DNA from: Lewinella sp. LCG006
GTDB lineage: Bacteria; Bacteroidota; Bacteroidia; Chitinophagales; Saprospiraceae
DNA length: 64,000 nt
Direction of reading: 5' to 3'
Assembly: GCF_040784935.1 (NCBI RefSeq)
Contig: NZ_CP160680.1
Coordinates: forward strand, 6,243,802-6,307,801
How positions within the stretch are numbered: position 1 is the stretch's first letter; the number at the start of each line of letters is the position of its first letter. Positions 1 to 64,000 of the stretch are shown here, piece by piece. The translations under genes and the position numbers were made by a program. The notes under the pieces are model-generated. The model ran no database searches, was not told the DNA's origin, and worked only from the letters and a program-made list of their open reading frames with translations.

Positions 1-1353
1 CGTGTAGCGAGCGGGTGGGCGCGTAAAGCTTTCGGTAGCCGTGAGAATATCCAGCGGCAATTGCTGTCCTTCATCCAAAGGAGGCAACATGCCTTTTACT
101 TCGTCATCATCGTCATCATCATCCTTGGATTCCAGATAGACTTTTAAGAAACCATCAAAAACCAAAACCTCGCCTTCTGCGCGCAGAATTTGATCAGGTA
201 CCTTGTCGATGCCAATATTGACAATAGTCTTTTCCAATTTCGCTTCCGCCATCTGTGAGGCGATCGTGCGCTTCCAGATCAGTTCGTACAAGCGCTGTTC
301 ATCACGATCTCCGCTTACGTTCTGTTTGGCAATATAAGTAGGGCGGATAGCTTCGTGCGCCTCTTGTGCCGAAGTATTCTTGCTCTTAAAGCGCCTTACG
401 TTGACGTATTCCTTGCCAAAATCCTGTTCTACCTGCTGAGCGATGGAAGCAATAGCGACTTCGGATAAACTGATAGAATCCGTACGCATATAAGTGATAT
501 GCCCGGCTTCATAAAGGCGCTGGGCAACCTGCATGGTGCGTTTTACCGAAAAACTGAGCTTCCTGCTAGCATCCTGCTGGAGGGTAGAAGTTGTAAAAGG
601 AGCAGCGGGTTTGCGCGTCAAAGGTTTTACCTCGATGTTGTCAATGGCAAACTTTGCACCCACGCACTTATTCAGTAATTCCTGTGCATCCTCAATGGTC
701 GAAAGTCGATCAGGAGAAGTTGCTTTGAGCTGAACCATGCGGCCTTGCTCATTCTTTACATTAAAAATGGCATCCAGTCGAAAGAATGCCTGGGGAATGA
801 ATTCACGAATTTGGCGCTCCTTTTCTACGATCAGCTTAACGGCAACGGACTGAACCCGGCCGGCGGATAATTTACCCCTGATTTTCTTCCACAGCAACTC
901 TGACAGTTCAAACCCTACCAGGCGATCCAATACCCGACGTGCCTGCTGGGCATCTACCAGGTTGAGGTCAACGGTACGTGGTTGGGTAATGGCTTTCTGA
1001 ATAGCTGGTTTGGTGATTTCTCGAAATACAATCCGCTTGGTGGTGTTTTCATCCAGCCCTAACACTTCACACAGGTGCCAGGAAATGGCTTCTCCCTCGC
1101 GGTCTTCATCCGTCGCGAGCCACACTTCGTCTACCTTCTTAACCCAATCTTTAAGTTCTTTAACAACTTTGCGCTTTTCAGGAGAGACAATATATTTGGT
1201 TGCAAAGTCATTTTCCACATCCACGGCCTGGCTTCCTTTGTCCAGATCGCGCACGTGGCCAAAGCTAGATTTTACGACAAACTCCTTTCCCAGGATTTTC
1301 TCGATGGTCTTTGCTTTAGCAGGAGACTCCACAATGACGAGGTTCTTTGGCAT
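1..1353 (-). CDS. topA: DNA topoisomerase I, 3' end cut by window edge
   Basis: Type IA topoisomerase that relaxes negatively supercoiled DNA by cutting one strand. About 451 residues are visible from the ATG at 1353; the C-terminal part, including any zinc-finger domains, lies outside the window. The N-terminal Toprim domain has the acidic motif TDEDREGEA, followed by the decatenation-gate region with the QQARRVLDRLVG stretch. The active-site tyrosine is Tyr288 in HITYMRTDS. An unusual run of eight aspartates lies near residue 415 in the visible end. It is divergent from purB across 187 bases. Identification is secure from the motifs and order of domains. Confidence 0.96.
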   Translation of the reverse strand, partial: MPKNLVIVESPAKAKTIEKILGKEFVVKSSFGHVRDLDKGSQAVDVENDFATKYIVSPEKRKVVKELKDWVKKVDEVWLATDEDREGEAISWHLCEVLGLDENTTKRIVFREITKPAIQKAITQPRTVDLNLVDAQQARRVLDRLVGFELSELLWKKIRGKLSAGRVQSVAVKLIVEKERQIREFIPQAFFRLDAIFNVKNEQGRMVQLKATSPDRLSTIEDAQELLNKCVGAKFAIDNIEVKPLTRKPAAPFTTSTLQQDASRKLSFSVKRTMQVAQRLYEAGHITYMRTDSISLSEVAIASIAQQVEQDFGKEYVNVRRFKSKNTSAQEAHEAIRPTYIAKQNVSGDRDEQRLYELIWKRTIASQMAEAKLEKTIVNIGIDKVPDQILRAEGEVLVFDGFLKVYLESKDDDDDDDEVKGMLPPLDEGQQLPLDILTATESFTRPPARYT

Positions 1354-1540
1354 ACTTTGGCTTTGTTATTCAACGCTTGAAACTGTGAAGAAGGCAAATA
1401 TTACCTTCTTCAAAACTGCAAATGTAATTATTTTAAGATTTGTTCACCGTGCTCCTTTGAAATAGTCCTTACATTTGCCCCCTAATATTCCTTTTTTGCG
1501 ACTATTGGGTAGCAAAAACCAACGATAAATCCTCCAACGC

Positions 1541-2884
1541 ATGACCTCCTTAGAAGCTGTAAGTCCTATTGATGGCAGATACCGCAACAAAACGCAAAAC
1601 CTCAGCACGTATTTTTCTGAAGCTGCATTAATCCAGTACCGGGTGATGGTAGAAGTGAAATATTTTCAAGCACTTTACGAACTTGGTCTACCCCAATTAA
1701 AGGGCATAGCTGTCGATAAGGTTGCAAGTTTAAGTGAATTATACGAAAATTTTTCATTGGAGGATGCTTCAGCGATTAAGGAAATAGAAAAAACGACCAA
1801 CCACGATGTCAAGGCCGTTGAGTACCATATCAAGCAAGCTTTTGAGCGACTAGGCTTGAGTGATTATCAGGAGTTTGTACACTTTGGCCTGACCAGTCAG
1901 GATATTAATAACACGGCTGTTCCTCTTTCTTTGCGGGATGCTTACCAGAACGTCTACCTACCCGGCGCTAAAGCCATTCTTGCTGACTTGAACGCTCTAG
2001 CGGAAGAATGGAAGGCTATTCCGATGCTAGCACGCACCCACGGTCAGCCAGCATCTCCTACCCTGTTGGGGAAAGAAATTGCGGTGTTCACCGCTCGACT
2101 TGAACACCAACTGCTGCAACTCTCGCACATTGAATTACGGGTAAAGTTTGGCGGAGCTACGGGTAACCTCAACGCTCACTATGCTGCGTATCCGAGCTAC
2201 GACTGGCACGCATTTGCGGAAGCATTTGCAGAAAAACACCTCGGACTGCCCCGGGCCTTTCCTACTACGCAAATTGAACACTACGATAATTTGGCGGCCT
2301 TCTTCCACGCGATGGCGCGCATCAATACCATCCTCATTGACTTCTGTCGCGATATCTGGACTTACATTTCTATGGAATACTTCCGCCAAAAGACCATTGC
2401 CGGGGAGGTTGGATCCAGCGCTATGCCCCATAAGGTCAACCCGATTGATTTTGAAAATGCGGAAGGCAACCTTGGTATTGCTAATGCATTGCTTGAACAC
2501 CTGGCCCATAAGTTGCCGGTTTCCAGGCTGCAAAGAGACCTTACTGACAGTACGGTATTACGCAACATCGGCGTACCTTTTGCCCATACGATGATTGCTT
2601 TCCAGGCCATCCAAAAAGGACTGAGCAAGCTACTGCTCAATGAAAACAAGCTCCACGATGATCTCGAAAACAACTGGATGGTCATTGCCGAAGCGATCCA
2701 GAATATTCTTCGAAGAGAAAACTACCCCAAACCTTACGAAGCACTCAAAGCACTCACCCGTGGCAAAGCTACCGTAGGGGAAGCAGAGATCAAGGCCTTT
2801 ATCAAGGAGTTGCCTGTAAGCGAGGAGATCAAGCAGGAATTATTACTGTTGAGCCCACATACTTATACGGGTAAGTTTGTGTAA
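1541..2884 (+). CDS. purB: Adenylosuccinate lyase
   Basis: Cleaves SAICAR to AICAR and adenylosuccinate to AMP in purine synthesis, releasing fumarate; cytoplasmic homotetramer. The 447 residues match the longer E. coli-type PurB. The superfamily signature GSSAMPHKVNPIDFENAEGN is near residue 290, with the conserved TSQDINNTA motif near 118 and ARTHGQPASPT near 166, which hold the catalytic residues. The ATG at 1541 follows a purine-poor leader, and a possible -7 box TACATTTG lies at 1470-1477, although no TTTG sits at the ideal distance from it. A strong hairpin follows the stop. Confidence 0.97.
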   Translation: MTSLEAVSPIDGRYRNKTQNLSTYFSEAALIQYRVMVEVKYFQALYELGLPQLKGIAVDKVASLSELYENFSLEDASAIKEIEKTTNHDVKAVEYHIKQAFERLGLSDYQEFVHFGLTSQDINNTAVPLSLRDAYQNVYLPGAKAILADLNALAEEWKAIPMLARTHGQPASPTLLGKEIAVFTARLEHQLLQLSHIELRVKFGGATGNLNAHYAAYPSYDWHAFAEAFAEKHLGLPRAFPTTQIEHYDNLAAFFHAMARINTILIDFCRDIWTYISMEYFRQKTIAGEVGSSAMPHKVNPIDFENAEGNLGIANALLEHLAHKLPVSRLQRDLTDSTVLRNIGVPFAHTMIAFQAIQKGLSKLLLNENKLHDDLENNWMVIAEAIQNILRRENYPKPYEALKALTRGKATVGEAEIKAFIKELPVSEEIKQELLLLSPHTYTGKFV

Positions 2885-2893
2885 ATTGCTTAG

Positions 2894-2922
2894 TTGGAAG
2901 GCACTTTTGAAGTGCCTTCCAA
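2894..2922. terminator. Hairpin between convergent purB and propionyl-CoA synthetase
   Basis: Perfect 13-bp inverted repeat, TTGGAAGGCACTT at 2894-2906 and its complement at 2910-2922, with a three-base loop. It lies just after the purB stop and before the end of the convergent gene, so it probably terminates both. No clear U-run follows on either strand, so it could also act as an mRNA 3' end stabiliser. Confidence 0.6.
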
Positions 2923-2995
2923 TTGATCCAACTCTTCGCAGTCCTCACGCCAGTAGGCTCCAGAGAAAAAACGATGCCGTTGTTTAGCCAAATAC

Positions 2996-4894
2996 TCAGC
3001 TCCCGCAGTTGCCGATGGCTTTCTCCTTCATCATGGCTTCCAACTCCCCAAGGACACTCATGTCATCGATAGTTGAAGGCGGCTTGAAAGACTGTTGGTC
3101 GGCAATGGCACGCATGATTTTTCGAAGAATTTTTCCTGATCGTGTTTTAGGAAGCCGTTCTACCTGCACAGCTCGCTTGAAGGCAGCAACGGGCCCAATG
3201 GTATCACGAACCATCTTGATCAGTTCTTGCTCAACGGTAGCTTCGGATGTCGTAACCCCCGTTTTCAAGACAAAGAAACCGACGGGTAATTGCCCTTTGA
3301 GCTCGTCTGCCACACCGATGACGGCACATTCCGCGACGGCAGGGTGAGCCGCTACAACTTCCTCCATCTCTGCGGTCGACAATCGGTGGCCAGCAACATT
3401 GATGATATCGTCAATGCGGCCCGTAATGTAGACATAGCCATCCTCGTCTTTGTATCCACCGTCTCCAGAAAAATAGTAGCCAGGATAGGCCGACAAATAG
3501 GATTTCTTGAAACGGGCCGTATCTTCCCACAAGTTGGGTAGGCAACCCGGAGGCAATGGATAGCGTATGGCTACCGCGCCTTCTTCACCTGGGGCCATTT
3601 CCTGGTTGTCGTGGTCTAAAATAGCGACTTCAAAACCACAGACAGGAGGACCTGCTGAACCCGGCTTGATCGGCTGCAATTCCAAACCCGCCATGTTGGC
3701 CAACATAGGGTACCCCGACTCCGTCTGCCACCAGTGGTCGATGACGGGGACCTTTAGCATCTCTTCACACCAATTAAGGGTATTCACATCAGTGCGTTCT
3801 CCTGCCAGAAAGAGGTACTTTAGACAAGAGGTATCGTACTGTTCTTTTAATTTCCCTTCGGGATCTTCCTTTTTGATGGCTCTGAAAGCCGTAGGTGCAG
3901 TAAAAAACACCTTTACCTGGTACTCCTCAATAACCCGCCAAAAAGTGCCCGCATCCGGCGTTTTGATCGGCTTGCCTTCAAACAATACCGTGGTACAACC
4001 GTAAATCAAGGGGGCGTAGACAATATAAGAGTGCCCTACTACCCAACCTACATCAGAAGCTGCCCAGTAGGTTTCTCCTGGCTGTACGCCGTAAATATTC
4101 TTCATGCTGTAGTGAAGCGCCACAGCATGTCCCCCATTATCCCTTACGATGCCTTTGGGCTGGCCCGTTGTACCAGAAGTGTAGAGAATGTACAAAGGAT
4201 CTGTAGCATCTACCGGGGTATAGCTCACTGGCTGGGCTTTTGCCAAAAGGGTTTCCCAATCAAAATCCCGTCCCTCCTGAAGGTCTGCATGTACAAAATC
4301 ACGCTGGTAAACAATACAGGCTTGAGGCTGAAAAGTAGCTTCTTGCAGCGCCTTGTCAATGATCGGTTTATACGGTATAATGCGGTCGATTTCTTTTCCC
4401 CCACTGGCTACCAAAATCAATTTGGGGCGAGCATCATCAATCCGAATCGCCAGTTCGTGCGCAGCAAAACCACCAAACACAACGGAGTGGACGGCCCCCA
4501 AACGCGCACAAGCCAACATCGCAAAAACAACCTGCGGAATCATCGGCATATAGATAATCACCCGATCCCCTTTGGTTACCCCTTGCGCCTGTAGGACACC
4601 CGCAAAACGAGCCGTCTCGTCCAATAATTCCTGATAAGTATAACGCTCTTTGGTATTCGTTACAGGAGAATCATAGATCAGTGCCGTTTGCTCCGCTCGG
4701 CCATTGGCCACATGGTAATCCAAGGCCAGATAGGAAGTATTCATCTTACCCCCCTTGTACCAGCGATAAAGCCCGTCCTGATCCTGGCTAAGAATCGTCT
4801 CCGGAAAAGTGAACCAGTCAAGTGCTTGGGCTTGCTCCGTCCAATATGCAGTGGGATTTGTTAGGCTGTTTTGGTATTCTTTTTGGTAGGTCAT
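2996..4894 (-). CDS. prpE: Acyl-CoA synthetase, propionyl-CoA synthetase type
   Basis: Member of the ANL adenylating family that activates a short-chain carboxylate with ATP and CoA to acyl-CoA, AMP and pyrophosphate. The 632 residues have the N-terminal ACS extension, the ATP motif YTSGTTGQPKG, the acyl-site region WWQTESG and the C-terminal PKTRSGK motif whose final lysine (Lys588) is the usual reversible acylation site. The stretch GGFAAHELAIRIDDARPK resembles PrpE/ACSS3 more than Acs, so propionate (or acetate) is the likely substrate. It is divergent from the DUF294 regulator at 5078, next to a second synthetase-containing module, which suggests a shared role in short-chain acid use. Substrate is inferred. 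Confidence 0.88.
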   Translation of the reverse strand: MTYQKEYQNSLTNPTAYWTEQAQALDWFTFPETILSQDQDGLYRWYKGGKMNTSYLALDYHVANGRAEQTALIYDSPVTNTKERYTYQELLDETARFAGVLQAQGVTKGDRVIIYMPMIPQVVFAMLACARLGAVHSVVFGGFAAHELAIRIDDARPKLILVASGGKEIDRIIPYKPIIDKALQEATFQPQACIVYQRDFVHADLQEGRDFDWETLLAKAQPVSYTPVDATDPLYILYTSGTTGQPKGIVRDNGGHAVALHYSMKNIYGVQPGETYWAASDVGWVVGHSYIVYAPLIYGCTTVLFEGKPIKTPDAGTFWRVIEEYQVKVFFTAPTAFRAIKKEDPEGKLKEQYDTSCLKYLFLAGERTDVNTLNWCEEMLKVPVIDHWWQTESGYPMLANMAGLELQPIKPGSAGPPVCGFEVAILDHDNQEMAPGEEGAVAIRYPLPPGCLPNLWEDTARFKKSYLSAYPGYYFSGDGGYKDEDGYVYITGRIDDIINVAGHRLSTAEMEEVVAAHPAVAECAVIGVADELKGQLPVGFFVLKTGVTTSEATVEQELIKMVRDTIGPVAAFKRAVQVERLPKTRSGKILRKIMRAIADQQSFKPPSTIDDMSVLGELEAMMKEKAIGNCGS

Positions 4895-5077
4895 GCATCA
4901 ACAATTTATCTATTCGACAAAAAGCTATTAGGGAAATTATTGTCTTCTTACAACCAAATGTACAAAATATATAAATATCTAGATGTTTAAAATTATAGTG
5001 ATTTTTATTACTATTGTATTATCGCCTCTGAGGTAAAAGGAATTTGAGTAAATTTCCAGTGTATTTAATCTTAGATC

Positions 5078-6994
5078 ATGAACGTCATTCCAGATCGCGT
5101 CTATCGGTTTCTTAAGGAATATCCTCCTTTCTCCATGCTTGACAAGTTGACCCTTGAAAAGCTGGCTGGTGAAACCATTATCAAATACCTACAAGCGGGA
5201 GAGTTTGTCTTTACCGAAGGTGAAGCTCCGCAGGAATACATTTATGTGGTGCGGGAAGGAGCCGTAGAGCTACTCAAAGAGGAAGAAGGTCTGCTGGTAG
5301 AAGTATGTGATGAAGGTGACCTTTTTGGACTACGTCCACTTTTGGCGAACCAACCTTACGCATTATCCGCAAAGGCTGCGGAAGAATGTTTGCTCTACGC
5401 CATCAAGGTCGACAATCTGCAAGAACTTATTGAGACACAACCCAAAGTAGGCTATTACCTGGCCCAAAATTTTGCTTTTAGCATCAGTGACAAGTACATT
5501 AAACGCTATAAAGGAAAAATCTTTTTAGACAAAGACCCAGCAGTATTACTACAGACCTCCTTATTTGAGATACAATCCGTCAATCACAGCAAATCGCCGG
5601 TATGTTGTGCCCCTAGCGCTACCATCCAGGAAGCGGCCAGAATCATGCAACAAAAACAGGTAGGTTCTATCCTCATCACCAACGATGAGCAGCATCCTAT
5701 TGGTATTGTCACTGACCGTGACCTTAGAAACCGCGTGGTAACCGGCGAAGTGAGCAGGCGTTCGGCCATCACAGAAATAATGACGCAGCCGGTGGTGACT
5801 ATTCTGCCTGACTGTAGTGTGGCGGAAGTGCAGATGGCGATGATGAAAAACGGCATCCACCACCTGTGTCTTACCCAGGACGGATCACCCTACTCACCGG
5901 TGGTAGGGATTCTTTCTGAACATGATCTACTTGTGCTACAAGGCAACAATCCCGCTATTCTGATCCGAGAGATGAAAAGAAGTACTTCAGCGATAGAATT
6001 AGCGGCAATTAGAACCAAAGCAGAGGGGCTGTTACGGCAATATCTTGAACGGGAAGTGGCTATGGATTTCATATCCACGGTGATGACCGAAATTAATGAT
6101 GCATTAATTACCAGGGTCATCGAAATAGCAATGAAGGAACTGAGTACCCCGCTTCCCGATCTCAAATGGTGCTGGATGGGTTTGGGAAGCGAAGGCCGGG
6201 GAGAACAATTGCTCCGTACTGATCAAGACAGCGCACTTGTATTCGAGGATGTACCAGAAGAAGCCCTGGAAGAAAACAGGGTTCAATTTTTAGCTTTTGC
6301 CAAAAGGGTCACCTATCATCTCAATACTTGTGGATTTGCCTACTGTCCAGGTAATATGATGGCTAGCAATCCCAAATGGTGTCTATCCTTACAGGAATGG
6401 AAAAACCAATTTTCTGAGTGGATACTTATGCCTACGAACCAGAATATTATGCACTGTAATATCTTTTTCGACTTCCGTCCATTGTACGGAGAAAGGGCAC
6501 TTCCCAAAATCCTCAGTGAGCATATCTTCGAAAAAATACCTCAAAAAGGGATTTTTCTATCTGTCATGGGGAAAAATGCCCTGCAAAACCCTCCACCGCT
6601 TACTTTCTTCCGCAACTTTGTGGTAGAGAAAAATGGCGAACACAAAGATGCATTTAACATCAAATCGAGAGCGATGATGCCCTTGACCGATGCTGCAAGG
6701 CTCCTCATTCTTGGCCACCAAGTAGCGGGAATCAACAACACCATCAAGCGATTTGAAAAACTTGCCGAGCTGGAGCCCAATTACAAGGAACTCTTCGAGC
6801 AGGCTGCTGATGCTTACGAAATCCTCATCCGTTATCGGGCTCTGCAAGGACTCAAAAACAACAATTCCGGGAAATTTCTTTTGATCGAGGAAATGTCCAA
6901 AATGCAGAAGCTGAATTTGCGTAACACCTTTCGCCCTATCGGAGAATTGCATGACATCATCATCATTCGGTACCAAGTGAATTACTTCAATTAG
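5078..6994 (+). CDS. cNMP-binding / CBS / DUF294 nucleotidyltransferase-like regulator
   Basis: Cytoplasmic signalling protein of 638 residues with four parts in order: a cyclic-nucleotide-binding barrel (about 15-135), two CBS domains (about 175-310; HPIGIVTDRDLRN and VVGILSEHDLL), a DUF294 putative nucleotidyltransferase with GSEGRGEQLLRTDQDSAL near 368, and a DUF294 C-terminal helical domain to the end. The GS...D-x-D arrangement is that of the GlnD-like nucleotidyltransferases. Family members are often encoded beside DUF4212/sodium-solute symporters and acetyl-CoA synthetase, as here, and are thought to tune acetate uptake or activation. It is followed after 19 bases by the exonuclease gene, probably in one operon. 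Biochemical activity is not established for this protein. Confidence 0.88.
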   Translation: MNVIPDRVYRFLKEYPPFSMLDKLTLEKLAGETIIKYLQAGEFVFTEGEAPQEYIYVVREGAVELLKEEEGLLVEVCDEGDLFGLRPLLANQPYALSAKAAEECLLYAIKVDNLQELIETQPKVGYYLAQNFAFSISDKYIKRYKGKIFLDKDPAVLLQTSLFEIQSVNHSKSPVCCAPSATIQEAARIMQQKQVGSILITNDEQHPIGIVTDRDLRNRVVTGEVSRRSAITEIMTQPVVTILPDCSVAEVQMAMMKNGIHHLCLTQDGSPYSPVVGILSEHDLLVLQGNNPAILIREMKRSTSAIELAAIRTKAEGLLRQYLEREVAMDFISTVMTEINDALITRVIEIAMKELSTPLPDLKWCWMGLGSEGRGEQLLRTDQDSALVFEDVPEEALEENRVQFLAFAKRVTYHLNTCGFAYCPGNMMASNPKWCLSLQEWKNQFSEWILMPTNQNIMHCNIFFDFRPLYGERALPKILSEHIFEKIPQKGIFLSVMGKNALQNPPPLTFFRNFVVEKNGEHKDAFNIKSRAMMPLTDAARLLILGHQVAGINNTIKRFEKLAELEPNYKELFEQAADAYEILIRYRALQGLKNNNSGKFLLIEEMSKMQKLNLRNTFRPIGELHDIIIIRYQVNYFN

Positions 6995-7013
6995 TTTCCT
7001 CACCCTTGAAATC

Positions 7014-7721
7014 ATGCACATGAGTTGGATCAAAAAAGTACTTGGGATCAAGCCCGTCTATCCTGCCAAAAGCTACTGGTTGGAGTACGACCATTTTTTT
7101 GACCATCCAGACCCTAAAAAACACCTCTTTCGAAACAAACGCATGGTCGTTTTAGACACCGAGACCACAGGCTTAAACCCCACGACCGATCGGCTACTAT
7201 CTATTGGTGCTGTAGCAGTGAAAGATCAGCAGATTTATGTAGGAGATCGCTTTGAAGCCTTTTTCTCCAATGAGGGGCTGTACCAGGCCAAAGAGCGAGA
7301 AAGTGTCCCCGTTCATGGCATTCTCCAAAAACACTGGGCTCAGCTTCCCGATAACCAAAAGATTCTAATTGACCTTTTGGCTTACTTAAAAGACAGCATT
7401 ATTGTTGGGCACCACATTGCCTTTGATTTTGCGATGCTCAACAATGCTTTCATGGCCCAACTAGGAGGCCCTTTGCAAAACCAGGTACTGGATACCGCTC
7501 ACTTGGCACAGCGGCTAGCCTCTCCTTTCGCAGCTTATCAGGCTGCTCCTCAAGAAATTGGCCAGTACAGCCTCGACCAACTTTGCAAAGTCTATAATAT
7601 CCCCGTTGAAGGCCGTCATACTGCCAGTGGAGATGCTATGCTTACCGCTCTATTGTTGGTCAAACTACTCGGGCGATTAGAGCAAAGAGGCGTTAAAACA
7701 CTCAAAGACCTTCTCCGATAA
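7014..7721 (+). CDS. DnaQ-like 3'-5' exonuclease (DEDDh)
   Basis: RNase T/DNA polymerase III epsilon-like exonuclease of 235 residues. Exo I motif VVLDTETTGLNP supplies the first D and E, Exo II is VGHHIAFDFAMLN with the next D, and Exo III is GRHTASGDAMLTALLL with the H and last D, so the catalytic set looks complete. It follows the DUF294 gene by 19 bases; a DUF294 plus DnaQ pair beside an acetate-type symporter is a familiar arrangement, but why a nuclease travels with it is not known. Two in-frame ATGs (7014 and 7020) are possible starts. Confidence 0.87.
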   Translation: MHMSWIKKVLGIKPVYPAKSYWLEYDHFFDHPDPKKHLFRNKRMVVLDTETTGLNPTTDRLLSIGAVAVKDQQIYVGDRFEAFFSNEGLYQAKERESVPVHGILQKHWAQLPDNQKILIDLLAYLKDSIIVGHHIAFDFAMLNNAFMAQLGGPLQNQVLDTAHLAQRLASPFAAYQAAPQEIGQYSLDQLCKVYNIPVEGRHTASGDAMLTALLLVKLLGRLEQRGVKTLKDLLR

Positions 7722-7764
7722 TTAAAGAATACTTATCATTGCAAATCACTAGCTAATCTGCTTT

Positions 7765-8199
7765 ATGAAGTTATTACAATTCTCCCTGCTTCTCATTTTC
7801 ACTCTTCTAACGGGTCCCACTGTATCCGAAGCAGCGGTGCTACACCCCAAACCAGTAGACAAAACGGAAGTAGCTACGGGTCAGCAAATGAGTAAAAAAG
7901 AGCAACGCCAACTACGCAAAGAGCAGCGACGTAGCTTCCGTAAAGCAGTAAGGGAACAAGTTCGTGCCTTGAAACAAAGTAGTAGCTCTTCTGACATAGA
8001 CCTTATCTTACTGGTGATTATTGCATTGTTTATACCACCATTGGCGATGTTTCTTTACGATGGAGAAGCGAGTTCCAGGTTCTGGATTTCTTTGGTATTG
8101 ATGCTCTTGGCCATCCCTTTATGGGGAACCTTAGGCGCTCTGGCTTTTCTGGCCAGTATAATTTATACCCTCTATATTATTCTCAGTGAATCGCTTTGA
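7765..8199 (+). CDS. Exported YqaE/Pmp3-like small membrane protein
   Basis: Small protein of 144 residues: a signal peptide (to about residue 23, ending VSEA), a strongly basic soluble stretch (KKEQRQLRKEQRRSFRKAVR, about 45-65), then two hydrophobic helices in the C-terminal 70 residues. The first helix, IDLILLVIIALFIPPLAMFL, carries the PPLAV-like pattern of the Pmp3/YqaE proteolipid family, here with an N-terminal extension common in Bacteroidota. Function in this form is unknown; the family affects membrane potential and stress tolerance in yeast and plants. It lies 43 bases after the exonuclease gene. Confidence 0.7.
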   Translation: MKLLQFSLLLIFTLLTGPTVSEAAVLHPKPVDKTEVATGQQMSKKEQRQLRKEQRRSFRKAVREQVRALKQSSSSSDIDLILLVIIALFIPPLAMFLYDGEASSRFWISLVLMLLAIPLWGTLGALAFLASIIYTLYIILSESL

Positions 8200-8310
8200 T
8201 GGGTTCTTCTGGCCCAAATAGATTCCCCGCTATGGGCTAAGATGGATGTTGATCGTCTACTGATTATGCAATAATAAATTCCGTATTAATGCTATCAAAT
8301 TATTTGCATA

Positions 8311-8326
8311 TATATAGAACTATATA
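8311..8326. promoter_or_regulatory. Palindrome TATATAG-AA-CTATATA upstream of arsR-type gene
   Basis: Perfect 7+7 inverted repeat 57 bases before the ArsR-type regulator start. ArsR repressors bind short AT-rich palindromes near their own promoter, so this is a plausible autoregulatory operator. CTATATA half-sites recur upstream of the porin gene (8937-8950) and of acs (16203-16208). Confidence 0.4.
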
Positions 8327-8382
8327 AATAGTTTCACGTTAAAATAAACAAATCCTTAAGCAATACTCCACTGAGTAAGAGC

Positions 8383-8673
8383 ATGAAAACACCAAATCAA
8401 ACAGAATCCTTACGCGAATCCAGCGAAATACTGAGGGCCATCGCCCATCCTATCCGCCTAGCCATCATTGAACTGCTCCATCAGCAAGGCAAGCTTTCTG
8501 TGACCGAAATTTATGAGGATTTGAATATCGAACAGGCCGTAGCCTCTCACCATCTCCGCATTTTAAAGAACAAAAATGTAGTCGACCTCGATCGGGTTGG
8601 TAAGACTTCACTTTATTATTTGGCACATCCTTCCTATTATGACATTGTTCGGGTCTTGAATGATGTCGGCTAG
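8383..8673 (+). CDS. ArsR-family winged-helix transcriptional regulator
   Basis: A 96-residue DNA-binding protein made almost only of the ArsR winged helix. LRAIAHPIRLAIIELLHQQGKLSVTEIYEDLNIEQAVASHHLRILKNKNVV contains the recognition helix (about 44-65), followed by the beta wing DRVGKTSLYYL. No cysteine metal site is visible, so it is not an obvious arsenic or zinc sensor; it belongs to the metal-free group. Its place directly before the porin/symporter genes suggests control of the acetate module, perhaps through the palindrome at 8311. Target and ligand are unknown. Confidence 0.88.
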   Translation: MKTPNQTESLRESSEILRAIAHPIRLAIIELLHQQGKLSVTEIYEDLNIEQAVASHHLRILKNKNVVDLDRVGKTSLYYLAHPSYYDIVRVLNDVG

Positions 8674-8693
8674 TCCAAGAACAGCCATTGCTT

Positions 8694-8849
8694 AGAGCAT
8701 GTTTGGAGCGGATTACTTTTGAAAATCAATGATTTGGCGTTCTGGCTAAACTCAAAATCACGCGCTTGGCGGGTCAAGTAAGTGATTTTGAGTGACGCCA
8801 GGTTGCTAAATGCTTGGTTTTCGGTGCAAGCGAGCTCCAAACATGCTCT
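8694..8849 (+). repeat. MITE-like palindromic repeat family A, copy 1
   Basis: 156-bp non-coding element ending in 16-bp inverted repeats (AGAGCATGTTTGGAGC at 8694 and its complement to 8849). It also has an inner 12-bp inverted pair ACTCAAAATCAC / GTGATTTTGAGT, so most of it could fold into one long hairpin. TTA flanks both sides (8692-8694 and 8849-8851). A second copy in the opposite orientation is at 39051-39206, differing at only three positions by my hand alignment. Confidence 0.85.
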
Positions 8850-8926
8850 TAAAGCCTGCCAAACCCCTCCTTTTCCATATTATCTTTTACAACAAGCATT
8901 AATTGTAAAAAATAATTAGGTTTTTC

Positions 8927-8957
8927 TTGCACACATCTATATATCTATATACATTAG
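8927..8957 (+). promoter_or_regulatory. Probable promoter of porin-symporter operon
   Basis: TTG at 8927-8929 and TACATTAG at 8950-8957, 20 bases apart, resemble the Bacteroidota -33 and -7 boxes (the second box differs from TAnnTTTG at two positions). CTATATA repeats lie between the boxes, where a repressor could act. Confidence 0.4.
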
Positions 8958-9012
8958 CATCTGTATACAACTCACTTTATCATCTATTAGCCTTTTCTAA
9001 CCTTTAAAAATT

Positions 9013-10281
9013 ATGAAGAAAAGAATACCATTGATCGCCTTATTGGCTTGCATGTTGGGGCTTTTTTCCAACACGCTGAAGGCACAGGAAGCACCCGAAG
9101 TAGACCATTCTTACAAGCCGTTGAAACTCAATCTCAGCGAGGATGGCTCCAAGTATGTCCGCTTTATCATTTGGCACCAACAGTGGCTTACCACAAGCAA
9201 CCTTACCAAACCTGACGGTGGAGATGCGGCCAAATTGCAACTAAGCTCTAGTATTCGTAGATCGCGGATGCTGGCCTTTGCCCAGGTTTCTCCCCGCTTT
9301 TTGATTCTTACACATTTTGGTCTGAACGGTCTTGATGCTAATAACCTGACGTCTTTAGGTAACAATAGCAATGCCCCACAATTGTTCCTACACGACGCCT
9401 GGGTAGAATTCATGGTCAACGAAAATCTCTACATCGGTAGTGGATTGCATTACTGGAAAGGCTTGACGCGCCTGGCCAATCAAAGCACACTCAACTTTAT
9501 GACCATGGACCAAAGTCGTCCATTTGTACATTGGCACTCGTTGGGGGTTACCGATCAATTTGCTCGCCATTTAGGCGTTTATGCCAAAGGCAGTATTGAT
9601 AAGTTTGACTATCGCCTAGCCATCAACAACCCAGGTCGTAATGGTATCACTGGCAACTACAACGGACAGGCCAATCCGGCCCTCACTTACACGGGTGTAA
9701 GTAATACCAACAAAGATGGCGACCCTACTGGAAACACGGTCATCGAAGGCTATTTCCGCTACCAAATCAAAGACACAGAATCCATCAAGCTCCCTTACGC
9801 GGTAGGTACTTACCTGGGCACCAAGGACGTCTTAGCGATCGGTGCAGGCTTTTTTGCTCACCCCAACGGCATGTACAACAGCAATACCGGAGAGCACGTA
9901 AACGTGACCCACTTCGCGGCGGATATCTTTTTGGACAAGCCCATCTCTGGCGGTGGTTGTTTGAATGCCTATGCCTCTTTTATGAGCTTTAACTATGGAG
10001 AAGATTTTGTTGCTCGCTGGGCAGGAACAGGCTCTGTACTTTATGGCCATTTGGGTGTATTGATTCCGGGCAGCAAAGTGATGCCTTATGTAGCATATCA
10101 AACAGGCAACTACGAAGGTCTAGCGGATCCTACTAATGCGCTTGACATTGGTGCCAACTACTTCATCAATGGGCATAATGCCAAACTTACCTTGGAATAC
10201 CACCACATCGGCAACGATCCTCGGGAAGGTGGTCCGCTGGATGTTAACCAAATTCGCATGCAGGCTCATATCTTCTTATAG
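9013..10281 (+). CDS. Outer-membrane beta-barrel protein, probable porin of the acetate module
   Basis: A 422-residue exported protein. It begins with a signal peptide (MKKRIPLIALLACMLGLFSNTLKAQ) and continues with alternating amphipathic strands and a terminal phenylalanine-type strand (RMQAHIFL), as in outer-membrane barrels. No recognised catalytic domain is seen. Position directly before the DUF4212 and symporter genes, with only 53 bases between, suggests it lets the transported acid through the outer membrane. The exact family is not recognised; porin is an inference from topology and context. Confidence 0.65.
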   Translation: MKKRIPLIALLACMLGLFSNTLKAQEAPEVDHSYKPLKLNLSEDGSKYVRFIIWHQQWLTTSNLTKPDGGDAAKLQLSSSIRRSRMLAFAQVSPRFLILTHFGLNGLDANNLTSLGNNSNAPQLFLHDAWVEFMVNENLYIGSGLHYWKGLTRLANQSTLNFMTMDQSRPFVHWHSLGVTDQFARHLGVYAKGSIDKFDYRLAINNPGRNGITGNYNGQANPALTYTGVSNTNKDGDPTGNTVIEGYFRYQIKDTESIKLPYAVGTYLGTKDVLAIGAGFFAHPNGMYNSNTGEHVNVTHFAADIFLDKPISGGGCLNAYASFMSFNYGEDFVARWAGTGSVLYGHLGVLIPGSKVMPYVAYQTGNYEGLADPTNALDIGANYFINGHNAKLTLEYHHIGNDPREGGPLDVNQIRMQAHIFL

Positions 10282-10334
10282 ACACTATGCTGCTTAGAAG
10301 ACGGCTTTATTCTCATATCTAAAATCAACTTTCC

Positions 10335-10592
10335 ATGTCTGAAAAGAACCTCCAACAGTATTGGCGTGACAATCTCCGCTACCTGTTGATACTCCTTTCC
10401 ATCTGGTTTTTAGTTTCTTACGTATTTGGCATATTCATGGTCGACACCTTGAACAACGTCAAGATCGGAGGAGCTAAACTCGGCTTCTGGTTTGCCCAAC
10501 AGGGTGCCATCTATGTCTTTGTTATCCTGATTTTCGTCTACGTCAACTGGATGAACAAATTGGATAAGAAGTACGATGTAGACGAGGAGTAA
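10335..10592 (+). CDS. DUF4212 small subunit of sodium:solute symporter
   Basis: Inner-membrane protein of 85 residues with two transmembrane helices (about 15-37 and 50-72) joined by a short loop containing FGI-MVDTLNNVKIGGAKLGFWFAQQG, the typical DUF4212 pattern. It is nearly always encoded immediately before a large symporter, as here, and is regarded as its small partner subunit. The start at 10335 is supported by the short leader and MSEKNLQQYWRDNLRYL, the usual N-terminus. Confidence 0.9.
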   Translation: MSEKNLQQYWRDNLRYLLILLSIWFLVSYVFGIFMVDTLNNVKIGGAKLGFWFAQQGAIYVFVILIFVYVNWMNKLDKKYDVDEE

Positions 10593-10646
10593 AACATCCT
10601 CTTTGCTCAAAACAATTCAAAAAACAAGCTTTAAAACAATACAACT

Positions 10647-12359
10647 ATGGATGTTCAAACTTGGACACTGATCATCGTAGGCCTGACCTTTGCCCTCTAT
10701 ATAGGGATCGCCATCTGGGCGAGAGCTGGTTCTACCAACGAATTTTATGTAGCTGGTGGGGGCGTTCACCCAGTAGCTAACGGTATGGCAACAGCTGCCG
10801 ACTGGATGTCAGCGGCTTCCTTTATCTCCATGGCTGGTCTGATTTCCTTTATGGGATACGACGGAGCTGTTTATCTCTTGGGTTGGACTGGGGGATATGT
10901 ATTACTAGCACTACTTCTGGCACCCTACCTGCGAAAATTCGGGAAGTTTACGGTGCCTGATTTTATCGGCGATCGGTATTATTCCAATACAGCTCGAACA
11001 GTGGCCGTTATTTGTGCCTTGATTGTTTCCTTTACCTACGTTGCCGGACAGATGCGCGGCGTTGGGGTGGTGTTTTCTCGCTTCCTGGAAGTAGACATTA
11101 ACAAAGGAGTCTATATTGGCATGGCCATTGTCTTTTTCTATGCTGTCCTTGGCGGAATGAAAGGCATCACCTATACCCAGGTAGCCCAATATTGTGTATT
11201 GATTTTTGCCTATATGGTGCCTGCACTTTTTATTTCTCTTGCGATGACCGGCAATGCCATTCCGCAGCTTGGACTTATTGGGGATGTAACCGATGGCACA
11301 GGGATGGCTTTGCTTGACAAATTGGATGTACTCCATCGAGAACTAGGCTTTGCCGAATACACCTCTGGGACAAAATCCATGACGGACGTGTTCGCTATCA
11401 CCTTTGCGCTAATGGTAGGTACGGCTGGTTTGCCACACGTTATTGTTCGCTTCTTTACCGTACCTCGCGTAAAGGATGCCCGTTCTTCTGCGGGTTATGC
11501 TTTGTTGTTTATCGCTATTCTTTACACCACAGCACCGGCTATTGCTGCCTTTGCACGTGTCAACCTGATCAATACCGTTAGCAATAAAGAGTACAAGGAA
11601 ATGCCTGAGTGGTTCAGCAAGTGGGAACAAACTGGCTTGATCAAGTTTGAAGATAAAAATGCCGATGGCCGCATTCAGTATGTTTCCGCGGCGGATGCCA
11701 ATGAATTGACCATTGACCGTGACATCATGGTACTGGCCAACCCAGAAATTGCAAACCTCCCTGCGTGGGTCATCGCACTGGTAGCTGCGGGTGGATTAGC
11801 TGCAGCATTATCTACTGCTGCTGGATTATTACTCGTTATTTCCACTTCGATTTCTCGAGATTTGATCAAAATGCAAATTCGACCAGATATTAGTGAGAAA
11901 TGGGAACTACGCTGGGCTAGAATTGGTGCATTTGCTGCCGTACTGGTTGCTGGTTATTTTGGCATCAATCCGCCCGGATTTGTTGCGGCAGTAGTAGCCT
12001 TGGCATTCGGTTTGGCTGCTGCTTCTTTCTTCCCCGCCATTATTCTAGGCATATTTGACAAGCGCATGAATATGCAGGGAGCAGTTGCGGGTATGGTTGT
12101 AGGTATCTCTATTATGTTGTGGTACATGCTGAAGTTCAAGTTCGGAACTTTCGACGGTGGAAAAGATGCTGTAGCAGGGCTCAAAGACGGTTGGTGGTTT
12201 GGTATTTCTCCAGAAGGATTTGGTACCATCGCTATGGTCTTTAACCTGGTGGTTTCGCTGGTCGTTTCCAGAATGACGCCGCCGCCGCCAGCAGATGTCC
12301 AACAGATCGTAGAAGATATTCGTATTCCTCGCGGTGCTGGTGCGGCCCACGATCATTAA
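10647..12359 (+). CDS. Sodium:solute symporter, ActP/acetate-like (VC_2705 type)
   Basis: Inner-membrane SSS-family transporter of 570 residues with about 13 transmembrane helices. The N-terminal NEFYVAGGGVHPVANGMATAADWMSAASFISMAG holds the family's discontinuous first helices and sodium-site residues, and FAYMVPALFIS and PHVIVRFFTVP are further conserved positions. The long loop at about 310-360 is typical of the DUF4212-linked subfamily rather than of E. coli ActP. With the upstream DUF4212 protein it should import acetate or a related monocarboxylate with sodium. The substrate rests on context with two acyl-CoA synthetases. Confidence 0.9.
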   Translation: MDVQTWTLIIVGLTFALYIGIAIWARAGSTNEFYVAGGGVHPVANGMATAADWMSAASFISMAGLISFMGYDGAVYLLGWTGGYVLLALLLAPYLRKFGKFTVPDFIGDRYYSNTARTVAVICALIVSFTYVAGQMRGVGVVFSRFLEVDINKGVYIGMAIVFFYAVLGGMKGITYTQVAQYCVLIFAYMVPALFISLAMTGNAIPQLGLIGDVTDGTGMALLDKLDVLHRELGFAEYTSGTKSMTDVFAITFALMVGTAGLPHVIVRFFTVPRVKDARSSAGYALLFIAILYTTAPAIAAFARVNLINTVSNKEYKEMPEWFSKWEQTGLIKFEDKNADGRIQYVSAADANELTIDRDIMVLANPEIANLPAWVIALVAAGGLAAALSTAAGLLLVISTSISRDLIKMQIRPDISEKWELRWARIGAFAAVLVAGYFGINPPGFVAAVVALAFGLAAASFFPAIILGIFDKRMNMQGAVAGMVVGISIMLWYMLKFKFGTFDGGKDAVAGLKDGWWFGISPEGFGTIAMVFNLVVSLVVSRMTPPPPADVQQIVEDIRIPRGAGAAHDH

Positions 12360-12375
12360 TTAACCCTTAAAAAAT

Positions 12376-12438
12376 GGAAGCCCGGAGTATCGTTTTGTTT
12401 TGATGAATATACTCCTTAGTTACCTGCTCTGGGCTTCC
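12376..12438 (+). terminator. Nested hairpin after the symporter gene
   Basis: GGAAGCCC at 12376-12383 pairs with GGGCTTCC at 12431-12438, and inside it GGAGTAT (12384-12390) pairs with ATACTCC (12409-12415). It lies between the symporter and the next small gene. Without a T-run it may reduce read-through or protect the upstream mRNA, favouring strong symporter and weak downstream expression. Confidence 0.45.
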
Positions 12439-12456
12439 TGATTAAACACTTTTATT

Positions 12457-12684
12457 ATGGCTAGATTTTCCTTAGGCCCGAGATTGTCAGATTGGTTTAT
12501 TGCGGTCTACCTTACGATTACACTTGCCTTGCGTTTCCTGCTCGAACCTCAACTGCAAGGCTATTACCTGGTCTCCCTTGCGCTGGGTGCTTTTGCCCTT
12601 CTTTTTCTGTGGGCACTGATCAAGAGTAAGGTACTTCAACCTACTTATTTTGGCTTTTTCCCACAGGAAACGAAAGAGAATTAG
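12457..12684 (+). CDS. Small two-helix membrane protein
   Basis: 75 residues, mostly two hydrophobic helices (about 12-30 and 37-57), ending in PTYFGFFPQETKEN. No family is recognised. It sits between the symporter and the sensor kinase in the same direction and ends just before a strong terminator, so it is probably the last gene of the symporter transcript. Real-gene status rests on its start ATG, its close fit between two hairpins and its coherent membrane pattern. Confidence 0.55.
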   Translation: MARFSLGPRLSDWFIAVYLTITLALRFLLEPQLQGYYLVSLALGAFALLFLWALIKSKVLQPTYFGFFPQETKEN

Positions 12685-12704
12685 TAAAAGTGTTATAATT
12701 TAAG

Positions 12705-12736
12705 AGCCGATTCAGTACTTAACTGAGTCGGCTTTT
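12705..12736 (+). terminator. Rho-independent terminator of symporter operon
   Basis: AGCCGATTCAGT at 12705-12716 pairs with ACTGAGTCGGCT at 12722-12733 (one G-T pair) and is followed by TTTT. A good intrinsic terminator on the plus strand, separating the transporter genes from the sensor kinase genes. Confidence 0.8.
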
Positions 12737-12763
12737 GGCTTTTACTATAAAATCCTAATACGC

Positions 12764-12955
12764 TTGTCCGAAAAATCATCCAAACTCATTTTTATCAGTA
12801 TCCTCGCAGCGATCTGTTTCAACTTTCCTTTTCTAGGGCTTCTAGGAAAGCTGCGCTTGATCATGGGTATTCCACAACTGTACCTTATGCTCTTTGTGAT
12901 TTGGTTACTGATCATCATTGCTACCTATTTTACCTTAAGGTCTTCTGACAAATAA
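12764..12955 (+). CDS. Small membrane protein ahead of the sensor kinase
   Basis: 63 residues from a TTG codon, with two hydrophobic helices (about 6-28 and 35-58) and short charged ends. It ends eight bases before the sensor kinase start, so the two are likely co-translated. Small two-helix proteins of this kind often precede symporter-type kinases, but I do not recognise a named family. No ATG is available near the beginning of the reading frame, which lowers confidence in the exact start. Confidence 0.5.
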   Translation: MSEKSSKLIFISILAAICFNFPFLGLLGKLRLIMGIPQLYLMLFVIWLLIIIATYFTLRSSDK

Positions 12956-12963
12956 CTGCTGCC

Positions 12964-15681
12964 TTGCCTAAAGTATTGATCATATCGATAACCTTGATTT
13001 ACCTGGCGCTGCTCTTCGGCGTAGCTTATTATGTTGATCGAAAAGGGGGGAAACAAAACAGTTGGTCCAATTCTCCTTTCATTTATGCGCTTTCACTAGC
13101 AGTCTACTGCACTGCTTGGACCTTTTTTGGCAGTGTAGGGCGCTCAGCTGGTTCCGGTGCCGGATTTTTACCCATTTACCTGGGGCCTACCATCTTAGCT
13201 CCCGTTTGGATCATTGTTTTAAGGAAAATTGTGCTCATCTGTAAGAAACAACGCATTACCTCCATCGCCGACTTTATTTCAAGCCGCTACGGCAAAAGCA
13301 CCTTTTTAGGTATTCTTGCCGTAGTGATTGCCGTTTTTGGAATTATCCCCTACATTTCTATTCAGCTCAAGGCGATATCAGCCAGCCTGGACTTGCTCTT
13401 GAGTGCCAATCCTTTGATCGTCAATGCTCACGCCAATCTTCCTTTTTACGAAGACTCTGCGTTTTATGTGACGATTCTGCTAGCCCTGTTTGCCATCCTT
13501 TTTGGCACCCGCCATTTGGACCCCAACGAAAGACACGCTGGTCTGGTAGCGGCAGTGGCCTTTGAGTCTATTTTTAAACTTCTGGCTTTTCTAGCCGTGG
13601 GTTTCTTTGTCGTGTACGGCTTATTTGATGGCTTCGGAGATCTGTTTTCCCAGGCCTTGAAGGATGAAAAAATCGCGCAACTATTCACCTTTGAGGAAGG
13701 AATAGATGGCACCCAATGGTTTTGGCTCACCCTGGTGTCCATGTTTGCTTTTTTGCTTTTACCTCGTCAGTTTCACGTTGCCGTTGTAGAAAATGACAAC
13801 CCTGAAAATATCCAGACGGCCAGCTGGCTGGTTCCGCTCTACCTATTGCTCATTAACCTTTTTGTTATCCCCATTGCGATCGCGGGCAATCTCCTCTTAC
13901 AAGACAAGGGCATTGAGCCAGACACCTATGTCCTCACGCTGCCATTGCTCGCAGGGCAGGAAGGCCTCGCTTTTCTTGCGGCCCTGGGCGGTTTTTCAGC
14001 GGCTACGAGTATGGTCATTGTTGCCACCGTAGCCTTGAGTATTATGATCAGTAATAACTTGCTCCTGCCCCTGGTGATCAATGCTGAATTGGTTGATGAA
14101 ACCAAAGCGGAGTTGCCGGGGCGACTATTGGGGATTCGCCGAATCAGTATCATCTGTGTGCTGCTCCTCTCCTACAGTTACTTCAAATTCGTGGGCGAAG
14201 GGTATTCACTGGTTTCCATTGGTCTCATTTCATTTTTAGCAGTTGCTCAATTCGCACCACCCGTCATCGCAGGTTTGTATTGGAAGAAGGCCAACCGAAA
14301 GGGGGCGATTGGTGGGCTGGTCATCGGTTTTTTGATTTGGGGATTTACCCTTCCGTTCCCGACCCTGATTGAGGCCGGATTATTTTCAACCGACATCCTC
14401 GAATACGGCATTGGTGGCATCAATGGACTAAAGCCTCAATCACTACTAGGGCTTGATTATCTTGATCAGTTTTCCCATGCAGCATTCTGGAGTTTAAGTC
14501 TCAACACCCTTGCCCTTGTGGGTATTTCCTTGTATACCAAAGCCAATACGACCGAAATTCAACAAGCAGATTTGTTTGTCAATATTTACAAATACGAAGA
14601 ACAGCAGGAAGACTACTCCGTCATCAAACGCCAGGCCAGTATTGCAGACATCAAGATGGTGATGATCAGGTTTTTGGGGATCAAGAGAGCGAGGTCGCTG
14701 CTAAAGCGATTTGAAAACAACCGGAGTATTGACCTGAATAAACTAGAGGCCGCTCCTACTGAACTGATCAATTTCACAGAAACACATCTGACGGGAGCCT
14801 TGGGAGCAGCTTCCTCAAAACTCATTCTGGCTTCTATTGCCAAGACCGACGCCATTAGCCTTGAAGAGATGCTCACGGCTCTCGACCAAACCCAGGAAAT
14901 ACTGCAATACAGTCGGGCCCTGGAAAAGAAAAGTCAAGAACTCGAACAACTCACCAATGAGCTTCGCAATGCCAATCAGCAACTGCAAGAGCTTGACCAG
15001 ATGAAGGCTGAATTTATTTCAACGGTTACCCATGAGTTGCGTACACCAATTACCTCGATCAAGGCTTTCGCCAAAATTCTTGCCGAAAACCCAGAGCTTC
15101 CAACGGAAAGAAAAGCAGAGTTTCTAAATGTACTGGTTAGCGAAAGCGAGCGAATTGCCCGCCTTATTAACCAGGTATTGGACCTGGAGAAAATTCAGGC
15201 AACCGAACAAGAACTCAGTTTTGAGTCCATTGACCTATTGCAATTGCTCAAGCGTTCTGCCACTACGTTTTCTCAGCAACTCCTCGAAAAAGACATTGAA
15301 TTTGAGCTGATCGCAGCCGATAAAGAATGGGGCATCATGGGAGATAGGGACCGCCTCACTCAGGTTTTGACCAACCTCTGGTCAAACGCGCTTAAGTTTG
15401 CCTCCCCTGAGGAGGGGAAGATACAGGTAGAACTCAGGGAGCAAAGCAAGCAACTGGAACTCATTTTTCGCAACAACGGGAAAGCCATTCCGATAGAGAA
15501 ACAAGACATCATTTTTGATCGCTTTACCCAAATTCAGGACAGCGATTTAGGAAAACCGCAGGGAAGTGGACTGGGGCTTTATATTTGCAGGCATATCCTG
15601 GAACAGCACCAGGGTTCTATTGCACTTACCGTTGATCCTCCCTGGGCAACTTCTTTTTTGATTACCCTCCCTCTTCAATAG
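12964..15681 (+). CDS. Symporter-fused sensor histidine kinase (CrbS/CbrA-like)
   Basis: 905-residue membrane sensor. Residues 1 to about 520 form a sodium:solute symporter domain of about 13 helices. A cytoplasmic linker (STAC-like region, about 545-670) ending in a coiled coil leads to the kinase. The H box HELRTPITS has the phosphorylated His690, the N box LTQVLTNLWSNALKF includes Asn808, and the G box is GSGLGLYICRHIL. In Vibrio and Pseudomonas, CrbS and CbrA kinases of this architecture control acs or carbon use; here the cognate receiver (15793) and acs (16239) follow. The start is a TTG at 12964. It probably senses the transported acid or its flux. Confidence 0.9.
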   Translation: MPKVLIISITLIYLALLFGVAYYVDRKGGKQNSWSNSPFIYALSLAVYCTAWTFFGSVGRSAGSGAGFLPIYLGPTILAPVWIIVLRKIVLICKKQRITSIADFISSRYGKSTFLGILAVVIAVFGIIPYISIQLKAISASLDLLLSANPLIVNAHANLPFYEDSAFYVTILLALFAILFGTRHLDPNERHAGLVAAVAFESIFKLLAFLAVGFFVVYGLFDGFGDLFSQALKDEKIAQLFTFEEGIDGTQWFWLTLVSMFAFLLLPRQFHVAVVENDNPENIQTASWLVPLYLLLINLFVIPIAIAGNLLLQDKGIEPDTYVLTLPLLAGQEGLAFLAALGGFSAATSMVIVATVALSIMISNNLLLPLVINAELVDETKAELPGRLLGIRRISIICVLLLSYSYFKFVGEGYSLVSIGLISFLAVAQFAPPVIAGLYWKKANRKGAIGGLVIGFLIWGFTLPFPTLIEAGLFSTDILEYGIGGINGLKPQSLLGLDYLDQFSHAAFWSLSLNTLALVGISLYTKANTTEIQQADLFVNIYKYEEQQEDYSVIKRQASIADIKMVMIRFLGIKRARSLLKRFENNRSIDLNKLEAAPTELINFTETHLTGALGAASSKLILASIAKTDAISLEEMLTALDQTQEILQYSRALEKKSQELEQLTNELRNANQQLQELDQMKAEFISTVTHELRTPITSIKAFAKILAENPELPTERKAEFLNVLVSESERIARLINQVLDLEKIQATEQELSFESIDLLQLLKRSATTFSQQLLEKDIEFELIAADKEWGIMGDRDRLTQVLTNLWSNALKFASPEEGKIQVELREQSKQLELIFRNNGKAIPIEKQDIIFDRFTQIQDSDLGKPQGSGLGLYICRHILEQHQGSIALTVDPPWATSFLITLPLQ

Positions 15682-15792
15682 CTTTTCAGATTTATCTCTT
15701 TTGTTTCCAAGAATTGACGAAATTTATTTTCCTTTTTATTACATTTGCCTATAGTAATAGCTTAAATTGCTACCTAATAACCGCTCATAATT

Positions 15793-16170
15793 ATGAAAAG
15801 AAGTGGTACAATTCTTCTCGTTGATGACGAGCCCAATATCCTCTTGGCGCTGGAGTTCCTGATTCAGCAGAAAGGCTTCCGTGTAGTGAAAGCTTCAGAT
15901 GGAGCCAAAGGCATCCAAGAGGCTCGTAAGCACCGGCCAGATATCGTCATTCTCGACGTGATGATGCCCGGCCTCGACGGCTTTTCGGTGGCGAAAGCTA
16001 TTCGCAATGACGAAAACCTCAACGATACTACCATTATTTTCCTTACGGCAAAAGGTACTTCCCAAGATCGCCATGAGGGTTATTCCAGTGGTGGCGAAAT
16101 CTATCTTACAAAGCCTTTCGACAATCAGGAATTAGTGGATATTATTTCGGAAGTATTCGAATTTGGGTGA
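15793..16170 (+). CDS. Single-domain response regulator
   Basis: A 125-residue CheY-like receiver with no output domain. Asp11 and Asp12 form the acid pocket (VDDEPN), Asp55 is the phosphoacceptor (ILDVMMPG), and Thr85 and Lys107 (YLTKPF) complete the switch set. It lies 111 bases after the sensor kinase and just before acs, so it is the natural phosphorylation partner. Because it cannot bind DNA alone, it must act through another protein, which differs from the CrbS/CrbR pair where the regulator has a LuxR-type DNA-binding domain. Confidence 0.92.
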   Translation: MKRSGTILLVDDEPNILLALEFLIQQKGFRVVKASDGAKGIQEARKHRPDIVILDVMMPGLDGFSVAKAIRNDENLNDTTIIFLTAKGTSQDRHEGYSSGGEIYLTKPFDNQELVDIISEVFEFG

Positions 16171-16183
16171 TAAAATTTTTTAT

Positions 16184-16214
16184 CTTTACACATATACACA
16201 TCTATATACGTTTG
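16184..16214 (+). promoter_or_regulatory. Probable acs promoter
   Basis: TACGTTTG at 16207-16214 fits the Bacteroidota -7 consensus TAnnTTTG exactly; a weak TTT-rich -33 region lies at 16184-16188. The spacer contains CATATACACATCTATATA, closely similar to the spacer of the porin promoter at 8931-8950, which hints at common control. Confidence 0.55.
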
Positions 16215-16238
16215 TATTTATAAAACTACCTTTTCAAT

Positions 16239-18134
16239 ATGACCTCACAAATTACCTCCTTCGAAGAATACCAAAAGGTATATCAACAAAGCGTAACTGA
16301 TCCTGAGGGTTTCTGGGCTGCTCAGGCCGAGACTTTTCAATGGCGCAAAAAATGGGATAAAGTATTAGACTGGAATTTCCGCGATCCTGATGTTAAGTGG
16401 TTTACCGGCGGCAAACTCAATATCACCGAAAATTGCCTCGACCGACACTTGGCCGATCGTGGCGATCAGGTGGCCATCAAATACGATGCGAATGACCCCG
16501 CCACTCCTGTAAAAGACATTACTTACAAAGAGCTACACGCTGCCGTTTGTCAGACCGCTAACGCTCTTAAAGAATTAGGGGTAAAAAAAGGCGATCGGGT
16601 GTGCTTTTACATGCCCATGGTTCCTGAATTGGCCATCGCGGTTTTGGCATGTGCGCGCATTGGGGCCATCCATTCTGTCGTCTTTGCGGGCTTTTCAGCC
16701 AAAGCTTTGGCTGATCGCATCAATGACGCTACCTGTAATATGGTCATCTGCTCGGACCACAACAACCGTGGTGCCAAGCACATTCCGGTAAAAGATGTCG
16801 TTGACGAAGCCATGGAGCTCGGTTGCCCAAGCATAGAAACGGTTCTGGTACACAAAAACACCGGCGACGAAGTTACCTGGACGGATCGCGATGTATGGTG
16901 GCACGATGTGGTCGACCGGCAGCCTACCACTTGTCCGGCGGAGGAAATGGACAGTGAAGACATGCTCTTCATTCTCTACACTTCCGGTTCAACCGGAAAA
17001 CCCAAAGGAGTTGTACACACTTGTGGCGGCTATATGGTGTATACCTGTTTCAGTTTCCGCAACGTCTTCCAGTACAAAGACGGCGATATCTATTGGTGTA
17101 CCGCCGATATTGGCTGGATCACCGGGCACTCCTATATCATCTACGGCCCCCTGTTGGCGGGAGCTACCACTGTCATGTTTGAAGGCGTGCCCACTTACCC
17201 CGATGCTGGCCGCTTCTGGGCTTCGGTAGAGAAGATGAAAGTCAACCAGTTCTACACCGCACCTACCGCTATTCGGGCCTTGATGGCCTACGGCAACGAA
17301 TACGTCAACAAATACGATCTCAGTAGCATAAAAGTATTGGGCTCCGTAGGCGAACCCATCAACCACGAAGCCTGGGAATGGTACCACGAGGTCGTTGGCA
17401 AAGGCAAAAGCCCCATCGTTGACACCTGGTGGCAAACAGAAACTGGTGGCATCATGATCTCCGGCCTTGGTGACCTGAGTCCTCAGAAGGCCACCTTCGC
17501 AGGCTATCCACTTCCCGGTATACAACCTTGCCTGGTGGATAAGGAAGGCAACGAACTCCACGACATGGAAGAAGAAGGCCTCTTGTGTGTAAAATACCCC
17601 TGGCCCTCCATGTTGCGCACCACTTATGGCGATCATGAGCGTTGTCGGATTACGTATTTCTCCCATTTTCAGGATAAATACTTTACGGGTGATGGTGCTC
17701 GCCGCGATGCCAATGGTATGTACCGCATCGTAGGCCGCGTAGACGATGTCATCAATGTATCTGGTCACCGGATGGGAACGGCTGAGGTAGAGAATGCCAT
17801 TGACGAACACGTACAGGTGGTAGAGTCGGCCGTAGTGGGTTACCCTCACGACATCAAAGGCCAAGGCATCTACGCCTACGTCATCGTCGATGAAAAAGTA
17901 ACCGACCACGATAAGCTTCGCAATGAAATCAATGATGTCGTTCGTGATGTCATCGGCCCCATCGCCAAACCAGATAAAATACAAATCGTCAGCGACTTAC
18001 CTAAGACCCGTTCGGGTAAGATCATGCGGCGAATTCTACGAAAGATCGCTTCCGGAGATACCTCTAGCTTAGGGGATACTTCTACCCTCTTGAATCCTGA
18101 GATTGTAGAGGAGATCAAGAAGGGGGCAGTGTAA
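16239..18134 (+). CDS. acs: Acetyl-CoA synthetase
   Basis: Converts acetate, ATP and CoA into acetyl-CoA, AMP and pyrophosphate. 631 residues with the ACS N-terminal domain, ATP loop YTSGSTGKPKGVVHT (about 247), the acetate-pocket and adenylate motif TWWQTETGG, and the C-terminal PKTRSGKIMRRILRK where Lys594 is the usual acetylation switch. It closely follows Acs rather than PrpE. It comes directly after the receiver gene but has its own promoter at 16184-16214. It is the metabolic end point of the transport module beginning at 5078. Confidence 0.96.
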   Translation: MTSQITSFEEYQKVYQQSVTDPEGFWAAQAETFQWRKKWDKVLDWNFRDPDVKWFTGGKLNITENCLDRHLADRGDQVAIKYDANDPATPVKDITYKELHAAVCQTANALKELGVKKGDRVCFYMPMVPELAIAVLACARIGAIHSVVFAGFSAKALADRINDATCNMVICSDHNNRGAKHIPVKDVVDEAMELGCPSIETVLVHKNTGDEVTWTDRDVWWHDVVDRQPTTCPAEEMDSEDMLFILYTSGSTGKPKGVVHTCGGYMVYTCFSFRNVFQYKDGDIYWCTADIGWITGHSYIIYGPLLAGATTVMFEGVPTYPDAGRFWASVEKMKVNQFYTAPTAIRALMAYGNEYVNKYDLSSIKVLGSVGEPINHEAWEWYHEVVGKGKSPIVDTWWQTETGGIMISGLGDLSPQKATFAGYPLPGIQPCLVDKEGNELHDMEEEGLLCVKYPWPSMLRTTYGDHERCRITYFSHFQDKYFTGDGARRDANGMYRIVGRVDDVINVSGHRMGTAEVENAIDEHVQVVESAVVGYPHDIKGQGIYAYVIVDEKVTDHDKLRNEINDVVRDVIGPIAKPDKIQIVSDLPKTRSGKIMRRILRKIASGDTSSLGDTSTLLNPEIVEEIKKGAV

Positions 18135-18136
18135 AG

Positions 18137-18220
18137 GGTACTGGGTACTTTGTACTAGGTATAGGGATTTTGATAGCCGTAGGCTTTTATGTCCTTACCA
18201 AGTACCCTGTACTCCGTACC
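18137..18220. repeat. Imperfect inverted repeat rich in GTAC
   Basis: The 25-base arms at 18137-18161 and 18196-18220 pair at about 19 positions, each made of GGTAC/GTAC units. Located just after acs; it may act as a terminator-like or mRNA-end structure. An A-run, not a T-run, follows on the plus strand. Confidence 0.45.
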
Positions 18221-18314
18221 AAAAAAACCACTTCAGTAGCAAAAATCGACAGTTCAGTCAGGCTATTTTTCAGGGGCGATAAGGGGGCACTAACTTGTTG
18301 AAAAATTAATCATC

Positions 18315-18968
18315 ATGTTAGAGCTACTTTATCGCCCCTTAATAATGCTGCACATCATCACTGGTCTTATAGCCATGGGTGCATCCTTAGTTGCTTTTTC
18401 CACCTCCAAGTGGAGTCACTGGCACAAAAAGGCAGGCACGGTCTTCTTTGTGACCATGCTGATTACTTCGCTGGCCAGCATTCCCTCTGGAATTGCGCAT
18501 GAGAAATGGGCCTTAGTGATGCTCTGTGTGTTTAGCTTTCACCTCACTTACAGTGGCAAACGTTATTTAGCTTTTCGCCGCCATGAGCAACCTACCTATT
18601 TGGATTATGCGTCCAGTATCATGATCCTTATTTTTGGCATCCTGCTTCTGGCCGTTGGCGTACCTGCTTTCGTAAGTGGTATGGGGCCAATGGGAGCCAT
18701 TGCGCCCGCCGCCTTTGGGTTCATCTCCCTGAGCATGGCGCGGGAAGATTATCAGTGGTATCGGAATATCAATCGCAGCGCAAAACTGGGCTTACGCCGT
18801 CATATTGGTCGGATGGGTGGTGCTACGATTGCGGTATTTACTGCGTTTTTCGTCAACGTAAACTTTGTGATTCCCAGCAGTATCGCATGGATTATCCCGA
18901 CGGTATTGGGGAGTTTCCTGATCGCCTGGTTTATGCGTAAATTGAGGTTAGGGCAGCCGATTCGGTAG
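18315..18968 (+). CDS. Seven-helix membrane protein, DUF2306-like
   Basis: 217 residues with about seven hydrophobic helices. The first helix region LHIITGLIAMGASLVAFSTSKWSHWHKKAGTVFF, with a conserved histidine in the helix and a histidine pair in the following loop, resembles the DUF2306-like membrane proteins; further histidine and arginine positions (RRHEQPTYLDY, RRHIGRMGGA) lie in loops. Function is unknown; the histidines could bind haem or metal, which is speculation. Its end overlaps the convergent methyltransferase gene by 21 bases. Confidence 0.6.
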   Translation: MLELLYRPLIMLHIITGLIAMGASLVAFSTSKWSHWHKKAGTVFFVTMLITSLASIPSGIAHEKWALVMLCVFSFHLTYSGKRYLAFRRHEQPTYLDYASSIMILIFGILLLAVGVPAFVSGMGPMGAIAPAAFGFISLSMAREDYQWYRNINRSAKLGLRRHIGRMGGATIAVFTAFFVNVNFVIPSSIAWIIPTVLGSFLIAWFMRKLRLGQPIR

Positions 18969-19748
18969 GCTCACCACATAATACCCACAAGTCGTCAGAA
19001 AATTCCGCAGGAATGGCAAGACGCTGATGAACCCAAATTGCTCGCGCTTTTTCAAACCAAACTTCACCTCATAATTTGGGTTGATAAGCCAAAGCTGCTC
19101 GTGGTCAATTTGGTAGCCGTTGGTGCCAATGATTTTACGCAAACGCTCAATGCTGATGCCGGTAGACTTGATATAGAGCAGTTCATCAATCACCGCCTGG
19201 CTTTCGCCAAATGCCTTGAGCAGCATCCGGTAAAGGGGAACCGGCAACAAATGAAAATACGGCAATTTGGAAAGTACCTTACTACTACATACCTGCTGAT
19301 GCCCACCAAACGGCATGTACCAGGGGGGAAAACCCAGAAACAAACGCCCCGCTGGCTTTAGGTAGGCCTTGATATAGCCCATAAAACGATCTTGATCGAC
19401 GATATGCTCAATGACATCGCGTAAGAAGATGAAATCGAAAGTACCCAGGGTCTCAGGGTTTAAATCGTAGACATCAACAGCGATGAGTTCGAGTTTAGCT
19501 TGATGGACATGATCTCCGTAAAAATCTTTCGCTCGCTCAATTTGTTGAGCATTGAGATCTACGCCAACACAATTGCAGCCGAGATCCAAAAAAGGCTTGA
19601 GATTGCCTCCTTCCCCACAACCCACTTCCAGAATCCGATGCTCCGGGCCAATGGGGAGAAAGGGCTGCACGAAAGGAATCACGTATTTTTCCGTCGTATA
19701 AGCCTGTTCCTCAAAATAACGTTGCCTGTCTGAATGACGTTCCTGCAT
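18948..19748 (-). CDS. Class I SAM-dependent methyltransferase
   Basis: 266 residues. The SAM-binding motif I is ILEVGCGEGGNLKPFLDLGCNCVGVDLN (about 40-66), motif II is FDFIFLRDVIEHI, and the following LKPAGRLFLGFPPWYMPFGGHQ fits post-motif III. Substrate is not predictable; the C-terminal half (LPVPLYRMLLKAFGE to the end) looks like the variable region of methyltransferases near cell-surface glycan genes. The ATG at 19748 gives MQERHSDRQRYFEEQAY, a normal start. Convergent and overlapping with the membrane protein at 18315. Confidence 0.88.
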   Translation of the reverse strand: MQERHSDRQRYFEEQAYTTEKYVIPFVQPFLPIGPEHRILEVGCGEGGNLKPFLDLGCNCVGVDLNAQQIERAKDFYGDHVHQAKLELIAVDVYDLNPETLGTFDFIFLRDVIEHIVDQDRFMGYIKAYLKPAGRLFLGFPPWYMPFGGHQQVCSSKVLSKLPYFHLLPVPLYRMLLKAFGESQAVIDELLYIKSTGISIERLRKIIGTNGYQIDHEQLWLINPNYEVKFGLKKREQFGFISVLPFLRNFLTTCGYYVVSLPNRLP

Positions 19749-19825
19749 AAATCTTGATTCGTTGTGTCGCTAAATTAGGAAATCCCCCCGGCTTTAAGCT
19801 ATTTTTGACAAAAAGCTACCTTGAT

Positions 19826-20899
19826 ATGGTTGGTAATATCCCTTCAAAGAAAAAAATTGTTGTTCCGATAACGGCTGAATTACAAGGCTACCTTCGTCGT
19901 TACGGAAGATCAGTTGCGCTTCCCCTCCAATACGAAGACCTCACCCACTATCAATCCAGTATCCCACTTGAAGACCACGAAGGCAATCCCACCTACTGGG
20001 AGCAGGTCTTTTACAATGAATACGACCGGGAGCATCTGTACCGTTCCCTTACCCAGATTTACTCTTTGCTGAAAACAGATGGAGACACGGATGTACTGCA
20101 TCATCTAACCGTAGCACGGGTTGACTACTGTACTTTTGGCAATACAAAACCGTTCAGAATCAGGATTATCAACCGACTTAATGACAACTACGATCATTTT
20201 TATATTAAAAAATCAGATGCCTCCCGCATTTATGGCTTGGAGCTGGAAGAATTACTTTCCCCCAATTCTTTCATGTACCTCCACCATAATGACACCTTGA
20301 TCGAAGAGCATATAGCGGGTATTCCTGGCGACGACTTTATCCGAAAAAACCTCGCAGATACCACCTTTAACCAAATCCGTATCGCTAAAGAGTTTGTTAA
20401 GTTCAACGAACGCTGTTTTGTAAGACTCCTCGGAGATATGCGTGCCTACAACTACGTCGTAGATATAACCCCCGATATCGAAGGTTCGCAATACCGCATG
20501 CGAGCTATCGACTTTGACCAACAATCCTACGAAGGGCGCAGCAGCTTTTACCAACCCAAATACTTCAAGGAGAACAATCCCATCATCTTCTTAGGGCAGC
20601 AACACATGAATGTAGCTACCATGAAACAGTACCAGATGGAGGAACGCAGCCTGATAGCCAACCGTATCAAAGCCAGCAAAAGGAGAGTGAGTAATCTTTT
20701 TACGGTGATGCTCAAAGACCACATTTCCAGTCCGGAGAAAGTAGTCAAATTAAGAGAAGAACTTGCGTACCATCACAAAACAAAAGTGTTTAATCACTGC
20801 GAAAGTATGGGTGAAATTGTTTACGAAAACCTGAAGTTGGTACTGGACAAAGATTTCAAACAAAGTACCGCCATTTTTGACTTAGCCTCTGAGGAGTAA
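19826..20899 (+). CDS. Unknown protein with kinase-like active-site pattern
   Basis: 357 residues from the ATG at 19826 (a TTG 72 bases earlier is in frame but less likely). No family is recognised. A set of motifs in the right order recalls atypical kinases of the aminoglycoside phosphotransferase/HipA type: a lysine pair in FYIKKSDASR (128-129), an acidic hinge LIEEHIAGIPGDDF (about 160), a catalytic-loop-like GDMRAYNYVVD (Asp204, Asn209), and AIDFDQQ (Asp229) where DFG would be. The remainder is helical and basic. It is the last gene before the cassette array. Kinase activity is inference only. Confidence 0.5.
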   Translation: MVGNIPSKKKIVVPITAELQGYLRRYGRSVALPLQYEDLTHYQSSIPLEDHEGNPTYWEQVFYNEYDREHLYRSLTQIYSLLKTDGDTDVLHHLTVARVDYCTFGNTKPFRIRIINRLNDNYDHFYIKKSDASRIYGLELEELLSPNSFMYLHHNDTLIEEHIAGIPGDDFIRKNLADTTFNQIRIAKEFVKFNERCFVRLLGDMRAYNYVVDITPDIEGSQYRMRAIDFDQQSYEGRSSFYQPKYFKENNPIIFLGQQHMNVATMKQYQMEERSLIANRIKASKRRVSNLFTVMLKDHISSPEKVVKLREELAYHHKTKVFNHCESMGEIVYENLKLVLDKDFKQSTAIFDLASEE

Positions 20900-21204
20900 T
20901 TGGCAGGGCTTGTTGTTGCTTCTGGCACCACCCAAATATCTCCCTCCGGAGGGACCGATCCGCGGGATCGAGGCCTCTCTGCTGGCGGCACGTCAGGCAG
21001 GCAGGGCAGTGATACACCACTAATGCAAGGGCACGAGTTAGCGCTTGATGATTGTGGAGCGCAATTTGCTACCTATCCTCAACGATTTATTTTTGGCGAT
21101 TGCTTATGCGAAACGGGAATATGCGTATTTTGTCCATGGAGGGGTACATTGTACGCAACAGAGGCGACGAGATAGGGGGATTTAGTGCAATGCGGTGTAA
21201 AAAA
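20900..21204. other. Region between chromosome gene and cassette array; possible coding remnant
   Basis: About 300 bases without a convincing gene. It begins with GC-rich palindromic bits (CTCCCTCCGGAGGGA at 20940; GATCCGCGGGATC at 20957). A 45-residue plus-strand frame at 21048-21185 (starting MIVERNLLPILNDLFLAIAY) has a protein-like composition and may be a gene fragment. No complete attC site can be drawn here, so this may mark the eroded left edge of the array. Confidence 0.35.
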
Positions 21205-21775
21205 GCTGGGCACAATTCTATTCTGTTCTTCTGAGAAATATACTAAATTGTCATTAAATCTAGAAGTTGATAGTAATAGCCCTGTAATTCTGAGAGTTAA
21301 GAATTATCTGGAGAATTACAGGACGTCTAAATATTTACAAAGAAATTTTTCAACTCATTTCGATAAAAAAATAAGAGTGAAGAAGATATTACTAGCATTA
21401 GCATTAATAACTATTCCAATATTGGTAGAGGCGCAAGCAATGGACACTCTATCAATTAAATCATTGGTTAATGCCCTAGGAGATAGTATTGACGCTTTGA
21501 TAATAGAAAATACTGAATTGGATAAGAACCTCCGTGAGGTGAAAAGTGATTATGCTAATGAAATTTTAAAAGCGAATAGTACAATCACACAACTAAATGC
21601 ATTTGTCGATGCCTTTGGAATAATATATACGATAATCACAATTCTTATTGCTCTTCTTGGAATCGTACTTCCTGTTTTAATATGGCAATTTGGAATTAGG
21701 CCATCAAGAAGGCTAATCAAAAACCTAGAGAATACGGTAGAAGAAAAAATTGAAGGGTACATATACCCGTCACTA

Positions 21776-22859
21776 AGTAGTTTGGGAAAAATTCGTATTT
21801 TTTGGCGTGAAAATCAAGCTAAGTCAATCCGAGTACGATCAATTACGTCAAATTCAGAAGCATCCGAATTTGCCCCCGCGTCAATTCCGCAAGGTTACGG
21901 TCTTGATTATGTTGCATCAGGGACATAAGATCAAGGTCATTGAGGCTGCGCTGGGTTTGGATGATAATACCATCAGACGTTACGCGAAAGCCTTTTATGA
22001 AAAGGGATTGACGGCTTACCTCTTGGATGGGTTTACGCCCTATTCAGGAAAACTGAACGAGGAAGAGATTTTACTCTTGACAGCTCACTTGGAAGAGAAC
22101 TTGTACGAAGAAGCCGCTTCCATTTGTGAGTATGTTCAAGTAACCTTTGGCGTTATTTATTCGGTATCTGGTATGACTCAGCTCCTGCATCGCATTGGCT
22201 TTGTATACAAGCAGACCAAGGCAGTAGCCAGCAAAGCTAACGAACAAGATCAGCTGGATTTTCTAGATGACGTACTGCCCAAACTTTTGGAACAAGCCGT
22301 ACAAGGAGAAGCAGTAGTATACTACGCTGATGGCTGTCATCCCACCCATAATACCAAAACGGGGAGAGCTTGGATACGCAAGGGCCGAGACTTTGAGGTG
22401 GACTGTAATAGCGGTCGTAAACGGGTAAATATCAACGGTGCGATCAATGCACTTAAGCCTGAGCACCTGGTTTATGACATCACTGATTCTATCAATGCAC
22501 AGTCTACCCAACGGCTGTGCCGGCAATTATTGAAGAAACATCCAAAGAAGAAAATATATCTGATCTGCGATAATGCCCGCTATAATCGCAATAAAATGCT
22601 CCAGGACTGGGCCGCTGATCAGCGCATAGAATTTGTATTTCTACCCCCTTATTCTCCTAATTTGAATCTAATAGAGCGGCTTTGGAAGTTTATGCGTAAA
22701 AAAGTCATCAGCTCTATTTACTACGATACGTATTCAAAATTCAAAGACGGAATAATTGATTTTCTCAATGACACTAAGTCACACAAGTCAGAGTTACGCA
22801 GGCTACTAACGTTGAATTTTCGTTCAGTAGGTGGGACTTCTGTATACGCCCAAACCACT
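21776..22859 (+). mobile_element. IS630-family insertion sequence
   Basis: About 1084 bp bounded by TA at 21774-21775 and 22860-22861, the TA duplication typical of IS630/Tc1/mariner elements. The ends are near-perfect inverted repeats: AGTAGTTTGGG on the left and CCCAAACCACT on the right, with one mismatch. It contains one transposase gene. Removing it with one TA restores the interrupted host frame. Confidence 0.9.
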
Positions 22860-22862
22860 TAG
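21807..22862 (+). CDS. IS630-family transposase
   Basis: 351-residue DDE transposase. An N-terminal pair of helix-turn-helix units (KVIEAALGLDDNTIRRYAKAF, then GLTAYLLDGF) binds the ends. The catalytic part has YADGCHPTHN (first D), LICDNARYNRN (second D) and LPPYSPNLNLIERLWKFMRK (third acidic residue, E), so all three active-site residues are present. The start is GTG (21807) inside the element. The stop codon TAG uses the TA of the target duplication. Probably active or only recently inactivated. Confidence 0.95.
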   Translation: MKIKLSQSEYDQLRQIQKHPNLPPRQFRKVTVLIMLHQGHKIKVIEAALGLDDNTIRRYAKAFYEKGLTAYLLDGFTPYSGKLNEEEILLLTAHLEENLYEEAASICEYVQVTFGVIYSVSGMTQLLHRIGFVYKQTKAVASKANEQDQLDFLDDVLPKLLEQAVQGEAVVYYADGCHPTHNTKTGRAWIRKGRDFEVDCNSGRKRVNINGAINALKPEHLVYDITDSINAQSTQRLCRQLLKKHPKKKIYLICDNARYNRNKMLQDWAADQRIEFVFLPPYSPNLNLIERLWKFMRKKVISSIYYDTYSKFKDGIIDFLNDTKSHKSELRRLLTLNFRSVGGTSVYAQTT

Positions 22863-23467
22863 GGACGGGTATAGAAAAAAATGAGGAAGAAAAAATAAAT
22901 TCGGCTATTGAAAATATTAAGAGTACAAATAATGATATTCGAAATCAAGCTGTAAATTATCTTTCATTTTCACATCATAAGGGACTTTCTGAAAAACAGT
23001 TGTATGAATTATATTCTTTAATAAAACACGAAAAGGTATTAGAGATAGGTACAAGAGGTTCAATAATATTTCTTTTGAGTACAGTGAAGAACAAATTTGC
23101 TTATGAAATATTCACTGATCAAAAGCTTTTAAAAGAAGATATAATTCGAAGTCGAGCTAGGTTCTACTTTGCTAAAATGGATTTTGAATACTCTAAAGCT
23201 GGCCTGATTTATTTGTTAGAAAGTGCTGATGATAGAGGACAAGAATTTAGTAGCATTCTCGCTAATCTTAATTTGTTTCTAAATAATATTTTAGTATTCT
23301 TAAATGATGAAGAGATAGTCAATTTGTTTGATGCTTGGCCAAAGAAACTGACTAAGCTGCCTGAATTATCTTTTATTCTTAATTCCGTGGGAATAGATCG
23401 TTCTAGAATCCAAAACACTTATTTCTATAGACTTTACAAAGATCAATTAGATAAAATATAATCCTGT

Positions 23468-23534
23468 GCCTAACTTTGCTACTACGTCCAGCCCTTCGCT
23501 TCGCTGCGGTCCGGCGCAGTAGCCAGAGTTCTAC
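23468..23534 (+). other. attC site a (uninterrupted)
   Basis: 67-bp integron-type recombination site. R'' is GCCTAAC (23468-23474, an exact RYYYAAC) and the left arm AACTTTGCTACTACG is complementary, with an extra bulged base, to the right arm ending AGTAGCCAGAGTT. R' is GTTCTAC (23528-23534), whose G/TT would be the crossover point. The central part TCCAGCCCTTCGCTTCGCTG can fold. This site is intact and shows what sites b and c looked like before their introns arrived. Confidence 0.8.
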
Positions 23535-23661
23535 TCAATTGAAATAGAGATCATAAAGTTGTTCAAGATGAATTGTTCTAAATAGTCTAAAATTCTTCTA
23601 AGTTTAAGTAAAAGATAAAATTGTTGTATTTTTATTTAGAAGTAAATAAATATGAGCAAGA

Positions 23662-24903
23662 ATGAATATGAAAGAAGAGATACTTAATCTAATAAGAAAG
23701 GGAGATTTAGAAAAAGCTATCAATATGATGGTTGATTATTCGACTACTGCTAATTTTGGAAATATCACGTATGAGATATATCTACTTCAAAGCCGATACA
23801 GCAGAAACGAAATACAATACTTAAAAGAAACAACGAGTAAAGAAGATTATGATAGCAGCCTGAATAGGATAACGATTGGACTAATAGAGATCGTTGACAA
23901 AATGTTTGTGTCAACAAGTGAATTTATAACCAACGAAGCCGCACTACCTTATACACTATACTACTCGACTGATAGAAGAAATGTCTCTTCTTTTCAAGTT
24001 ATCTTTGATAAGGAGTCAAGAAAAGTTGTGATTGATAACACAAGATCAAAATCAGAATATAAGGGTAAATACTACCTGTATTCTAACCATACTTGCATTA
24101 CAGTTGAGAATAATACTAATTATTTCATTAATGTTATTTTTTATTCAGGAACGTTTTTTCCTAATGATGATCATGAAATTTCACTAGGTATAGTGAATTT
24201 GATTGGTATTGATGGCGTAGCATGTTCTTCTTCGGCAGTGCTGAGAAAAGGAACTCCGAAAGAAAATGAAAATAGAGACACAGTATTAATTGAACATTTC
24301 ATTCTTCACAGACCTGTTCTTGGTATACACAACAGCTTGAAGGGCGTTTTCAATGAGAGAGAGCTGAGAAATAGAATTGACTCTGAAAATGTAATCGGTA
24401 CGTTTGCTGGAATATATAAAGCGATTATAGTCAGCAATCGTCGAAAAGCCTTGATTCCATTTGCATTAGAGATTACTAAGACTGGTATATTGATTTCGCA
24501 TCGTGAGCCAAATGAATTGAGCAATTTAGAAGGAATTGTACATGTTATTGATAAGAATACAATTACTATCAACGTATATCTCAACCATAGAGATGAGAAA
24601 GTTTTTGCTGAGTTTCGTGTTTATCTGAATACCTCAAAAGGTACATACAGAAAGTATAAATTTTATAGTGGTACTTATTCAAGTATTAGTTATCGAGGTA
24701 AGGAACCACGAGCGGGAAGATGTTTGATGATAAAGCTAAAAAGTAAATATATTGATGAAATCTCTACTACTCCCATTGAAATTGGATCTCAAGAGTTTAA
24801 TGAGATGACAGCGAAATACCCTAAACTTATAGATTATTTGAGTGGAAAGTATGATGATTACATAGAAGATTTTCAGAGCGCAGTGAATACTCAAACTGAG
24901 TAG
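23662..24903 (+). CDS. Cassette 2 protein with effector-associated-domain-like N-terminus
   Basis: 413 residues. The first 85 (EEILNLIRKGDLEKAINMMVDY, then EIYLLQSRYSRNEIQYLKE and SLNRITIGLIEIVDKM) match the pattern of the bacterial effector-associated domain 11 type: GDLEKA, an LLxSRxxR helix, and a final NRIxxxLxEIxD helix. These death-domain-like adaptors link parts of NTP-dependent conflict systems. The rest (about 95-390) is beta-rich with no recognised family and contains a CSSSAV stretch. The stop TAG overlaps the R'' box of attC b, a normal compact cassette layout. The domain call is from memory of the pattern; a profile search would decide it. Confidence 0.6.
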   Translation: MNMKEEILNLIRKGDLEKAINMMVDYSTTANFGNITYEIYLLQSRYSRNEIQYLKETTSKEDYDSSLNRITIGLIEIVDKMFVSTSEFITNEAALPYTLYYSTDRRNVSSFQVIFDKESRKVVIDNTRSKSEYKGKYYLYSNHTCITVENNTNYFINVIFYSGTFFPNDDHEISLGIVNLIGIDGVACSSSAVLRKGTPKENENRDTVLIEHFILHRPVLGIHNSLKGVFNERELRNRIDSENVIGTFAGIYKAIIVSNRRKALIPFALEITKTGILISHREPNELSNLEGIVHVIDKNTITINVYLNHRDEKVFAEFRVYLNTSKGTYRKYKFYSGTYSSISYRGKEPRAGRCLMIKLKSKYIDEISTTPIEIGSQEFNEMTAKYPKLIDYLSGKYDDYIEDFQSAVNTQTE

Positions 24904-26016
24904 AACTTTGCTACTACGGTGCGACACGAAGTCGCTATAAATACTGTTAAACCACTGAATATGAGTTCATAAAGATGAACTTAGATGTGCTTTAACCGCT
25001 GGTACTACCCAGCGTTTCCTATGTCGGCATGGGCTACTGGTAACGGTGGTTTGTGAAGCCCGACAGACAAATCGAGCCTTTCAAAAAAGACTGCTGCGAA
25101 GTGGTCTTCAAAGCTGTTAATCCCCTACGGGGAAGGCGGTGGAATAAGATGATAGGCACAAGGTAGCTGAACTGTTTCAAGCCTCGTTATCCCGATTAAA
25201 AATCGGGAAAATGGCGCAAGGGATTGTAGACGATTGCTGTTGTAGGGCAACGTCAATCGCCATAGCCAAAAGCGGCAAAGGGTAGGAATAGCGGTCTCGT
25301 GTATACCGCTACGTAGTCCTTGTGATGGTGAGGGTATGAAAAACCTGAACGATTACTGAAAATTCCCTCGGGGTAAAGACAGGTGCTAAGTCATCGTAGG
25401 GCATTGTGGTTCGCTACGCGGCTTGTATTTATGGCGGAACGTGGTAAGCCCGTATTTTTCCCTGCGCAAGCAAGGGTAGGAAGGAAGTAATTCCTGACGA
25501 TGGAGGTGCGGGTAAAGGATGCTGGAAAAAGCGAATGCCTTGTTGTAATGATGAGGATAGAGGTTGCGACATTAGGTCAACATTACCTCCAGCGAAAGCT
25601 GTGCCCACTTCCTATGCAGGTGTTCTATTACGAGAAAGAGACAGCAACTGTTTAAATGGAGAAAGCAAGGGATGCGTGAGAAGAGGTCAGCGATTCCTTT
25701 TTGGCAGCGCAATGCACTCCAAGCAGGCTCAAATTGAGGAGAGTAATTCTGCTGAGAATTTCATCCTAATTCTGGTGGCAGTCCTAGTCTTGAGTGTCGT
25801 AAAATCAAATAATAACAAAGCAATTTGTTATGTTTGGTGCGGTGACAAAGCCGTTAAGAATGCTTGAGCCGTATGCCGTGAACTCAGCGAAGCGGTCTCA
25901 CGACCGAAGGAAGTAAAGTGGCACGTACGGTTCTTAGGGGGGAAAGGGCAGTGATGCCCTGACCTACCCGACACAATGCCTCCTACGTCGGCACTGCGTG
26001 GTAGCCGGAGTTGTGG
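24900..26016 (+). other. attC site b, split by group II intron 1
   Basis: R'' GTAGAAC (24900-24906) and the left arm AACTTTGCTACTACG (to 24918) are separated by a 1054-bp intron from the right part (25973-26016), which ends GGTAGCCGGAGTT with R' GTTGTGG (26010-26016). Without the intron the site is 63 bp. The left arm is identical over 15 bases to site a. R'' is complementary to the R' box of site a, as expected for the two ends of one cassette. Confidence 0.78.
24919..25972 (+). ncRNA. Group II intron 1, without intron-encoded protein
   Basis: 1054-bp intron starting GTGCGACACG (GUGYG consensus) with first hairpin GCGAC-ACGAA-GTCGC, an internal GGAACGTGGTAAGCCCGT region seen in bacterial group II introns, a domain V flanked by GAGCCGTATG and CGTACGGTTC (25866-25933), a domain VI stem AAAGGGCAGTGATGCCCTGA with a candidate branch A, and the 3' end CTACCCGAC. 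The ends are fixed by comparing the two copies and the empty site a. No reverse transcriptase gene lies in domain IV, so mobility or splicing must depend on a protein supplied from elsewhere. Confidence 0.85.
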
Positions 26017-26039
26017 GAAATTTAATAAATTGAAGTAGT

Positions 26040-27443
26040 ATGAAGCCTTCGAACATAAGTAAGGTGGGACCGATCTGGAAAATAGATGGTGGTGATATTT
26101 TTCTTTCTCCCTTTAAGACGATTCCGTTGTTAGAAGGCTATGCGCCCGAAAAGACGCTTAAACCTGATACACCACTTTTGATGCAGGTTAAGGAACGAGC
26201 AGATGAGTGGTTTCAAAAGTTCCCTGATTGCTGCGATACCCATGAGAAATTCAAAGTATTACCAAATTTCTCAAAGGAAGACTACGCTTTTATTCCAGAT
26301 CAAATAGTAGAGAATTTAAAATACTTCGGGTATTGTTTGGAATATTTCATTGGTAAGGATGAATGGCTTGACAACGTTACTCAATATCTAGATTATTTGT
26401 CAAAGAGCTTTGGCTCACCTGTAGTTGGAGGTTATTTGTTTGAGATTGCAGTCAAGGTATTAATCGAAAACATAAATTTAGACAACGGTGATTTGTCAGA
26501 CGATGATCGAATAAGCTTGTTAGAATATTTTGAGCCTCCGAAACCTGATGAATTCTTTCAAGAAAGAGACATGACGGTACTTTATGAGACATTTCAGAAA
26601 TGGTTGAAGGCAATTCCAAATGTTGGTTCCTTTAAAATGTACAAGGAACAGCTAACTGGTAAGATTCCCATGAATCTGTTTGGATATGAAATGAAGTTTA
26701 ATAAGTATTTACAGCAGCCCTTCATGAAGATGCGAACTAAGAAGGAGTTGCTTGACCTTTTGCTGAAATTGACTGAGAGCCACCTTAAGGACCTTTCAAG
26801 ACTCATCCAAGAAAAGAGGATTGTTGTTATTAAAGACAAAAATGATCTAGTTGAGGCAGCAGAAAATCGACTACAACTTGAGCATTCAAAATTGTTTAAG
26901 TCTGAGCATTCAGATGAAGAAATTGAATACTTAGAGCTCATTAGTAAATGGTTTGATGCTATTATTAGGTATTACGAAACTGTTAGTAGCTATTTAACCG
27001 AGGATTCGGTGGCAATAAGTTCACAACTTGATCGAATAGAGGATAATACCACTGATACTTTGTCAAATACAGATATCATAAGGTTTGAAATGGCCTCTTT
27101 GGCAAGATCAAATTCTTTGAGAGAATGGGCGGATAGTACTCTAGGAAGAGATTTTTTTGATAAGCTTGACTCTGAAATAAGTGATGGTAGAATTGAGGAG
27201 GAGCGGTTAAAGGAACTATTCAATTATTTGCAAAAATATTTTCTTGATGTTAAGAATGACAGCCTTGAGGTAAAGAAATTAAATGAGCAAATAGCGAGAA
27301 GTGATGTCTCAGTAAAGCACAAGCTTAAGCTGAGCATACCAATATTCTTGTTCACGAAATATGAAGCTGAAGTTGAACTAAGTAAAAAAGAGCAAATACC
27401 TCTTACAATTGCAGGTATTATGAAGCTACTTATTAAAGAATAG
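26040..27443 (+). CDS. Cassette 3 alpha-helical protein of unknown function
   Basis: 467 residues, AT-rich gene, no signal peptide. Predicted mostly helical with long amphipathic stretches (about 235-300 and 330-420); the last 45 residues (VKHKLKLSIPIFLFTKYEAEVELSKKEQIP) look like a separate beta hairpin or short beta domain. No catalytic motif is recognised. The gene fills its cassette: it starts 24 bases after the R' box of site b and stops 13 bases before R'' of site c. Given the neighbouring cassettes a role in a conflict or defence system is possible, but nothing in the sequence proves it. Confidence 0.75.
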   Translation: MKPSNISKVGPIWKIDGGDIFLSPFKTIPLLEGYAPEKTLKPDTPLLMQVKERADEWFQKFPDCCDTHEKFKVLPNFSKEDYAFIPDQIVENLKYFGYCLEYFIGKDEWLDNVTQYLDYLSKSFGSPVVGGYLFEIAVKVLIENINLDNGDLSDDDRISLLEYFEPPKPDEFFQERDMTVLYETFQKWLKAIPNVGSFKMYKEQLTGKIPMNLFGYEMKFNKYLQQPFMKMRTKKELLDLLLKLTESHLKDLSRLIQEKRIVVIKDKNDLVEAAENRLQLEHSKLFKSEHSDEEIEYLELISKWFDAIIRYYETVSSYLTEDSVAISSQLDRIEDNTTDTLSNTDIIRFEMASLARSNSLREWADSTLGRDFFDKLDSEISDGRIEEERLKELFNYLQKYFLDVKNDSLEVKKLNEQIARSDVSVKHKLKLSIPIFLFTKYEAEVELSKKEQIPLTIAGIMKLLIKE

Positions 27444-27455
27444 ATAGATTACTTC

Positions 27456-28601
27456 CCACAACTTAGCTAGTGCGGTGCGACACGAAGTCGCTATAAATAC
27501 TGTTAAACCACTGAATATGAGTTCATAAAGATGAACTTAGATGTGCTTTAACCGCTGGTACTACCCAGCGTTTCCTATGTCGGCATGGGCTACTGGTAAC
27601 GGTGGTTTGTGAAGCCCGGCAGACAAATCGAGCCTTTCAAAAAGACTGCTGCGAAGTGGTCTTCAAAGCTGTTAATCCCCTACGGCGAAGGCGGTGGAAT
27701 AAGATGATAGGCACAAGGTATCTGAACTGTTTCAAGCCTCGTTATCCCGATTAAAAATCGGGAAAATGGCGCAAGGGATTGTAGACGATTGCTGTTGTAT
27801 GGCAAAGTCAATCGCCATAGCCAAAAGCGGCAAAGGGTAGGGATAGCGGTCTCGTGTATACCGCTACGTAGTCCTTGTGATGGTGAGGGTGTGAAAAACC
27901 TGAACGATTACTGAAAATTCCCTCGGGGTAAAGACAGGTGCTAAGTCATCGTAGGGCAGTGTGGTTCGCTACGCGGCTTGTATTTATGGCGGAACGTGGT
28001 AAGCCCGTATTTTTCTCCTGTTTTTTGTATTAATCAGGAGTAGGAAGGAAGTAATTCCTGACGATGAAGGTGCGTAAGGGATGCTGGAAAAAGCGAATGG
28101 TGCGTTGTAATGATGCACATAGGAGTTGCGGTGAGCAGAGGAACAAGCCGAAGCCGACCAAGATTACTCCCAGCGAAAGCTGTGCCCACTTCCTGTGCAG
28201 GTGTTCTATTACGAGAAAGAGACAGCAACTGTTTAAATGGAGAAAGCAAGGGATGCGTGAGAAGAGGTCAGCGATTCCTTTTTGGCAGCGCAATGCACTC
28301 CAAGCAGGTTCAAATTAGGATAAATAATTCTGCTGAGAACTTCATCCTAATTCTGGTGGTAGTCCTAGTCTTTAGTGTCGTAAAATCAAACATTAGCAAA
28401 GTCATTTGCTATATTTGGTGCGGTAACAAAGCCGTTAAGAATGCTTGAGCCGTATGCCGTGAACTCAGCGAAGCGGTCTCACGACCGAAGGAAGTAAAGT
28501 GGCTCGTACGGTTCTTAGGGGGGAAGGGGCAGTGATGCCCTGACCTACCCGACTCCAGCCCTTCGCTGTGCTGCGGTCCATCGCAGTAGCCGGAATTGGC
28601 T
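27456..28601 (+). other. attC site c, split by group II intron 2
   Basis: R'' CCACAAC (27456-27462) complements the R' box of site b. The left arm AACTTAGCTAGTGCG is separated by a 1079-bp intron from the right part (28554-28601), which starts TCCAGCCCTTCGCT exactly as site a continues after its arm. The right end reads GTAGCCGGAATTGGCT: the GTT of a normal R' box is missing, as if five bases (GTTCG) had been lost before ATTGGCT. Confidence 0.75.
27475..28553 (+). ncRNA. Group II intron 2, without intron-encoded protein
   Basis: 1079-bp second copy of the intron at 24919, inserted at the same point of a different attC site. Most of the sequence is nearly identical, but three stems in the domain IV part have different bases that still pair in both copies: CCCT/AGGG versus CTCCTG/CAGGAG, CCTT/GAGG versus GTGC/GCAC, and GAGGT/ACCTC versus GGAGT/ACTCC. 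Such covariation points to an RNA under structural selection. Domain V is again the extended form (28442-28514). No protein gene inside. Confidence 0.85.
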
Positions 28602-28726
28602 GACATAAAGGCAGTATCATTGAATTTGATTAACCAAAAGTGTCAGTTTTTATTTAAGCTCTGACTAAGTGGCGGTGCAAATGACATGTTGTATAATATG
28701 GCACGTATTTTGATATTTACTATATA

Positions 28727-29122
28727 CTACTAAAAATGTTTAGTAGATTGAAGATTTGAATTTAAAAGTAATCTCGTCATCGCCGATAAGGCTGCGACGA
28801 CTACTTTGCCAGTAATAGTAATATCACATATAGTTATTATAACTAGCACGCTTATAAATATAACAATTATAAGATTGTTATGGTTGTCAGTTGATTTCAT
28901 ATCTTTCTCTTTATTGAGGCTCCTAACCTTGTTTTATTTAAACGAGATTTAATGCCATTGAAGTGATTCAGTGTATGGTCGTTAGTAGTATTTTAATACT
29001 GCGAAGATTGAGGCCTAAGAAGTTGCGAAGTAAGGTTAATTTACTTATCGTACGTGGTGGAGATAGAGTTCTTTTAGGTGAAAGTCCTAGATGGAATGGA
29101 GAATATTCAGTGAATAATCCAT
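28727..29122 (+). ncRNA. Hairpin-rich leader of the reverse transcriptase cassette
   Basis: The 550 bases between attC c and the reverse transcriptase hold at least five clear hairpins: CTACTAAA/TTTAGTAG (28727-28746), TCGTC with GCC/GGC (28774-28800), TAACAAT/ATTGTTA (28861-28880), AGTATT/AATACT (28987-29000) and ATGGA-TATTC/GAATA-TCCAT (29096-29122). Cassette genes normally have very short leaders, so a long structured one suggests a template or guide RNA like those upstream of retron and DRT enzymes. A 62-residue frame (28963-29151, GTG start) overlaps the last hairpins; I cannot tell whether it is translated. Confidence 0.5.
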
Positions 29123-29154
29123 GGCTAAAGCTCCCAATTAAAAACCCCTAAAAT

Positions 29155-30708
29155 ATGTTTAATGATGATTTTATAAAGGAAGAGTGGATAGAGTATAAAA
29201 AGAAAATAATTAGTAATGGATACAGCCCAAAATTACATTATCATTTAGATGGATATTTTTCTTTTGAAAAGAGGCATCAGGAGATAGAAAAAATAGTCAC
29301 AGACAAATCTAATAAGGAAAGTAAAGAGTTCTCTTATCTTCCTCTTGTAAAAACTTTGTCGAAAACACCGAGATACAAATATCAAGATGGTGCTTATCAC
29401 CTAGAAAAAAAAATTAGACCTATATTTCTCACAGCTCATCGTGATAAGTATATATACGGATTCTATTCTCATCTTCTTAATAGGCTTTATCAAGCTAAGA
29501 TAAAAGGAACTAAAATATTTAACGTACCAATTGCTTATAGAAGTGATTTAAGTGGTAAATGCAATATCCAGTTTTCTAAAGAAGTATTTGATTTTGTGAG
29601 GAGTCAAAAACAATGTTCAGTAGTATTAACTGATATTTCTAGTTTTTTTGATAATATTGATCATAAGATACTAAAGAGAAACTGGGAAAGGGTATTGGGT
29701 TTGGAATCTTTGCCAATAGATCACTATAAAGTCTTTAAAGCTCTTACTCAATACAAGTATCTAAACCTTAGCAGCTTTTATAAAAAATTTTCTATAAATA
29801 TAAAAAAAGAGAAACCTAAGTTAGGGTCATTGCTAAATTTCATAAAGGAGGATATGAAATTTAATGAGAAAATGAAAATATTGAATGATTTTGATTTAAT
29901 AGTGAAAAATAAGCAATTACAGAAAGAATGTAATAAGGGAATTCCTCAAGGTTTGTCTATCAGTGCTACACTTTCGAATATTTATATGTGGGATTTTGAT
30001 GAAATAATTCAAAATTACGTTAGTCAAAAAGGGGGGTTTTATAGAAGATATTGTGATGATGTAATAATAGTCTTACCAAACGATAATTTTGATGAAATAC
30101 TAACTTTACTTCATGAGGAAATAGCTAAAAAAAGGGGAATGATCATGAAATCATCAAAAACTGAACTAGCTCAGTTTTCTAAAGTTTCAAATAAAAGCAG
30201 GTTTGAATGCAAAACTTATGACTGCCCTGATTTAGAAAAAGAAAGCTATCAATATATCGAAAATGGTAACAAAAAAATTCAATATCTAGGTTTTACATTT
30301 AACGGTAGAGATGTGCTGATTAGAGAAAGTAGTATATCTCGGTATTACAGGAAGATGAGTAGAAGAGTTAGAAAAACTATTAGAATGGCGTATAGTGGTA
30401 GATCTAAATATTCTTCAGATATTATTTTCCGCAAACAGATTTTAGAACGGTACACACATTACGGTAGTCGTAATTTTTTAAAGTATGTTTATGATGCAAG
30501 CTCAAAATCTTACTTAAATAGTAAAGGAGAAGAGAAGTTTGGTCATGATTCTATTAAAATGAAGAAGCAAGTCAGTAGGCATATGGAAATATTAGATAAA
30601 CTAGTACAGGATAAAAATTTAGAAAGATATCTACACAAAAAAAAGAAAGGTAAAAAGGTAAGATTAAAAAAGTGGAAAAATCTTACGTCAGCCAATCGAG
30701 TAGGGTAA
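29155..30708 (+). CDS. Reverse transcriptase of the defence (DRT/unknown-group) type
   Basis: 517 residues. Motif A is VVLTDISSFFDNIDH with Asp160, motif B is KGIPQGLSISATLSNIYM (261-278), motif C is FYRRYCDDVIIVL with Asp301 and Asp302, and a later KIQYLGFTFNG fits motif E. RPIFLTAHRDKYIYGFYS and PIAYRSDLSGKCNIQFSKEVFDF before motif A match the AYR-type pattern of antiphage DRT enzymes rather than intron maturases. There is no maturase or HNH endonuclease domain; the C-terminus is very basic (KKKKGKKVRLKKWK). Very AT-rich. The last residues and stop codon come from an element inserted in attC d at 30700. The exact DRT class is unresolved. Confidence 0.82.
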   Translation: MFNDDFIKEEWIEYKKKIISNGYSPKLHYHLDGYFSFEKRHQEIEKIVTDKSNKESKEFSYLPLVKTLSKTPRYKYQDGAYHLEKKIRPIFLTAHRDKYIYGFYSHLLNRLYQAKIKGTKIFNVPIAYRSDLSGKCNIQFSKEVFDFVRSQKQCSVVLTDISSFFDNIDHKILKRNWERVLGLESLPIDHYKVFKALTQYKYLNLSSFYKKFSINIKKEKPKLGSLLNFIKEDMKFNEKMKILNDFDLIVKNKQLQKECNKGIPQGLSISATLSNIYMWDFDEIIQNYVSQKGGFYRRYCDDVIIVLPNDNFDEILTLLHEEIAKKRGMIMKSSKTELAQFSKVSNKSRFECKTYDCPDLEKESYQYIENGNKKIQYLGFTFNGRDVLIRESSISRYYRKMSRRVRKTIRMAYSGRSKYSSDIIFRKQILERYTHYGSRNFLKYVYDASSKSYLNSKGEEKFGHDSIKMKKQVSRHMEILDKLVQDKNLERYLHKKKKGKKVRLKKWKNLTSANRVG

Positions 30709-30995
30709 TGAGCAGCGATTTGCTGCTCATTATCCCTCTCACACCATCCCGACTTAAAAGTCGGGATACGGGCCTTCCCGCAGAAAGTGCGGGACAGGCT
30801 GAACTAAGCGGTTCGTCAGACAGCGTTAGCCGCTCTTTACACCGACTAGGCCTTGCTCTTTTCTCTAATTCGCAATTATGGATGTACAGAACTTAGCATA
30901 GCGATCTCACGCTGGCCCCAGGCCGCGTAAATCGGTCACCTAATCATCCATCCCCATGAATCAAGTACTTCGAGCGGTCGTAAGCGTCCGAGCAA

Positions 30996-32477
30996 CTACA
31001 GGTCTCTGTTTCTATTTTCCTCCCACTGTGCAGGCAGTAGCTCCTCCAGTCGGTTGATAGGGTGAGCACCAATACGGCCAAGCACATCCGTGAGCCATTC
31101 CCATGGGTTGGCCTTTGCGTATTTGCAGCTGGCGAAGAAGCTGTACATCATGGCAGCGCGTTGCGCGCCTTCGTGCGAACCCGCGAAGAGGTAATTTTTA
31201 CGCCCCAAAGCAAGTGGACGGATAGAGTTTTCGATCAGGTTGTTATCGATTTCGATGCGGCCGTCTTCAAGGTAGTGGGCCAAGCGAGGAAGCTGATTTG
31301 TAGCATAGTACAGTGCCTTACCTATGGCGCCCTTGCTTAGGTTGTTTTTCTGTTCGGTGATGACCCATTGTAAAAGTTCCTCATAAATGGCTTTGGCCTT
31401 GGCTTGTCTTAAGGTTTTACGCTCAGCAGCGGACATCTTCGCTTCCCGGGCATGCCGTTCAATGGCGTAGAGTTGCTGTATTTTCGTCAATGCATGCTCC
31501 GCCATAGCTGGATGGTTGTCCTTAGCTTCAAAAAACTTACGGCGGATATGAGCCAGACAGCTGATGAGTTCCACTTGGCGGCCACGGGCGAACTTATCAT
31601 AGGCTGCGTAGCCATCTGACTGCAGATAGCCCTTAAAATCAGCTAGTGTTTCGGTCAAGCCATTGGCTCCTCGGCCCTTTCGATACACGAAAAGAACGTT
31701 TCCGGAAAGCGGATTGTGGAATACCCATTGATAACCCAAATGAGTATTCCCTGCCTTATTGCTGTCGAGTACTTTCATAGTAGACTCGTCACCTTGCAGG
31801 TAGTCCGTATGGAGCACATTTTTACGCAAGGTCTCATAAAGGGGTTCGAGCAAGGTACAACAGGCCGCGAACCAATCATTGATGGTTGATTTGTGGATCG
31901 CCCAGCCGTGATCACGCTTAAATATTTCGATCTGCCGGTAGAAAGGCAGATGATCGATGTATTTGGCAACGAACAGATACGCTAGTAATCCAGCTTCTGC
32001 AATGCCTTTGGGGATCGGGCGTTCAGGGAGTTCGCCGATAAGGATGCTAGCAGCGTCTGGCGTTTCTTCGGTACGCGCGTACTTCTTGCGGATATAGCGA
32101 CGCTTGAGTAATACACCGGGGCGATAATCCAGTGTTTCCGTTACCTCTTCTCCTATTTCCACCATGCCAGTGGTATCTTCTTCTGGCTCAATGATGATTT
32201 CTTCAACAGGAAGATTTTCGGGCAGTTGGGTGCGACCAGGGTGCGCTTTTTTCTTGCGCTCGTAACTGATCTTTTCCTTGTCGACTTCCCCTTCGCCAGT
32301 GGCTTGATCAAGCTCCCAAAGGTCAAGTTGCTCGGGGGCAACACTGGGTACAAAACGTTCTTTGGAAGCACCGAAAATCAACCGCTTTAGTTGATCCAGC
32401 TCGTGCTGAAGCTTAGCATTTTGCTGCTTCAACTCATCGTATTCCGCCTTAGAAACAGTGGCTTCCATATGGATCAA
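30996..32477 (-). CDS. tnpC: IS66 transposase TnpC
   Basis: 493-residue IS66 transposase. An N-terminal leucine-rich coiled coil (EYDELKQQNAKLQHELDQLKRLIFG) is followed by the DDE core: LQGDESTMKVLD, LQSDGYAAYDKF and a final glutamate in IEIDNNLIENSIRPLALGRKNYLFAGS, with the small C-terminal domain after it. No frameshift or stop is seen. A second ATG at 32468 (MEATVSKAEYDEL) is an equally likely start. Last gene of the IS operon. Confidence 0.95.
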   Translation of the reverse strand: MIHMEATVSKAEYDELKQQNAKLQHELDQLKRLIFGASKERFVPSVAPEQLDLWELDQATGEGEVDKEKISYERKKKAHPGRTQLPENLPVEEIIIEPEEDTTGMVEIGEEVTETLDYRPGVLLKRRYIRKKYARTEETPDAASILIGELPERPIPKGIAEAGLLAYLFVAKYIDHLPFYRQIEIFKRDHGWAIHKSTINDWFAACCTLLEPLYETLRKNVLHTDYLQGDESTMKVLDSNKAGNTHLGYQWVFHNPLSGNVLFVYRKGRGANGLTETLADFKGYLQSDGYAAYDKFARGRQVELISCLAHIRRKFFEAKDNHPAMAEHALTKIQQLYAIERHAREAKMSAAERKTLRQAKAKAIYEELLQWVITEQKNNLSKGAIGKALYYATNQLPRLAHYLEDGRIEIDNNLIENSIRPLALGRKNYLFAGSHEGAQRAAMMYSFFASCKYAKANPWEWLTDVLGRIGAHPINRLEELLPAQWEENRNRDL

Positions 32478-32499
32478 AAATACAAAATCACCCCCGTTT

Positions 32500-32853
32500 T
32501 CAAGCAGCTTTTTGGTACCTTTTTCGCCGTTTTACGGATTTAATTTCGATCCCTTCCAAGAGCAATTGAATATCGCTCCAAGACATTTCCAGCGTGTTGT
32601 TCTCGGCAGCTGGCAGCTCGAAAGTCCCCTGCTCCAACACCTTGTACCAGACTACAAAACCATTGCGATCCCATACCAATAACTTGATACGATCGCGACG
32701 CTTGTTCAGAAAAATGAAGACGTCGCCGCTGAGTAACTCGTGCTGGATGTGGTTACGGACTAGTCCGCTCAGACCATTAAATCCTTTGCGCATATCCGTA
32801 CTGCCTCGATACAAGAAATAGCGCTGGAAGCCCGAGAAGCTAAACATGAGCAC
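32500..32853 (-). CDS. tnpB: IS66 accessory protein TnpB
   Basis: 117 residues with the family's hallmark RYFLYRGSTDMRKGFNGLSGLV and VFIFLNKRRDRIKLLVWDRNGFVVWYKVLEQGTF, ending in a basic tail. Required for IS66 transposition with TnpC, molecular role unclear. Its start overlaps the end of tnpA by 14 bases (or 8 from the ATG at 32847), which implies translational coupling. Confidence 0.95.
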   Translation of the reverse strand: MLMFSFSGFQRYFLYRGSTDMRKGFNGLSGLVRNHIQHELLSGDVFIFLNKRRDRIKLLVWDRNGFVVWYKVLEQGTFELPAAENNTLEMSWSDIQLLLEGIEIKSVKRRKRYQKAA

Positions 32854-33136
32854 GATCGATTTCCACCACCAACTCGGCGATTTCCCGAATCGATAGTCCC
32901 GTGATTTCTAATTCCAATCCGCTGGGCAGGCACAGTCTCCTTTTTGATACCTCCCCCACTGGCGTGAGTTCACAAAAACCGGAGGGCTCCACAGTATCGG
33001 GCCTGTTATATTTTTTCTTCCAGGAATAGAAAGTCGGTACCTTTAGGTCATTGTCGGCGCAGAAGGCAGCTACCGTTTGGCTGCTGCTTGCCTGCTGTCC
33101 CAGAAATTGATCAATCGCTTCGCGTGGATGTCGCAT
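32840..33136 (-). CDS. tnpA: IS66 accessory protein TnpA
   Basis: 98 residues. An N-terminal helix-turn-helix (REAIDQFLGQQASSSQTVAAFCADNDLKVPTFYSWKKKY) typical of IS66/IS3 Orf A proteins, then a short beta-rich tail (RRLCLPSGLELEITGLSIREIAELVVEI). First gene of the IS66 operon and probable DNA-end binder. Confidence 0.92.
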   Translation of the reverse strand: MRHPREAIDQFLGQQASSSQTVAAFCADNDLKVPTFYSWKKKYNRPDTVEPSGFCELTPVGEVSKRRLCLPSGLELEITGLSIREIAELVVEIDRAHV

Positions 33137-33610
33137 AGGTCCTTACTTTGGTTGGAGCAAAGATCAGGGACTGGGAGCAGGGCGGCAATATGGGGTTGGT
33201 CGGACGCTTACGAGCGGTCTGACGTTCAGGCCTTCAGGCTACCCTCTCTGTGCAGGCGATACTCACAACACGGTTTTCAGGTTTGGCTCCCTACTATGCT
33301 TCCGCAGGCGCGGGACTGACTTCTCCACTACATCGGTCAATGGTCATCGCCTGCCCATCCGCTGTGCGGTTCACTCACTTAAATGCCCCCCAGGCATTTC
33401 CCTTTCAGGATCGTTCGTTCATCTGGGTAAGCACATCCTTGACGGCTTCACCAACTCGCCGCCGGTGGACTTGCACCACCAAGATTTATCGCTATCATTA
33501 TAGCTATGGATGTGGATTCCAGGCACACACTTTGCGAGTACGTCCATACATCGCTTCGTTACGTACGGAGCACTAGCCGGAGTTATAACCAATTGTAATT
33601 ACTCCCAAAA

Positions 33611-35650
33611 TCACTTTTTCTCCACAAAGTACATTTCCAACAGCCCTTTCCCCTTTGCCTCAATCTTACCTCTAGATTCAAACGTATACTCCTTGCTACC
33701 TTTAACGATACCGTAGGTAGATTCTGAAACATTTATTTTACCCACTTCACCAGAACTTTCCATTCGGCTTGCAGTGTTAACAGTGTCACCCCAAATATCA
33801 TACTGGAACTTCTTAATACCAACAATACCAGCAACAACAGGACCTGTATGAACACCTATTCGAATTTCAAAATAAGGCGCACCTTTCTGTTTTTTATCTT
33901 CAGCATACTCAAGCATAAATGTTTGAATTTCGAGAGCAGCGTTGACAACATCCAGTGCATGCGTTTCATTTGGTATCGGAATTCCTCCAGCTGCCATATA
34001 TGCATCACCTATGGTCTTAATCTTTTCTATTTGATACTTTTCCATGATATGATCAAAGGCTGAGAAACAAGTATTGATCTCTTCAACAAGCTCTTCCGCT
34101 GATAATTGTTCTGATAAAGTAGTAAATCCTTTGAAATCTGTAAAAAGCACCGTAGCACTGTCAATATTTTTAGCATCTGCAGAACCTTTTTCTTTGAGTT
34201 CTTCTGCTACTTCTTTCGGTAAGATATTCAATAATAGACTGTCTGACTTTTCCTTTTCACTGTCTAAGGCCGCGTAGGCTTGGTCTACTTTCCTTTTTTG
34301 CTTTTCAATTATAGCCTTCTGTTTTTTCGTGACGCGCAAACGGTTAAACACAAAAACCGCGAAGACCAACAACATTAGCAAGCCAAGAGCACCTGACCAA
34401 ATAATGATGTTTTTGCGCTCTGCATCTTTTCTTGCTACTTGATCTTTTCGCTTTTGCTCTGCTTCCGCTAAGGCCGCTTTATTTTCATATTCGTATTTGA
34501 ATTGCTGTCGGATTGCAGCTTTTTGATTTTCCTCGCTATTGATCTGTTCATTCAGCTGGGTGTTGCGTTGGAGCATTTCAAAGGCTTTTTCATAATTGCC
34601 CAGTTTTTGATGGACTTTATACAGCACACTGGAGGCTTGCTCGGAGACTTTTACCACATCATTTTCGTAGGATAAACCTAAGGCCTTGTTGCCAAGCTCA
34701 AGCGCTTTTGCATAGTTTCCCTGCTCAAAGTATATTTCACTAAGGTAGGCTGCTGTTTCCGCTAACATCTTACCGTCATTTATGCTCTCCTGAATTAGAA
34801 ATCCTTTGATGTAATATTCTTCTGCTTCCTGTAGTTTATTTTTCGAATGATAGATGGAACCAAGATTGACATAAGCTAATGCGATGTAACGATCATTTTT
34901 TATTTGATCACTGATGTTAAGGCTCTTCAAGGTATACCTATTGGCGAGCTCTAATGAATCAATTTCATTGTATAAAGCACCTATGTTCAGATAAGCAACT
35001 GCTATTGCAATACTATCCTTGTCTGCAAGTTTTAATGACAAGCTACGCTTATAGTATTTTAATGCCGTGTTGAAATTTCCTTGGTGACGGTGAATTATGG
35101 CAATATTGTTCAAGGCACCTGCCTTTCCTTTTGTATTACCTTGTATTTCATGAATTCTAAGCGCATTCGTGTAATACTCGATGGCTTTAGCATGCAATCC
35201 CTGCTCATGATAAATGGAACCAATGTTATTTAGCACACGTGCGGCAGCCGTTTCGTCTCCAAGTGTTTGTTTGATACGAAGCGATTCATTGAGGTAATTG
35301 AGCGCGATAGTGTTCTTTCCTAACGAATTGTAGATCAACCCAAGATTGCCAGTCGCAAAGCCCTTCGACTTAGCGTAAAAGTCCCTGTAATTCGCTGCTA
35401 AATTCTTTTCGAGGTGAATGCTCGCAATTGAATCAATCTTCAGGTTTAAGTTTAAGTCTAATTCAGGGTCGTATCTATAAATGATATTGTCCCACTTTTT
35501 AAGTGCGTTGATCCTTAACGTATCATTTTTTGCGCTTTTGACGACGAGCCTTAACGAGTCAATTATTGCAGTCTCATCCGTAGATTCCTGACCAACCGCA
35601 GAAAAGGATAAAAGAGTTGATAACAAAAGTAGAAACCTCATTAACTGCAA
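33611..35650 (-). CDS. Exported TPR-repeat adenylate/guanylate cyclase
   Basis: 679 residues: signal peptide (MRFLLLLSTLLSFSAVGQ, with the start at 35650 or the ATG at 35641), about eight TPR repeats (residues 90-390; AARVLNNIGSIYHEQGLHAKAIEYY is typical), a coiled coil, one transmembrane helix near 415-435, a second coiled coil and a C-terminal class III nucleotidyl cyclase. The cyclase has ATVLFTDFKGFTTLSEQL with the first metal-binding Asp, KTIGDAYMAAGGIP with the second, and WGDTVNTASRMES. It makes cAMP or cGMP in response to a periplasmic cue. It lies in reverse orientation between attC d and a possible half-site at 35687, filling the cassette. Confidence 0.9.
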   Translation of the reverse strand: MQLMRFLLLLSTLLSFSAVGQESTDETAIIDSLRLVVKSAKNDTLRINALKKWDNIIYRYDPELDLNLNLKIDSIASIHLEKNLAANYRDFYAKSKGFATGNLGLIYNSLGKNTIALNYLNESLRIKQTLGDETAAARVLNNIGSIYHEQGLHAKAIEYYTNALRIHEIQGNTKGKAGALNNIAIIHRHQGNFNTALKYYKRSLSLKLADKDSIAIAVAYLNIGALYNEIDSLELANRYTLKSLNISDQIKNDRYIALAYVNLGSIYHSKNKLQEAEEYYIKGFLIQESINDGKMLAETAAYLSEIYFEQGNYAKALELGNKALGLSYENDVVKVSEQASSVLYKVHQKLGNYEKAFEMLQRNTQLNEQINSEENQKAAIRQQFKYEYENKAALAEAEQKRKDQVARKDAERKNIIIWSGALGLLMLLVFAVFVFNRLRVTKKQKAIIEKQKRKVDQAYAALDSEKEKSDSLLLNILPKEVAEELKEKGSADAKNIDSATVLFTDFKGFTTLSEQLSAEELVEEINTCFSAFDHIMEKYQIEKIKTIGDAYMAAGGIPIPNETHALDVVNAALEIQTFMLEYAEDKKQKGAPYFEIRIGVHTGPVVAGIVGIKKFQYDIWGDTVNTASRMESSGEVGKINVSESTYGIVKGSKEYTFESRGKIEAKGKGLLEMYFVEKK

Positions 35651-35686
35651 TAATTTTAAGGTAAAAATAGGTAAAAAAGGATGTCA

Positions 35687-35720
35687 TGGTTATAACATTG
35701 GCTAAAAACCATACGGGTTT
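35687..35720 (+). other. Possible attC half-site e closing the array
   Basis: TGGTTATAAC (35687-35696) is the exact complement of GTTATAACCA at 33582, the start of the cyclase cassette, and is followed by ATTGGCTA, similar to the TTTGCTA arms of the other sites. Eight of the ten bases are self-palindromic, so the evidence is weaker than at sites a-d. No right arm or R' box is evident before the next gene; the remaining bases to 35850 hold only small palindromes (GCCGTACGGTTC near 35789). Confidence 0.35.
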
Positions 35721-35904
35721 GCGCTTCGTGGGATTATTTAAAAGTGAAAAACATTCTTAACTTCGAGAAACAAAATTGGGTAAATAAGCCGTACGGTTCC
35801 TAGCCTGAGCCGTTCGGCGAAAGCTACTCCCTCTACCTTCTCTACCTTAAGTGGCAATTGCATCGCCACGTATCTCTTTACGACTCTTGTTAAAAACAAC
35901 CATC

Positions 35905-37023
35905 GTGAATTTATCTCCTGAAGAAAAAAACCGCTACGCCCGGCATTTGATCCTTCCTGGTTTTGGAATGGAAGCCCAGCTCAAACTGAAGGCTGCCCGA
36001 GTGCTCGTCATTGGTGCCGGCGGCTTGGGTAGCCCGCTTTTGCAATACCTGGCTGCCGCCGGTGTGGGTACCATTGGCATTATCGACCCCGATAGGGTGA
36101 GCAGCAGCAACCTCCAACGACAGGTTTTGTACGGAGAAAAAGATTTGGGCAAACTAAAGGTTGAAGCTGCTAAAGAGCGGCTCCTGGATTTGAACCCTCA
36201 TCTTTCGATCAACACCTATCCGCAAGTTTTTGACAAAAACAATGCGATGGAAATATTATCTGAGTACGAGATAATTGCGGATGGGACAGATAATTTCCCT
36301 ACCAGGTACTTGGTCAATGATGCCTGTGTACTCGCAGGAAAGCCCTACGTGTATGGTTCAATCTTCCGCTTTGAAGGTCAGGTGAGTGTCTTTAACCTGG
36401 CAATGCCGGATGGCAGTAGAAGTCCTAATTACCGCGACCTCTACCCCACTCCACCACCACCAGATCAGGTACCCAATTGTGCAGAAGGCGGTGTATTGGG
36501 AGTATTGCCTGGTATGATTGGGGCGATGCAAGCCAATGAAGTTATCAAAATCATTACCGAAACGGGCACTTCGCTAGCGGGCAAAATGGTACTTTTTGAT
36601 GCTGCCCATTTTAGTCAGCACACCTTACGTTACAAGGCCAATCCCGCTACGAAGATTGAAGCACTTATTGACTACGAAGTATTTTGCGGCTTGCCTGCAC
36701 AAGAACAATTACCCAGCATTGATGCGGGGACACTGAAAGCGATGCTGCAACGTAAGGAAGACTTCCTTCTTTTGGATGTAAGAGAGCAAAGTGAATACGA
36801 CTTGGATCATCTCGACGGAAAGCTCATGCCGCTGGTAGAGTTGCCCGAAAAATGGCAAGAGCTGCCAAAACAAACCTTGGTAGTTGTGCACTGCCAAAGC
36901 GGTGCTCGCAGCGCCAGAGCTGTAGCATTTTTACAAGAGAAGGGTTATTCTCAGGTCTATAATCTGGAAGGAGGGATAAATGCTTATCGCAATTTAACAA
37001 GCGCAATACCACCACTTACTTAG
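35905..37023 (+). CDS. MoeB/ThiF-type adenylyltransferase with C-terminal rhodanese domain
   Basis: E1-like enzyme that adenylates the C-terminus of a sulfur-carrier protein (MoaD or ThiS type). From the GTG at 35905 it is 372 residues; an in-frame GTG at 35851 would add 18 without homology. The nucleotide loop is VLVIGAGGLGSPLLQYLAAAGVGTIGIID, the conserved Arg/Gln stretch is SNLQRQVLYGEKDLGKLK, and DGTDNFPTRYLVNDAC follows. The C-terminal rhodanese (LLDVREQSEYDLDHLDG, VVVHCQSGARSARAV) has its catalytic cysteine in HCQSGARS. The CXXC zinc pairs of typical MoeB are not evident. Either molybdopterin or thiamine synthesis is possible. Confidence 0.88.
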   Translation: MNLSPEEKNRYARHLILPGFGMEAQLKLKAARVLVIGAGGLGSPLLQYLAAAGVGTIGIIDPDRVSSSNLQRQVLYGEKDLGKLKVEAAKERLLDLNPHLSINTYPQVFDKNNAMEILSEYEIIADGTDNFPTRYLVNDACVLAGKPYVYGSIFRFEGQVSVFNLAMPDGSRSPNYRDLYPTPPPPDQVPNCAEGGVLGVLPGMIGAMQANEVIKIITETGTSLAGKMVLFDAAHFSQHTLRYKANPATKIEALIDYEVFCGLPAQEQLPSIDAGTLKAMLQRKEDFLLLDVREQSEYDLDHLDGKLMPLVELPEKWQELPKQTLVVVHCQSGARSARAVAFLQEKGYSQVYNLEGGINAYRNLTSAIPPLT

Positions 37024-37212
37024 CTCCTCTTCTGTTTCCAGGAGGTATTCATTGATTTTTTTCAAGCCTTCAAGCCGAACGCTACCATCGGTAAGAATAG
37101 CTTCTTTGAGCTTGCGATTCAATCGTACAGAATGTGCCAGAGCGAGTTCGGTAAGTTTGTCGACCAAGTCCATATTGGGCTCGTCTTTGCGGGGGATTTC
37201 CAGTTTAATCAT
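36994..37212 (-). CDS. Small conserved-looking hypothetical protein
   Basis: 72 residues, starting MIKLEIPRKDEPNMDLVDKL, predicted helical, ending WWYCAC. The sequence has normal coding composition and its 3' end overlaps the convergent MoeB/ThiF gene by 30 bases. No family is recognised. Its own leader (37213-37260) has no unusual feature. Confidence 0.55.
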   Translation of the reverse strand: MIKLEIPRKDEPNMDLVDKLTELALAHSVRLNRKLKEAILTDGSVRLEGLKKINEYLLETEEELSKWWYCAC

Positions 37213-37370
37213 TTCCTTTTTTGGGTTGGCTGTTGTCGCCTGAGCGTTCTTGGGGGAGCTAAGGTTAAAACATTATTAATCAATATACTATTGGTTGCAT
37301 AACATGCGTAGTTGTAACGCTATGAGGTGCGATTAGTTGTATAAAAATCAATAATTTTTTCTCCTATTTT

Positions 37371-38546
37371 TTAATCTCGCGAAGGTCTGCTGATGGCACT
37401 TAAACGGACGGCTAGATTAAGGATTCCTCGAACTTGTTCCTGAGGCGCTTGATGCCATAATTGATTGGGAGGATGGAGCAGATCATCCAGCAAAAGTGCG
37501 TTGTTTAATTGGTAGTAAGTTACCCAATCTTCTCTAGTGGCAGCAGCAAACTGAGCAAAGGCTGCCTCATACCGCCCACAAGGTAGCGGAGCGGTACTAA
37601 AATCACAAAATTCTGGCACCTCCTCCCCTCTTGCCATAATATTGATCCAGGCAAATACATTGACGTAGCTTTCTTTGTAGTAATACCTGAACTCTCGCCA
37701 AAAATCCTTGGAAATGGGCAAATCAGCTGCTGCTACGTAGGCATTTAGCAAAGCTAGCGAACCTCCTACAGGCGTCAGTCTACAGCGATTGGTAGCCGTA
37801 AATCCGGCACAAGGCAGCTTGGTGTCCTCAAATTGAAGCTCCCGGCGAATGTATTCACTCCAATCTTCTCCGGCAACATCGAGGTAATTCGTACCGTAGG
37901 CGGTGTCGTATAACTTCAAGGCGTAGAGCGCAGCAGCGTTATCAGCTGGCCGCAAGGCCATGTCCTCAGGTCGGGAAGCAAGGTGCTTATATTGTGATCG
38001 GGAAATACCCATTACCAGATAAACCGACAGTTCTTCCCACTGCGTATGGTACTTTTCATCTTTGGTATAAAGCTGGTAATGACCCAGAATGATGGCTGCT
38101 TGTGTAAGGAAAAACAATTGCTGCTCCCATCTTTTTTTGTTTTTCCAGATAGGAAAATGATCGCGGTCACTGATATAGGCAGCCATCCAGGCCATGTGTT
38201 TAGCAATACGCGGATCGGGTTCATCCATCAAATCAGCCATCTGATGTAGCGCAATTGATGACTGACCCATCATAAAGATCGTTGTCTCCTGAAGATCATC
38301 CTGCCGATAGACATACTCCTTCAGATCTTCCTTATCCAAACCGTACAGGAGTTGTTTGTAGAATCCTTCACGCTGCCAACCGGTAATTTCTACCAACCAT
38401 AATCCTAGCAAAAACAAGGCAATCAAGGTTCCCACCCCTACCAGTGCCAAAGCTACTCTTGGAAGTCTTTTCCGCAACAGATAAGCAATAAACCAGAAGA
38501 GTCCGGCTCCAAACAAAAGGATAATCAAGAAGGCAATAAATGGCAT
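37371..38546 (-). CDS. Membrane-anchored protein with helical soluble domain
   Basis: 391 residues: two transmembrane helices at the N-terminus (about 2-22 and 33-52) and a soluble region of about 330 residues rich in aromatic and charged residues, apparently all helical. Two cysteine-containing stretches (LPCAGFTATNRCRLTPVGGS and PEFCDFSTAPLPCGRYE) could form disulfides if the domain is periplasmic. No family or catalytic motif is recognised. Single gene between convergent and divergent neighbours. Confidence 0.75.
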   Translation of the reverse strand: MPFIAFLIILLFGAGLFWFIAYLLRKRLPRVALALVGVGTLIALFLLGLWLVEITGWQREGFYKQLLYGLDKEDLKEYVYRQDDLQETTIFMMGQSSIALHQMADLMDEPDPRIAKHMAWMAAYISDRDHFPIWKNKKRWEQQLFFLTQAAIILGHYQLYTKDEKYHTQWEELSVYLVMGISRSQYKHLASRPEDMALRPADNAAALYALKLYDTAYGTNYLDVAGEDWSEYIRRELQFEDTKLPCAGFTATNRCRLTPVGGSLALLNAYVAAADLPISKDFWREFRYYYKESYVNVFAWINIMARGEEVPEFCDFSTAPLPCGRYEAAFAQFAAATREDWVTYYQLNNALLLDDLLHPPNQLWHQAPQEQVRGILNLAVRLSAISRPSRD

Positions 38547-38558
38547 ATTCTAAATTAA

Positions 38559-39035
<477 letters not shown>

Positions 39036-39050
39036 ACTCCTTCTGCTTTA

Positions 39051-39206
39051 AGAGCATGTTTGGAGCTTGCTTGCACTGAAAACCAAGTATTTAGCAACCT
39101 GGCGTCACTCAAAATCACTTACTTGACCCGCCAAGCGCGTGATTTTGAGTTTAGCCAGAACGCCAAATCATTGATTTTCAAAAGTAATCCGCTCCAAACA
39201 TGCTCT
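39051..39206 (-). repeat. MITE-like palindromic repeat family A, copy 2
   Basis: 156 bp, inverted relative to the copy at 8694, same length, three substitutions. Inverted ends AGAGCATGTTTGGAGC and GCTCCAAACATGCTCT are unchanged. TAA flanks both sides (39049-39051 and 39206-39208). It fills the gap between the ferredoxin stop and the convergent small gene, whose TAG stop overlaps the element's end. Confidence 0.85.
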
Positions 39207-39462
39207 AAAAACGACGTTTCAGCCAACGATCTGGCTTAATTTTCTGTGAATATTTCGTCATCTCATCCAGACGTAGTTTGCAGGATTCACACTGCAATAG
39301 ATGTTCTCTGGTGCGCTTTAGCTCCTTTTCGCCCATGCGGTTCGATAAGAAATTATCTAAATCGTCATCATCAAGATGCTTAAGGGTTCCTTTGATTTGT
39401 CGCCACATGAACCAAATGACAGACAAGGCAAACACTACAACGATTAAAGCTTCTGTACTCAT
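39205..39462 (-). CDS. Small membrane protein with HxxxCxxC zinc-finger-like motif
   Basis: 85 residues: one N-terminal transmembrane helix (ALIVVVFALSVIWFMWR), an acidic segment, then REHLLQCESCKLRLDEM, the pattern of the anti-sigma zinc-finger (HC2) family, and a basic tail. No partner sigma gene is adjacent, so an anti-sigma role is uncertain. The stop codon lies in the edge of the family A repeat. Confidence 0.65.
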   Translation of the reverse strand: MSTEALIVVVFALSVIWFMWRQIKGTLKHLDDDDLDNFLSNRMGEKELKRTREHLLQCESCKLRLDEMTKYSQKIKPDRWLKRRF

Positions 39463-39480
39463 TTTCTTTTTTATTACTTC

Positions 39481-40629
39481 TTAGACTTGCCGTAATACTT
39501 CCATCAGGCGTTCCCAATCTTCTGCATTATTGTAAACATTTGGTGCAATACGAATTGTTTGACCACGGACGCTCACCAAAATCTTATGGGCTGACAACCG
39601 AGCTTGCACCGTTTCCATGTCTACCCTTTGGGGTAATCCCAAGCCCACCAAATGATGCCCGCGCTGTTCTTCCGGTAAGATGTTGAAACCCATCGCTACC
39701 AGCTCCTCCAAATAGGGACGGTTCAAATTGGCACAATACGCTTGGATACGGTCAGGCTCCCAGGCATTAATCTGCTGAAGCGCTGTTTCCAACATGGGTA
39801 AGAGTACAAAATTACTTTGTTCACCCATGCAATAGCGGCCTGCTAATGGGAGGTAATCAGGTTGGTAGTTGATCAGATTACGAAAATCATCGCTTCCTTT
39901 GCGGTTGATCCAGTTTTCTTCAATCGGCTGTCCTCCATCCAGCGCAGGGCCATAATAAGCCACGCCAGTAGAATACGGCCCCATCAACCACTTATAAGCT
40001 GCACAAATAAGGGCATCAGGTTGAATTTTTTGTACATCAAACGGTAAGGCCCCAACGGATTGTGTTCCGTCGATAATGAGCCAAGCCCCAACTTCTCTGG
40101 TTTTTTGCCGGATGGCTTCCAGGTCAAAGCGAACGCCTCCTACCCAATGCACGTGGGAAAGCGCTACCGCAGCGGTATCAGGACCAATAGCCGCCAGGAG
40201 TGCTTCGTTCCAACGCAGGCCCTTATCCGGACCTTCACCTACTCCTACACTGCTTAGTTTTCCGCCTTTGGCCTGGGCCAATTGCTGCCAGGAATAATAA
40301 TTGCTGGGAAACTGCTCAGCAGCCACCACTATTTCCTGACCTTCTTTGAAAGGCAGGTTTTTTGCTACGGTTGCTATGCCATAAGAGACCGAAGGAATGA
40401 CAGCAATACGGTCAGGTTCCTTGGCATTGATGGTGTTGGCAAATGCTTTTTTCACATTGCGCACCAGGCTAAAGAAACCTTCTGGCGCAATCCGATTGGG
40501 TGCGTTTTTAAGGCTGATAGCGTGTCGTCCTGCAGCCTCAACACTCTTGAGCTGAGGGGACATGTAGGCACAGTTTAGAAAAGTAACAGACTCATCCAAC
40601 TGAAACAGTGATCGCTGGCATTTTAGCAT
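39481..40629 (-). CDS. Class V aminotransferase-fold PLP enzyme
   Basis: 382 residues of the NifS/isopenicillin-N-epimerase-like group. The PLP lysine is in ICAAYKWLMGPYSTG, the phosphate/ring-binding region IDGTQSVGALPFDV precedes it, and SVSYGIATVAKNL is the phosphate cup near residue 85. No conserved catalytic cysteine loop of cysteine desulfurases is evident, so an epimerase, lyase or selenocysteine-lyase-like activity is possible. Substrate is unknown. It follows the small zinc-finger-like gene's direction with an 18-base gap. Confidence 0.85.
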   Translation of the reverse strand: MLKCQRSLFQLDESVTFLNCAYMSPQLKSVEAAGRHAISLKNAPNRIAPEGFFSLVRNVKKAFANTINAKEPDRIAVIPSVSYGIATVAKNLPFKEGQEIVVAAEQFPSNYYSWQQLAQAKGGKLSSVGVGEGPDKGLRWNEALLAAIGPDTAAVALSHVHWVGGVRFDLEAIRQKTREVGAWLIIDGTQSVGALPFDVQKIQPDALICAAYKWLMGPYSTGVAYYGPALDGGQPIEENWINRKGSDDFRNLINYQPDYLPLAGRYCMGEQSNFVLLPMLETALQQINAWEPDRIQAYCANLNRPYLEELVAMGFNILPEEQRGHHLVGLGLPQRVDMETVQARLSAHKILVSVRGQTIRIAPNVYNNAEDWERLMEVLRQV

Positions 40630-40710
40630 TGGCTGGGTATTTTAGCAAATATAGGTTGCCCAGCGACAGCACAGAAATAAATCGATCCGGTTTTAATTAG
40701 TCAATTATTA

Positions 40711-40870
40711 GACTTGTTCTGCTGGGTCAGTTTGGTGGGAAAATTGATGCATTATCGACCACGCGAAGCCTTTTTTGAGGAGCCTAGCCATAGCTAAGCG
40801 ACTTAAAAAAGGCACAGTGTGGGAAGATAAGGCGCGATTTGCCCCCGAAATGATCCCAGCAGAACAAGTC
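40711..40870 (+). repeat. MITE-like palindromic repeat family B, copy 1
   Basis: 160 bp with long inverted ends (GACTTGTTCTGCTGGG and CCCAGCAGAACAAGTC; including flanking TTA/TAA the match is 19 bp). An inner stem GCCTTTTTT / AAAAAAGGC surrounds CTAGC-CATA-GCTAA. The second copy is at 59015. The end coincides with the TAG stop of the gene at 40870. Confidence 0.85.
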
Positions 40871-42237
40871 TAATAGCGCAAATAACACCTTACCCCAAAT
40901 TGCACTGCCGAGAGGCCACCAAAAGGCGCTTCCTTGCTTGGCCATCCCGTGAGATGGCGCTGATATTGAAGTGTAGCTTCCCAATGCTGTGCAAAGCGAT
41001 AACGCAAGCTGCTGTTCATACTCAATTGCCATCTTTTAGCCTCAATCGGATAGGGATCACTAAAGGAATTGGTAGTCGGATCCAACTCATAGACCGACAA
41101 AACAGAATCGTACAAATCAACCCGTAAATCACTGATATCTAGTGAAGGCTCAGCCACTACCGCCGACGCATTTTCTAAAACAGCAGTAGCATTGCTAATA
41201 TAACTCCCCTGCACCGCCAGCCCTAGAGTAATTCTTGGCGACAGTTGATAAAGACTTCCGAGGTAAAGATTCCAACGGCTGGTTTGTATGTTCTGAAAAG
41301 CCAATGACCGCTCTACCGCGTAGCCACTCCCCAATGCTCCTGAAAATTCTTCTGCTAAGGCCCTATCTGCATTGTTTCCGATCAAAAGAGAACGCTGATT
41401 AAACTGGTATTGCACTCCAAGCTCTGCAAGCCACTTCTTTGTAATATCACGCTGAAGCCCTATCCCGCCAGCGACGCTGTGGTAATCCGTGGTCGCTAAG
41501 GAAAAACCTCCTTGGCCTTCCAGATAGTAATGCCAGGGGCTAATGGGTTGTACTTTGGAAGGCTGAATAGGCAACAGGAAGTCGGATCCCGAGCTCTCGG
41601 GAGGAAGTCGGAAGTCGGAAATAGCCGGTAACTGTTGGGTCACCCAAGTAGCGGATTCCGAAGGTGTTGTCGTAGGAACCAATGCAAGCGCTGGCGTTTC
41701 AAACGAAACCTCCTCCTCCGTATAAACACCTTTTACAGGGGCTATCGCATGACTACTTTCTTCTTCGAGAAGAGGACCATTTACCATGATAGGATCTGTT
41801 TCCGCAGCGGTGTTGCTATGATGATCCGCATTGTTGGCAATCGATAAAGCAACCGCGGGCGCATCCACCTGATCAGTATTCAAGGCTGCTACAAATGGAT
41901 TGATGCTTACTTCCTCCGTAGGCTTATCCTCTGAAAAAGAAGATTCCTCCGTAGGCGTAACATCCTCATATTGCTTGCTTTGAGCAGTGTTATTGGATGT
42001 TGTAGAGGCGACAACGGCCTCCTCTTTTTCAACGATAGGCACTGAGGGCTTGCCCGTGTCTTTACTAAAGAGATAAATGTTTAGAAAAAGAATAGCAAGG
42101 CCGGCAAGGCCAGCCCACCACCAAATGACCGCACGACGCTTCTTTTGTGGCATCGCTTGATCCAACTGCTTTTCCATCTGTAGCCAGGCATTATCAATCA
42201 ATGCCGGATCTAACTTTCGGTTATTATTATCCTGCAT
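40870..42237 (-). CDS. Membrane-anchored protein with C-terminal beta-barrel, paired with ECF sigma factor
   Basis: 455 residues. An N-terminal cytoplasmic part of 35 residues (DPALIDNAWLQMEKQLDQAMPQKKRR), one transmembrane helix (VIWWWAGLAGLAILFLNIYLF), a long acidic low-complexity linker (about 60-215), and a C-terminal domain ending in outer-membrane-like strands (QFGVRCYLRY). This architecture follows ECF sigma factor genes in Bacteroidota and probably works as a sensor or anti-sigma-like partner. Its ATG overlaps the end of the sigma gene by 11 bases, implying coupling. Confidence 0.75.
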   Translation of the reverse strand: MQDNNNRKLDPALIDNAWLQMEKQLDQAMPQKKRRAVIWWWAGLAGLAILFLNIYLFSKDTGKPSVPIVEKEEAVVASTTSNNTAQSKQYEDVTPTEESSFSEDKPTEEVSINPFVAALNTDQVDAPAVALSIANNADHHSNTAAETDPIMVNGPLLEEESSHAIAPVKGVYTEEEVSFETPALALVPTTTPSESATWVTQQLPAISDFRLPPESSGSDFLLPIQPSKVQPISPWHYYLEGQGGFSLATTDYHSVAGGIGLQRDITKKWLAELGVQYQFNQRSLLIGNNADRALAEEFSGALGSGYAVERSLAFQNIQTSRWNLYLGSLYQLSPRITLGLAVQGSYISNATAVLENASAVVAEPSLDISDLRVDLYDSVLSVYELDPTTNSFSDPYPIEAKRWQLSMNSSLRYRFAQHWEATLQYQRHLTGWPSKEAPFGGLSAVQFGVRCYLRY

Positions 42238-42820
42238 ACTGGCTACTATGATTTGATGCTTGATTCATTAATATTTTCAACTTTTGCCGAGCATTGGACA
42301 AATGCCATTTGGAAGTGCCATCGCTAATTCCAAGTCGCTCTCCAATTTCTACATGCGTATAACCCTCAACTGCATAAAGCCAAAACACTTCTCGAGTAGC
42401 TTTAGGCAATTTATCAATTAGGCCCACCATATCTTCAAAATACAACTGATGCAATGCAGAGGTAGAAGTAGGCGCATCCCAATCTTCAACGGGTAAAAAG
42501 CGTACTTTTTTATCACTTTTCCGGTAGTAATCAGCGATACTATGAAACACCAACCGACGAATCCACCCCTCCAATGATCCTGCGAAGTTGAAGGTGTGCA
42601 ATTTGGTAAAGACCCGCAAAAATCCTGAGTTCAAGATTTCCACAGCTTCTTCTTCCGTATTGGCATAACGCTGACACATCCGATACATGGTCGGAAAAAA
42701 CTTGCGGTATAACAGCTCTTGAGAACGGCGATCGTTGTTGACGCAGCCCTCTACTAATACCCGCTCATCATGTTGGTCGTTGTGTGTTGCCAATGAACCG
42801 ATGATAAATGACATCTCCAA
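42227..42820 (-). CDS. ECF-type RNA polymerase sigma factor
   Basis: 197 residues with sigma region 2 (ELLYRKFFPTMYRMCQRYANTEEEAVEILNSGFLRVF, then GWIRRLVFHSIADYYRKSDK) and region 4 (IDKLPKATREVFWLYAVEGYTHVEIGERLGISDGTSKWHLSNARQKLK, a clear helix-turn-helix). No region 3. An internal ATG two codons on (MSFIIG) is an alternative start. It heads a likely three-gene unit with the overlapping beta-barrel gene; the gene at 42844 precedes it closely. Confidence 0.93.
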   Translation of the reverse strand: MEMSFIIGSLATHNDQHDERVLVEGCVNNDRRSQELLYRKFFPTMYRMCQRYANTEEEAVEILNSGFLRVFTKLHTFNFAGSLEGWIRRLVFHSIADYYRKSDKKVRFLPVEDWDAPTSTSALHQLYFEDMVGLIDKLPKATREVFWLYAVEGYTHVEIGERLGISDGTSKWHLSNARQKLKILMNQASNHSSQYAG

Positions 42821-42843
42821 TAAATCTCAAAGATGTTGATGGA

Positions 42844-43890
42844 TTAAAACAGCAACCCCAGCGAAAATAAAAATCGCTGATAGGTAACATTACGGTATTC
42901 TATATTCCCATTAAATGGGCGTTCTTGTACATAATAAGCATCCTGAAGACGGTAGCCCAAACCAATCGTAAAGTTGGACTTTTCATTAGCCCCCAGACGT
43001 AATCCTACTTCAGGATGGATCATCCAACCACCTTCGGCAGTCGTTACACCCTGGCTTTTGTTAGTAAGGGCAAAACCATAACCAGCATTCAGCCCAAGGT
43101 AAGGTGCCACGATACTTTTACTCAAGTAACCGCGGTAATGCCCGAAGACACTGAGAATCGACTCTCCGTCCTCCAAATCATAGGCATCATAACTCATTCC
43201 TAAACCCACTCCTACCATTCGCTTGAACTGGTAGCCCATGATATGTTGGATGTTAAAGCCAATAGCCGATTGCGTAATCGTTCTTTCTTCGAAACCTGGC
43301 GTGAAAAAAAACTGCTCTGCTCGTTCTCTTTTGCCAAAGGAAAAAGCAAAACTCGTCGTATTAAACCAACCTTCTTCCCTGAAATCATACGTGGGCTTAC
43401 GGCGCTCAAATGCTGGTTTGTCGGTATCAGGTTTTTCCGGCAGGTATTCACTTCCACGCTTTGGACGTGGCATATTGTAGGTGATTTCTTTTACTTCCGT
43501 GTCCATCAAGACAGCTATCGTACCAGATTTTAGCTTAACCCTCATTTCTCCATCCGGTGAATAGGATTTGATATACCCTTCATAGACGGTACCATCATTT
43601 AACGTAACATTACTGACAACCTTTGTTTCTTCGGCTACAGGAAGGGTCGTTTGCCAGGTTTCATTTTCAGCGACAGGCAGCTGCTGAATCTGCTCAATGG
43701 CTTCCAACGGGTAGGTTTGTATGATCTCGTCTTCTGCTCTTTTGAAAACGATCTTGTTATCCTCCGTGTAATTAATAATCGTGCCTGGCACGACGACGCC
43801 ACTTCGCAGGTGTAAAACGTCACCAGATTGCGCAGATAATACCAGCGTAAGCACAGAGAAAGCAACCAAACAGGTGATCTTATTTATCAT
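42844..43890 (-). CDS. Exported protein with SH3-like N-terminus and beta-barrel C-terminus
   Basis: 348 residues with signal peptide MINKITCLVAFSVLTLVLSAQ. Two short beta modules follow (VLHLRSGVVVPGTIINYTEDNKIVFKRAED and VTLNDGTVYEGYIKSYSPDGEMRVKLKSG), each resembling the other, then an outer-membrane-like barrel (about 175-348) ending in FLFSLGLLF. No named family. It ends 23 bases upstream of the sigma factor, so these genes probably form one transcript. Confidence 0.75.
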   Translation of the reverse strand: MINKITCLVAFSVLTLVLSAQSGDVLHLRSGVVVPGTIINYTEDNKIVFKRAEDEIIQTYPLEAIEQIQQLPVAENETWQTTLPVAEETKVVSNVTLNDGTVYEGYIKSYSPDGEMRVKLKSGTIAVLMDTEVKEITYNMPRPKRGSEYLPEKPDTDKPAFERRKPTYDFREEGWFNTTSFAFSFGKRERAEQFFFTPGFEERTITQSAIGFNIQHIMGYQFKRMVGVGLGMSYDAYDLEDGESILSVFGHYRGYLSKSIVAPYLGLNAGYGFALTNKSQGVTTAEGGWMIHPEVGLRLGANEKSNFTIGLGYRLQDAYYVQERPFNGNIEYRNVTYQRFLFSLGLLF

Positions 43891-44120
43891 TCCAAAAACA
43901 GTTTTATAATCAAGTCAACCTCTTCGCACAGCCAAGACAGAAGGCAAGTACAAAAGGGTTGGGTGAAAAAATAAATTTTACGGTATTAGTAATTTAGCTT
44001 CGCTGATCGTCGCAAGCTCCTCAAAGTTGACGGAATCAGTTATTTTTTTTCCGTCACTTACAGAATCAAGCTACCTTTACGGCGAAATAAATACGTACCC
44101 TACACAATATAAGGTTTCCT

Positions 44121-45521
44121 ATGATCCTACGTCATTTTCGCTTGTTTCTTAACTTGCTGTTCCTTCTCCCTTTCAGTCTCTGGGGACAATTACTTATCGA
44201 AGTAAACAATCTTCCATCTACAACTCCTCCAGGAAGTGAAGTGTATATTGCCGGAAGTTTTAACAATTGGTCACCAGACAACAACAGCTACATCCTGGCA
44301 GAAACCAGCCCCGGCAACTACAGCATTGAGCTGGATATCGCTGCGGGTACCTACGAATTCAAGTTTACTCGTGGAAGCTGGCAGACGGTAGAAGGCACCA
44401 GCAGTGGCGGCTTTCGCCCCAACCGGCAAATCACTTACAATGGTGGCCAACAAACTGCTACCCTGATCATTGAGGGTTGGGAAGGGCTAAGTAATGGCGG
44501 AGGTACTGCAGCGCCTAACGTAGAGATTCTTTCCAACAACTTCTACATGCCGCAGCTCAACCGGAATCGCCGGATTTGGGCTTATTTGCCTCCCGATTAT
44601 TACACTTCTAACCGAGACTACCCCGTCTTGTACATGCACGATGCACAAAACCTTTTTGACCAAAGCACCAGTTTCGGAGAAGAATGGGAAGTGGATGAAA
44701 GCCTCAATGAACTTTTCAGTCAGGGCGACCCCGGCATTATCGTGATTGGCATCGAAAACGGTGGTGGTGAACGCATCAATGAGCTGACGCCCTGGGCCAA
44801 CCCTACCTACGGAGGAGGCGATGGCGCTGCTTATGTAGATTTTATTGTACAAACCCTGAAGCCCTATGTAGATGCTAACTATCGTACCAAGAGTGACCAG
44901 CCCAATACAGGTATTATGGGCTCTAGCTTGGGTGGTTTGATCTCCCTTTATGCCTGTATTCGCCATCAGGATGTTTTTGGGAAAGCAGGCGTTTTATCTC
45001 CTAGCTTATGGTTTACCAACGACATCTATGATTTCGTAAACACCACCGGAAAACAGGCAACGCTGAAAATTGCTTTAGTTGCCGGAGAGCAAGAATCCAG
45101 CACAATGGTGGCTCAATTACAAGCCATGTACGACACGCTCGTTAACGCTGGCTTTAGCAGTGAGGAATTAATGATTACCACTCACGCTGACGGTGAGCAC
45201 AGCGAATGGTATTGGCGCCGTGAATTTCCTGGCACCTACCAGTGGTTGTTTCAAATTGTAAGTGTGCTCCAAGGCTCGCTGGAGTTAAATGGCATTAGCT
45301 ACTGGCCTAATCCAGGAACCGATTATTTATTTATCGACGGCCTTCCAGATGCTGATTCCTGGCAAATGGCTATTTATAATACAGCGGGACAGCATGTTAG
45401 AGAAGCCTCCTTCAGTAATGCGCAAATTGATGTCAGTGCCCTCACTTCCGGAAACTACTTCATTGTCATTTGGAACAACAACGGAGAATGGAGCGTCATC
45501 AACTTTCATAAAAACAGGTAA
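44121..45521 (+). CDS. Secreted esterase with CBM-like N-terminal domain and T9SS sorting domain
   Basis: 466 residues. A signal peptide (to about residue 21, LWGQ) is followed by a glycogen-binding-like beta domain (about 22-115; VYIAGSFNNWSPDNNSYIL is the CBM48/20-like core). Next comes an esterase D-type alpha/beta hydrolase (about 135-385) with nucleophile motif MGSSLGGLISLY and a catalytic His in THADGEHSEWYW. The C-terminal 75 residues (YWPNPGTDYLFIDG to the end) form a type A type IX secretion sorting domain. Probably cleaves acyl or feruloyl esters on polysaccharides outside the cell; substrate inferred. Confidence 0.88.
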   Translation: MILRHFRLFLNLLFLLPFSLWGQLLIEVNNLPSTTPPGSEVYIAGSFNNWSPDNNSYILAETSPGNYSIELDIAAGTYEFKFTRGSWQTVEGTSSGGFRPNRQITYNGGQQTATLIIEGWEGLSNGGGTAAPNVEILSNNFYMPQLNRNRRIWAYLPPDYYTSNRDYPVLYMHDAQNLFDQSTSFGEEWEVDESLNELFSQGDPGIIVIGIENGGGERINELTPWANPTYGGGDGAAYVDFIVQTLKPYVDANYRTKSDQPNTGIMGSSLGGLISLYACIRHQDVFGKAGVLSPSLWFTNDIYDFVNTTGKQATLKIALVAGEQESSTMVAQLQAMYDTLVNAGFSSEELMITTHADGEHSEWYWRREFPGTYQWLFQIVSVLQGSLELNGISYWPNPGTDYLFIDGLPDADSWQMAIYNTAGQHVREASFSNAQIDVSALTSGNYFIVIWNNNGEWSVINFHKNR

Positions 45522-45651
45522 ATAGAAGCTATCGACAAATAAAATTCCGTATTTAACACTCAAGTATTTCTTTTTATACCGGCAAATTGTTATTTTTAAA
45601 ACAATAATCACAATAAGAGACAGGTGACATGTCTTTTAAAACCTATTGCCG

Positions 45652-45906
45652 ATGAATATTACATTTTCAGAACTCCGAAACATTAAGCACCAGATGCCAA
45701 GTGGTAGCGTAAGCCGTATTGCGGATGAATTAGGTATCAACGAGCAAACGGTAAGAAATTACTTTGGGGCCAACAAATTTGAAGAAGGGGCCCTTACCGG
45801 TCAACACCTTCAGCCAGGACCAGAAGGTGGTGTTGTAAATTTAGAAGACACATCGATTTTAGAAATGGCCCAGCGAATTATCCAAGAAAACAAGTTAGGC
45901 ATGTAA
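45652..45906 (+). CDS. Small helix-turn-helix protein
   Basis: 84 residues from the ATG at 45652. The segment GSVSRIADELGINEQTVRNYFGANKFEEG is a clear helix-turn-helix, followed by a flexible glycine-rich stretch and a C-terminal helix (EMAQRIIQENKLGM). A DNA-binding role is likely; target unknown. It precedes a structured region and the convergent nusB. Confidence 0.72.
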   Translation: MNITFSELRNIKHQMPSGSVSRIADELGINEQTVRNYFGANKFEEGALTGQHLQPGPEGGVVNLEDTSILEMAQRIIQENKLGM

Positions 45907-45915
45907 ACGATCATC

Positions 45916-45976
45916 CCACAAAGTAAGATTCCTCCCCTCTCCAACAACTTTTGTGGTCAGAAAAGGGAGGAATCTT
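45916..45976. terminator. Bidirectional terminator with interlocking hairpins
   Basis: AAGATTCCTCCC (45925-45936) pairs perfectly with GGGAGGAATCTT (45965-45976) between the convergent HTH gene and nusB. A second pairing, CCACAAAGT (45916-45924) with ACTTTTGTGG (45948-45957), interlocks with it, so the two are mutually exclusive or form a pseudoknot. Confidence 0.6.
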
Positions 45977-45997
45977 CAACGGGAAAAAGCTTTCGCC

Positions 45998-46942
45998 TTA
46001 CTCGCCCTTCAGGCCCCGTCCTTGCTTTTGTACCAGTCCTTGTTCCGTCAGTTGCTTCAGCAAGCGGTCCAATACGCCATTGACGAAGTCTTTACTTTTA
46101 TCCGTACTGTAAAGCTTAGCCACCTCCACAAACTCATTGAGGGTAACTTTGGTAGGAATAGAGGGAAAATACAAGAACTCGGCAATGGCCATTTTTATGA
46201 TAATCATATCCAAAATGGCAACCCTCTCAGCGTCCCAATTTTTGAGGTTGGGCTCAATAATGGCCAACAGCTCTTCGTCGGCCTCTACTACTTTTTCAAG
46301 TAGCTCCTGACCGAACTCCGTAATGGTCTCATCCTCTGGTTCATAAGCTTCGAGGAAGTCTTCTTCTACCGGTAGCGCTTTGATGGTTTTTTTCATCGCG
46401 CCTACCACCAGGCTCTTATCATCCTGCCACAATGGAAACTGATCCTCCATCATGGAAATGAAGGTTTCATTGTTGATCAAGAAACGATACAACTCTAAGA
46501 GAATCTCCCGATGGTTATCAGTATTGCTTTCCGACTGCTTGATATAAAGCTGGTATTCTTCCGTTTTCGAGAAGGCGATATAAAGCTTACGGATTAAATC
46601 TGCATCCAAGTGCTGGCCAAGACGATAACGTCCGTGCGCATTGGTGAGGGCAAAATTCTTTGCCAATGATTGTGTGGCTTCATTATTGGCAAGCTTTGCC
46701 GAGAATTCCTGATCCGCTTCGGTAGGTCGTAATTTCCCGTCTTTGCGAATTTTATCCTGTCTGGCATACTCTGCTACTCGCATGAAAGCCAACAAATTCA
46801 ACAGATACAGCTTAAATGAATCATCCACCATCCGGCGATAATACTGAACGGCAGCCTTGACACTGGTTGTCGTCTCTTGTTCACGATTTTTCGCGTACAA
46901 GACCTGCATAACCTTAATCCGGACGTTTCTACGGCTTAACAT
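45998..46942 (-). CDS. nusB: Transcription antitermination factor NusB, long Bacteroidota form
   Basis: 314 residues, about twice the length of E. coli NusB. The N-terminus (SRRNVRIKVMQVLYA) and C-terminal region (WDAERVAILDMIIIKMAIAEFLYFPSIPTKVTLNEFVEVAKLYSTDKSKDFVNGVLDRLL) are clear NusB; the middle (about 30-215) is the helical insertion seen in this phylum. It binds boxA RNA with NusE during rRNA transcription. Single gene, ending at the shared terminator. Confidence 0.95.
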   Translation of the reverse strand: MLSRRNVRIKVMQVLYAKNREQETTTSVKAAVQYYRRMVDDSFKLYLLNLLAFMRVAEYARQDKIRKDGKLRPTEADQEFSAKLANNEATQSLAKNFALTNAHGRYRLGQHLDADLIRKLYIAFSKTEEYQLYIKQSESNTDNHREILLELYRFLINNETFISMMEDQFPLWQDDKSLVVGAMKKTIKALPVEEDFLEAYEPEDETITEFGQELLEKVVEADEELLAIIEPNLKNWDAERVAILDMIIIKMAIAEFLYFPSIPTKVTLNEFVEVAKLYSTDKSKDFVNGVLDRLLKQLTEQGLVQKQGRGLKGE

Positions 46943-47030
46943 GATTTCAAGTAACGTTTAATGAACGGGCAAAGTAGCTCCGCTAAAATTCCTGCAAAGG
47001 AAAGCATTCTCCGTTTATTATCACAAAGAA

Positions 47031-48641
47031 TTAAGAACCACTAAGGAAATCCGTCTTAATACTTTCAAAAGAAGGAATGTTTTTATAGTGCCATTTCTTT
47101 AATACCACCCCTGCTTTCATCAATACTGGCCCTGGATTGGAACGAACGATCGTCTTCAGCAAAATGTCGTCCGCCATAAAGAATGGTATCTTGGTTCCCA
47201 GTGCTTTCTGAAAACTAGCAATCCGCTTAGGGTCTGAATAAGCCGTGACAGCGTATACCTTTACTCCACCAGCGGCGGCGGCTTCCATGACAGGCAGAAA
47301 ATCATTGGTCCAACGTGCTACATAGTCGGGATCCCAATCGTAGACGGTGGTCACCACCTCTCTTTGTTCAACTTTCGTCAAACGCCGCTCTAACAAGGTG
47401 TCCAATGCTGTGATTACCGTATCAATGACAAAAATAGAGTCAGGAACAGTAGTGGTCTCCTGATGCTCCGTCCCGTAAAGTCGGTACGCAACAATCATCA
47501 TGCTTGGCCCTGACTCCTGCAAAATGTCAGAGGTGACATCATTACCCCTGAGGTCACTCACCTCAAAGTCACTGATTTTTGTTCGCGCTACTTCAGGTTC
47601 TGATTTCACCTGATCGAGCTCCCATTCTTCAGCAGGGTACTTGGCATACTCTTGCATATAAACATCAAAGGGTAATTCCACTGTTTCACCCGTAGCCTTG
47701 TTGGTCATTTTGTAAGCCAGCACTTTCACATTGGCTTCTGCCTCTTCTTCCAAAGCTTTACGCTCAGCAATGTTAGCACCTTCCCGGAATGGGCGGAAGT
47801 CAACTTCAGGTATATCCGTTACATAATTGCTGAAGGAATAGAGTGCGAGTACCACAATGCTCCCCAATATCGCCATATTTTTGCTCAGGTATTCTACACC
47901 AACAATTGCGGCCAAAAATACCAGTATCCGCCAGCCAATCGTATAACCACTAAGATAGACGGTAAGAATAGAAATAGCTACTGCTAAACCAACGGCCAAG
48001 GCGCGCTGGCTCCCTTTGGTAAGTTCATGGAATGACTTCGTTGCGAAAAGAAAAATCAGGCCGGGGATCAGCAGAAATAAATCTTTGAGGAAAGACACCT
48101 TGGGTTCCAATTTGAGAAAATCCCCAAAACAACCACAGTCGGTCACCTTCATACTTGTAGGTTCGTAGCTTCCCCATTGTCCAAATTGGAAGAAATTCAC
48201 ACCATCCGGAACATAGCCTGTAAGGTAGGTGAACCCCGTCAGGAAGGTGAAGAAAATGACCAGCAGAAAAAAGGCCCAGGCCGTAAACTTCCGCATCACT
48301 CCGATCAATAAATTGATACCAAGGAAAATTTCAAAAACGATCATGAGAACGGAAAAAGCTACCGCATACTCAGCGAGTGCCGGAAACATAGGAGCCAGAA
48401 ATGCTGCTTTAGTTCCTGCAAAAGTAGTTTCAAACTCGGCAAAATATTGCTCCATCTTGTAAGCCGTACCCAAGGGGTCTACTGCTTTAACCAAGCCGGA
48501 AAACACGAATAGGCCCCCCACGAAATTCTGGAGGAGGCTGATCAGGAAATTTTTGATCAACTTGCGATCCATTGCTTTTTGCCCTCCTGTGAGTACAAGC
48601 GCAAAAGCAGCTAGTCCGATAATGAGTGTAGTCAGATTCAT
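47031..48641 (-). CDS. DoxX/MauE-like membrane protein with thioredoxin-like C-terminus (BT_3928 type)
   Basis: 536 residues. The first 270 form about eight transmembrane helices with the DoxX-like start (NFVGGLFVFSGLVKAVDPLGTAYKMEQYF) and a cysteine pair DCGCFGDFLKL typical of MauE/DoxX relatives. The soluble C-terminal region (about 350-536) has a thioredoxin-like layout (TSDILQESGPSMMIVAYRL, then WHYKNIPSF) without a CXXC. Gene order with DUF1599 is as in other Bacteroidota. A redox or thiol-handling role in the envelope is suggested but unproven. Confidence 0.8.
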   Translation of the reverse strand: MNLTTLIIGLAAFALVLTGGQKAMDRKLIKNFLISLLQNFVGGLFVFSGLVKAVDPLGTAYKMEQYFAEFETTFAGTKAAFLAPMFPALAEYAVAFSVLMIVFEIFLGINLLIGVMRKFTAWAFFLLVIFFTFLTGFTYLTGYVPDGVNFFQFGQWGSYEPTSMKVTDCGCFGDFLKLEPKVSFLKDLFLLIPGLIFLFATKSFHELTKGSQRALAVGLAVAISILTVYLSGYTIGWRILVFLAAIVGVEYLSKNMAILGSIVVLALYSFSNYVTDIPEVDFRPFREGANIAERKALEEEAEANVKVLAYKMTNKATGETVELPFDVYMQEYAKYPAEEWELDQVKSEPEVARTKISDFEVSDLRGNDVTSDILQESGPSMMIVAYRLYGTEHQETTTVPDSIFVIDTVITALDTLLERRLTKVEQREVVTTVYDWDPDYVARWTNDFLPVMEAAAAGGVKVYAVTAYSDPKRIASFQKALGTKIPFFMADDILLKTIVRSNPGPVLMKAGVVLKKWHYKNIPSFESIKTDFLSGS

Positions 48642-48652
48642 ATTAAAATGGA

Positions 48653-49207
48653 TTATTGTGGATCAACAGACCCATCCTCTAATAGTATTAAAGCGAAAAC
48701 AGCGTAATTGATGATATCGCGAAAATTGCCTTCCTGCCCTTCAGAGACGAGGGTCAAACCCTGGTTGTCTTCAATCTGCTTGATTCTAAGCAATTTAGCG
48801 AGCATCAAATCCGTGATAGACGTTAGCCGAAGCTCCCGCCATACCTCTCCGTAATCGTGGTTCTTTTTTTCGAGTAAGGCGCGGGTATTTCGAACCTCCG
48901 TATCATAAAGTGCAGCCACTTCTTCAGCACTCAGATCAAGTCCACTATCAGCAGGCAAGCGCAGCTGGATGATCGCCAGTATACTGTAATTGATCAGTCC
49001 TTTGTATTCTCCATCTATAGGATCACTTACCAATTGCACCCCTTTTTCTTCAATGCTGCGCAAGCGTTTAGCTTTGATAAAAAGCTGATCCGTCAAGGAA
49101 CTAGGGCGAAAGATTCGCCAGGAGGAGCCATAGTCCTGGTGCTTGTTCAGGAAGATTTCCCGACAGCTGGACATGATTTGATCGAATTGCTGAAGTGTGC
49201 TTTCCAC
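48653..49207 (-). CDS. DUF1599 protein with internally duplicated domain
   Basis: 184 residues made of two similar halves: RNKHQDYGSSW-type motif HQDYGSSWRIFRPSSLTDQLFIKAKRLRSIE in the first, and HDYGEVWRELRLTSITDLMLAKLLRIKQIE in the second, each followed by an INYxIxAII/L helix. This is the DUF1599 (nucleotide-modification-associated) family, possibly binding nucleotides. It ends 11 bases before the DoxX-like gene, so the two are co-transcribed. Confidence 0.88.
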   Translation of the reverse strand: MESTLQQFDQIMSSCREIFLNKHQDYGSSWRIFRPSSLTDQLFIKAKRLRSIEEKGVQLVSDPIDGEYKGLINYSILAIIQLRLPADSGLDLSAEEVAALYDTEVRNTRALLEKKNHDYGEVWRELRLTSITDLMLAKLLRIKQIEDNQGLTLVSEGQEGNFRDIINYAVFALILLEDGSVDPQ

Positions 49208-49321
49208 TTAGCGGTTTTTTAATTTGTTTTGCAAATGTAACAACTCCTTCTTCATTGGCTGCAAATGAATTGCAAAATATAGTTAACAAAATTCTTCTCT
49301 TAGTACTTTTGTGAGCGTATA

Positions 49322-49433
49322 AAAATAAGGTGATCCAATTTGGGCTTAGTAAAAAAAGATAAGCAACTGACTGAAATGAAGTTGCGTTCTTTTTCTTACT
49401 AAGCCTTGAAACAAATTGGATCATCTTATTTTA
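49322..49433. repeat. Long multi-arm inverted repeat between divergent genes
   Basis: Outer arms AAAATAAGGTGATCCAATTTG (49322) and its complement ending at 49433 enclose GGCTTAGTAA / TTACTAAGCC and, in the centre, GCAACT / AGTTGC. Altogether it could form a hairpin of about 110 nt. It lies between the divergent DUF1599 and YigZ genes, where a small RNA, a terminator or a mobile palindrome are all possible. Confidence 0.65.
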
Positions 49434-49466
49434 GCTCGAATACTTTGGCAATGTAAGCAGAGAAGG

Positions 49467-50153
49467 ATGAAAATTATTACGACCTTAGCAACTGTGGAAC
49501 ATACCGATACTTACCAAACTTTGAAGGAACCTAGCTTTGGAGAATTTAAAGACCGAGGCAGCAAATTCCTCGCTTATGCTTTTCCCGTAGAGGATACAGA
49601 ACATGTCCAGGCTGCGCTTCTAGAGGTGCGTAAAGAGCATCCCAAAGCACGGCATCATTGCTACGCCTATCGCCTCGGACTGGATCAGTACAACTATCGC
49701 GCCAATGACGACGGAGAACCTAGCGGTACTGCCGGGCGGCCCATTCTTGGTCAAATCGACAGCGCCGGACTCACCTATACCCTCGTGGTCGTCGTTCGAT
49801 ACTTTGGAGGAACCTTACTGGGTGCATCAGGACTGATCAATGCCTATAAAAAAAGTGCGGCGGAAGCCCTGGAGGCCGGTGAAAAAATCGAAAAGCTGGT
49901 AGAAGATGTTTATACCCTTCGCTTTGACTATGCTCATCTTAGCAAAGTCATGAATGCTGTTTCCAAGCCTCCTTTTCAAGTTGTTGAACAACGCTTTGAT
50001 ACCACAGCCGAACTTGATGTAGCCATCCGCCAGTCGTTGGCCGAAGAAGCAATCAAACAACTCAAGGCACAAGTAGCTGAGGTCTACCTGGAAGAAGTAG
50101 ACGGATTGGAAGAAATTGAGGGCTTTGACTTGGAGCACGCCTACACCCGATGA
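49467..50153 (+). CDS. YigZ/IMPACT family protein
   Basis: 228 residues from the ATG at 49467, which follows AGAAGG; an upstream in-frame TTG is less likely. The N-terminal UPF0029 domain has KDRGSKFLAYAFPVED, ARHHCYAYRLG, and DDGEPSGTAGRPILGQI with VVVVRYFGGTLLGASGLINAY, all hallmark motifs. The C-terminal DUF1949 domain (about 145-210) follows. Family members bind ribosomes or act as peptidase-like factors; the role in bacteria is poorly known. Confidence 0.92.
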   Translation: MKIITTLATVEHTDTYQTLKEPSFGEFKDRGSKFLAYAFPVEDTEHVQAALLEVRKEHPKARHHCYAYRLGLDQYNYRANDDGEPSGTAGRPILGQIDSAGLTYTLVVVVRYFGGTLLGASGLINAYKKSAAEALEAGEKIEKLVEDVYTLRFDYAHLSKVMNAVSKPPFQVVEQRFDTTAELDVAIRQSLAEEAIKQLKAQVAEVYLEEVDGLEEIEGFDLEHAYTR

Positions 50154-50158
50154 TCAGA

Positions 50159-50800
50159 TCAAAAAATAAAAGGAATCAACCTTTTGGTTTTTTCAGCATA
50201 AGCGACATAAGCTTCTCCAAAATAACTACGTAGTGTCTCTTCCTCGGCAGTGATTCGCTGATAATAGGCAATTCCCATAGCAATGATGGCAAACAATAAG
50301 CCCATCCAGGCTTCTAGCATTATCCCTGTCCCGATATATGACAAGTAAGCACCAGTATAACTGGGATGTCTGACCAGCGAATAGGGTCCGGTTTGTATTA
50401 CCTGATGACCTTCTACGATTTGTACGGTAGCGGTAAAAAAGCGCCCCAGGGTACGTATTGCCCAAACCCGAAAGACAATACTCAATAACAATATTCCCAG
50501 TCCAACCGGGAAGCTCCAAGCATAAACCGTCACCATATCATGGAAATAGGCCCATTCTATGATGGGAACATGAAGGGATAATAACGACATCGCAGTAATC
50601 CACCAAAAGGAATGCTTGTCCGTATCCGCCTGTTCTTTGGCTTCGGTAGGTCGTGGCGCTGGCTGCGTCAGAAAAACCATCGCAGAAGCAAGGGTTAACA
50701 AGATTATTCGAATGTCAAGCAAACCTTCTGGGCGCCCAACCAGCGGCAGAACAATCCCCAGAATAATAAAGAGTAGAATAGGTTTAATCTTCTTGATCAT
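50159..50800 (-). CDS. Membrane methyltransferase, isoprenylcysteine carboxyl methyltransferase family
   Basis: 213 residues with five transmembrane helices. The C-terminal ICMT/PEMT-like signature is LGRFFTATVQIVEGHQVIQTGPYSLVRHPSYTGAYLSYIGTG and, at the end, EEETLRSYFGEAYVAYAEKTKRLIP, which bind SAM and substrate at the membrane face. The substrate in bacteria is unknown and is probably a lipid or small hydrophobic molecule. Convergent with the YigZ gene with only a five-base gap. Confidence 0.87.
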   Translation of the reverse strand: MIKKIKPILLFIILGIVLPLVGRPEGLLDIRIILLTLASAMVFLTQPAPRPTEAKEQADTDKHSFWWITAMSLLSLHVPIIEWAYFHDMVTVYAWSFPVGLGILLLSIVFRVWAIRTLGRFFTATVQIVEGHQVIQTGPYSLVRHPSYTGAYLSYIGTGIMLEAWMGLLFAIIAMGIAYYQRITAEEETLRSYFGEAYVAYAEKTKRLIPFIF

Positions 50801-50893
50801 GACGATAAAGTTAAATGACGTATCGAGGGGTCATTCAGCAATCCCCAAACGACCTCCTCTTTGTATTTTTTAAGAAAGCGTAATGCATAAAAC

Positions 50894-51625
50894 TTAAGCC
50901 GTCCGGCGTGCAGCAACTTTTTGAACACGTGTGTGCTCGTAAACGGTATAGCCATTGGTCTCATAGGCAGCGGCCAAATCCTCCAACTCTTCTCGTTTGT
51001 CAGGTGCTACAAAACCATCTTGCAAATACAACGCGCTTATTGGCGCATCTTTCGCCCAAGTGGTTTGCGAACATACATCTTTAAACCCAAAGCTGTGATA
51101 CAAACGTGCGTGCAAGGGATTGCAAGACACGAAAGCCGTCCAGTCTTCCTCCAGCAACAAGTGCATAATAATAGCATTGCTGATAATAAATTTGGCCAGA
51201 CGCAGGGATTGGTAATCTTTATTAAGTACCAAACGGCTCCCCTCCGTAGCCACTGGTGACTCCTTAATAAGAGTGCCAAAATTTGCACTTTTCTGGTCTT
51301 CGAAATAACTCATGATCGGCAATACGGCCGTCTCTTTCACGACCTGTTGATTATCCAGTATACCCATCTCTTTCAGCATTCGAATAGAAGAAAGCACTGG
51401 CTTGTTCTGAATAATACGAAGACCACCAATGAGTTTTTGCTCATCTGCTTCTTCAACAAATAAGCCGTAATGACGGGACCTCAAATCGTAATGATCGACA
51501 TCGATCTCATCGTCATTCGTTTTTAAAAAACCAGCACAACGTGTACTATTGTAAATCGTGTACCGAAGGTGTAACCAATTCAACATTTCCTGTTGATCCT
51601 GAAGCTCTCTGAAATAATAAGTCAT
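50894..51625 (-). CDS. GNAT-fold N-acyltransferase, FeeM/autoinducer-synthase-like
   Basis: 243 residues from the ATG at 51625 (MTYYFRELQDQQEMLNWLHLRY); the 33-codon upstream extension has no coding character. The beginning RYTIYNSTR-GFL with DHYDLRSRHYGLFVEEADEQKLIGGLRII and later ATEGSRLVLNKDYQSLRLAKFIISNAIIMHL fits the FeeM/LuxI-like N-acyltransferase layout: start, substrate-entry, then acetyl or acyl carrier site. The product (N-acyl amino acid, lactone or other) cannot be predicted. No LuxR-type gene is adjacent. Confidence 0.65.
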   Translation of the reverse strand: MTYYFRELQDQQEMLNWLHLRYTIYNSTRCAGFLKTNDDEIDVDHYDLRSRHYGLFVEEADEQKLIGGLRIIQNKPVLSSIRMLKEMGILDNQQVVKETAVLPIMSYFEDQKSANFGTLIKESPVATEGSRLVLNKDYQSLRLAKFIISNAIIMHLLLEEDWTAFVSCNPLHARLYHSFGFKDVCSQTTWAKDAPISALYLQDGFVAPDKREELEDLAAAYETNGYTVYEHTRVQKVAARRTA

Positions 51626-52124
51626 GTGAGCGCACATTAAGTTGATGAAATAATTAATTAATTGCTGACATAGGAAAACCCTATCTCTGGACCTTGCGGT
51701 CAGAGAATAGAAGTTTAGCGCCAATTACATTGGCCGTCAGCACAGCTTACAGTGTGCTTACTCACTTGGGTAGATACCCTATTGCCTTATACCAGGCACA
51801 AAGGGATAGTAGATGGAGGTGGGTCAAGGGGGACTCTCACGTCTCTATCTAAAATTTTTTCAAACGGGGTGGAATGCTTATCAGAGTGAGGCGCTAACCT
51901 ACTTTAAAAAATCGAATTCAGTCTTGTTGATCTATTCTATAGTACAAAAAACGGCTTTTTTAAGTACATGGTCTATATTTAAAAGAAATAAAAATGAACT
52001 TTAAATATATTTTTATTTGAAAAATATTTAAATAATCACATACGAAAGGCAATGCCAATGATGCATGATCTGGCTTTTACAAAAAGACTTGGTCGATGTT
52101 TTGAATCCGCGAGATGGAAAAATC
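51626..52124. other. Intergenic region without recognised gene
   Basis: Nearly 500 bases with no convincing frame. The part to 51800 carries small palindromes (GGGTAGATACCC at 51769-51780, CAGCACAGCTTACAGTGTGC nearby). The part from 51900 is very AT-rich, with TTAAATATATTTTTATTTGAAAA features resembling a promoter for the minus-strand acyltransferase. I see nothing else that I can name. Confidence 0.4.
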
Positions 52125-53462
52125 CTAAATGAACAATCCAGCAATTGCGCCCGTCAGGAAGCAAGCAATTGTTCCACCAATCAAGGCTTTGATACCGAAA
52201 GAAGTCAGGGTATTTCTTTGACCGGGAGCCAACGAACCTATACCACCAATCTGGATACCAATAGAGGCAAAATTCGAAAATCCACACAAGGCGTAGGTCG
52301 CAATAATTACAGACTTCTCATTTTTCAACAGTCCCTCTACTAGAATCCCTTGAAATTGTTCGTAAGCAACAAATTCATTAATTACGGTCTTCAGGCCCAA
52401 TAGCTGACCGACAACGGTGATGTCTTCAAAAGGCACCCCCAAAATCCAGGCAAAGGGCGCAAAAACCATTGCCAGTAAATAAGTAAAACTAAAACCTTCA
52501 AAGCGCCCTCCGGTAGAAAGTGCGATTTGTTCATTCCAATCACTGACGTTCGGATTCACCCACGCTACCATGCCATTAAGCAAATCGGTTAGATTAAGAA
52601 AGATTTCATTCATCATGAAAATCATGGCGGTAAATACCAACAACATAGCACCTACATTGACGGCCAAGCGCAGACCATCAGTTGTACCACGCGATATGGC
52701 GTCTAACAGATTGGTGGCATCTCCATCAGCCATTTCAAGCTGTTTGCTGATATCATCATCCCTTTCGGTCTCTGGATAGAGCATCTTTGCCGCAACAATT
52801 GCGGCCGGAGCTGAAATGATAGAAGCTGTAAGTAGGTGCTTAGCAAAAAAGAGTTTTGTCGCTTCATCAGTTCCACCGAGATAGCCTACATAAGCAACGA
52901 AAACACTACCCGCAATAGTAGCCATACCCCCCGTCATCAGACAGAGGATTTCCGACTTGGTCATTTTCTCCAAGTAAGGCTTGATCACCAAGGGAGCTTC
53001 CGTTTGACCGATAAAGACATTCGCCGCAGCCGCCAGGCTCTCAGGGCCAGAAAGCCCCATGGTACGGGTAAGTAGCCAGGCAAGGCCATAAACGATCTTC
53101 TGTAGAATACCTAAATAATAGAGCACCGCCGTCAGGGCGCTAAAGAAAACAATAGTGGGTAATACCTGAAAAGCAAAGATGTAGCCGAAGGAACTCATGT
53201 CTGTGACAATATTGCCAAACATGAATTGAGAACCTGCCGCGGTAAAGGCAATCACGCTGGTAAAACCTTTGGATATCCAGTCAAAGACACTGCTTACACC
53301 TGGCACGATGAGGATAAAAAAGGCCAGCAGCAGTTGTAAGCTCATGCCGATAGCAACTAAACGCCAATTGATAGCTTTGCGATTACTGCTTAATAAATAG
53401 CAAATACCGAGTAAAACAGTTACTCCGAGGCTGGCGCGGAAAAGATCGTTCAAAAAGTCCAT
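52125..53462 (-). CDS. Concentrative nucleoside transporter (NupC/CNT family)
   Basis: 445 residues with about ten transmembrane helices. The signature GQTEAPLVIKPYLEKMTKSEILCLMTGGMATIAGSVFVAYVGYLGG holds the nucleoside and cation sites, and FSNFASIGIQIGGIGSLAPGQR closes the family pattern. Imports nucleosides with a proton or sodium ion. Divergent from uridine kinase (53590), with which it forms a pyrimidine nucleoside salvage pair. Confidence 0.95.
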   Translation of the reverse strand: MDFLNDLFRASLGVTVLLGICYLLSSNRKAINWRLVAIGMSLQLLLAFFILIVPGVSSVFDWISKGFTSVIAFTAAGSQFMFGNIVTDMSSFGYIFAFQVLPTIVFFSALTAVLYYLGILQKIVYGLAWLLTRTMGLSGPESLAAAANVFIGQTEAPLVIKPYLEKMTKSEILCLMTGGMATIAGSVFVAYVGYLGGTDEATKLFFAKHLLTASIISAPAAIVAAKMLYPETERDDDISKQLEMADGDATNLLDAISRGTTDGLRLAVNVGAMLLVFTAMIFMMNEIFLNLTDLLNGMVAWVNPNVSDWNEQIALSTGGRFEGFSFTYLLAMVFAPFAWILGVPFEDITVVGQLLGLKTVINEFVAYEQFQGILVEGLLKNEKSVIIATYALCGFSNFASIGIQIGGIGSLAPGQRNTLTSFGIKALIGGTIACFLTGAIAGLFI

Positions 53463-53589
53463 ACGGTCAATTAGTTCCAGCCAAAAGTAAGTAAACTATT
53501 TGGAACAAGAGGAATGATTTTTCTTTTCCCTTATTCGCTTCATCCTCTTGGCAGAAAGCCTTACTTTTGGCCGAACCTACCTTTAGAAG

Positions 53590-54219
53590 ATGAAACCATT
53601 CATCATTGGCATTACTGGCGGCAGTGGATCCGGCAAAACGACTTTTATTCGTTCCTTGCGGGAGCACTTCTCCGAAGAACAGCTTTGTGTGATCTCACAG
53701 GATGATTACTATCTTCCCCGTGAAGAACAAGAAAGTGACCCTATGGGCATCACTAACTTTGATCTACCGCAGTCTATAGACAAGAAAGCGTTCATCAAAG
53801 ATGTAGGGCGGCTCATTAAAGGAGAAATTGTAGAACGGCAGGAGTATACCTTTAATAATGAAAAGGCGACTCCCCAAATGCTGACCTTTCGCCCTACTCC
53901 TATTATAATAGTAGAAGGGCTCTTCGTCTTCCATTTTCGCAAAATGCGCGAGCAACTTGATCTAAAGATCTACCTCCACGCCAAGGAAAACCTGAAGGTA
54001 ATCCGCAGAATAAAAAGAGACCGGGTAGAACGTAATTATCCTCTGGAAGATGTACTCTACCGCTACGAAAACCACGTCTTACCTGCCTTCGAAAAATACA
54101 TCAAACCCTATCAGGACGAAGCTGATCTGATCATCAACAACAATGTCCAGCTTCACATGGGGCTGCGCGTCGTGCAAGGGTTCCTGGATCACTATATTGC
54201 TAACAATAGCAAATCCTAA
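53590..54219 (+). CDS. udk: Uridine kinase
   Basis: Phosphorylates uridine and cytidine with ATP or GTP in pyrimidine salvage. 209 residues with P-loop GITGGSGSGKTTF near residue 6, ISQDDYYLPRE carrying the base-specificity Tyr and Asp, NFDLPQSID, and IIVEGLFVFHFRKMREQLDLKIYLHAKENLKVIRRIKRDRVER as the lid. The stop overlaps the convergent beta-propeller gene by four bases. Confidence 0.94.
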   Translation: MKPFIIGITGGSGSGKTTFIRSLREHFSEEQLCVISQDDYYLPREEQESDPMGITNFDLPQSIDKKAFIKDVGRLIKGEIVERQEYTFNNEKATPQMLTFRPTPIIIVEGLFVFHFRKMREQLDLKIYLHAKENLKVIRRIKRDRVERNYPLEDVLYRYENHVLPAFEKYIKPYQDEADLIINNNVQLHMGLRVVQGFLDHYIANNSKS

Positions 54220-55109
54220 TCGGCTACAATAGCGATCTTCAAGTCCGGGCTGATCGCCAGGCGAGAAATATTGGAGATATTATAGTAACGCAGATCAGCA
54301 ATTTCTATCCAGTCTTCGTCACGGAAACGGTTGAATTTGTAGAGTTTACTACCACGCCCCATGATGTAAGAGCCATCGGGCAAAACGGCAAAATCCTCTA
54401 CGCCTCCAAGGCTAGAGATAATTGGTTGTGGGGTGATATTGCCTCGACGATAAAGTGAAACCTCCATAATTTGCCAAGCACCTGCCTCGTTGCGTTGCAC
54501 AAATGACAAATTACCATTGGGCAGTTTCCTGATACAGCGCCCTACATCGGTGGCCAGAGGAATAAGTTCATCCGTGTCCACATTTGCCAGAGCTAGATAG
54601 CTAGGGTTGTCCACAACGAAGACCGCTACTTCCTTACTGTTGATCCAACAATAATAACCAATCCCTTGCAGGTACTTGAAAACGGGTTTGCCGTTGGTCA
54701 GACGATCTATGGGGAATTGCCATAAACGGATGACGGTATCGCGCCCAATATATTCCTGACGAATCGCCGAGAAATTATAGAAATCAGGCATTCTAGAGGG
54801 AGAGAACTCGCCTTCAGCGGTTTCGGTTACCCGTAATTTGGTTCGGTCTCTCAAGTTCAACAAATACAACTCTGGCTGCTGCATGGAAGGCAGCTGAGAC
54901 GAGATATACAACTCATCATTCGTAAAGAAGGAAGGTTGATTATTGTATCCGTCAGCATTAAAGGCAGTGAGGTACTGAGGCTGATGGAATTCAAAAACGC
55001 TATCAGATACCTGCTTCATGTTGAAGAGGTAGATATTAGACTGAGGCAGTTGAGCAAATACTGAAAAGCCACAAAAAATAGATACGAAGAAAAAGATGTA
55101 CTTCGTCAT
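54216..55109 (-). CDS. Exported TolB-like beta-propeller protein
   Basis: 297 residues from the ATG at 55109, starting with signal peptide MTKYIFFFVSIFCGFSVFAQ. The body consists of repeated four-strand units (for example NQPSFFTNDELYISSQLPSMQQPELYLLNLRDRTKL and RKLPNGNLSFVQRNEAGAWQIMEVSL) typical of six-bladed TolB-like propellers. Role unknown; likely periplasmic binding. Its promoter is at 55128. Confidence 0.75.
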   Translation of the reverse strand: MTKYIFFFVSIFCGFSVFAQLPQSNIYLFNMKQVSDSVFEFHQPQYLTAFNADGYNNQPSFFTNDELYISSQLPSMQQPELYLLNLRDRTKLRVTETAEGEFSPSRMPDFYNFSAIRQEYIGRDTVIRLWQFPIDRLTNGKPVFKYLQGIGYYCWINSKEVAVFVVDNPSYLALANVDTDELIPLATDVGRCIRKLPNGNLSFVQRNEAGAWQIMEVSLYRRGNITPQPIISSLGGVEDFAVLPDGSYIMGRGSKLYKFNRFRDEDWIEIADLRYYNISNISRLAISPDLKIAIVAD

Positions 55110-55127
55110 AGGTGAATTTCTTTTCCC

Positions 55128-55158
55128 CAAATGTAGCATATCCACTGGTATTTGAAAA
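55128..55158 (-). promoter_or_regulatory. Promoter of the beta-propeller gene
   Basis: On the minus strand TTTT (55158-55155), 19 bases, then TACATTTG (55135-55128) fits the Bacteroidota promoter with a slightly weak -33 box. It is 19 bases upstream of the chosen start codon. Confidence 0.6.
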
Positions 55159-55286
55159 GTCGATGGTACATTAATGACAATTTTCTATCTTATCAAGCAG
55201 TAAAAACGACTTGTCTTGTAAGAATTCGATTAATGATGATGACCATTTTAATCTATATTTGCCAACAATACATAAGTTAGTACACT

Positions 55287-56333
55287 ATGTCAACAGATCA
55301 GGGAAAACCCGTTGGAGTGATTGGTGGAGGTAGTTTTGGCACTGCAATAGCTAATCTTCTTGCCTACAATACAGATGTAATTTTGTATGTAAGGAAGGAA
55401 GAGGTCGTCAAGGAAATCAACCAAAGGCAAGAACGTCATGGTATCATTTTACCCGAAAGGGTAACAGCGACCAACGACCCGGCAGAAATAGCAGCCCGCT
55501 GCCATCTCTTGTTCCCCGTTGTGCCTTCGAGTGGTTTTCGCTCCATGATGCGCGACATGGCCCCTTATTTGAAGCCTTATCATATCTTGATTCACGCGAC
55601 AAAGGGCTTTGATGTTCACGGCATTTCTGAGGCGGAGATTCCCCAGAAAGGCATAACCCGAAGTTCTATCAGTACCATTTCGGAAGTTATCCGGCAAGAA
55701 AGTGTCGTCGTGCGCTTGGGTTGCCTGTCTGGGCCCAACCTGGCTAAAGAAATTCTGGAAGGTCAACCCACCGCCACGCTGATTGCCAGCAAATTCGACG
55801 AAGTCATTTCCGCGGGGAAGGCGGCGCTGAGTAGTCCTATTTTTCATGTTTTTGGTTCGTATGACTTATTAGGAGCGGAATTGGCGGGCGCACTAAAAAA
55901 CACCATTGCCCTCGGTTCGGGTTTACTAAAAGGATACGGATTAGGTAAAAATATTCAGGCCATGCTACTCACCAGGGGCTTGATGGAGATGGTCTATTTT
56001 GGCAAAGCCATGGGCTCTGAAGCCGAAGCATTTTTCGGTACTGCGGGTATTGGTGATCTAATTGCGACAGCAACCAGTAAAAAGAGTCGCAACTATACTT
56101 TCGGCTTCCGCATCGGAAGTGGAGAGTCGCTGGAACAGGTATCTAGTACGATGCCAGAATTAGCGGAAGGGGTGAGAACTTTAATGATCACCCGCCACCT
56201 GGCTAAGCACTACAAACTACGCGTTCCTATTACCGAAATGCTCTATCGAATCGTTTTTGAAGACTTCCCTATCCAAAAAGCAATGGATTACCTCATGACT
56301 TTCCCGTACGATGTTGACGTTGATGTCCTCTAA
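55287..56333 (+). CDS. gpsA: Glycerol-3-phosphate dehydrogenase, NAD(P)-dependent
   Basis: Reduces dihydroxyacetone phosphate to glycerol-3-phosphate for lipid synthesis. 348 residues: N-terminal Rossmann motif GVIGGGSFGTAIANLL, then LSGPNLAKEI near 145-155, the substrate lysine in AELAGALKNTIALGSGLLKGYGLGKN (about 190-215), and GTAGIGDLIATATSKKSRNYTFG in the helical C-terminal domain. A -7-like box TATATTTG lies at 55254-55261. Alone in its direction and followed by YfhO. Confidence 0.96.
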   Translation: MSTDQGKPVGVIGGGSFGTAIANLLAYNTDVILYVRKEEVVKEINQRQERHGIILPERVTATNDPAEIAARCHLLFPVVPSSGFRSMMRDMAPYLKPYHILIHATKGFDVHGISEAEIPQKGITRSSISTISEVIRQESVVVRLGCLSGPNLAKEILEGQPTATLIASKFDEVISAGKAALSSPIFHVFGSYDLLGAELAGALKNTIALGSGLLKGYGLGKNIQAMLLTRGLMEMVYFGKAMGSEAEAFFGTAGIGDLIATATSKKSRNYTFGFRIGSGESLEQVSSTMPELAEGVRTLMITRHLAKHYKLRVPITEMLYRIVFEDFPIQKAMDYLMTFPYDVDVDVL

Positions 56334-56375
56334 TTTTATTTATCTTGCGGGTCTATTTTATTGAAAAACTATAAC

Positions 56376-58865
56376 ATGCGTTTCAACCTATCCACCTTTT
56401 TGCCACATCTGGCTGCCTTAGGTATTTTTATTGCGGCTTCCGTCTTTTATTTTGCTCCTCAGTTCTCTGGAAAAATCATAGAACAAGGCGACGTAATGAG
56501 CTACCGTGGCATGTCACAAGAGCTACGTGCTTACAAGGAAGCAACTGGAAAAGAGGCTTTGTGGACCAACGCTATGTTTGGGGGAATGCCGGCCTACCAA
56601 ATCAACACAATCAGCAGTGGTAACTATGTCAAAAAGTTGGAGCAAGTTGCTCGCATGTTTATCAAGCCACCCGCAGGCCAGTTTATCGCGGCGATGGTAT
56701 GTTTTTATATCCTAATGGTTTTATTAGGTGTAAATCCCTGGCTCAGCGTTATTGGAGCCATCGCCTTTGGTTTTGCTACCAACAACCTGGTCCTTTATGA
56801 AGCAGGGCACGAGACCAAATTACGTACCATTTCGTACCTTCCGCTGGTGGCCAGTGGTATGCTATTGGCTTTCCGAAAACGCTATCTCCTTGGGTGTATC
56901 TTATTTGGTATTGGTTTGGGAATGGACCTTGCTGCCAATCACGTGCAGATGACTTACTACTTCTTTATCACTGTTTTGATATGGGGAGTAGCAGAGTTGA
57001 TCACCAATATAAAAAATCAGACCCTCCCTCACTTTGGCAAGGCTGCAGTAGCACTCATCATTGGCGGTCTGTTAGCACTAGGATCTGCGGCCTCTAACCT
57101 CTGGGTCACCTATGAATACGCCCAGGATACGATGCGTGGTGAACCAATTCTGGAACAAGAAAGCAATGCGGGGCCTACTTCTAGCAGCGAAGTCAATGGT
57201 CTGGACTGGGATTATGCCATGCAGTGGAGCAACAATACCCTGGATGTTTTCGCTGGCTTTATTCCTGGTGTTGTTGGTGGTGGGTCCGTACAACCAACTA
57301 CGAGTGATTCTCCTTATGGACAAACTTTGCGCAGACTGGGCGCGGGACAGGGTAAAACGTTCGATGCGCCGCTTTATTGGGGAGGCCTACCTTTCACAAG
57401 TGGCCCCATCTACTTTGGAGCCATAATGGTATTTTTCTTCCTGATGGGATTGTTTCTCGTAGAGGGGCCCGTCAAGTGGTGGTTAGGCCTTGGTACGCTC
57501 TTCACTATCCTCCTTTCGATGGGTAACAATTTGGAAGGATTTAATCATTTCATTTTTGACTACTTCCCGTTATACAACAAGTTCCGAACGCCTAATTCGG
57601 TACTCAGTGTGACCTCCCTACTGATCCCAATTCTTGCCATATTGGCATTGAACGAAATTTTCAGTGGAAAAGCGGATAAAGCAAAAACACTCAAAGCACT
57701 GGCCATTGGAGGAGGAATAAGTGTGGCCATTGCCTTGTTCTTTGTGGTAGTAGGCCCAGGCATGTTTGATTTTGTGAATCCGCGTGATGCTCAGCAATTT
57801 GGGCAAGCAGATCCTCAAGTCATCCAATCACTGATGACCGCCCTGGCGGATACCCGCGCAGACTTGATGCGTTCTGATGCTATACGAAGCCTGATTCTCG
57901 TGGTCTTGTCTGCAGGTATGGTTTACTTCTTCCTTCAGGATAAAATAAAAATGGTGCCCGTCATCATTGGCCTGGGGGTATTGACGGTTTTTGATCTCTT
58001 TGGCGTAGGGATGCGCTATCTCAACCAAGATGACTTCAAAAGACCCACTTCTGTTGGTCAATACTTTGCACCACGCCCGGTGGATCAGCAGATTCTACAA
58101 GACAAGGATCCTCACTACCGGGTATATGATGCCACCATCAATACCTTCAACTCAGCCCAGCCCTCTTACCACCATAAAACGATTGGTGGTTATCATGCGG
58201 CCAAGCTTCAGCGTTTTCAGGATTTAATTGATCGACATATTACACGTGGCAATCAGGCCGTGCTCAACATGTTGAACACCAAATACTTTATTGTCCCTGG
58301 CCCTGATGGCCAACCTGCGGTTCAGCAAAATCCCGGAGCATTTGGGAATGCCTGGCTCGTAGATTCTATTGTAGTGGTCCCCAATGCCAATGTTGAGATT
58401 GATGGGTTGGAATACCTGCCACTTGATCACGCGGCAGTGGTCAATCAGGAATTTGATGATTACGTAAAAACACTCCAACCTACGGGCCAGGGAGCCGTCC
58501 GCCTGAAAGAATACCGCCCCGATCGTTTGACTTACGAAAGTAATGCCGCTCAAGAAGAACTTGCTGTTTTTTCAGAAATCTGGTATGGACCAAACAAAGG
58601 TTGGCAAGCTTATATCGACGGTCAACCCGTTGAGCATATTCGGGTAAACTATGCCTTACGTGGCCTGAAAATCCCAGAAGGTGTACACGAAATCGTTTTT
58701 GAATTTGCCCCGAGCAAATACTACCTGGGTAAAACGATAGCTACCATCTGTTCCATCACTTTGCTCCTGGCCCTTTTGGGGTATATTGGTTGGATGATTA
58801 AAAACCAAGCACCTGATTTAGTCGCAGAAAGAACTACCCAGACGAGCAAAGGCAAGAAGAAGTAG
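56376..58865 (+). CDS. YfhO-family membrane protein
   Basis: 829 residues from the ATG at 56376 (an in-frame TTG precedes it). About 12-13 transmembrane helices in a GT-C-like arrangement with the early loop QGDVMSYRGMSQELRAYKEATGKEALWTNAMFGGMPAYQI, the acidic residue position of lipid-dependent glycosyltransferases, and a C-terminal soluble domain (about 580-780; VFSEIWYGPNKGWQAYIDGQPVEHIRVNYALRG) typical of YfhO. It may glycosylate lipids or polymers; the reaction is not established. Confidence 0.88.
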   Translation: MRFNLSTFLPHLAALGIFIAASVFYFAPQFSGKIIEQGDVMSYRGMSQELRAYKEATGKEALWTNAMFGGMPAYQINTISSGNYVKKLEQVARMFIKPPAGQFIAAMVCFYILMVLLGVNPWLSVIGAIAFGFATNNLVLYEAGHETKLRTISYLPLVASGMLLAFRKRYLLGCILFGIGLGMDLAANHVQMTYYFFITVLIWGVAELITNIKNQTLPHFGKAAVALIIGGLLALGSAASNLWVTYEYAQDTMRGEPILEQESNAGPTSSSEVNGLDWDYAMQWSNNTLDVFAGFIPGVVGGGSVQPTTSDSPYGQTLRRLGAGQGKTFDAPLYWGGLPFTSGPIYFGAIMVFFFLMGLFLVEGPVKWWLGLGTLFTILLSMGNNLEGFNHFIFDYFPLYNKFRTPNSVLSVTSLLIPILAILALNEIFSGKADKAKTLKALAIGGGISVAIALFFVVVGPGMFDFVNPRDAQQFGQADPQVIQSLMTALADTRADLMRSDAIRSLILVVLSAGMVYFFLQDKIKMVPVIIGLGVLTVFDLFGVGMRYLNQDDFKRPTSVGQYFAPRPVDQQILQDKDPHYRVYDATINTFNSAQPSYHHKTIGGYHAAKLQRFQDLIDRHITRGNQAVLNMLNTKYFIVPGPDGQPAVQQNPGAFGNAWLVDSIVVVPNANVEIDGLEYLPLDHAAVVNQEFDDYVKTLQPTGQGAVRLKEYRPDRLTYESNAAQEELAVFSEIWYGPNKGWQAYIDGQPVEHIRVNYALRGLKIPEGVHEIVFEFAPSKYYLGKTIATICSITLLLALLGYIGWMIKNQAPDLVAERTTQTSKGKKK

Positions 58866-58887
58866 ACAAATTGCATAATGCTATAGA

Positions 58888-58973
58888 CCCTGCCTGCCCG
58901 TGAGGCACGGCCGAGCAGGCAGGGATTGAAAGGATTAGACAGATTTGTACGGATTTTAATAGCTGTACAAATC
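58888..58973. repeat. Two inverted repeats after the YfhO gene
   Basis: CCCTGCCTGC (58888-58897) pairs with GCAGGCAGGG (58915-58924), and GATTTGTAC (58942-58950) pairs with GTACAAATC (58965-58973). The pair probably ends the YfhO transcript; neither is followed by a clear T-run. They sit beside a family B repeat, making a palindrome-rich gap. Confidence 0.55.
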
Positions 58974-59014
58974 CTGTTCTATCCGCTCAATCCACGGCCT
59001 ATCCTGTTTTATTA

Positions 59015-59174
59015 GACTTGTTCTGCCGGGGCAGTTTGGTGGGAAAATTGATGCATTATCGACCACGCGAAGCCTTTTTTGAGGAGCTTAGCCATAGCTA
59101 AGTGACTTAAAAAAGGCACAGTGTGGGAAGATAAGGCGCGATTTGCCCCCGAAATGATCCCGGCAGAACAAGTC
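59015..59174 (+). repeat. MITE-like palindromic repeat family B, copy 2
   Basis: 160 bp, same orientation as the copy at 40711, five differences. Two of them (T to C in the left end and A to G in the right end) keep the terminal pairing, giving GCCGGG / CCCGGC. TATTA lies on both sides (59010-59014 and 59175-59179), possibly a target duplication. No coding frame. Confidence 0.85.
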
Positions 59175-59224
59175 TATTAGTTATCCGTGCTTTTGCCGCA
59201 CTAATTCGGGGCATTAAAACCCGC

Positions 59225-59989
59225 CTACCACTCCCCTATTTGATAGGCATCTGCCGACTCAAAAACCTTATCGGGTACATTTTCAAAAACACCAATATCG
59301 GTGAGTTGTCCGCGGCCACGGTCACCGGAAAGGAGAATTTTGCCAAAGGTATTGTAGCCAGCCCATGGCGTAGTAAAGCGAGGATTTTCATCACTAAATT
59401 GCGTAAAAAACGACCATGATGTAATCAATTTAGAGTCATTGTTGATTTTCACCCAATACTTGTTTTCCGGTGTATCTCCTACCCCTTCAAAGGTAAGTTG
59501 CAGGGTGTGCTCTGTGGTATCGCCACTGGTTTCTTCTCCCAGGTATTTAAGGGTCACACCAGAATCTTTTAGTTTATAAGGCATCACCAGCCAGTAAGCA
59601 TCATTGATCCAAATGCTCTTGGCGCGTTCGCTGTATTTTGCGATGCTATCTGGCTCCACCAGGTAGGCACCATCCCGCCAAATTTTTCCTGTCCCGGTAT
59701 TAATATTCACCAGGTAAACTTCATCACTATCCGTAAAATCAATGCGTACCCGGCCAGTCCATTTGTCCCATAACAGGGTTCGGCGGCCAAAGAAGGTCCA
59801 GCGTAAAAAACGGGTATTGTCCCAGGCCGTTCGGCCTCCCATGCTTTCCATCACCTCATCGGCCAATGCTATCGCCCGCTGATCGGAAGCAGTCAGGTTA
59901 AATCCCTCCGCTGGAGGGTTGGCAGATTGGGCAAAGGAGAGGGTATACAGACAGAAGAAAAGGGAAATGGAAACAAATATGGTTTTCAT
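59225..59989 (-). CDS. Exported protein of unknown function
   Basis: 254 residues from the ATG at 59989, starting with signal peptide MKTIFVSISLFFCLYTLSFAQS. The mature part begins ALADEVMESMGGRTAWDNTRFLRWTFFGRRTLLWDKW and is beta-rich, recalling LolA/LppX-like lipoprotein-carrier folds that many Bacteroidota proteins of this size share. No family is certain. It faces a shared terminator with the HhH gene upstream and ends in an intergenic region with repeats. Confidence 0.7.
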   Translation of the reverse strand: MKTIFVSISLFFCLYTLSFAQSANPPAEGFNLTASDQRAIALADEVMESMGGRTAWDNTRFLRWTFFGRRTLLWDKWTGRVRIDFTDSDEVYLVNINTGTGKIWRDGAYLVEPDSIAKYSERAKSIWINDAYWLVMPYKLKDSGVTLKYLGEETSGDTTEHTLQLTFEGVGDTPENKYWVKINNDSKLITSWSFFTQFSDENPRFTTPWAGYNTFGKILLSGDRGRGQLTDIGVFENVPDKVFESADAYQIGEW

Positions 59990-60045
59990 AGTTCTTATTG
60001 AATAAAATAAATATCCCAACAGCAATACAGTAGGCATTGTTTTGA

Positions 60046-60092
60046 ATAAAAAATCCCTGGCACTCCATTCGGAACACCAGGGAATTTTTTTT
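60046..60092 (-). terminator. Terminator after the HhH gene
   Basis: On the minus strand TCCCTGG (from 60083) pairs with CCAGGGA (to 60054), flanked by T-runs on both strands (AAAAAA at 60048-60053 and TTTTTTTT at 60085-60092), so it is a bidirectional-type terminator for the gene ending at 60115. Confidence 0.8.
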
Positions 60093-60114
60093 AACCGTTT
60101 TTGATCTGAACTAC

Positions 60115-61107
60115 TTACTTAGCAGGATTCTTCCCTCCGGAGAGAAAATCCTGGTAAGTTTTGAGTTCATCCCACTTGCCGGCAGCAGCCAGACTGGCTT
60201 GCTTCGCCCAGGTAGAAGGATCAGCTAAGCGATAACGATCACCGGCCTTATCCAAGACCTCTTGTAGTGTGCTTTGTGCAGCGGCGGCCAAATCAGACCA
60301 ATTGTTGATACCTGCTTCTTTCAAAAGACCTTCGATTTTTGGTCCAATTCCTTCTACGATCTTCAGATCTTCAGGATTGTTAGAGAAGCCAAGCTTTTTC
60401 AAGATCAATTTCTGCACTTTGGATGGAGATTCAAAGTCGCCTTTGTTTTCTACGCCAGCATCCAGGAATTGTTGGTATTCGATCAATTCGTCCCACTTGC
60501 CTTCATGGGCTAATTTTGCTTGTTGTGGCCAGGTTGCAGGATTCGCCAAGCTGTACCGTGAGCCCGCAGCATCAAGGATCTCCTGAATACGTTCTACCGA
60601 AGTACCCGCCAAAGCAGCCCAATCCTTGATTCCTCCGTCTTTCATCAAACCTTCGATCTTGGGCCCAACACCTTCTACAATCTGGAGGTTGTCTGTACCG
60701 AGAATACTGGCATAATTTACCCCACCAGCATCGCCATCGCGAGAAGCAGCTGCACCCGCAGCAAATCCAAGCGCTGTACCACCACCGTCGCCATGAACAG
60801 CCGCCTGGGCAGCCATAGCGGCCTTATCGGATTCACACTTGTTCAACTGGCCACGCAAATGCGTGTTGTGCTTGTTGGCTTCATCCAGTTGATACTTTAG
60901 ACTGGCCATATCCTTTTCCGCATTGGTCAGTTGTGCATGAAGCCCATCGCGTTCGATGGACAAACGATCAATTTCGTCTTGTTTGCCTTTACAAAAAAGG
61001 AAGTGATGCAAGAGGGCACCGAGTAAAAATGCACCGAGGGTCCACAAAAGCCACCAAAAGCAGATCCAGGAGCAGCAGCCTGTGTCAAGTAATATTATAT
61101 TAGACAT
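60115..61107 (-). CDS. Membrane protein with tandem helix-hairpin-helix repeats
   Basis: 330 residues: one N-terminal transmembrane helix (FWWLLWTLGAFLLGALLHHFLF), a coiled coil (about 45-95) and two copies of a 75-residue module. Each module has an HhH with LQIVEGVGPKIEGLMKDGGI or LKIVEGIGPKIEGLLKEAGI, then WPQQAKLAHEGKWDELIEYQQFL or WAKQASLAAAGKWDELKTYQDFL. The modules resemble DUF4332-type HhH domains. DNA binding at the membrane is plausible but not demonstrated. Probably co-transcribed with the OmpA gene 24 bases upstream. Confidence 0.8.
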   Translation of the reverse strand: MSNIILLDTGCCSWICFWWLLWTLGAFLLGALLHHFLFCKGKQDEIDRLSIERDGLHAQLTNAEKDMASLKYQLDEANKHNTHLRGQLNKCESDKAAMAAQAAVHGDGGGTALGFAAGAAASRDGDAGGVNYASILGTDNLQIVEGVGPKIEGLMKDGGIKDWAALAGTSVERIQEILDAAGSRYSLANPATWPQQAKLAHEGKWDELIEYQQFLDAGVENKGDFESPSKVQKLILKKLGFSNNPEDLKIVEGIGPKIEGLLKEAGINNWSDLAAAAQSTLQEVLDKAGDRYRLADPSTWAKQASLAAAGKWDELKTYQDFLSGGKNPAK

Positions 61108-61131
61108 GATTATTTTTTTTAAGTAGTGAAA

Positions 61132-61986
61132 TTATTTACCAGAGCGAATGAGTTTCACAACTGCCCTCCGGTTTCTACGATGTGCCTCATCGGTATCTCC
61201 ACTATCATAGAGCTGTGTTTCCCCTTTAAAGGCAACCGAAATTTGAGCGGCATCTACGCCTCTGCTTACCAGCATTGCCTTTACACGTTCTGCTCGTTTA
61301 CGGCTGTAACGCATATTTTCATCGGCATCTCCTGGTTGAGAAGCATGACCAGTCACTTCTACCCGGTCTGATGGATTGGCTTTAAGATAGGCCGCCAATT
61401 CATCGAGGTAGGCAATCACCGTAGCTTCCTCGATAGCACGATCCGAAGCATTCGGGAATAAAATAATCTTCTCGTCGGCTGAAATAGTAATGACTTCTGC
61501 TTCATTCAGGTTACCATCCACTAGCCAACGCGTATTTGCTGCCAGGAAATAACCGTCTCCAACAGCGGAATCATCTTCAACAAGACGAGCCACAGGTCGC
61601 ATTCGGTCTTTTGGAATGTAAGGCGATAGCAATTCTATGGTTTTGGCAGCACGGGCAAATCCCATGTTTTCGTAACCATCAGGAGCGGTTTCAGAAGCAT
61701 AGTAAATACCCTCTACTTCGAGCATTTTACCGTCTTCCATACCGGCCAGAATAGCATTCTTCCAGGAGGTAAATTGATCAGTCGTGTCAACCGCGGCATA
61801 ACCAAGTTTAGAATCTACAGGGTACCTCGTCACGGAGGTTTCTGCGGGTGGTGGTGTTACTTCCTCAGTAGTCGTTTCCGTAGTACAAGCTGTACAACAA
61901 TTGTCTTTGACGCAAGTACGAAAAGTAATTACGGAAAACGCTAACCAAGCCAGCAACATGATTAACCACTTCATAAGTGTGGACAT
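61132..61986 (-). CDS. OmpA-family outer-membrane protein
   Basis: 284 residues: N-terminal hydrophobic helix (KWLIMLLAWLAFSVITF), then CVKDNCCTACTT, a cysteine-rich stretch that could contain a lipoprotein acylation site or disulfides. The C-terminal OmpA domain (about 175-282) has DRVEVTGHASQPGDADENMRYSRKRAERVKAMLVSRGVDAAQISVAFKGE, the peptidoglycan-binding signature. Starts possible at 61986 or the internal MKWL ATG. Pairs with the HhH gene. Confidence 0.88.
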   Translation of the reverse strand: MSTLMKWLIMLLAWLAFSVITFRTCVKDNCCTACTTETTTEEVTPPPAETSVTRYPVDSKLGYAAVDTTDQFTSWKNAILAGMEDGKMLEVEGIYYASETAPDGYENMGFARAAKTIELLSPYIPKDRMRPVARLVEDDSAVGDGYFLAANTRWLVDGNLNEAEVITISADEKIILFPNASDRAIEEATVIAYLDELAAYLKANPSDRVEVTGHASQPGDADENMRYSRKRAERVKAMLVSRGVDAAQISVAFKGETQLYDSGDTDEAHRRNRRAVVKLIRSGK

Positions 61987-62350
61987 AAGTGTGGTAGTTA
62001 GTAATTAAAAAAGTATAATTCGAACTAACCAACAGCCAGAAGAAAATAAAGGAAATTCTATCTTGATCTCGTGCGAGGTTAGTTGATCATCCGTTTTGTT
62101 CAATCTTTGTTGGGACTATAAGTCAGGAAAAAGTCACGGTCAGACAACACTTCAATGAAGTTTCTCCAAGCAATCGCTTGTTCAGGTAAATTTAATTGGA
62201 GAAATCAACAAAAACGAAATATTTGTCTACTTTTTGACACAAAAGAAGTTTAAAAATTCAAATAATTCAAAAACTGCACGATTTTCAAGAAGAACAATTT
62301 TCAAATCAGTTCCCTCGTAATAATTGCTTAAGGAAGTCCATAATTCTCCC
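61987..62350. other. Intergenic region before ffh
   Basis: About 360 bases with no convincing frame on either strand, AT-rich (poly-T and poly-A near 62215-62270). Apart from the promoter at 62351 I see nothing in it that I can name; it probably carries the promoter of the minus-strand OmpA gene. Confidence 0.4.
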
Positions 62351-62380
62351 TTCGAATCCCGGAAGAAATACGTATATTTG
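62351..62380 (+). promoter_or_regulatory. Probable ffh promoter
   Basis: TTCG at 62351-62354, an 18-base spacer, and TATATTTG at 62373-62380, an exact TAnnTTTG -7 box. The start codon is 23 bases after the box. Confidence 0.65.
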
Positions 62381-62403
62381 CGGCCCTAAATAAGAGCGAA
62401 GAT

Positions 62404-63765
62404 ATGTTCAACAGCTTAAGTGATCGTCTGGATTCGGTTTTCAAGACCCTCAGTGGTGATGCCAAACTAACGGAAATCAATATTGCCCAATCGGTGAAAG
62501 AAATTCGCCGGGCACTGGTAGCCGCTGACGTAAACTATAAGATAGCCAAGGAGTTTACCGATAGTATTAAGGAGAAAGCTTTAGGTCAGGAAAACATCCT
62601 GAAAAACGTGAAGCCTGGGGAATTGATGGTCAAACTCGTTCAGGATGGCCTCACAGAACTCATGGGTGGTGAAGCGGCTTCTTTCAACATCAAAGATAAA
62701 CCAGCCATCATTTTAATTGCTGGACTCCAAGGATCAGGAAAAACCACATTTACTGGCAAGTTGGCGCTCTTCCTCAAAGAGAAGCACAAGAAAAAAGTAT
62801 TGGTAACAGCTTGTGATGTTTACCGTCCGGCTGCTATTGACCAGCTTACTGTTATTTCGGAACAAGTCGGCGCAGAGATTTATAAAGAGCCCGATAATAA
62901 AAATCCGGTACAAATTGCGCTGAATGCCATTGCACACGCCAAGCAGCAAAAACTTGACGTTGTTATCGTGGACACCGCCGGGCGTCTTTCGGTAGATGAA
63001 GCCATGATGAACGAGATTGCCGCCGTCAAAGCTGCTATCTCTCCCAATGAAACCCTCTTTGTTGTAGACTCCATGACGGGGCAAGATGCCGTAAACACGG
63101 CCAAAGCCTTCAACGATCGCATCGACTACGACGGCGTAGTGCTTACCAAATTAGACGGTGATACGCGCGGTGGAGCTGCACTTTCCGTAAAATATACCGT
63201 TGGCAAGCCCATCAAATTCGTCTCTACAGGCGAAAAGATGGACACGCTTGATGTATTCCACCCCGAACGCATGGCCCAGCGTATTCTGGGTATGGGAGAT
63301 ATTGTTTCTTTCGTAGAAAAAGCTCAATCGCAATTCGACGAAGAGGAAGCTAAGCGACTGGAAAAGAAGATCAAAAAGAACAAGTTTGACTTCAATGATT
63401 TCCTCAGCCAAATTGCTCAGCTGCGCCGAATGGGAGACCTCAAAAGTCTCCTTGGCATGATACCCGGTATTGGTAAAATGACCCGTGACCTTAATATCGA
63501 CGATAGTGCTTTCAATAAAGTGGAGGCTATTATCTACTCAATGACCCCTTACGAAAGAGAGAATCCAGAGGCGCTTGACCTAAGTCGCAAGCGTCGTATC
63601 GCGGGTGGTTGTGGTCAAGACATGGAGGAAATCAACCGCTTCATCAAGCAGTTTGATCAGATGCGGAAAATGATGCATAAAATGAGCAAAAACCCTGGAA
63701 TGATGGGAGGAATGCCTAGTGCACCTGCTGGCAAGAAAGGAGGTTTCAGGAGAGGAAGAAGGTAG
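62404..63765 (+). CDS. ffh: Signal recognition particle protein Ffh
   Basis: GTPase that binds signal peptides at the ribosome with 4.5S RNA and delivers them to FtsY and the membrane. 453 residues: N domain, G domain with P-loop GLQGSGKTTFTGKLA, DVYRPAAIDQL, DTAGRL and TKLDGD motifs, and a methionine-rich M domain (about 325-450, many MM pairs, ending GGFRRGRR). Standard length and no defects. Its promoter is at 62351. Confidence 0.97.
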   Translation: MFNSLSDRLDSVFKTLSGDAKLTEINIAQSVKEIRRALVAADVNYKIAKEFTDSIKEKALGQENILKNVKPGELMVKLVQDGLTELMGGEAASFNIKDKPAIILIAGLQGSGKTTFTGKLALFLKEKHKKKVLVTACDVYRPAAIDQLTVISEQVGAEIYKEPDNKNPVQIALNAIAHAKQQKLDVVIVDTAGRLSVDEAMMNEIAAVKAAISPNETLFVVDSMTGQDAVNTAKAFNDRIDYDGVVLTKLDGDTRGGAALSVKYTVGKPIKFVSTGEKMDTLDVFHPERMAQRILGMGDIVSFVEKAQSQFDEEEAKRLEKKIKKNKFDFNDFLSQIAQLRRMGDLKSLLGMIPGIGKMTRDLNIDDSAFNKVEAIIYSMTPYERENPEALDLSRKRRIAGGCGQDMEEINRFIKQFDQMRKMMHKMSKNPGMMGGMPSAPAGKKGGFRRGRR

Positions 63766-63766
63766 A

Positions 63767-63870
63767 GTGTAAAGGTGTAAAAGTTAGTTGATGAGCTGTT
63801 GGTCAAATTTCCGACTTCCTAATTCCCAATTCCGACTTTCAAAGGGGTGTAAAGGTGTAAAAGTTAGTTG
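63767..63870 (+). repeat. Direct repeat after ffh
   Basis: GTGTAAAGGTGTAAAAGTTAGTTG occurs at 63767-63790 and 63847-63870, 80 bases apart, in the short region between ffh and the convergent gene. It overlaps no gene; a short tandem duplication or recombination footprint. Confidence 0.6.
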
Positions 63871-63906
63871 GAGGTTGGAGGCACTTTAATATTTCCGAAT
63901 TCCAAA

Positions 63907-64000
63907 TCAGCTCAAATCCACGACTTTTTTATCGAATGGATTTAAGGCGACGCCTTTTACTTTGGCTTCTGCTTCCACACGGTACTGGGACTCTGCATTG
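63907..64000 (-). CDS. C-terminal fragment of an unknown gene, cut by window edge
   Basis: Only the last 30 residues are inside the window (starting NAESQYRVEAEAKVKGVAL and ending DKKVVDLS), so no family can be assigned. It is convergent with ffh. Confidence 0.45.
   Translation of the reverse strand, partial: NAESQYRVEAEAKVKGVALNPFDKKVVDLS

Follow-up and report, generated by a model that had tools for sequence, protein, structure and literature searches.

Dispersed, putatively mobile hairpins in Lewinella and an IS1182-family insertion sequence found in their apical loops

Introduction

IS1272 and TnSha1, two members of the IS1182 family from Staphylococcus, target inverted repeats that are able to form a stem-loop, and the palindrome-targeting members of this family described in the available portions of two papers destroy their target (PMC5678879, PMC4923244). 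Because the target is lost in these cases, the formation of the joint was left to guesswork: duplication of the loop alone appears, in the portion of PMC5678879 at hand, only as hypothetical pathway c of a model figure, and older IS1272 copies are reported there at inverted repeats or at sites that are not inverted repeats. Insertion sequences (ISs) that target REP elements are described, in part of another paper, from the IS3, IS110, IS4, IS256 and IS5 families, with ISPsy8 inserted on the axis of symmetry within a REP hairpin and bounded by a 3-bp repeat (PMC1525189); and a target of the form ANT has been called consistent with bacterial IS5 elements (excerpt of PMC4482050). Our literature search found no published loop duplication by an IS1182-family member, and no paper on Lewinella together with insertion sequences.

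Here we examine a window of 64,000 nucleotides from the chromosome of Lewinella sp. LCG006, in which an earlier note had singled out two 160-bp palindromes, together with the hairpin family to which they belong. We favor, with a probability of about three in four, a joint explanation in which the palindromes would be IS5-type MITE hairpins that are kept paired, and in which an IS1182-family IS would insert by targeting their loops.

Results

Across three congeneric genomes, we catalogued 74 paired elements, 50 of them in the genome that contains the window (G000); 68 are 37-242 bp in length and six are filled by an IS. They are dispersed and mostly intergenic, have AGA(C/G)TTGTTC as their ends, and fall mainly into subfamilies of 162-242 bp, with eight elements of 37-75 bp resembling shortened forms. 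Across the 7.5-Mb genome, there are 89 occurrences of the end motif TAGASTTGTTCKG as opposed to 0 of a reversed control, a count far from chance, and a BLAST search with one copy returned 90 matches, 12 of which (including the query) span all, or all but one base, of the element at ≥92% identity. When 40 genomes were surveyed, several copies were present only in G000, G002 and G003, which are congeneric; another genome of that genus, G001, has none, and three other genomes have one match each. When only the window is considered, the 13-base end does not stand out by number (four matches with up to two mismatches, all four exact, vs. 1.6 expected; 9 of 100 shuffles reach four). No match to Rfam attained its gathering score at the palindromes across the whole window, the first palindrome reaching 25.1 bits (+) and 21.6 bits (-) with a single family whose cut-off is 180.

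The base flanking both ends is identical in 65 of the 74 elements (p ~ 2e-19, given an assumed background of 0.37) and mismatched in the remaining nine, while A occupies position -2 on the left in 71 elements and T occupies position +2 on the right in 59. From our reading of these flank columns, most elements likely carry a 3-bp target duplication of the form ANT.

Both window palindromes are unoccupied members of the B subfamily, oriented on the + strand, on which the fold is more stable. Copy 1 (40710..40871, AGAC...GTCT) has ATT on its left (40707..40709) and AAT on its right (40872-40874) and is among the nine elements with a non-matching flanking base, whereas copy 2 (59014..59175) is bounded by ATT on both sides (59011..59013 and 59176..59178), which we read as its 3-bp target duplication. 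Including flanks, the repeat unit measures 172 bp and is 97% identical between copies. The apical loop of copy 1 is the tetranucleotide CATA (40789..40792, + strand), within TAGC-CATA-GCTA, and this same loop is occupied by an IS in the copy at G000:C1:1018653-1020427. Neither window site contains an element in the syntenic DNA of G002, a relative of the same genus, although divergence is too high to fix the exact junction and alignment gave no clean junctions.

That the 160-bp copies (40711-40870 and 59015-59174) differ at five positions and carry a compensatory change at their ends, as the earlier note claimed, is borne out. Exactly 5 of the 160 positions mismatch (copy 1/copy 2: 40723 T/C, 40727 T/G, 40784 C/T, 40799 C/T and 40858 A/G), and 40723 pairs with 40858, such that the double change converts T-A to C-G. 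The other three differences are one-sided: 40727 lies opposite a T, the change from C to T at 40784 creates a pair with an A, and that at 40799 converts G-C to G-T.

The window holds other palindromic repeats as well. Two of a related kind, Family A, are in opposite orientations, one at 8695..8848 (+ strand; ends GAGCATGTTTGGAGC) with TTA at both flanks and one at 39052..39205 (- strand) with TAA at both flanks, as read from the sequence. A third, Family D (49315..49440, + strand), has close copies on contigs C14 (93%) and C10 (91%) of G002 and is missing from the syntenic place on G002 contig C79.

The covariation that the earlier note proposed to test extends beyond the two window copies. 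Among 19 copies of the 164-bp subfamily, compensated two-sided changes occur in 10 of 68 pairs, as compared to 3.9 expected, with 0 of 500 shuffles reaching 10 and slid registers yielding 0-4; kinship alone can beat every shuffle without any structure, which is a weaker concern for this measure. Of the further suggestion that selection acts on a hairpin or on matching ends, the covariation is real but the cause is less certain, since copying from arm to arm could also restore pairing; moreover, matching ends are expected because any element with terminal inverted repeats has them. More copies with unpaired changes at the ends were to have spoken against such selection, and some do exist: the outermost pair, 1/164, is broken in 3 of the 19 copies, and among the outer 14 pairs, five others are broken in one or two copies. 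Over all 19 copies, 96.3% of all cells remain paired.

Were the compensatory changes a product of template switching between the arms as the quasi-palindrome replicates, with no selection involved, arm copying would be expected to erase mismatches. This explanation draws on the four of ten compensated pairs for which the sample contains no intermediate (15/150, 48/118, 56/109 and 70/95), but one-sided intermediates occur at the other six, and the G-A mismatches at 22/142 and 57/108 and the A-C mismatch at 58/107 recur in all 19 copies, drawn from three genomes, which argues against wholesale arm correction. We consider template switching unlikely, and infer that the covariation was caused by selection.

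Folding of the hairpins is also strand-biased, in that 57 of the 65 scored elements have a clearly more stable strand. A role as RNA terminators was rejected, the orientation of the stable strand relative to neighboring genes being mixed (18 --, 16 ++, 13 +- and 10 -+; n = 57). Of 42 G000 elements, 27 have their stable strand on the G-rich strand (p = 0.09; counted by hand, with replichore borders set by eye from sampled GC skew), and we make no claim with respect to replication.

Elsewhere in the same genome, outside of the window, members of this hairpin family have been entered by a 1597-bp IS, whose six copies are identical over their full 1597 bp and have perfect 22-bp ends. When its two frames are read as one 513-aa protein, the transposase scores 339.4 bits against the IS1182-family model (cut-off 270; the single frames, at 108.5 and 227.6 bits, fall below it), and, as in that family, there are terminal inverted repeats and a short direct repeat, here of 4 bp in all six copies. 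All six lie between palindrome arms, exactly in the 4-nt apical loop: once one copy of the repeat is removed, the duplicated 4 bp correspond to the predicted apical loop in six of six cases, on both strands, although the loops sampled comprise two sequences only (CTTA/TAAG and CATA) and five of the six hosts belong to one subfamily. In every case both stem arms are intact and the loop is duplicated as a 4-bp target repeat, and an IS1272-type replacement, i.e., deletion of the stem-loop without duplication, is seen in none of the six. The IS occupies 5 of the 11 T-type and 1 of the 21 B-type elements catalogued in G000.

The arms of the T-type hosts (n = 5) differ from one another by 2-7 substitutions over ~165 bp, and from empty copies by 2-10. 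Because the host hairpins differ, the six insertions look independent, although those in L049 and L050, the mutually closest hosts (two differences), which contain the IS in opposite orientations, could be less so than the others. The other IS1182-family IS of this genome (1906 bp, five copies) served as a control, and its 200-bp flanks contain no end motif (≤2 mismatches) and none of the palindrome arms. Its joined flanks fold at -36 to -58 (means after shuffling, -32 to -58), with two of the five (L055 and L057) exceeding 2 sd, whereas the six palindrome hosts fold at -68 to -93, against -41 to -48 when shuffled. A search of genome contigs with the 1597-bp IS returned eight loci, four of them distant and archaeal (27-29%) and four detected through the palindrome arm only, and at E ≤ 1e-40 the 149 other genomes that were sampled from the family yielded no match.

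An IS might select such sites by sequence instead of by shape, if a transposase dimer bound double-stranded TAGC-N4-GCTA and made a 4-bp staggered cut, the hairpin being incidental. TAGC/GCTA does adjoin the duplicated 4 bp in all six targets, and ISCaa15, an IS1182-family element of Amoebophilus, is listed with a 4-bp direct repeat in the part of PMC3196728 consulted. However, of the 130 TAGCNNNNGCTA sites in the genome, only 26 are in catalogued empty palindromes, and yet all six ISs are in palindromes. Choice by motif only would have a chance of about (32/136)^6 = 1.7e-4, a rough figure that uncatalogued palindromes would raise and that ignores longer sequence preferences. We regard a linear motif as rather improbable, and infer that the folded and not the linear palindrome is recognized.

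Alternatively, the IS might have entered a palindrome just once or twice, with the filled palindrome then moving as a larger MITE-like unit. The IS has the same orientation in four of five T-type cases and sits in the same loop in all five, and the filled L049 and L050 are nearest each other; but the IS is identical over 1597 bp while the T-type arms differ by several substitutions, the filled L087, L052 and L051 are each nearest an empty copy (L036, L078 and L032), one host has an extra arm segment of ~28 bp, and another belongs to a different subfamily. Such composite transposition is quite improbable.

The hairpins themselves are most plausibly interpreted as non-autonomous (MITE-like) elements of IS5 type, and are probably mobile. 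Their AGA(C/G)TTGTTC ends and likely ANT duplication would fit an IS5-type (DDE) transposase acting in trans, and it is the target duplication that points to a mobilizer of this type. As would be expected of IS5-type MITEs, the elements combine terminal inverted repeats with a likely 3-bp ANT duplication and are absent from the orthologous site in G002 at both window positions. The partner envisaged in the earlier note, a TnpA-REP-like gene or an IS with these ends, did not emerge in the transposase families that were searched (PF13359, PF01609 and Y1). PF13359 had matches in none of four genomes. PF01609 had matches in two of three genomes, at 30 loci, and only the six IS1182 loci have facing ends (≤1 mismatch) around the gene, these being the ends of the host palindromes themselves; the remaining PF01609 loci have at most single end matches, in one orientation. 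A shorter end pattern revealed no partner among the 100 of 117 places listed. MITEs commonly outlast their parent element. The hairpin family does harbor an IS, though one that has other ends and resides in the loop.

That the palindromes are instead REP/BIME-like repeats mobilized by a Y1 (TnpA-REP) transposase is very hard to credit: they are dispersed, palindromic and mostly between genes, and Y1 genes exist in the genus (four matches in G000, 11 across four genomes), but all matches to the end motif at these 11 loci have 2-3 mismatches, no facing end pair (≤3 mismatches) spans any of these genes, the main subfamilies are of 162-242 bp and not the ~20-40 bp of a REP unit, and duplication of the flanking base is unexpected for Y1 transposition.

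Discussion

According to the explanation that we favor, an unrelated IS1182-family IS would use the dispersed hairpins as landing sites, with its transposase linking one IS end to each side of the unpaired 4-nt apical loop. The simplest substrate would be an extruded cruciform; the loop would be turned into the 4-bp target duplication, with the two stem arms left in place. A more specific version, to which we assign somewhat less than even odds, is that a shape-reading IS1182 DDE transposase attacks both strands at the unpaired tip of the cruciform, and that the mobile hairpins are kept folded on one strand, with G-T pairs and conserved purine-purine mismatches, because a single-stranded form, DNA or RNA, is under selection. 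These observations suggest that transposases of a common type are able to target DNA by its shape. Six recent insertions with intact arms reveal the joint at base resolution, and recognition of the loop becomes testable, with unoccupied targets (six T-type and 20 B-type copies) available for comparison in the same genome. The covarying, strand-biased hairpins also constitute a natural data set on the full-length palindromy of some bacterial MITEs.

Like IS5-family MITEs, the palindromes have no evident coding capacity, terminal inverted repeats and a 3-bp ANT-like duplication; they differ in pairing over the whole element, in strand bias, in covariation (shown for one subfamily), and in that an autonomous parent was not found in the transposase families searched. 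The arrangement resembles that of REP-targeting ISs in that an IS with a short direct repeat lies at the axis of a repeated hairpin, but REP targets, as described in part of PMC1525189, are 21-65 bases long and receive ISs of five named families that do not include IS1182, whereas the targets here are 164-193 bp and probably mobile. The closest likeness in IS family, as assigned by model, and in the use of targets capable of forming stem-loops is to IS1272 and TnSha1. In the available accounts of those elements, IS1272 takes the place of the stem-loop and TnSha1 removes part of it, with no target duplication and with targets that are unrelated in sequence. In contrast, the 1597-bp IS leaves both arms intact, duplicates the loop, and has as its targets the members of one dispersed repeat family.

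Insertion at the hairpin loop

The genome of Lewinella sp. LCG006 to which the window belongs (G000, a single 7.5-Mb contig) holds six copies of a 1597-bp insertion sequence (IS), all within palindromes of the hairpin-forming element family. These copies are identical, with perfect 22-bp ends, and their two overlapping reading frames, when joined, score 339.4 bits against an IS1182-family cut-off of 270. In all six insertions, the palindrome is broken exactly at the predicted 4-nt apical loop, and the loop is present on either side of the IS: CATA in one case, TAAG or the complementary CTTA in the other five. The frames of the split transposase overlap at a run of A that is the same in the six copies (L029:2189-2247; L-numbers denote fetched loci), an arrangement that likely reflects slippage or frameshifting; the second frame overruns the end of the IS, reading on into the host palindrome. 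The genomes searched yielded no close relative of this IS in which its choice of target could be examined again.

A linear motif could also direct these insertions, as all six targets have TAGC-NNNN-GCTA in common. This motif occurs 130 times in G000 (219 for the reversed control pattern), and 26 of these sites fall in catalogued empty palindromes; the motif alone is therefore a poor explanation for six insertions out of six. As a contrast to the 1597-bp IS, the five copies of the second IS1182-family IS in G000 (1906 bp, with a 565-aa transposase) have no palindrome arms in their flanks; the joined flanks fold near the shuffled level in three cases, and in the remaining two (L055, L057) they are more stable by 2-3 sd, whereas those of the six palindrome cases fold 5-13 sd better than shuffled sequences.

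If palindrome and IS had instead moved as a composite, insertion into the loop need not have recurred. Any two of the five T-type hosts are 2-7 substitutions apart, which falls within the 2-10 that separate them from empty copies; an empty copy is the nearest neighbour for three of them, L049 and L050 are each other's nearest, and for the sixth host, which is B-type, the nearest empty copy is three changes away. The divergence of the host arms and the nearness of hosts to empty copies argue that composite movement would be unlikely.

The target family

G000 contains 89 occurrences of the end motif TAGASTTGTTCKG, versus 0 for the reversed pattern. Among 40 genomes, G000 included, multiple copies were present only in G000 and in G002 and G003, relatives of the same genus; three more genomes had one match each, and G001, also of this genus, had none. 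We catalogued facing end pairs in the fetched loci, requiring a spacing of 30-260 or 1740-1810 bp and no more than 2 mismatches overall, and after removing one of the 75 pairs, whose ends matched poorly, retained 74 elements: 50 in G000 (6 IS-filled), 13 in G002 and 11 in G003, a catalogue that is not exhaustive, since more copies with worn ends exist in the latter two.

Subfamilies B, T, G and minor ones have common ends and different middles. B elements are 164 bp or, where a segment is added, 194-195 bp; T elements (ends TTCGG) are 165 and 193 bp, G elements (ends TAGAG) 162 and 217 bp, and there are a few of 131, 186-208 and 242 bp, along with eight small forms of 37-75 bp. Two further sets, of 19 and 16 loci, are without a clean partner end, although at least six of these loci have a worn or very near one (L043, L079, L105, L122, L127, L130; L127 and L130 are counted within the 74). 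An extra segment of about 28-31 bp lies in one arm of B- and T-type elements alike (L014, L051) and, judged by length, also in L013, L015-L019 and L076; its GGTGATCGC-like sequence also adjoins a single end in L123.

The base left of TAGAC equals that right of GTCTA in 65 of 74 elements, with A at left -2 in 71 and T at right +2 in 59. The simplest reading is a 3-bp ANT repeat around AGAC...GTCT, like that stated for bacterial IS5 elements (PMC4482050). The two window copies, both B-type, are found at 40711-40870 (flanks ATT/AAT, deviating from ANT) and 59015-59174 (ATT/ATT, conforming), and the element is absent from both sites in syntenic G002 DNA. Many elements in G000, G002 and G003 end within about 5 bp of gene 3' ends and few lie near gene starts, a count biased both by crude ORF calling and by the TAG stop codon that the element end contains. 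Beside the same conserved gene, G000 (L051:436-2230) and G003 (L117:817-1002) carry intergenic palindromes of differing subfamilies.

Pairing and strand bias

The window copies were confirmed, with differences at five positions; the repeat itself extends to TAGAC...GTCTA, 164 bp in all. The earlier note read compensatory change into their ends: one pair (40723 with 40858) bears this out, and the remaining three differences are single. Covariation over collected copies, which it proposed to check, is borne out: in 19 B copies, 96.3% of cells are paired and 10 of 68 pairs show changes in both partners, against a mean of 3.9 on shuffling (0/500 as high; 0-4 in slid registers). The G subfamily is almost invariant (two-sided change in 1/61 pairs) and carries little information. 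The partner transposase that the earlier note envisaged did not emerge, no mobiliser being found in the transposase families searched.

One strand folds better by 10-30 kcal/mol in 54 of 58 elements of at least 160 bp, the exceptions differing by 9.6 (L058), 9.2 (L108), 8.5 (L109) and 0.6 (L110). When the strand of each mismatch was randomised (150 trials per element), the share of trials reaching the observed difference was 2% (L001), 0 (L007, L116), 1% (L119) and 5% (L019) for B, 3% for G (L074), 5% for T (L033), 6-7% for Family A, another palindromic repeat of the window, and 29% and 12% for the 217-bp and 242-bp elements. Seven of the eight symmetric mismatches in B are purine-purine and one is A-C; three of the eight are identical in 19/19 copies. 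On the better strand, the ratio of purine-purine plus G-T to pyrimidine-pyrimidine plus A-C mismatches is 13:3 in B164 (two-sided p = 0.02), 16:5 in T165 (0.03), 10:6 in G162 (0.45), 14:6 in Family A (0.12) and 7:3 in Family D, also a window repeat (0.34); it is 17:4 in B186, 13:4 in B194, 17:12 in G217 and 30:20 in B242, and runs opposite in B131 (5:7). On the randomised folds and mismatch ratios, a single-stranded form therefore appears to be of importance at least to B and T, with a trend in the remaining kinds.

Other repeats in the window

Family A palindromes (8695-8848 and 39052-39205) have ends GAGCATGTTTGGAGC, with TTA or TAA on both flanks; this end has 19 matches in G000 (control, 0). 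An 881-bp IS5-like element (L134) has ends, GAGCCTGTTT, that are similar, not identical, to these. For a third palindromic repeat, Family D (49315-49440), G002 has close copies on contigs C14 and C10 and none at the syntenic place in contig C79. Two tandem group II introns, about 2.56 kb apart, occupy 24904-28597 (Rfam RF02012 and RF00029, twice each).

Comparison with known systems

IS1272 and TnSha1, of the same IS1182 family, likewise target stem-loops; they are described as removing these wholly or partly without duplication (PMC5678879, PMC4923244), whereas the 1597-bp IS keeps the arms and duplicates the loop. Loop-only duplication is drawn as a possible pathway in PMC5678879, where other IS1182 members are said to target palindromes, detailed data being absent, and a 4-bp direct repeat is given for one IS1182-family IS of Amoebophilus (PMC3196728). 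REP hairpins are reported as targets of ISs of five other families, in some cases with insertion at the axis of symmetry and a short repeat (PMC1525189). As far as our literature searches show, the novelty lies in two things found together: an IS1182 member that duplicates the loop and leaves the arms intact, and, as its target, a hairpin family that covaries (B subfamily, 19 copies) and is probably itself mobile.
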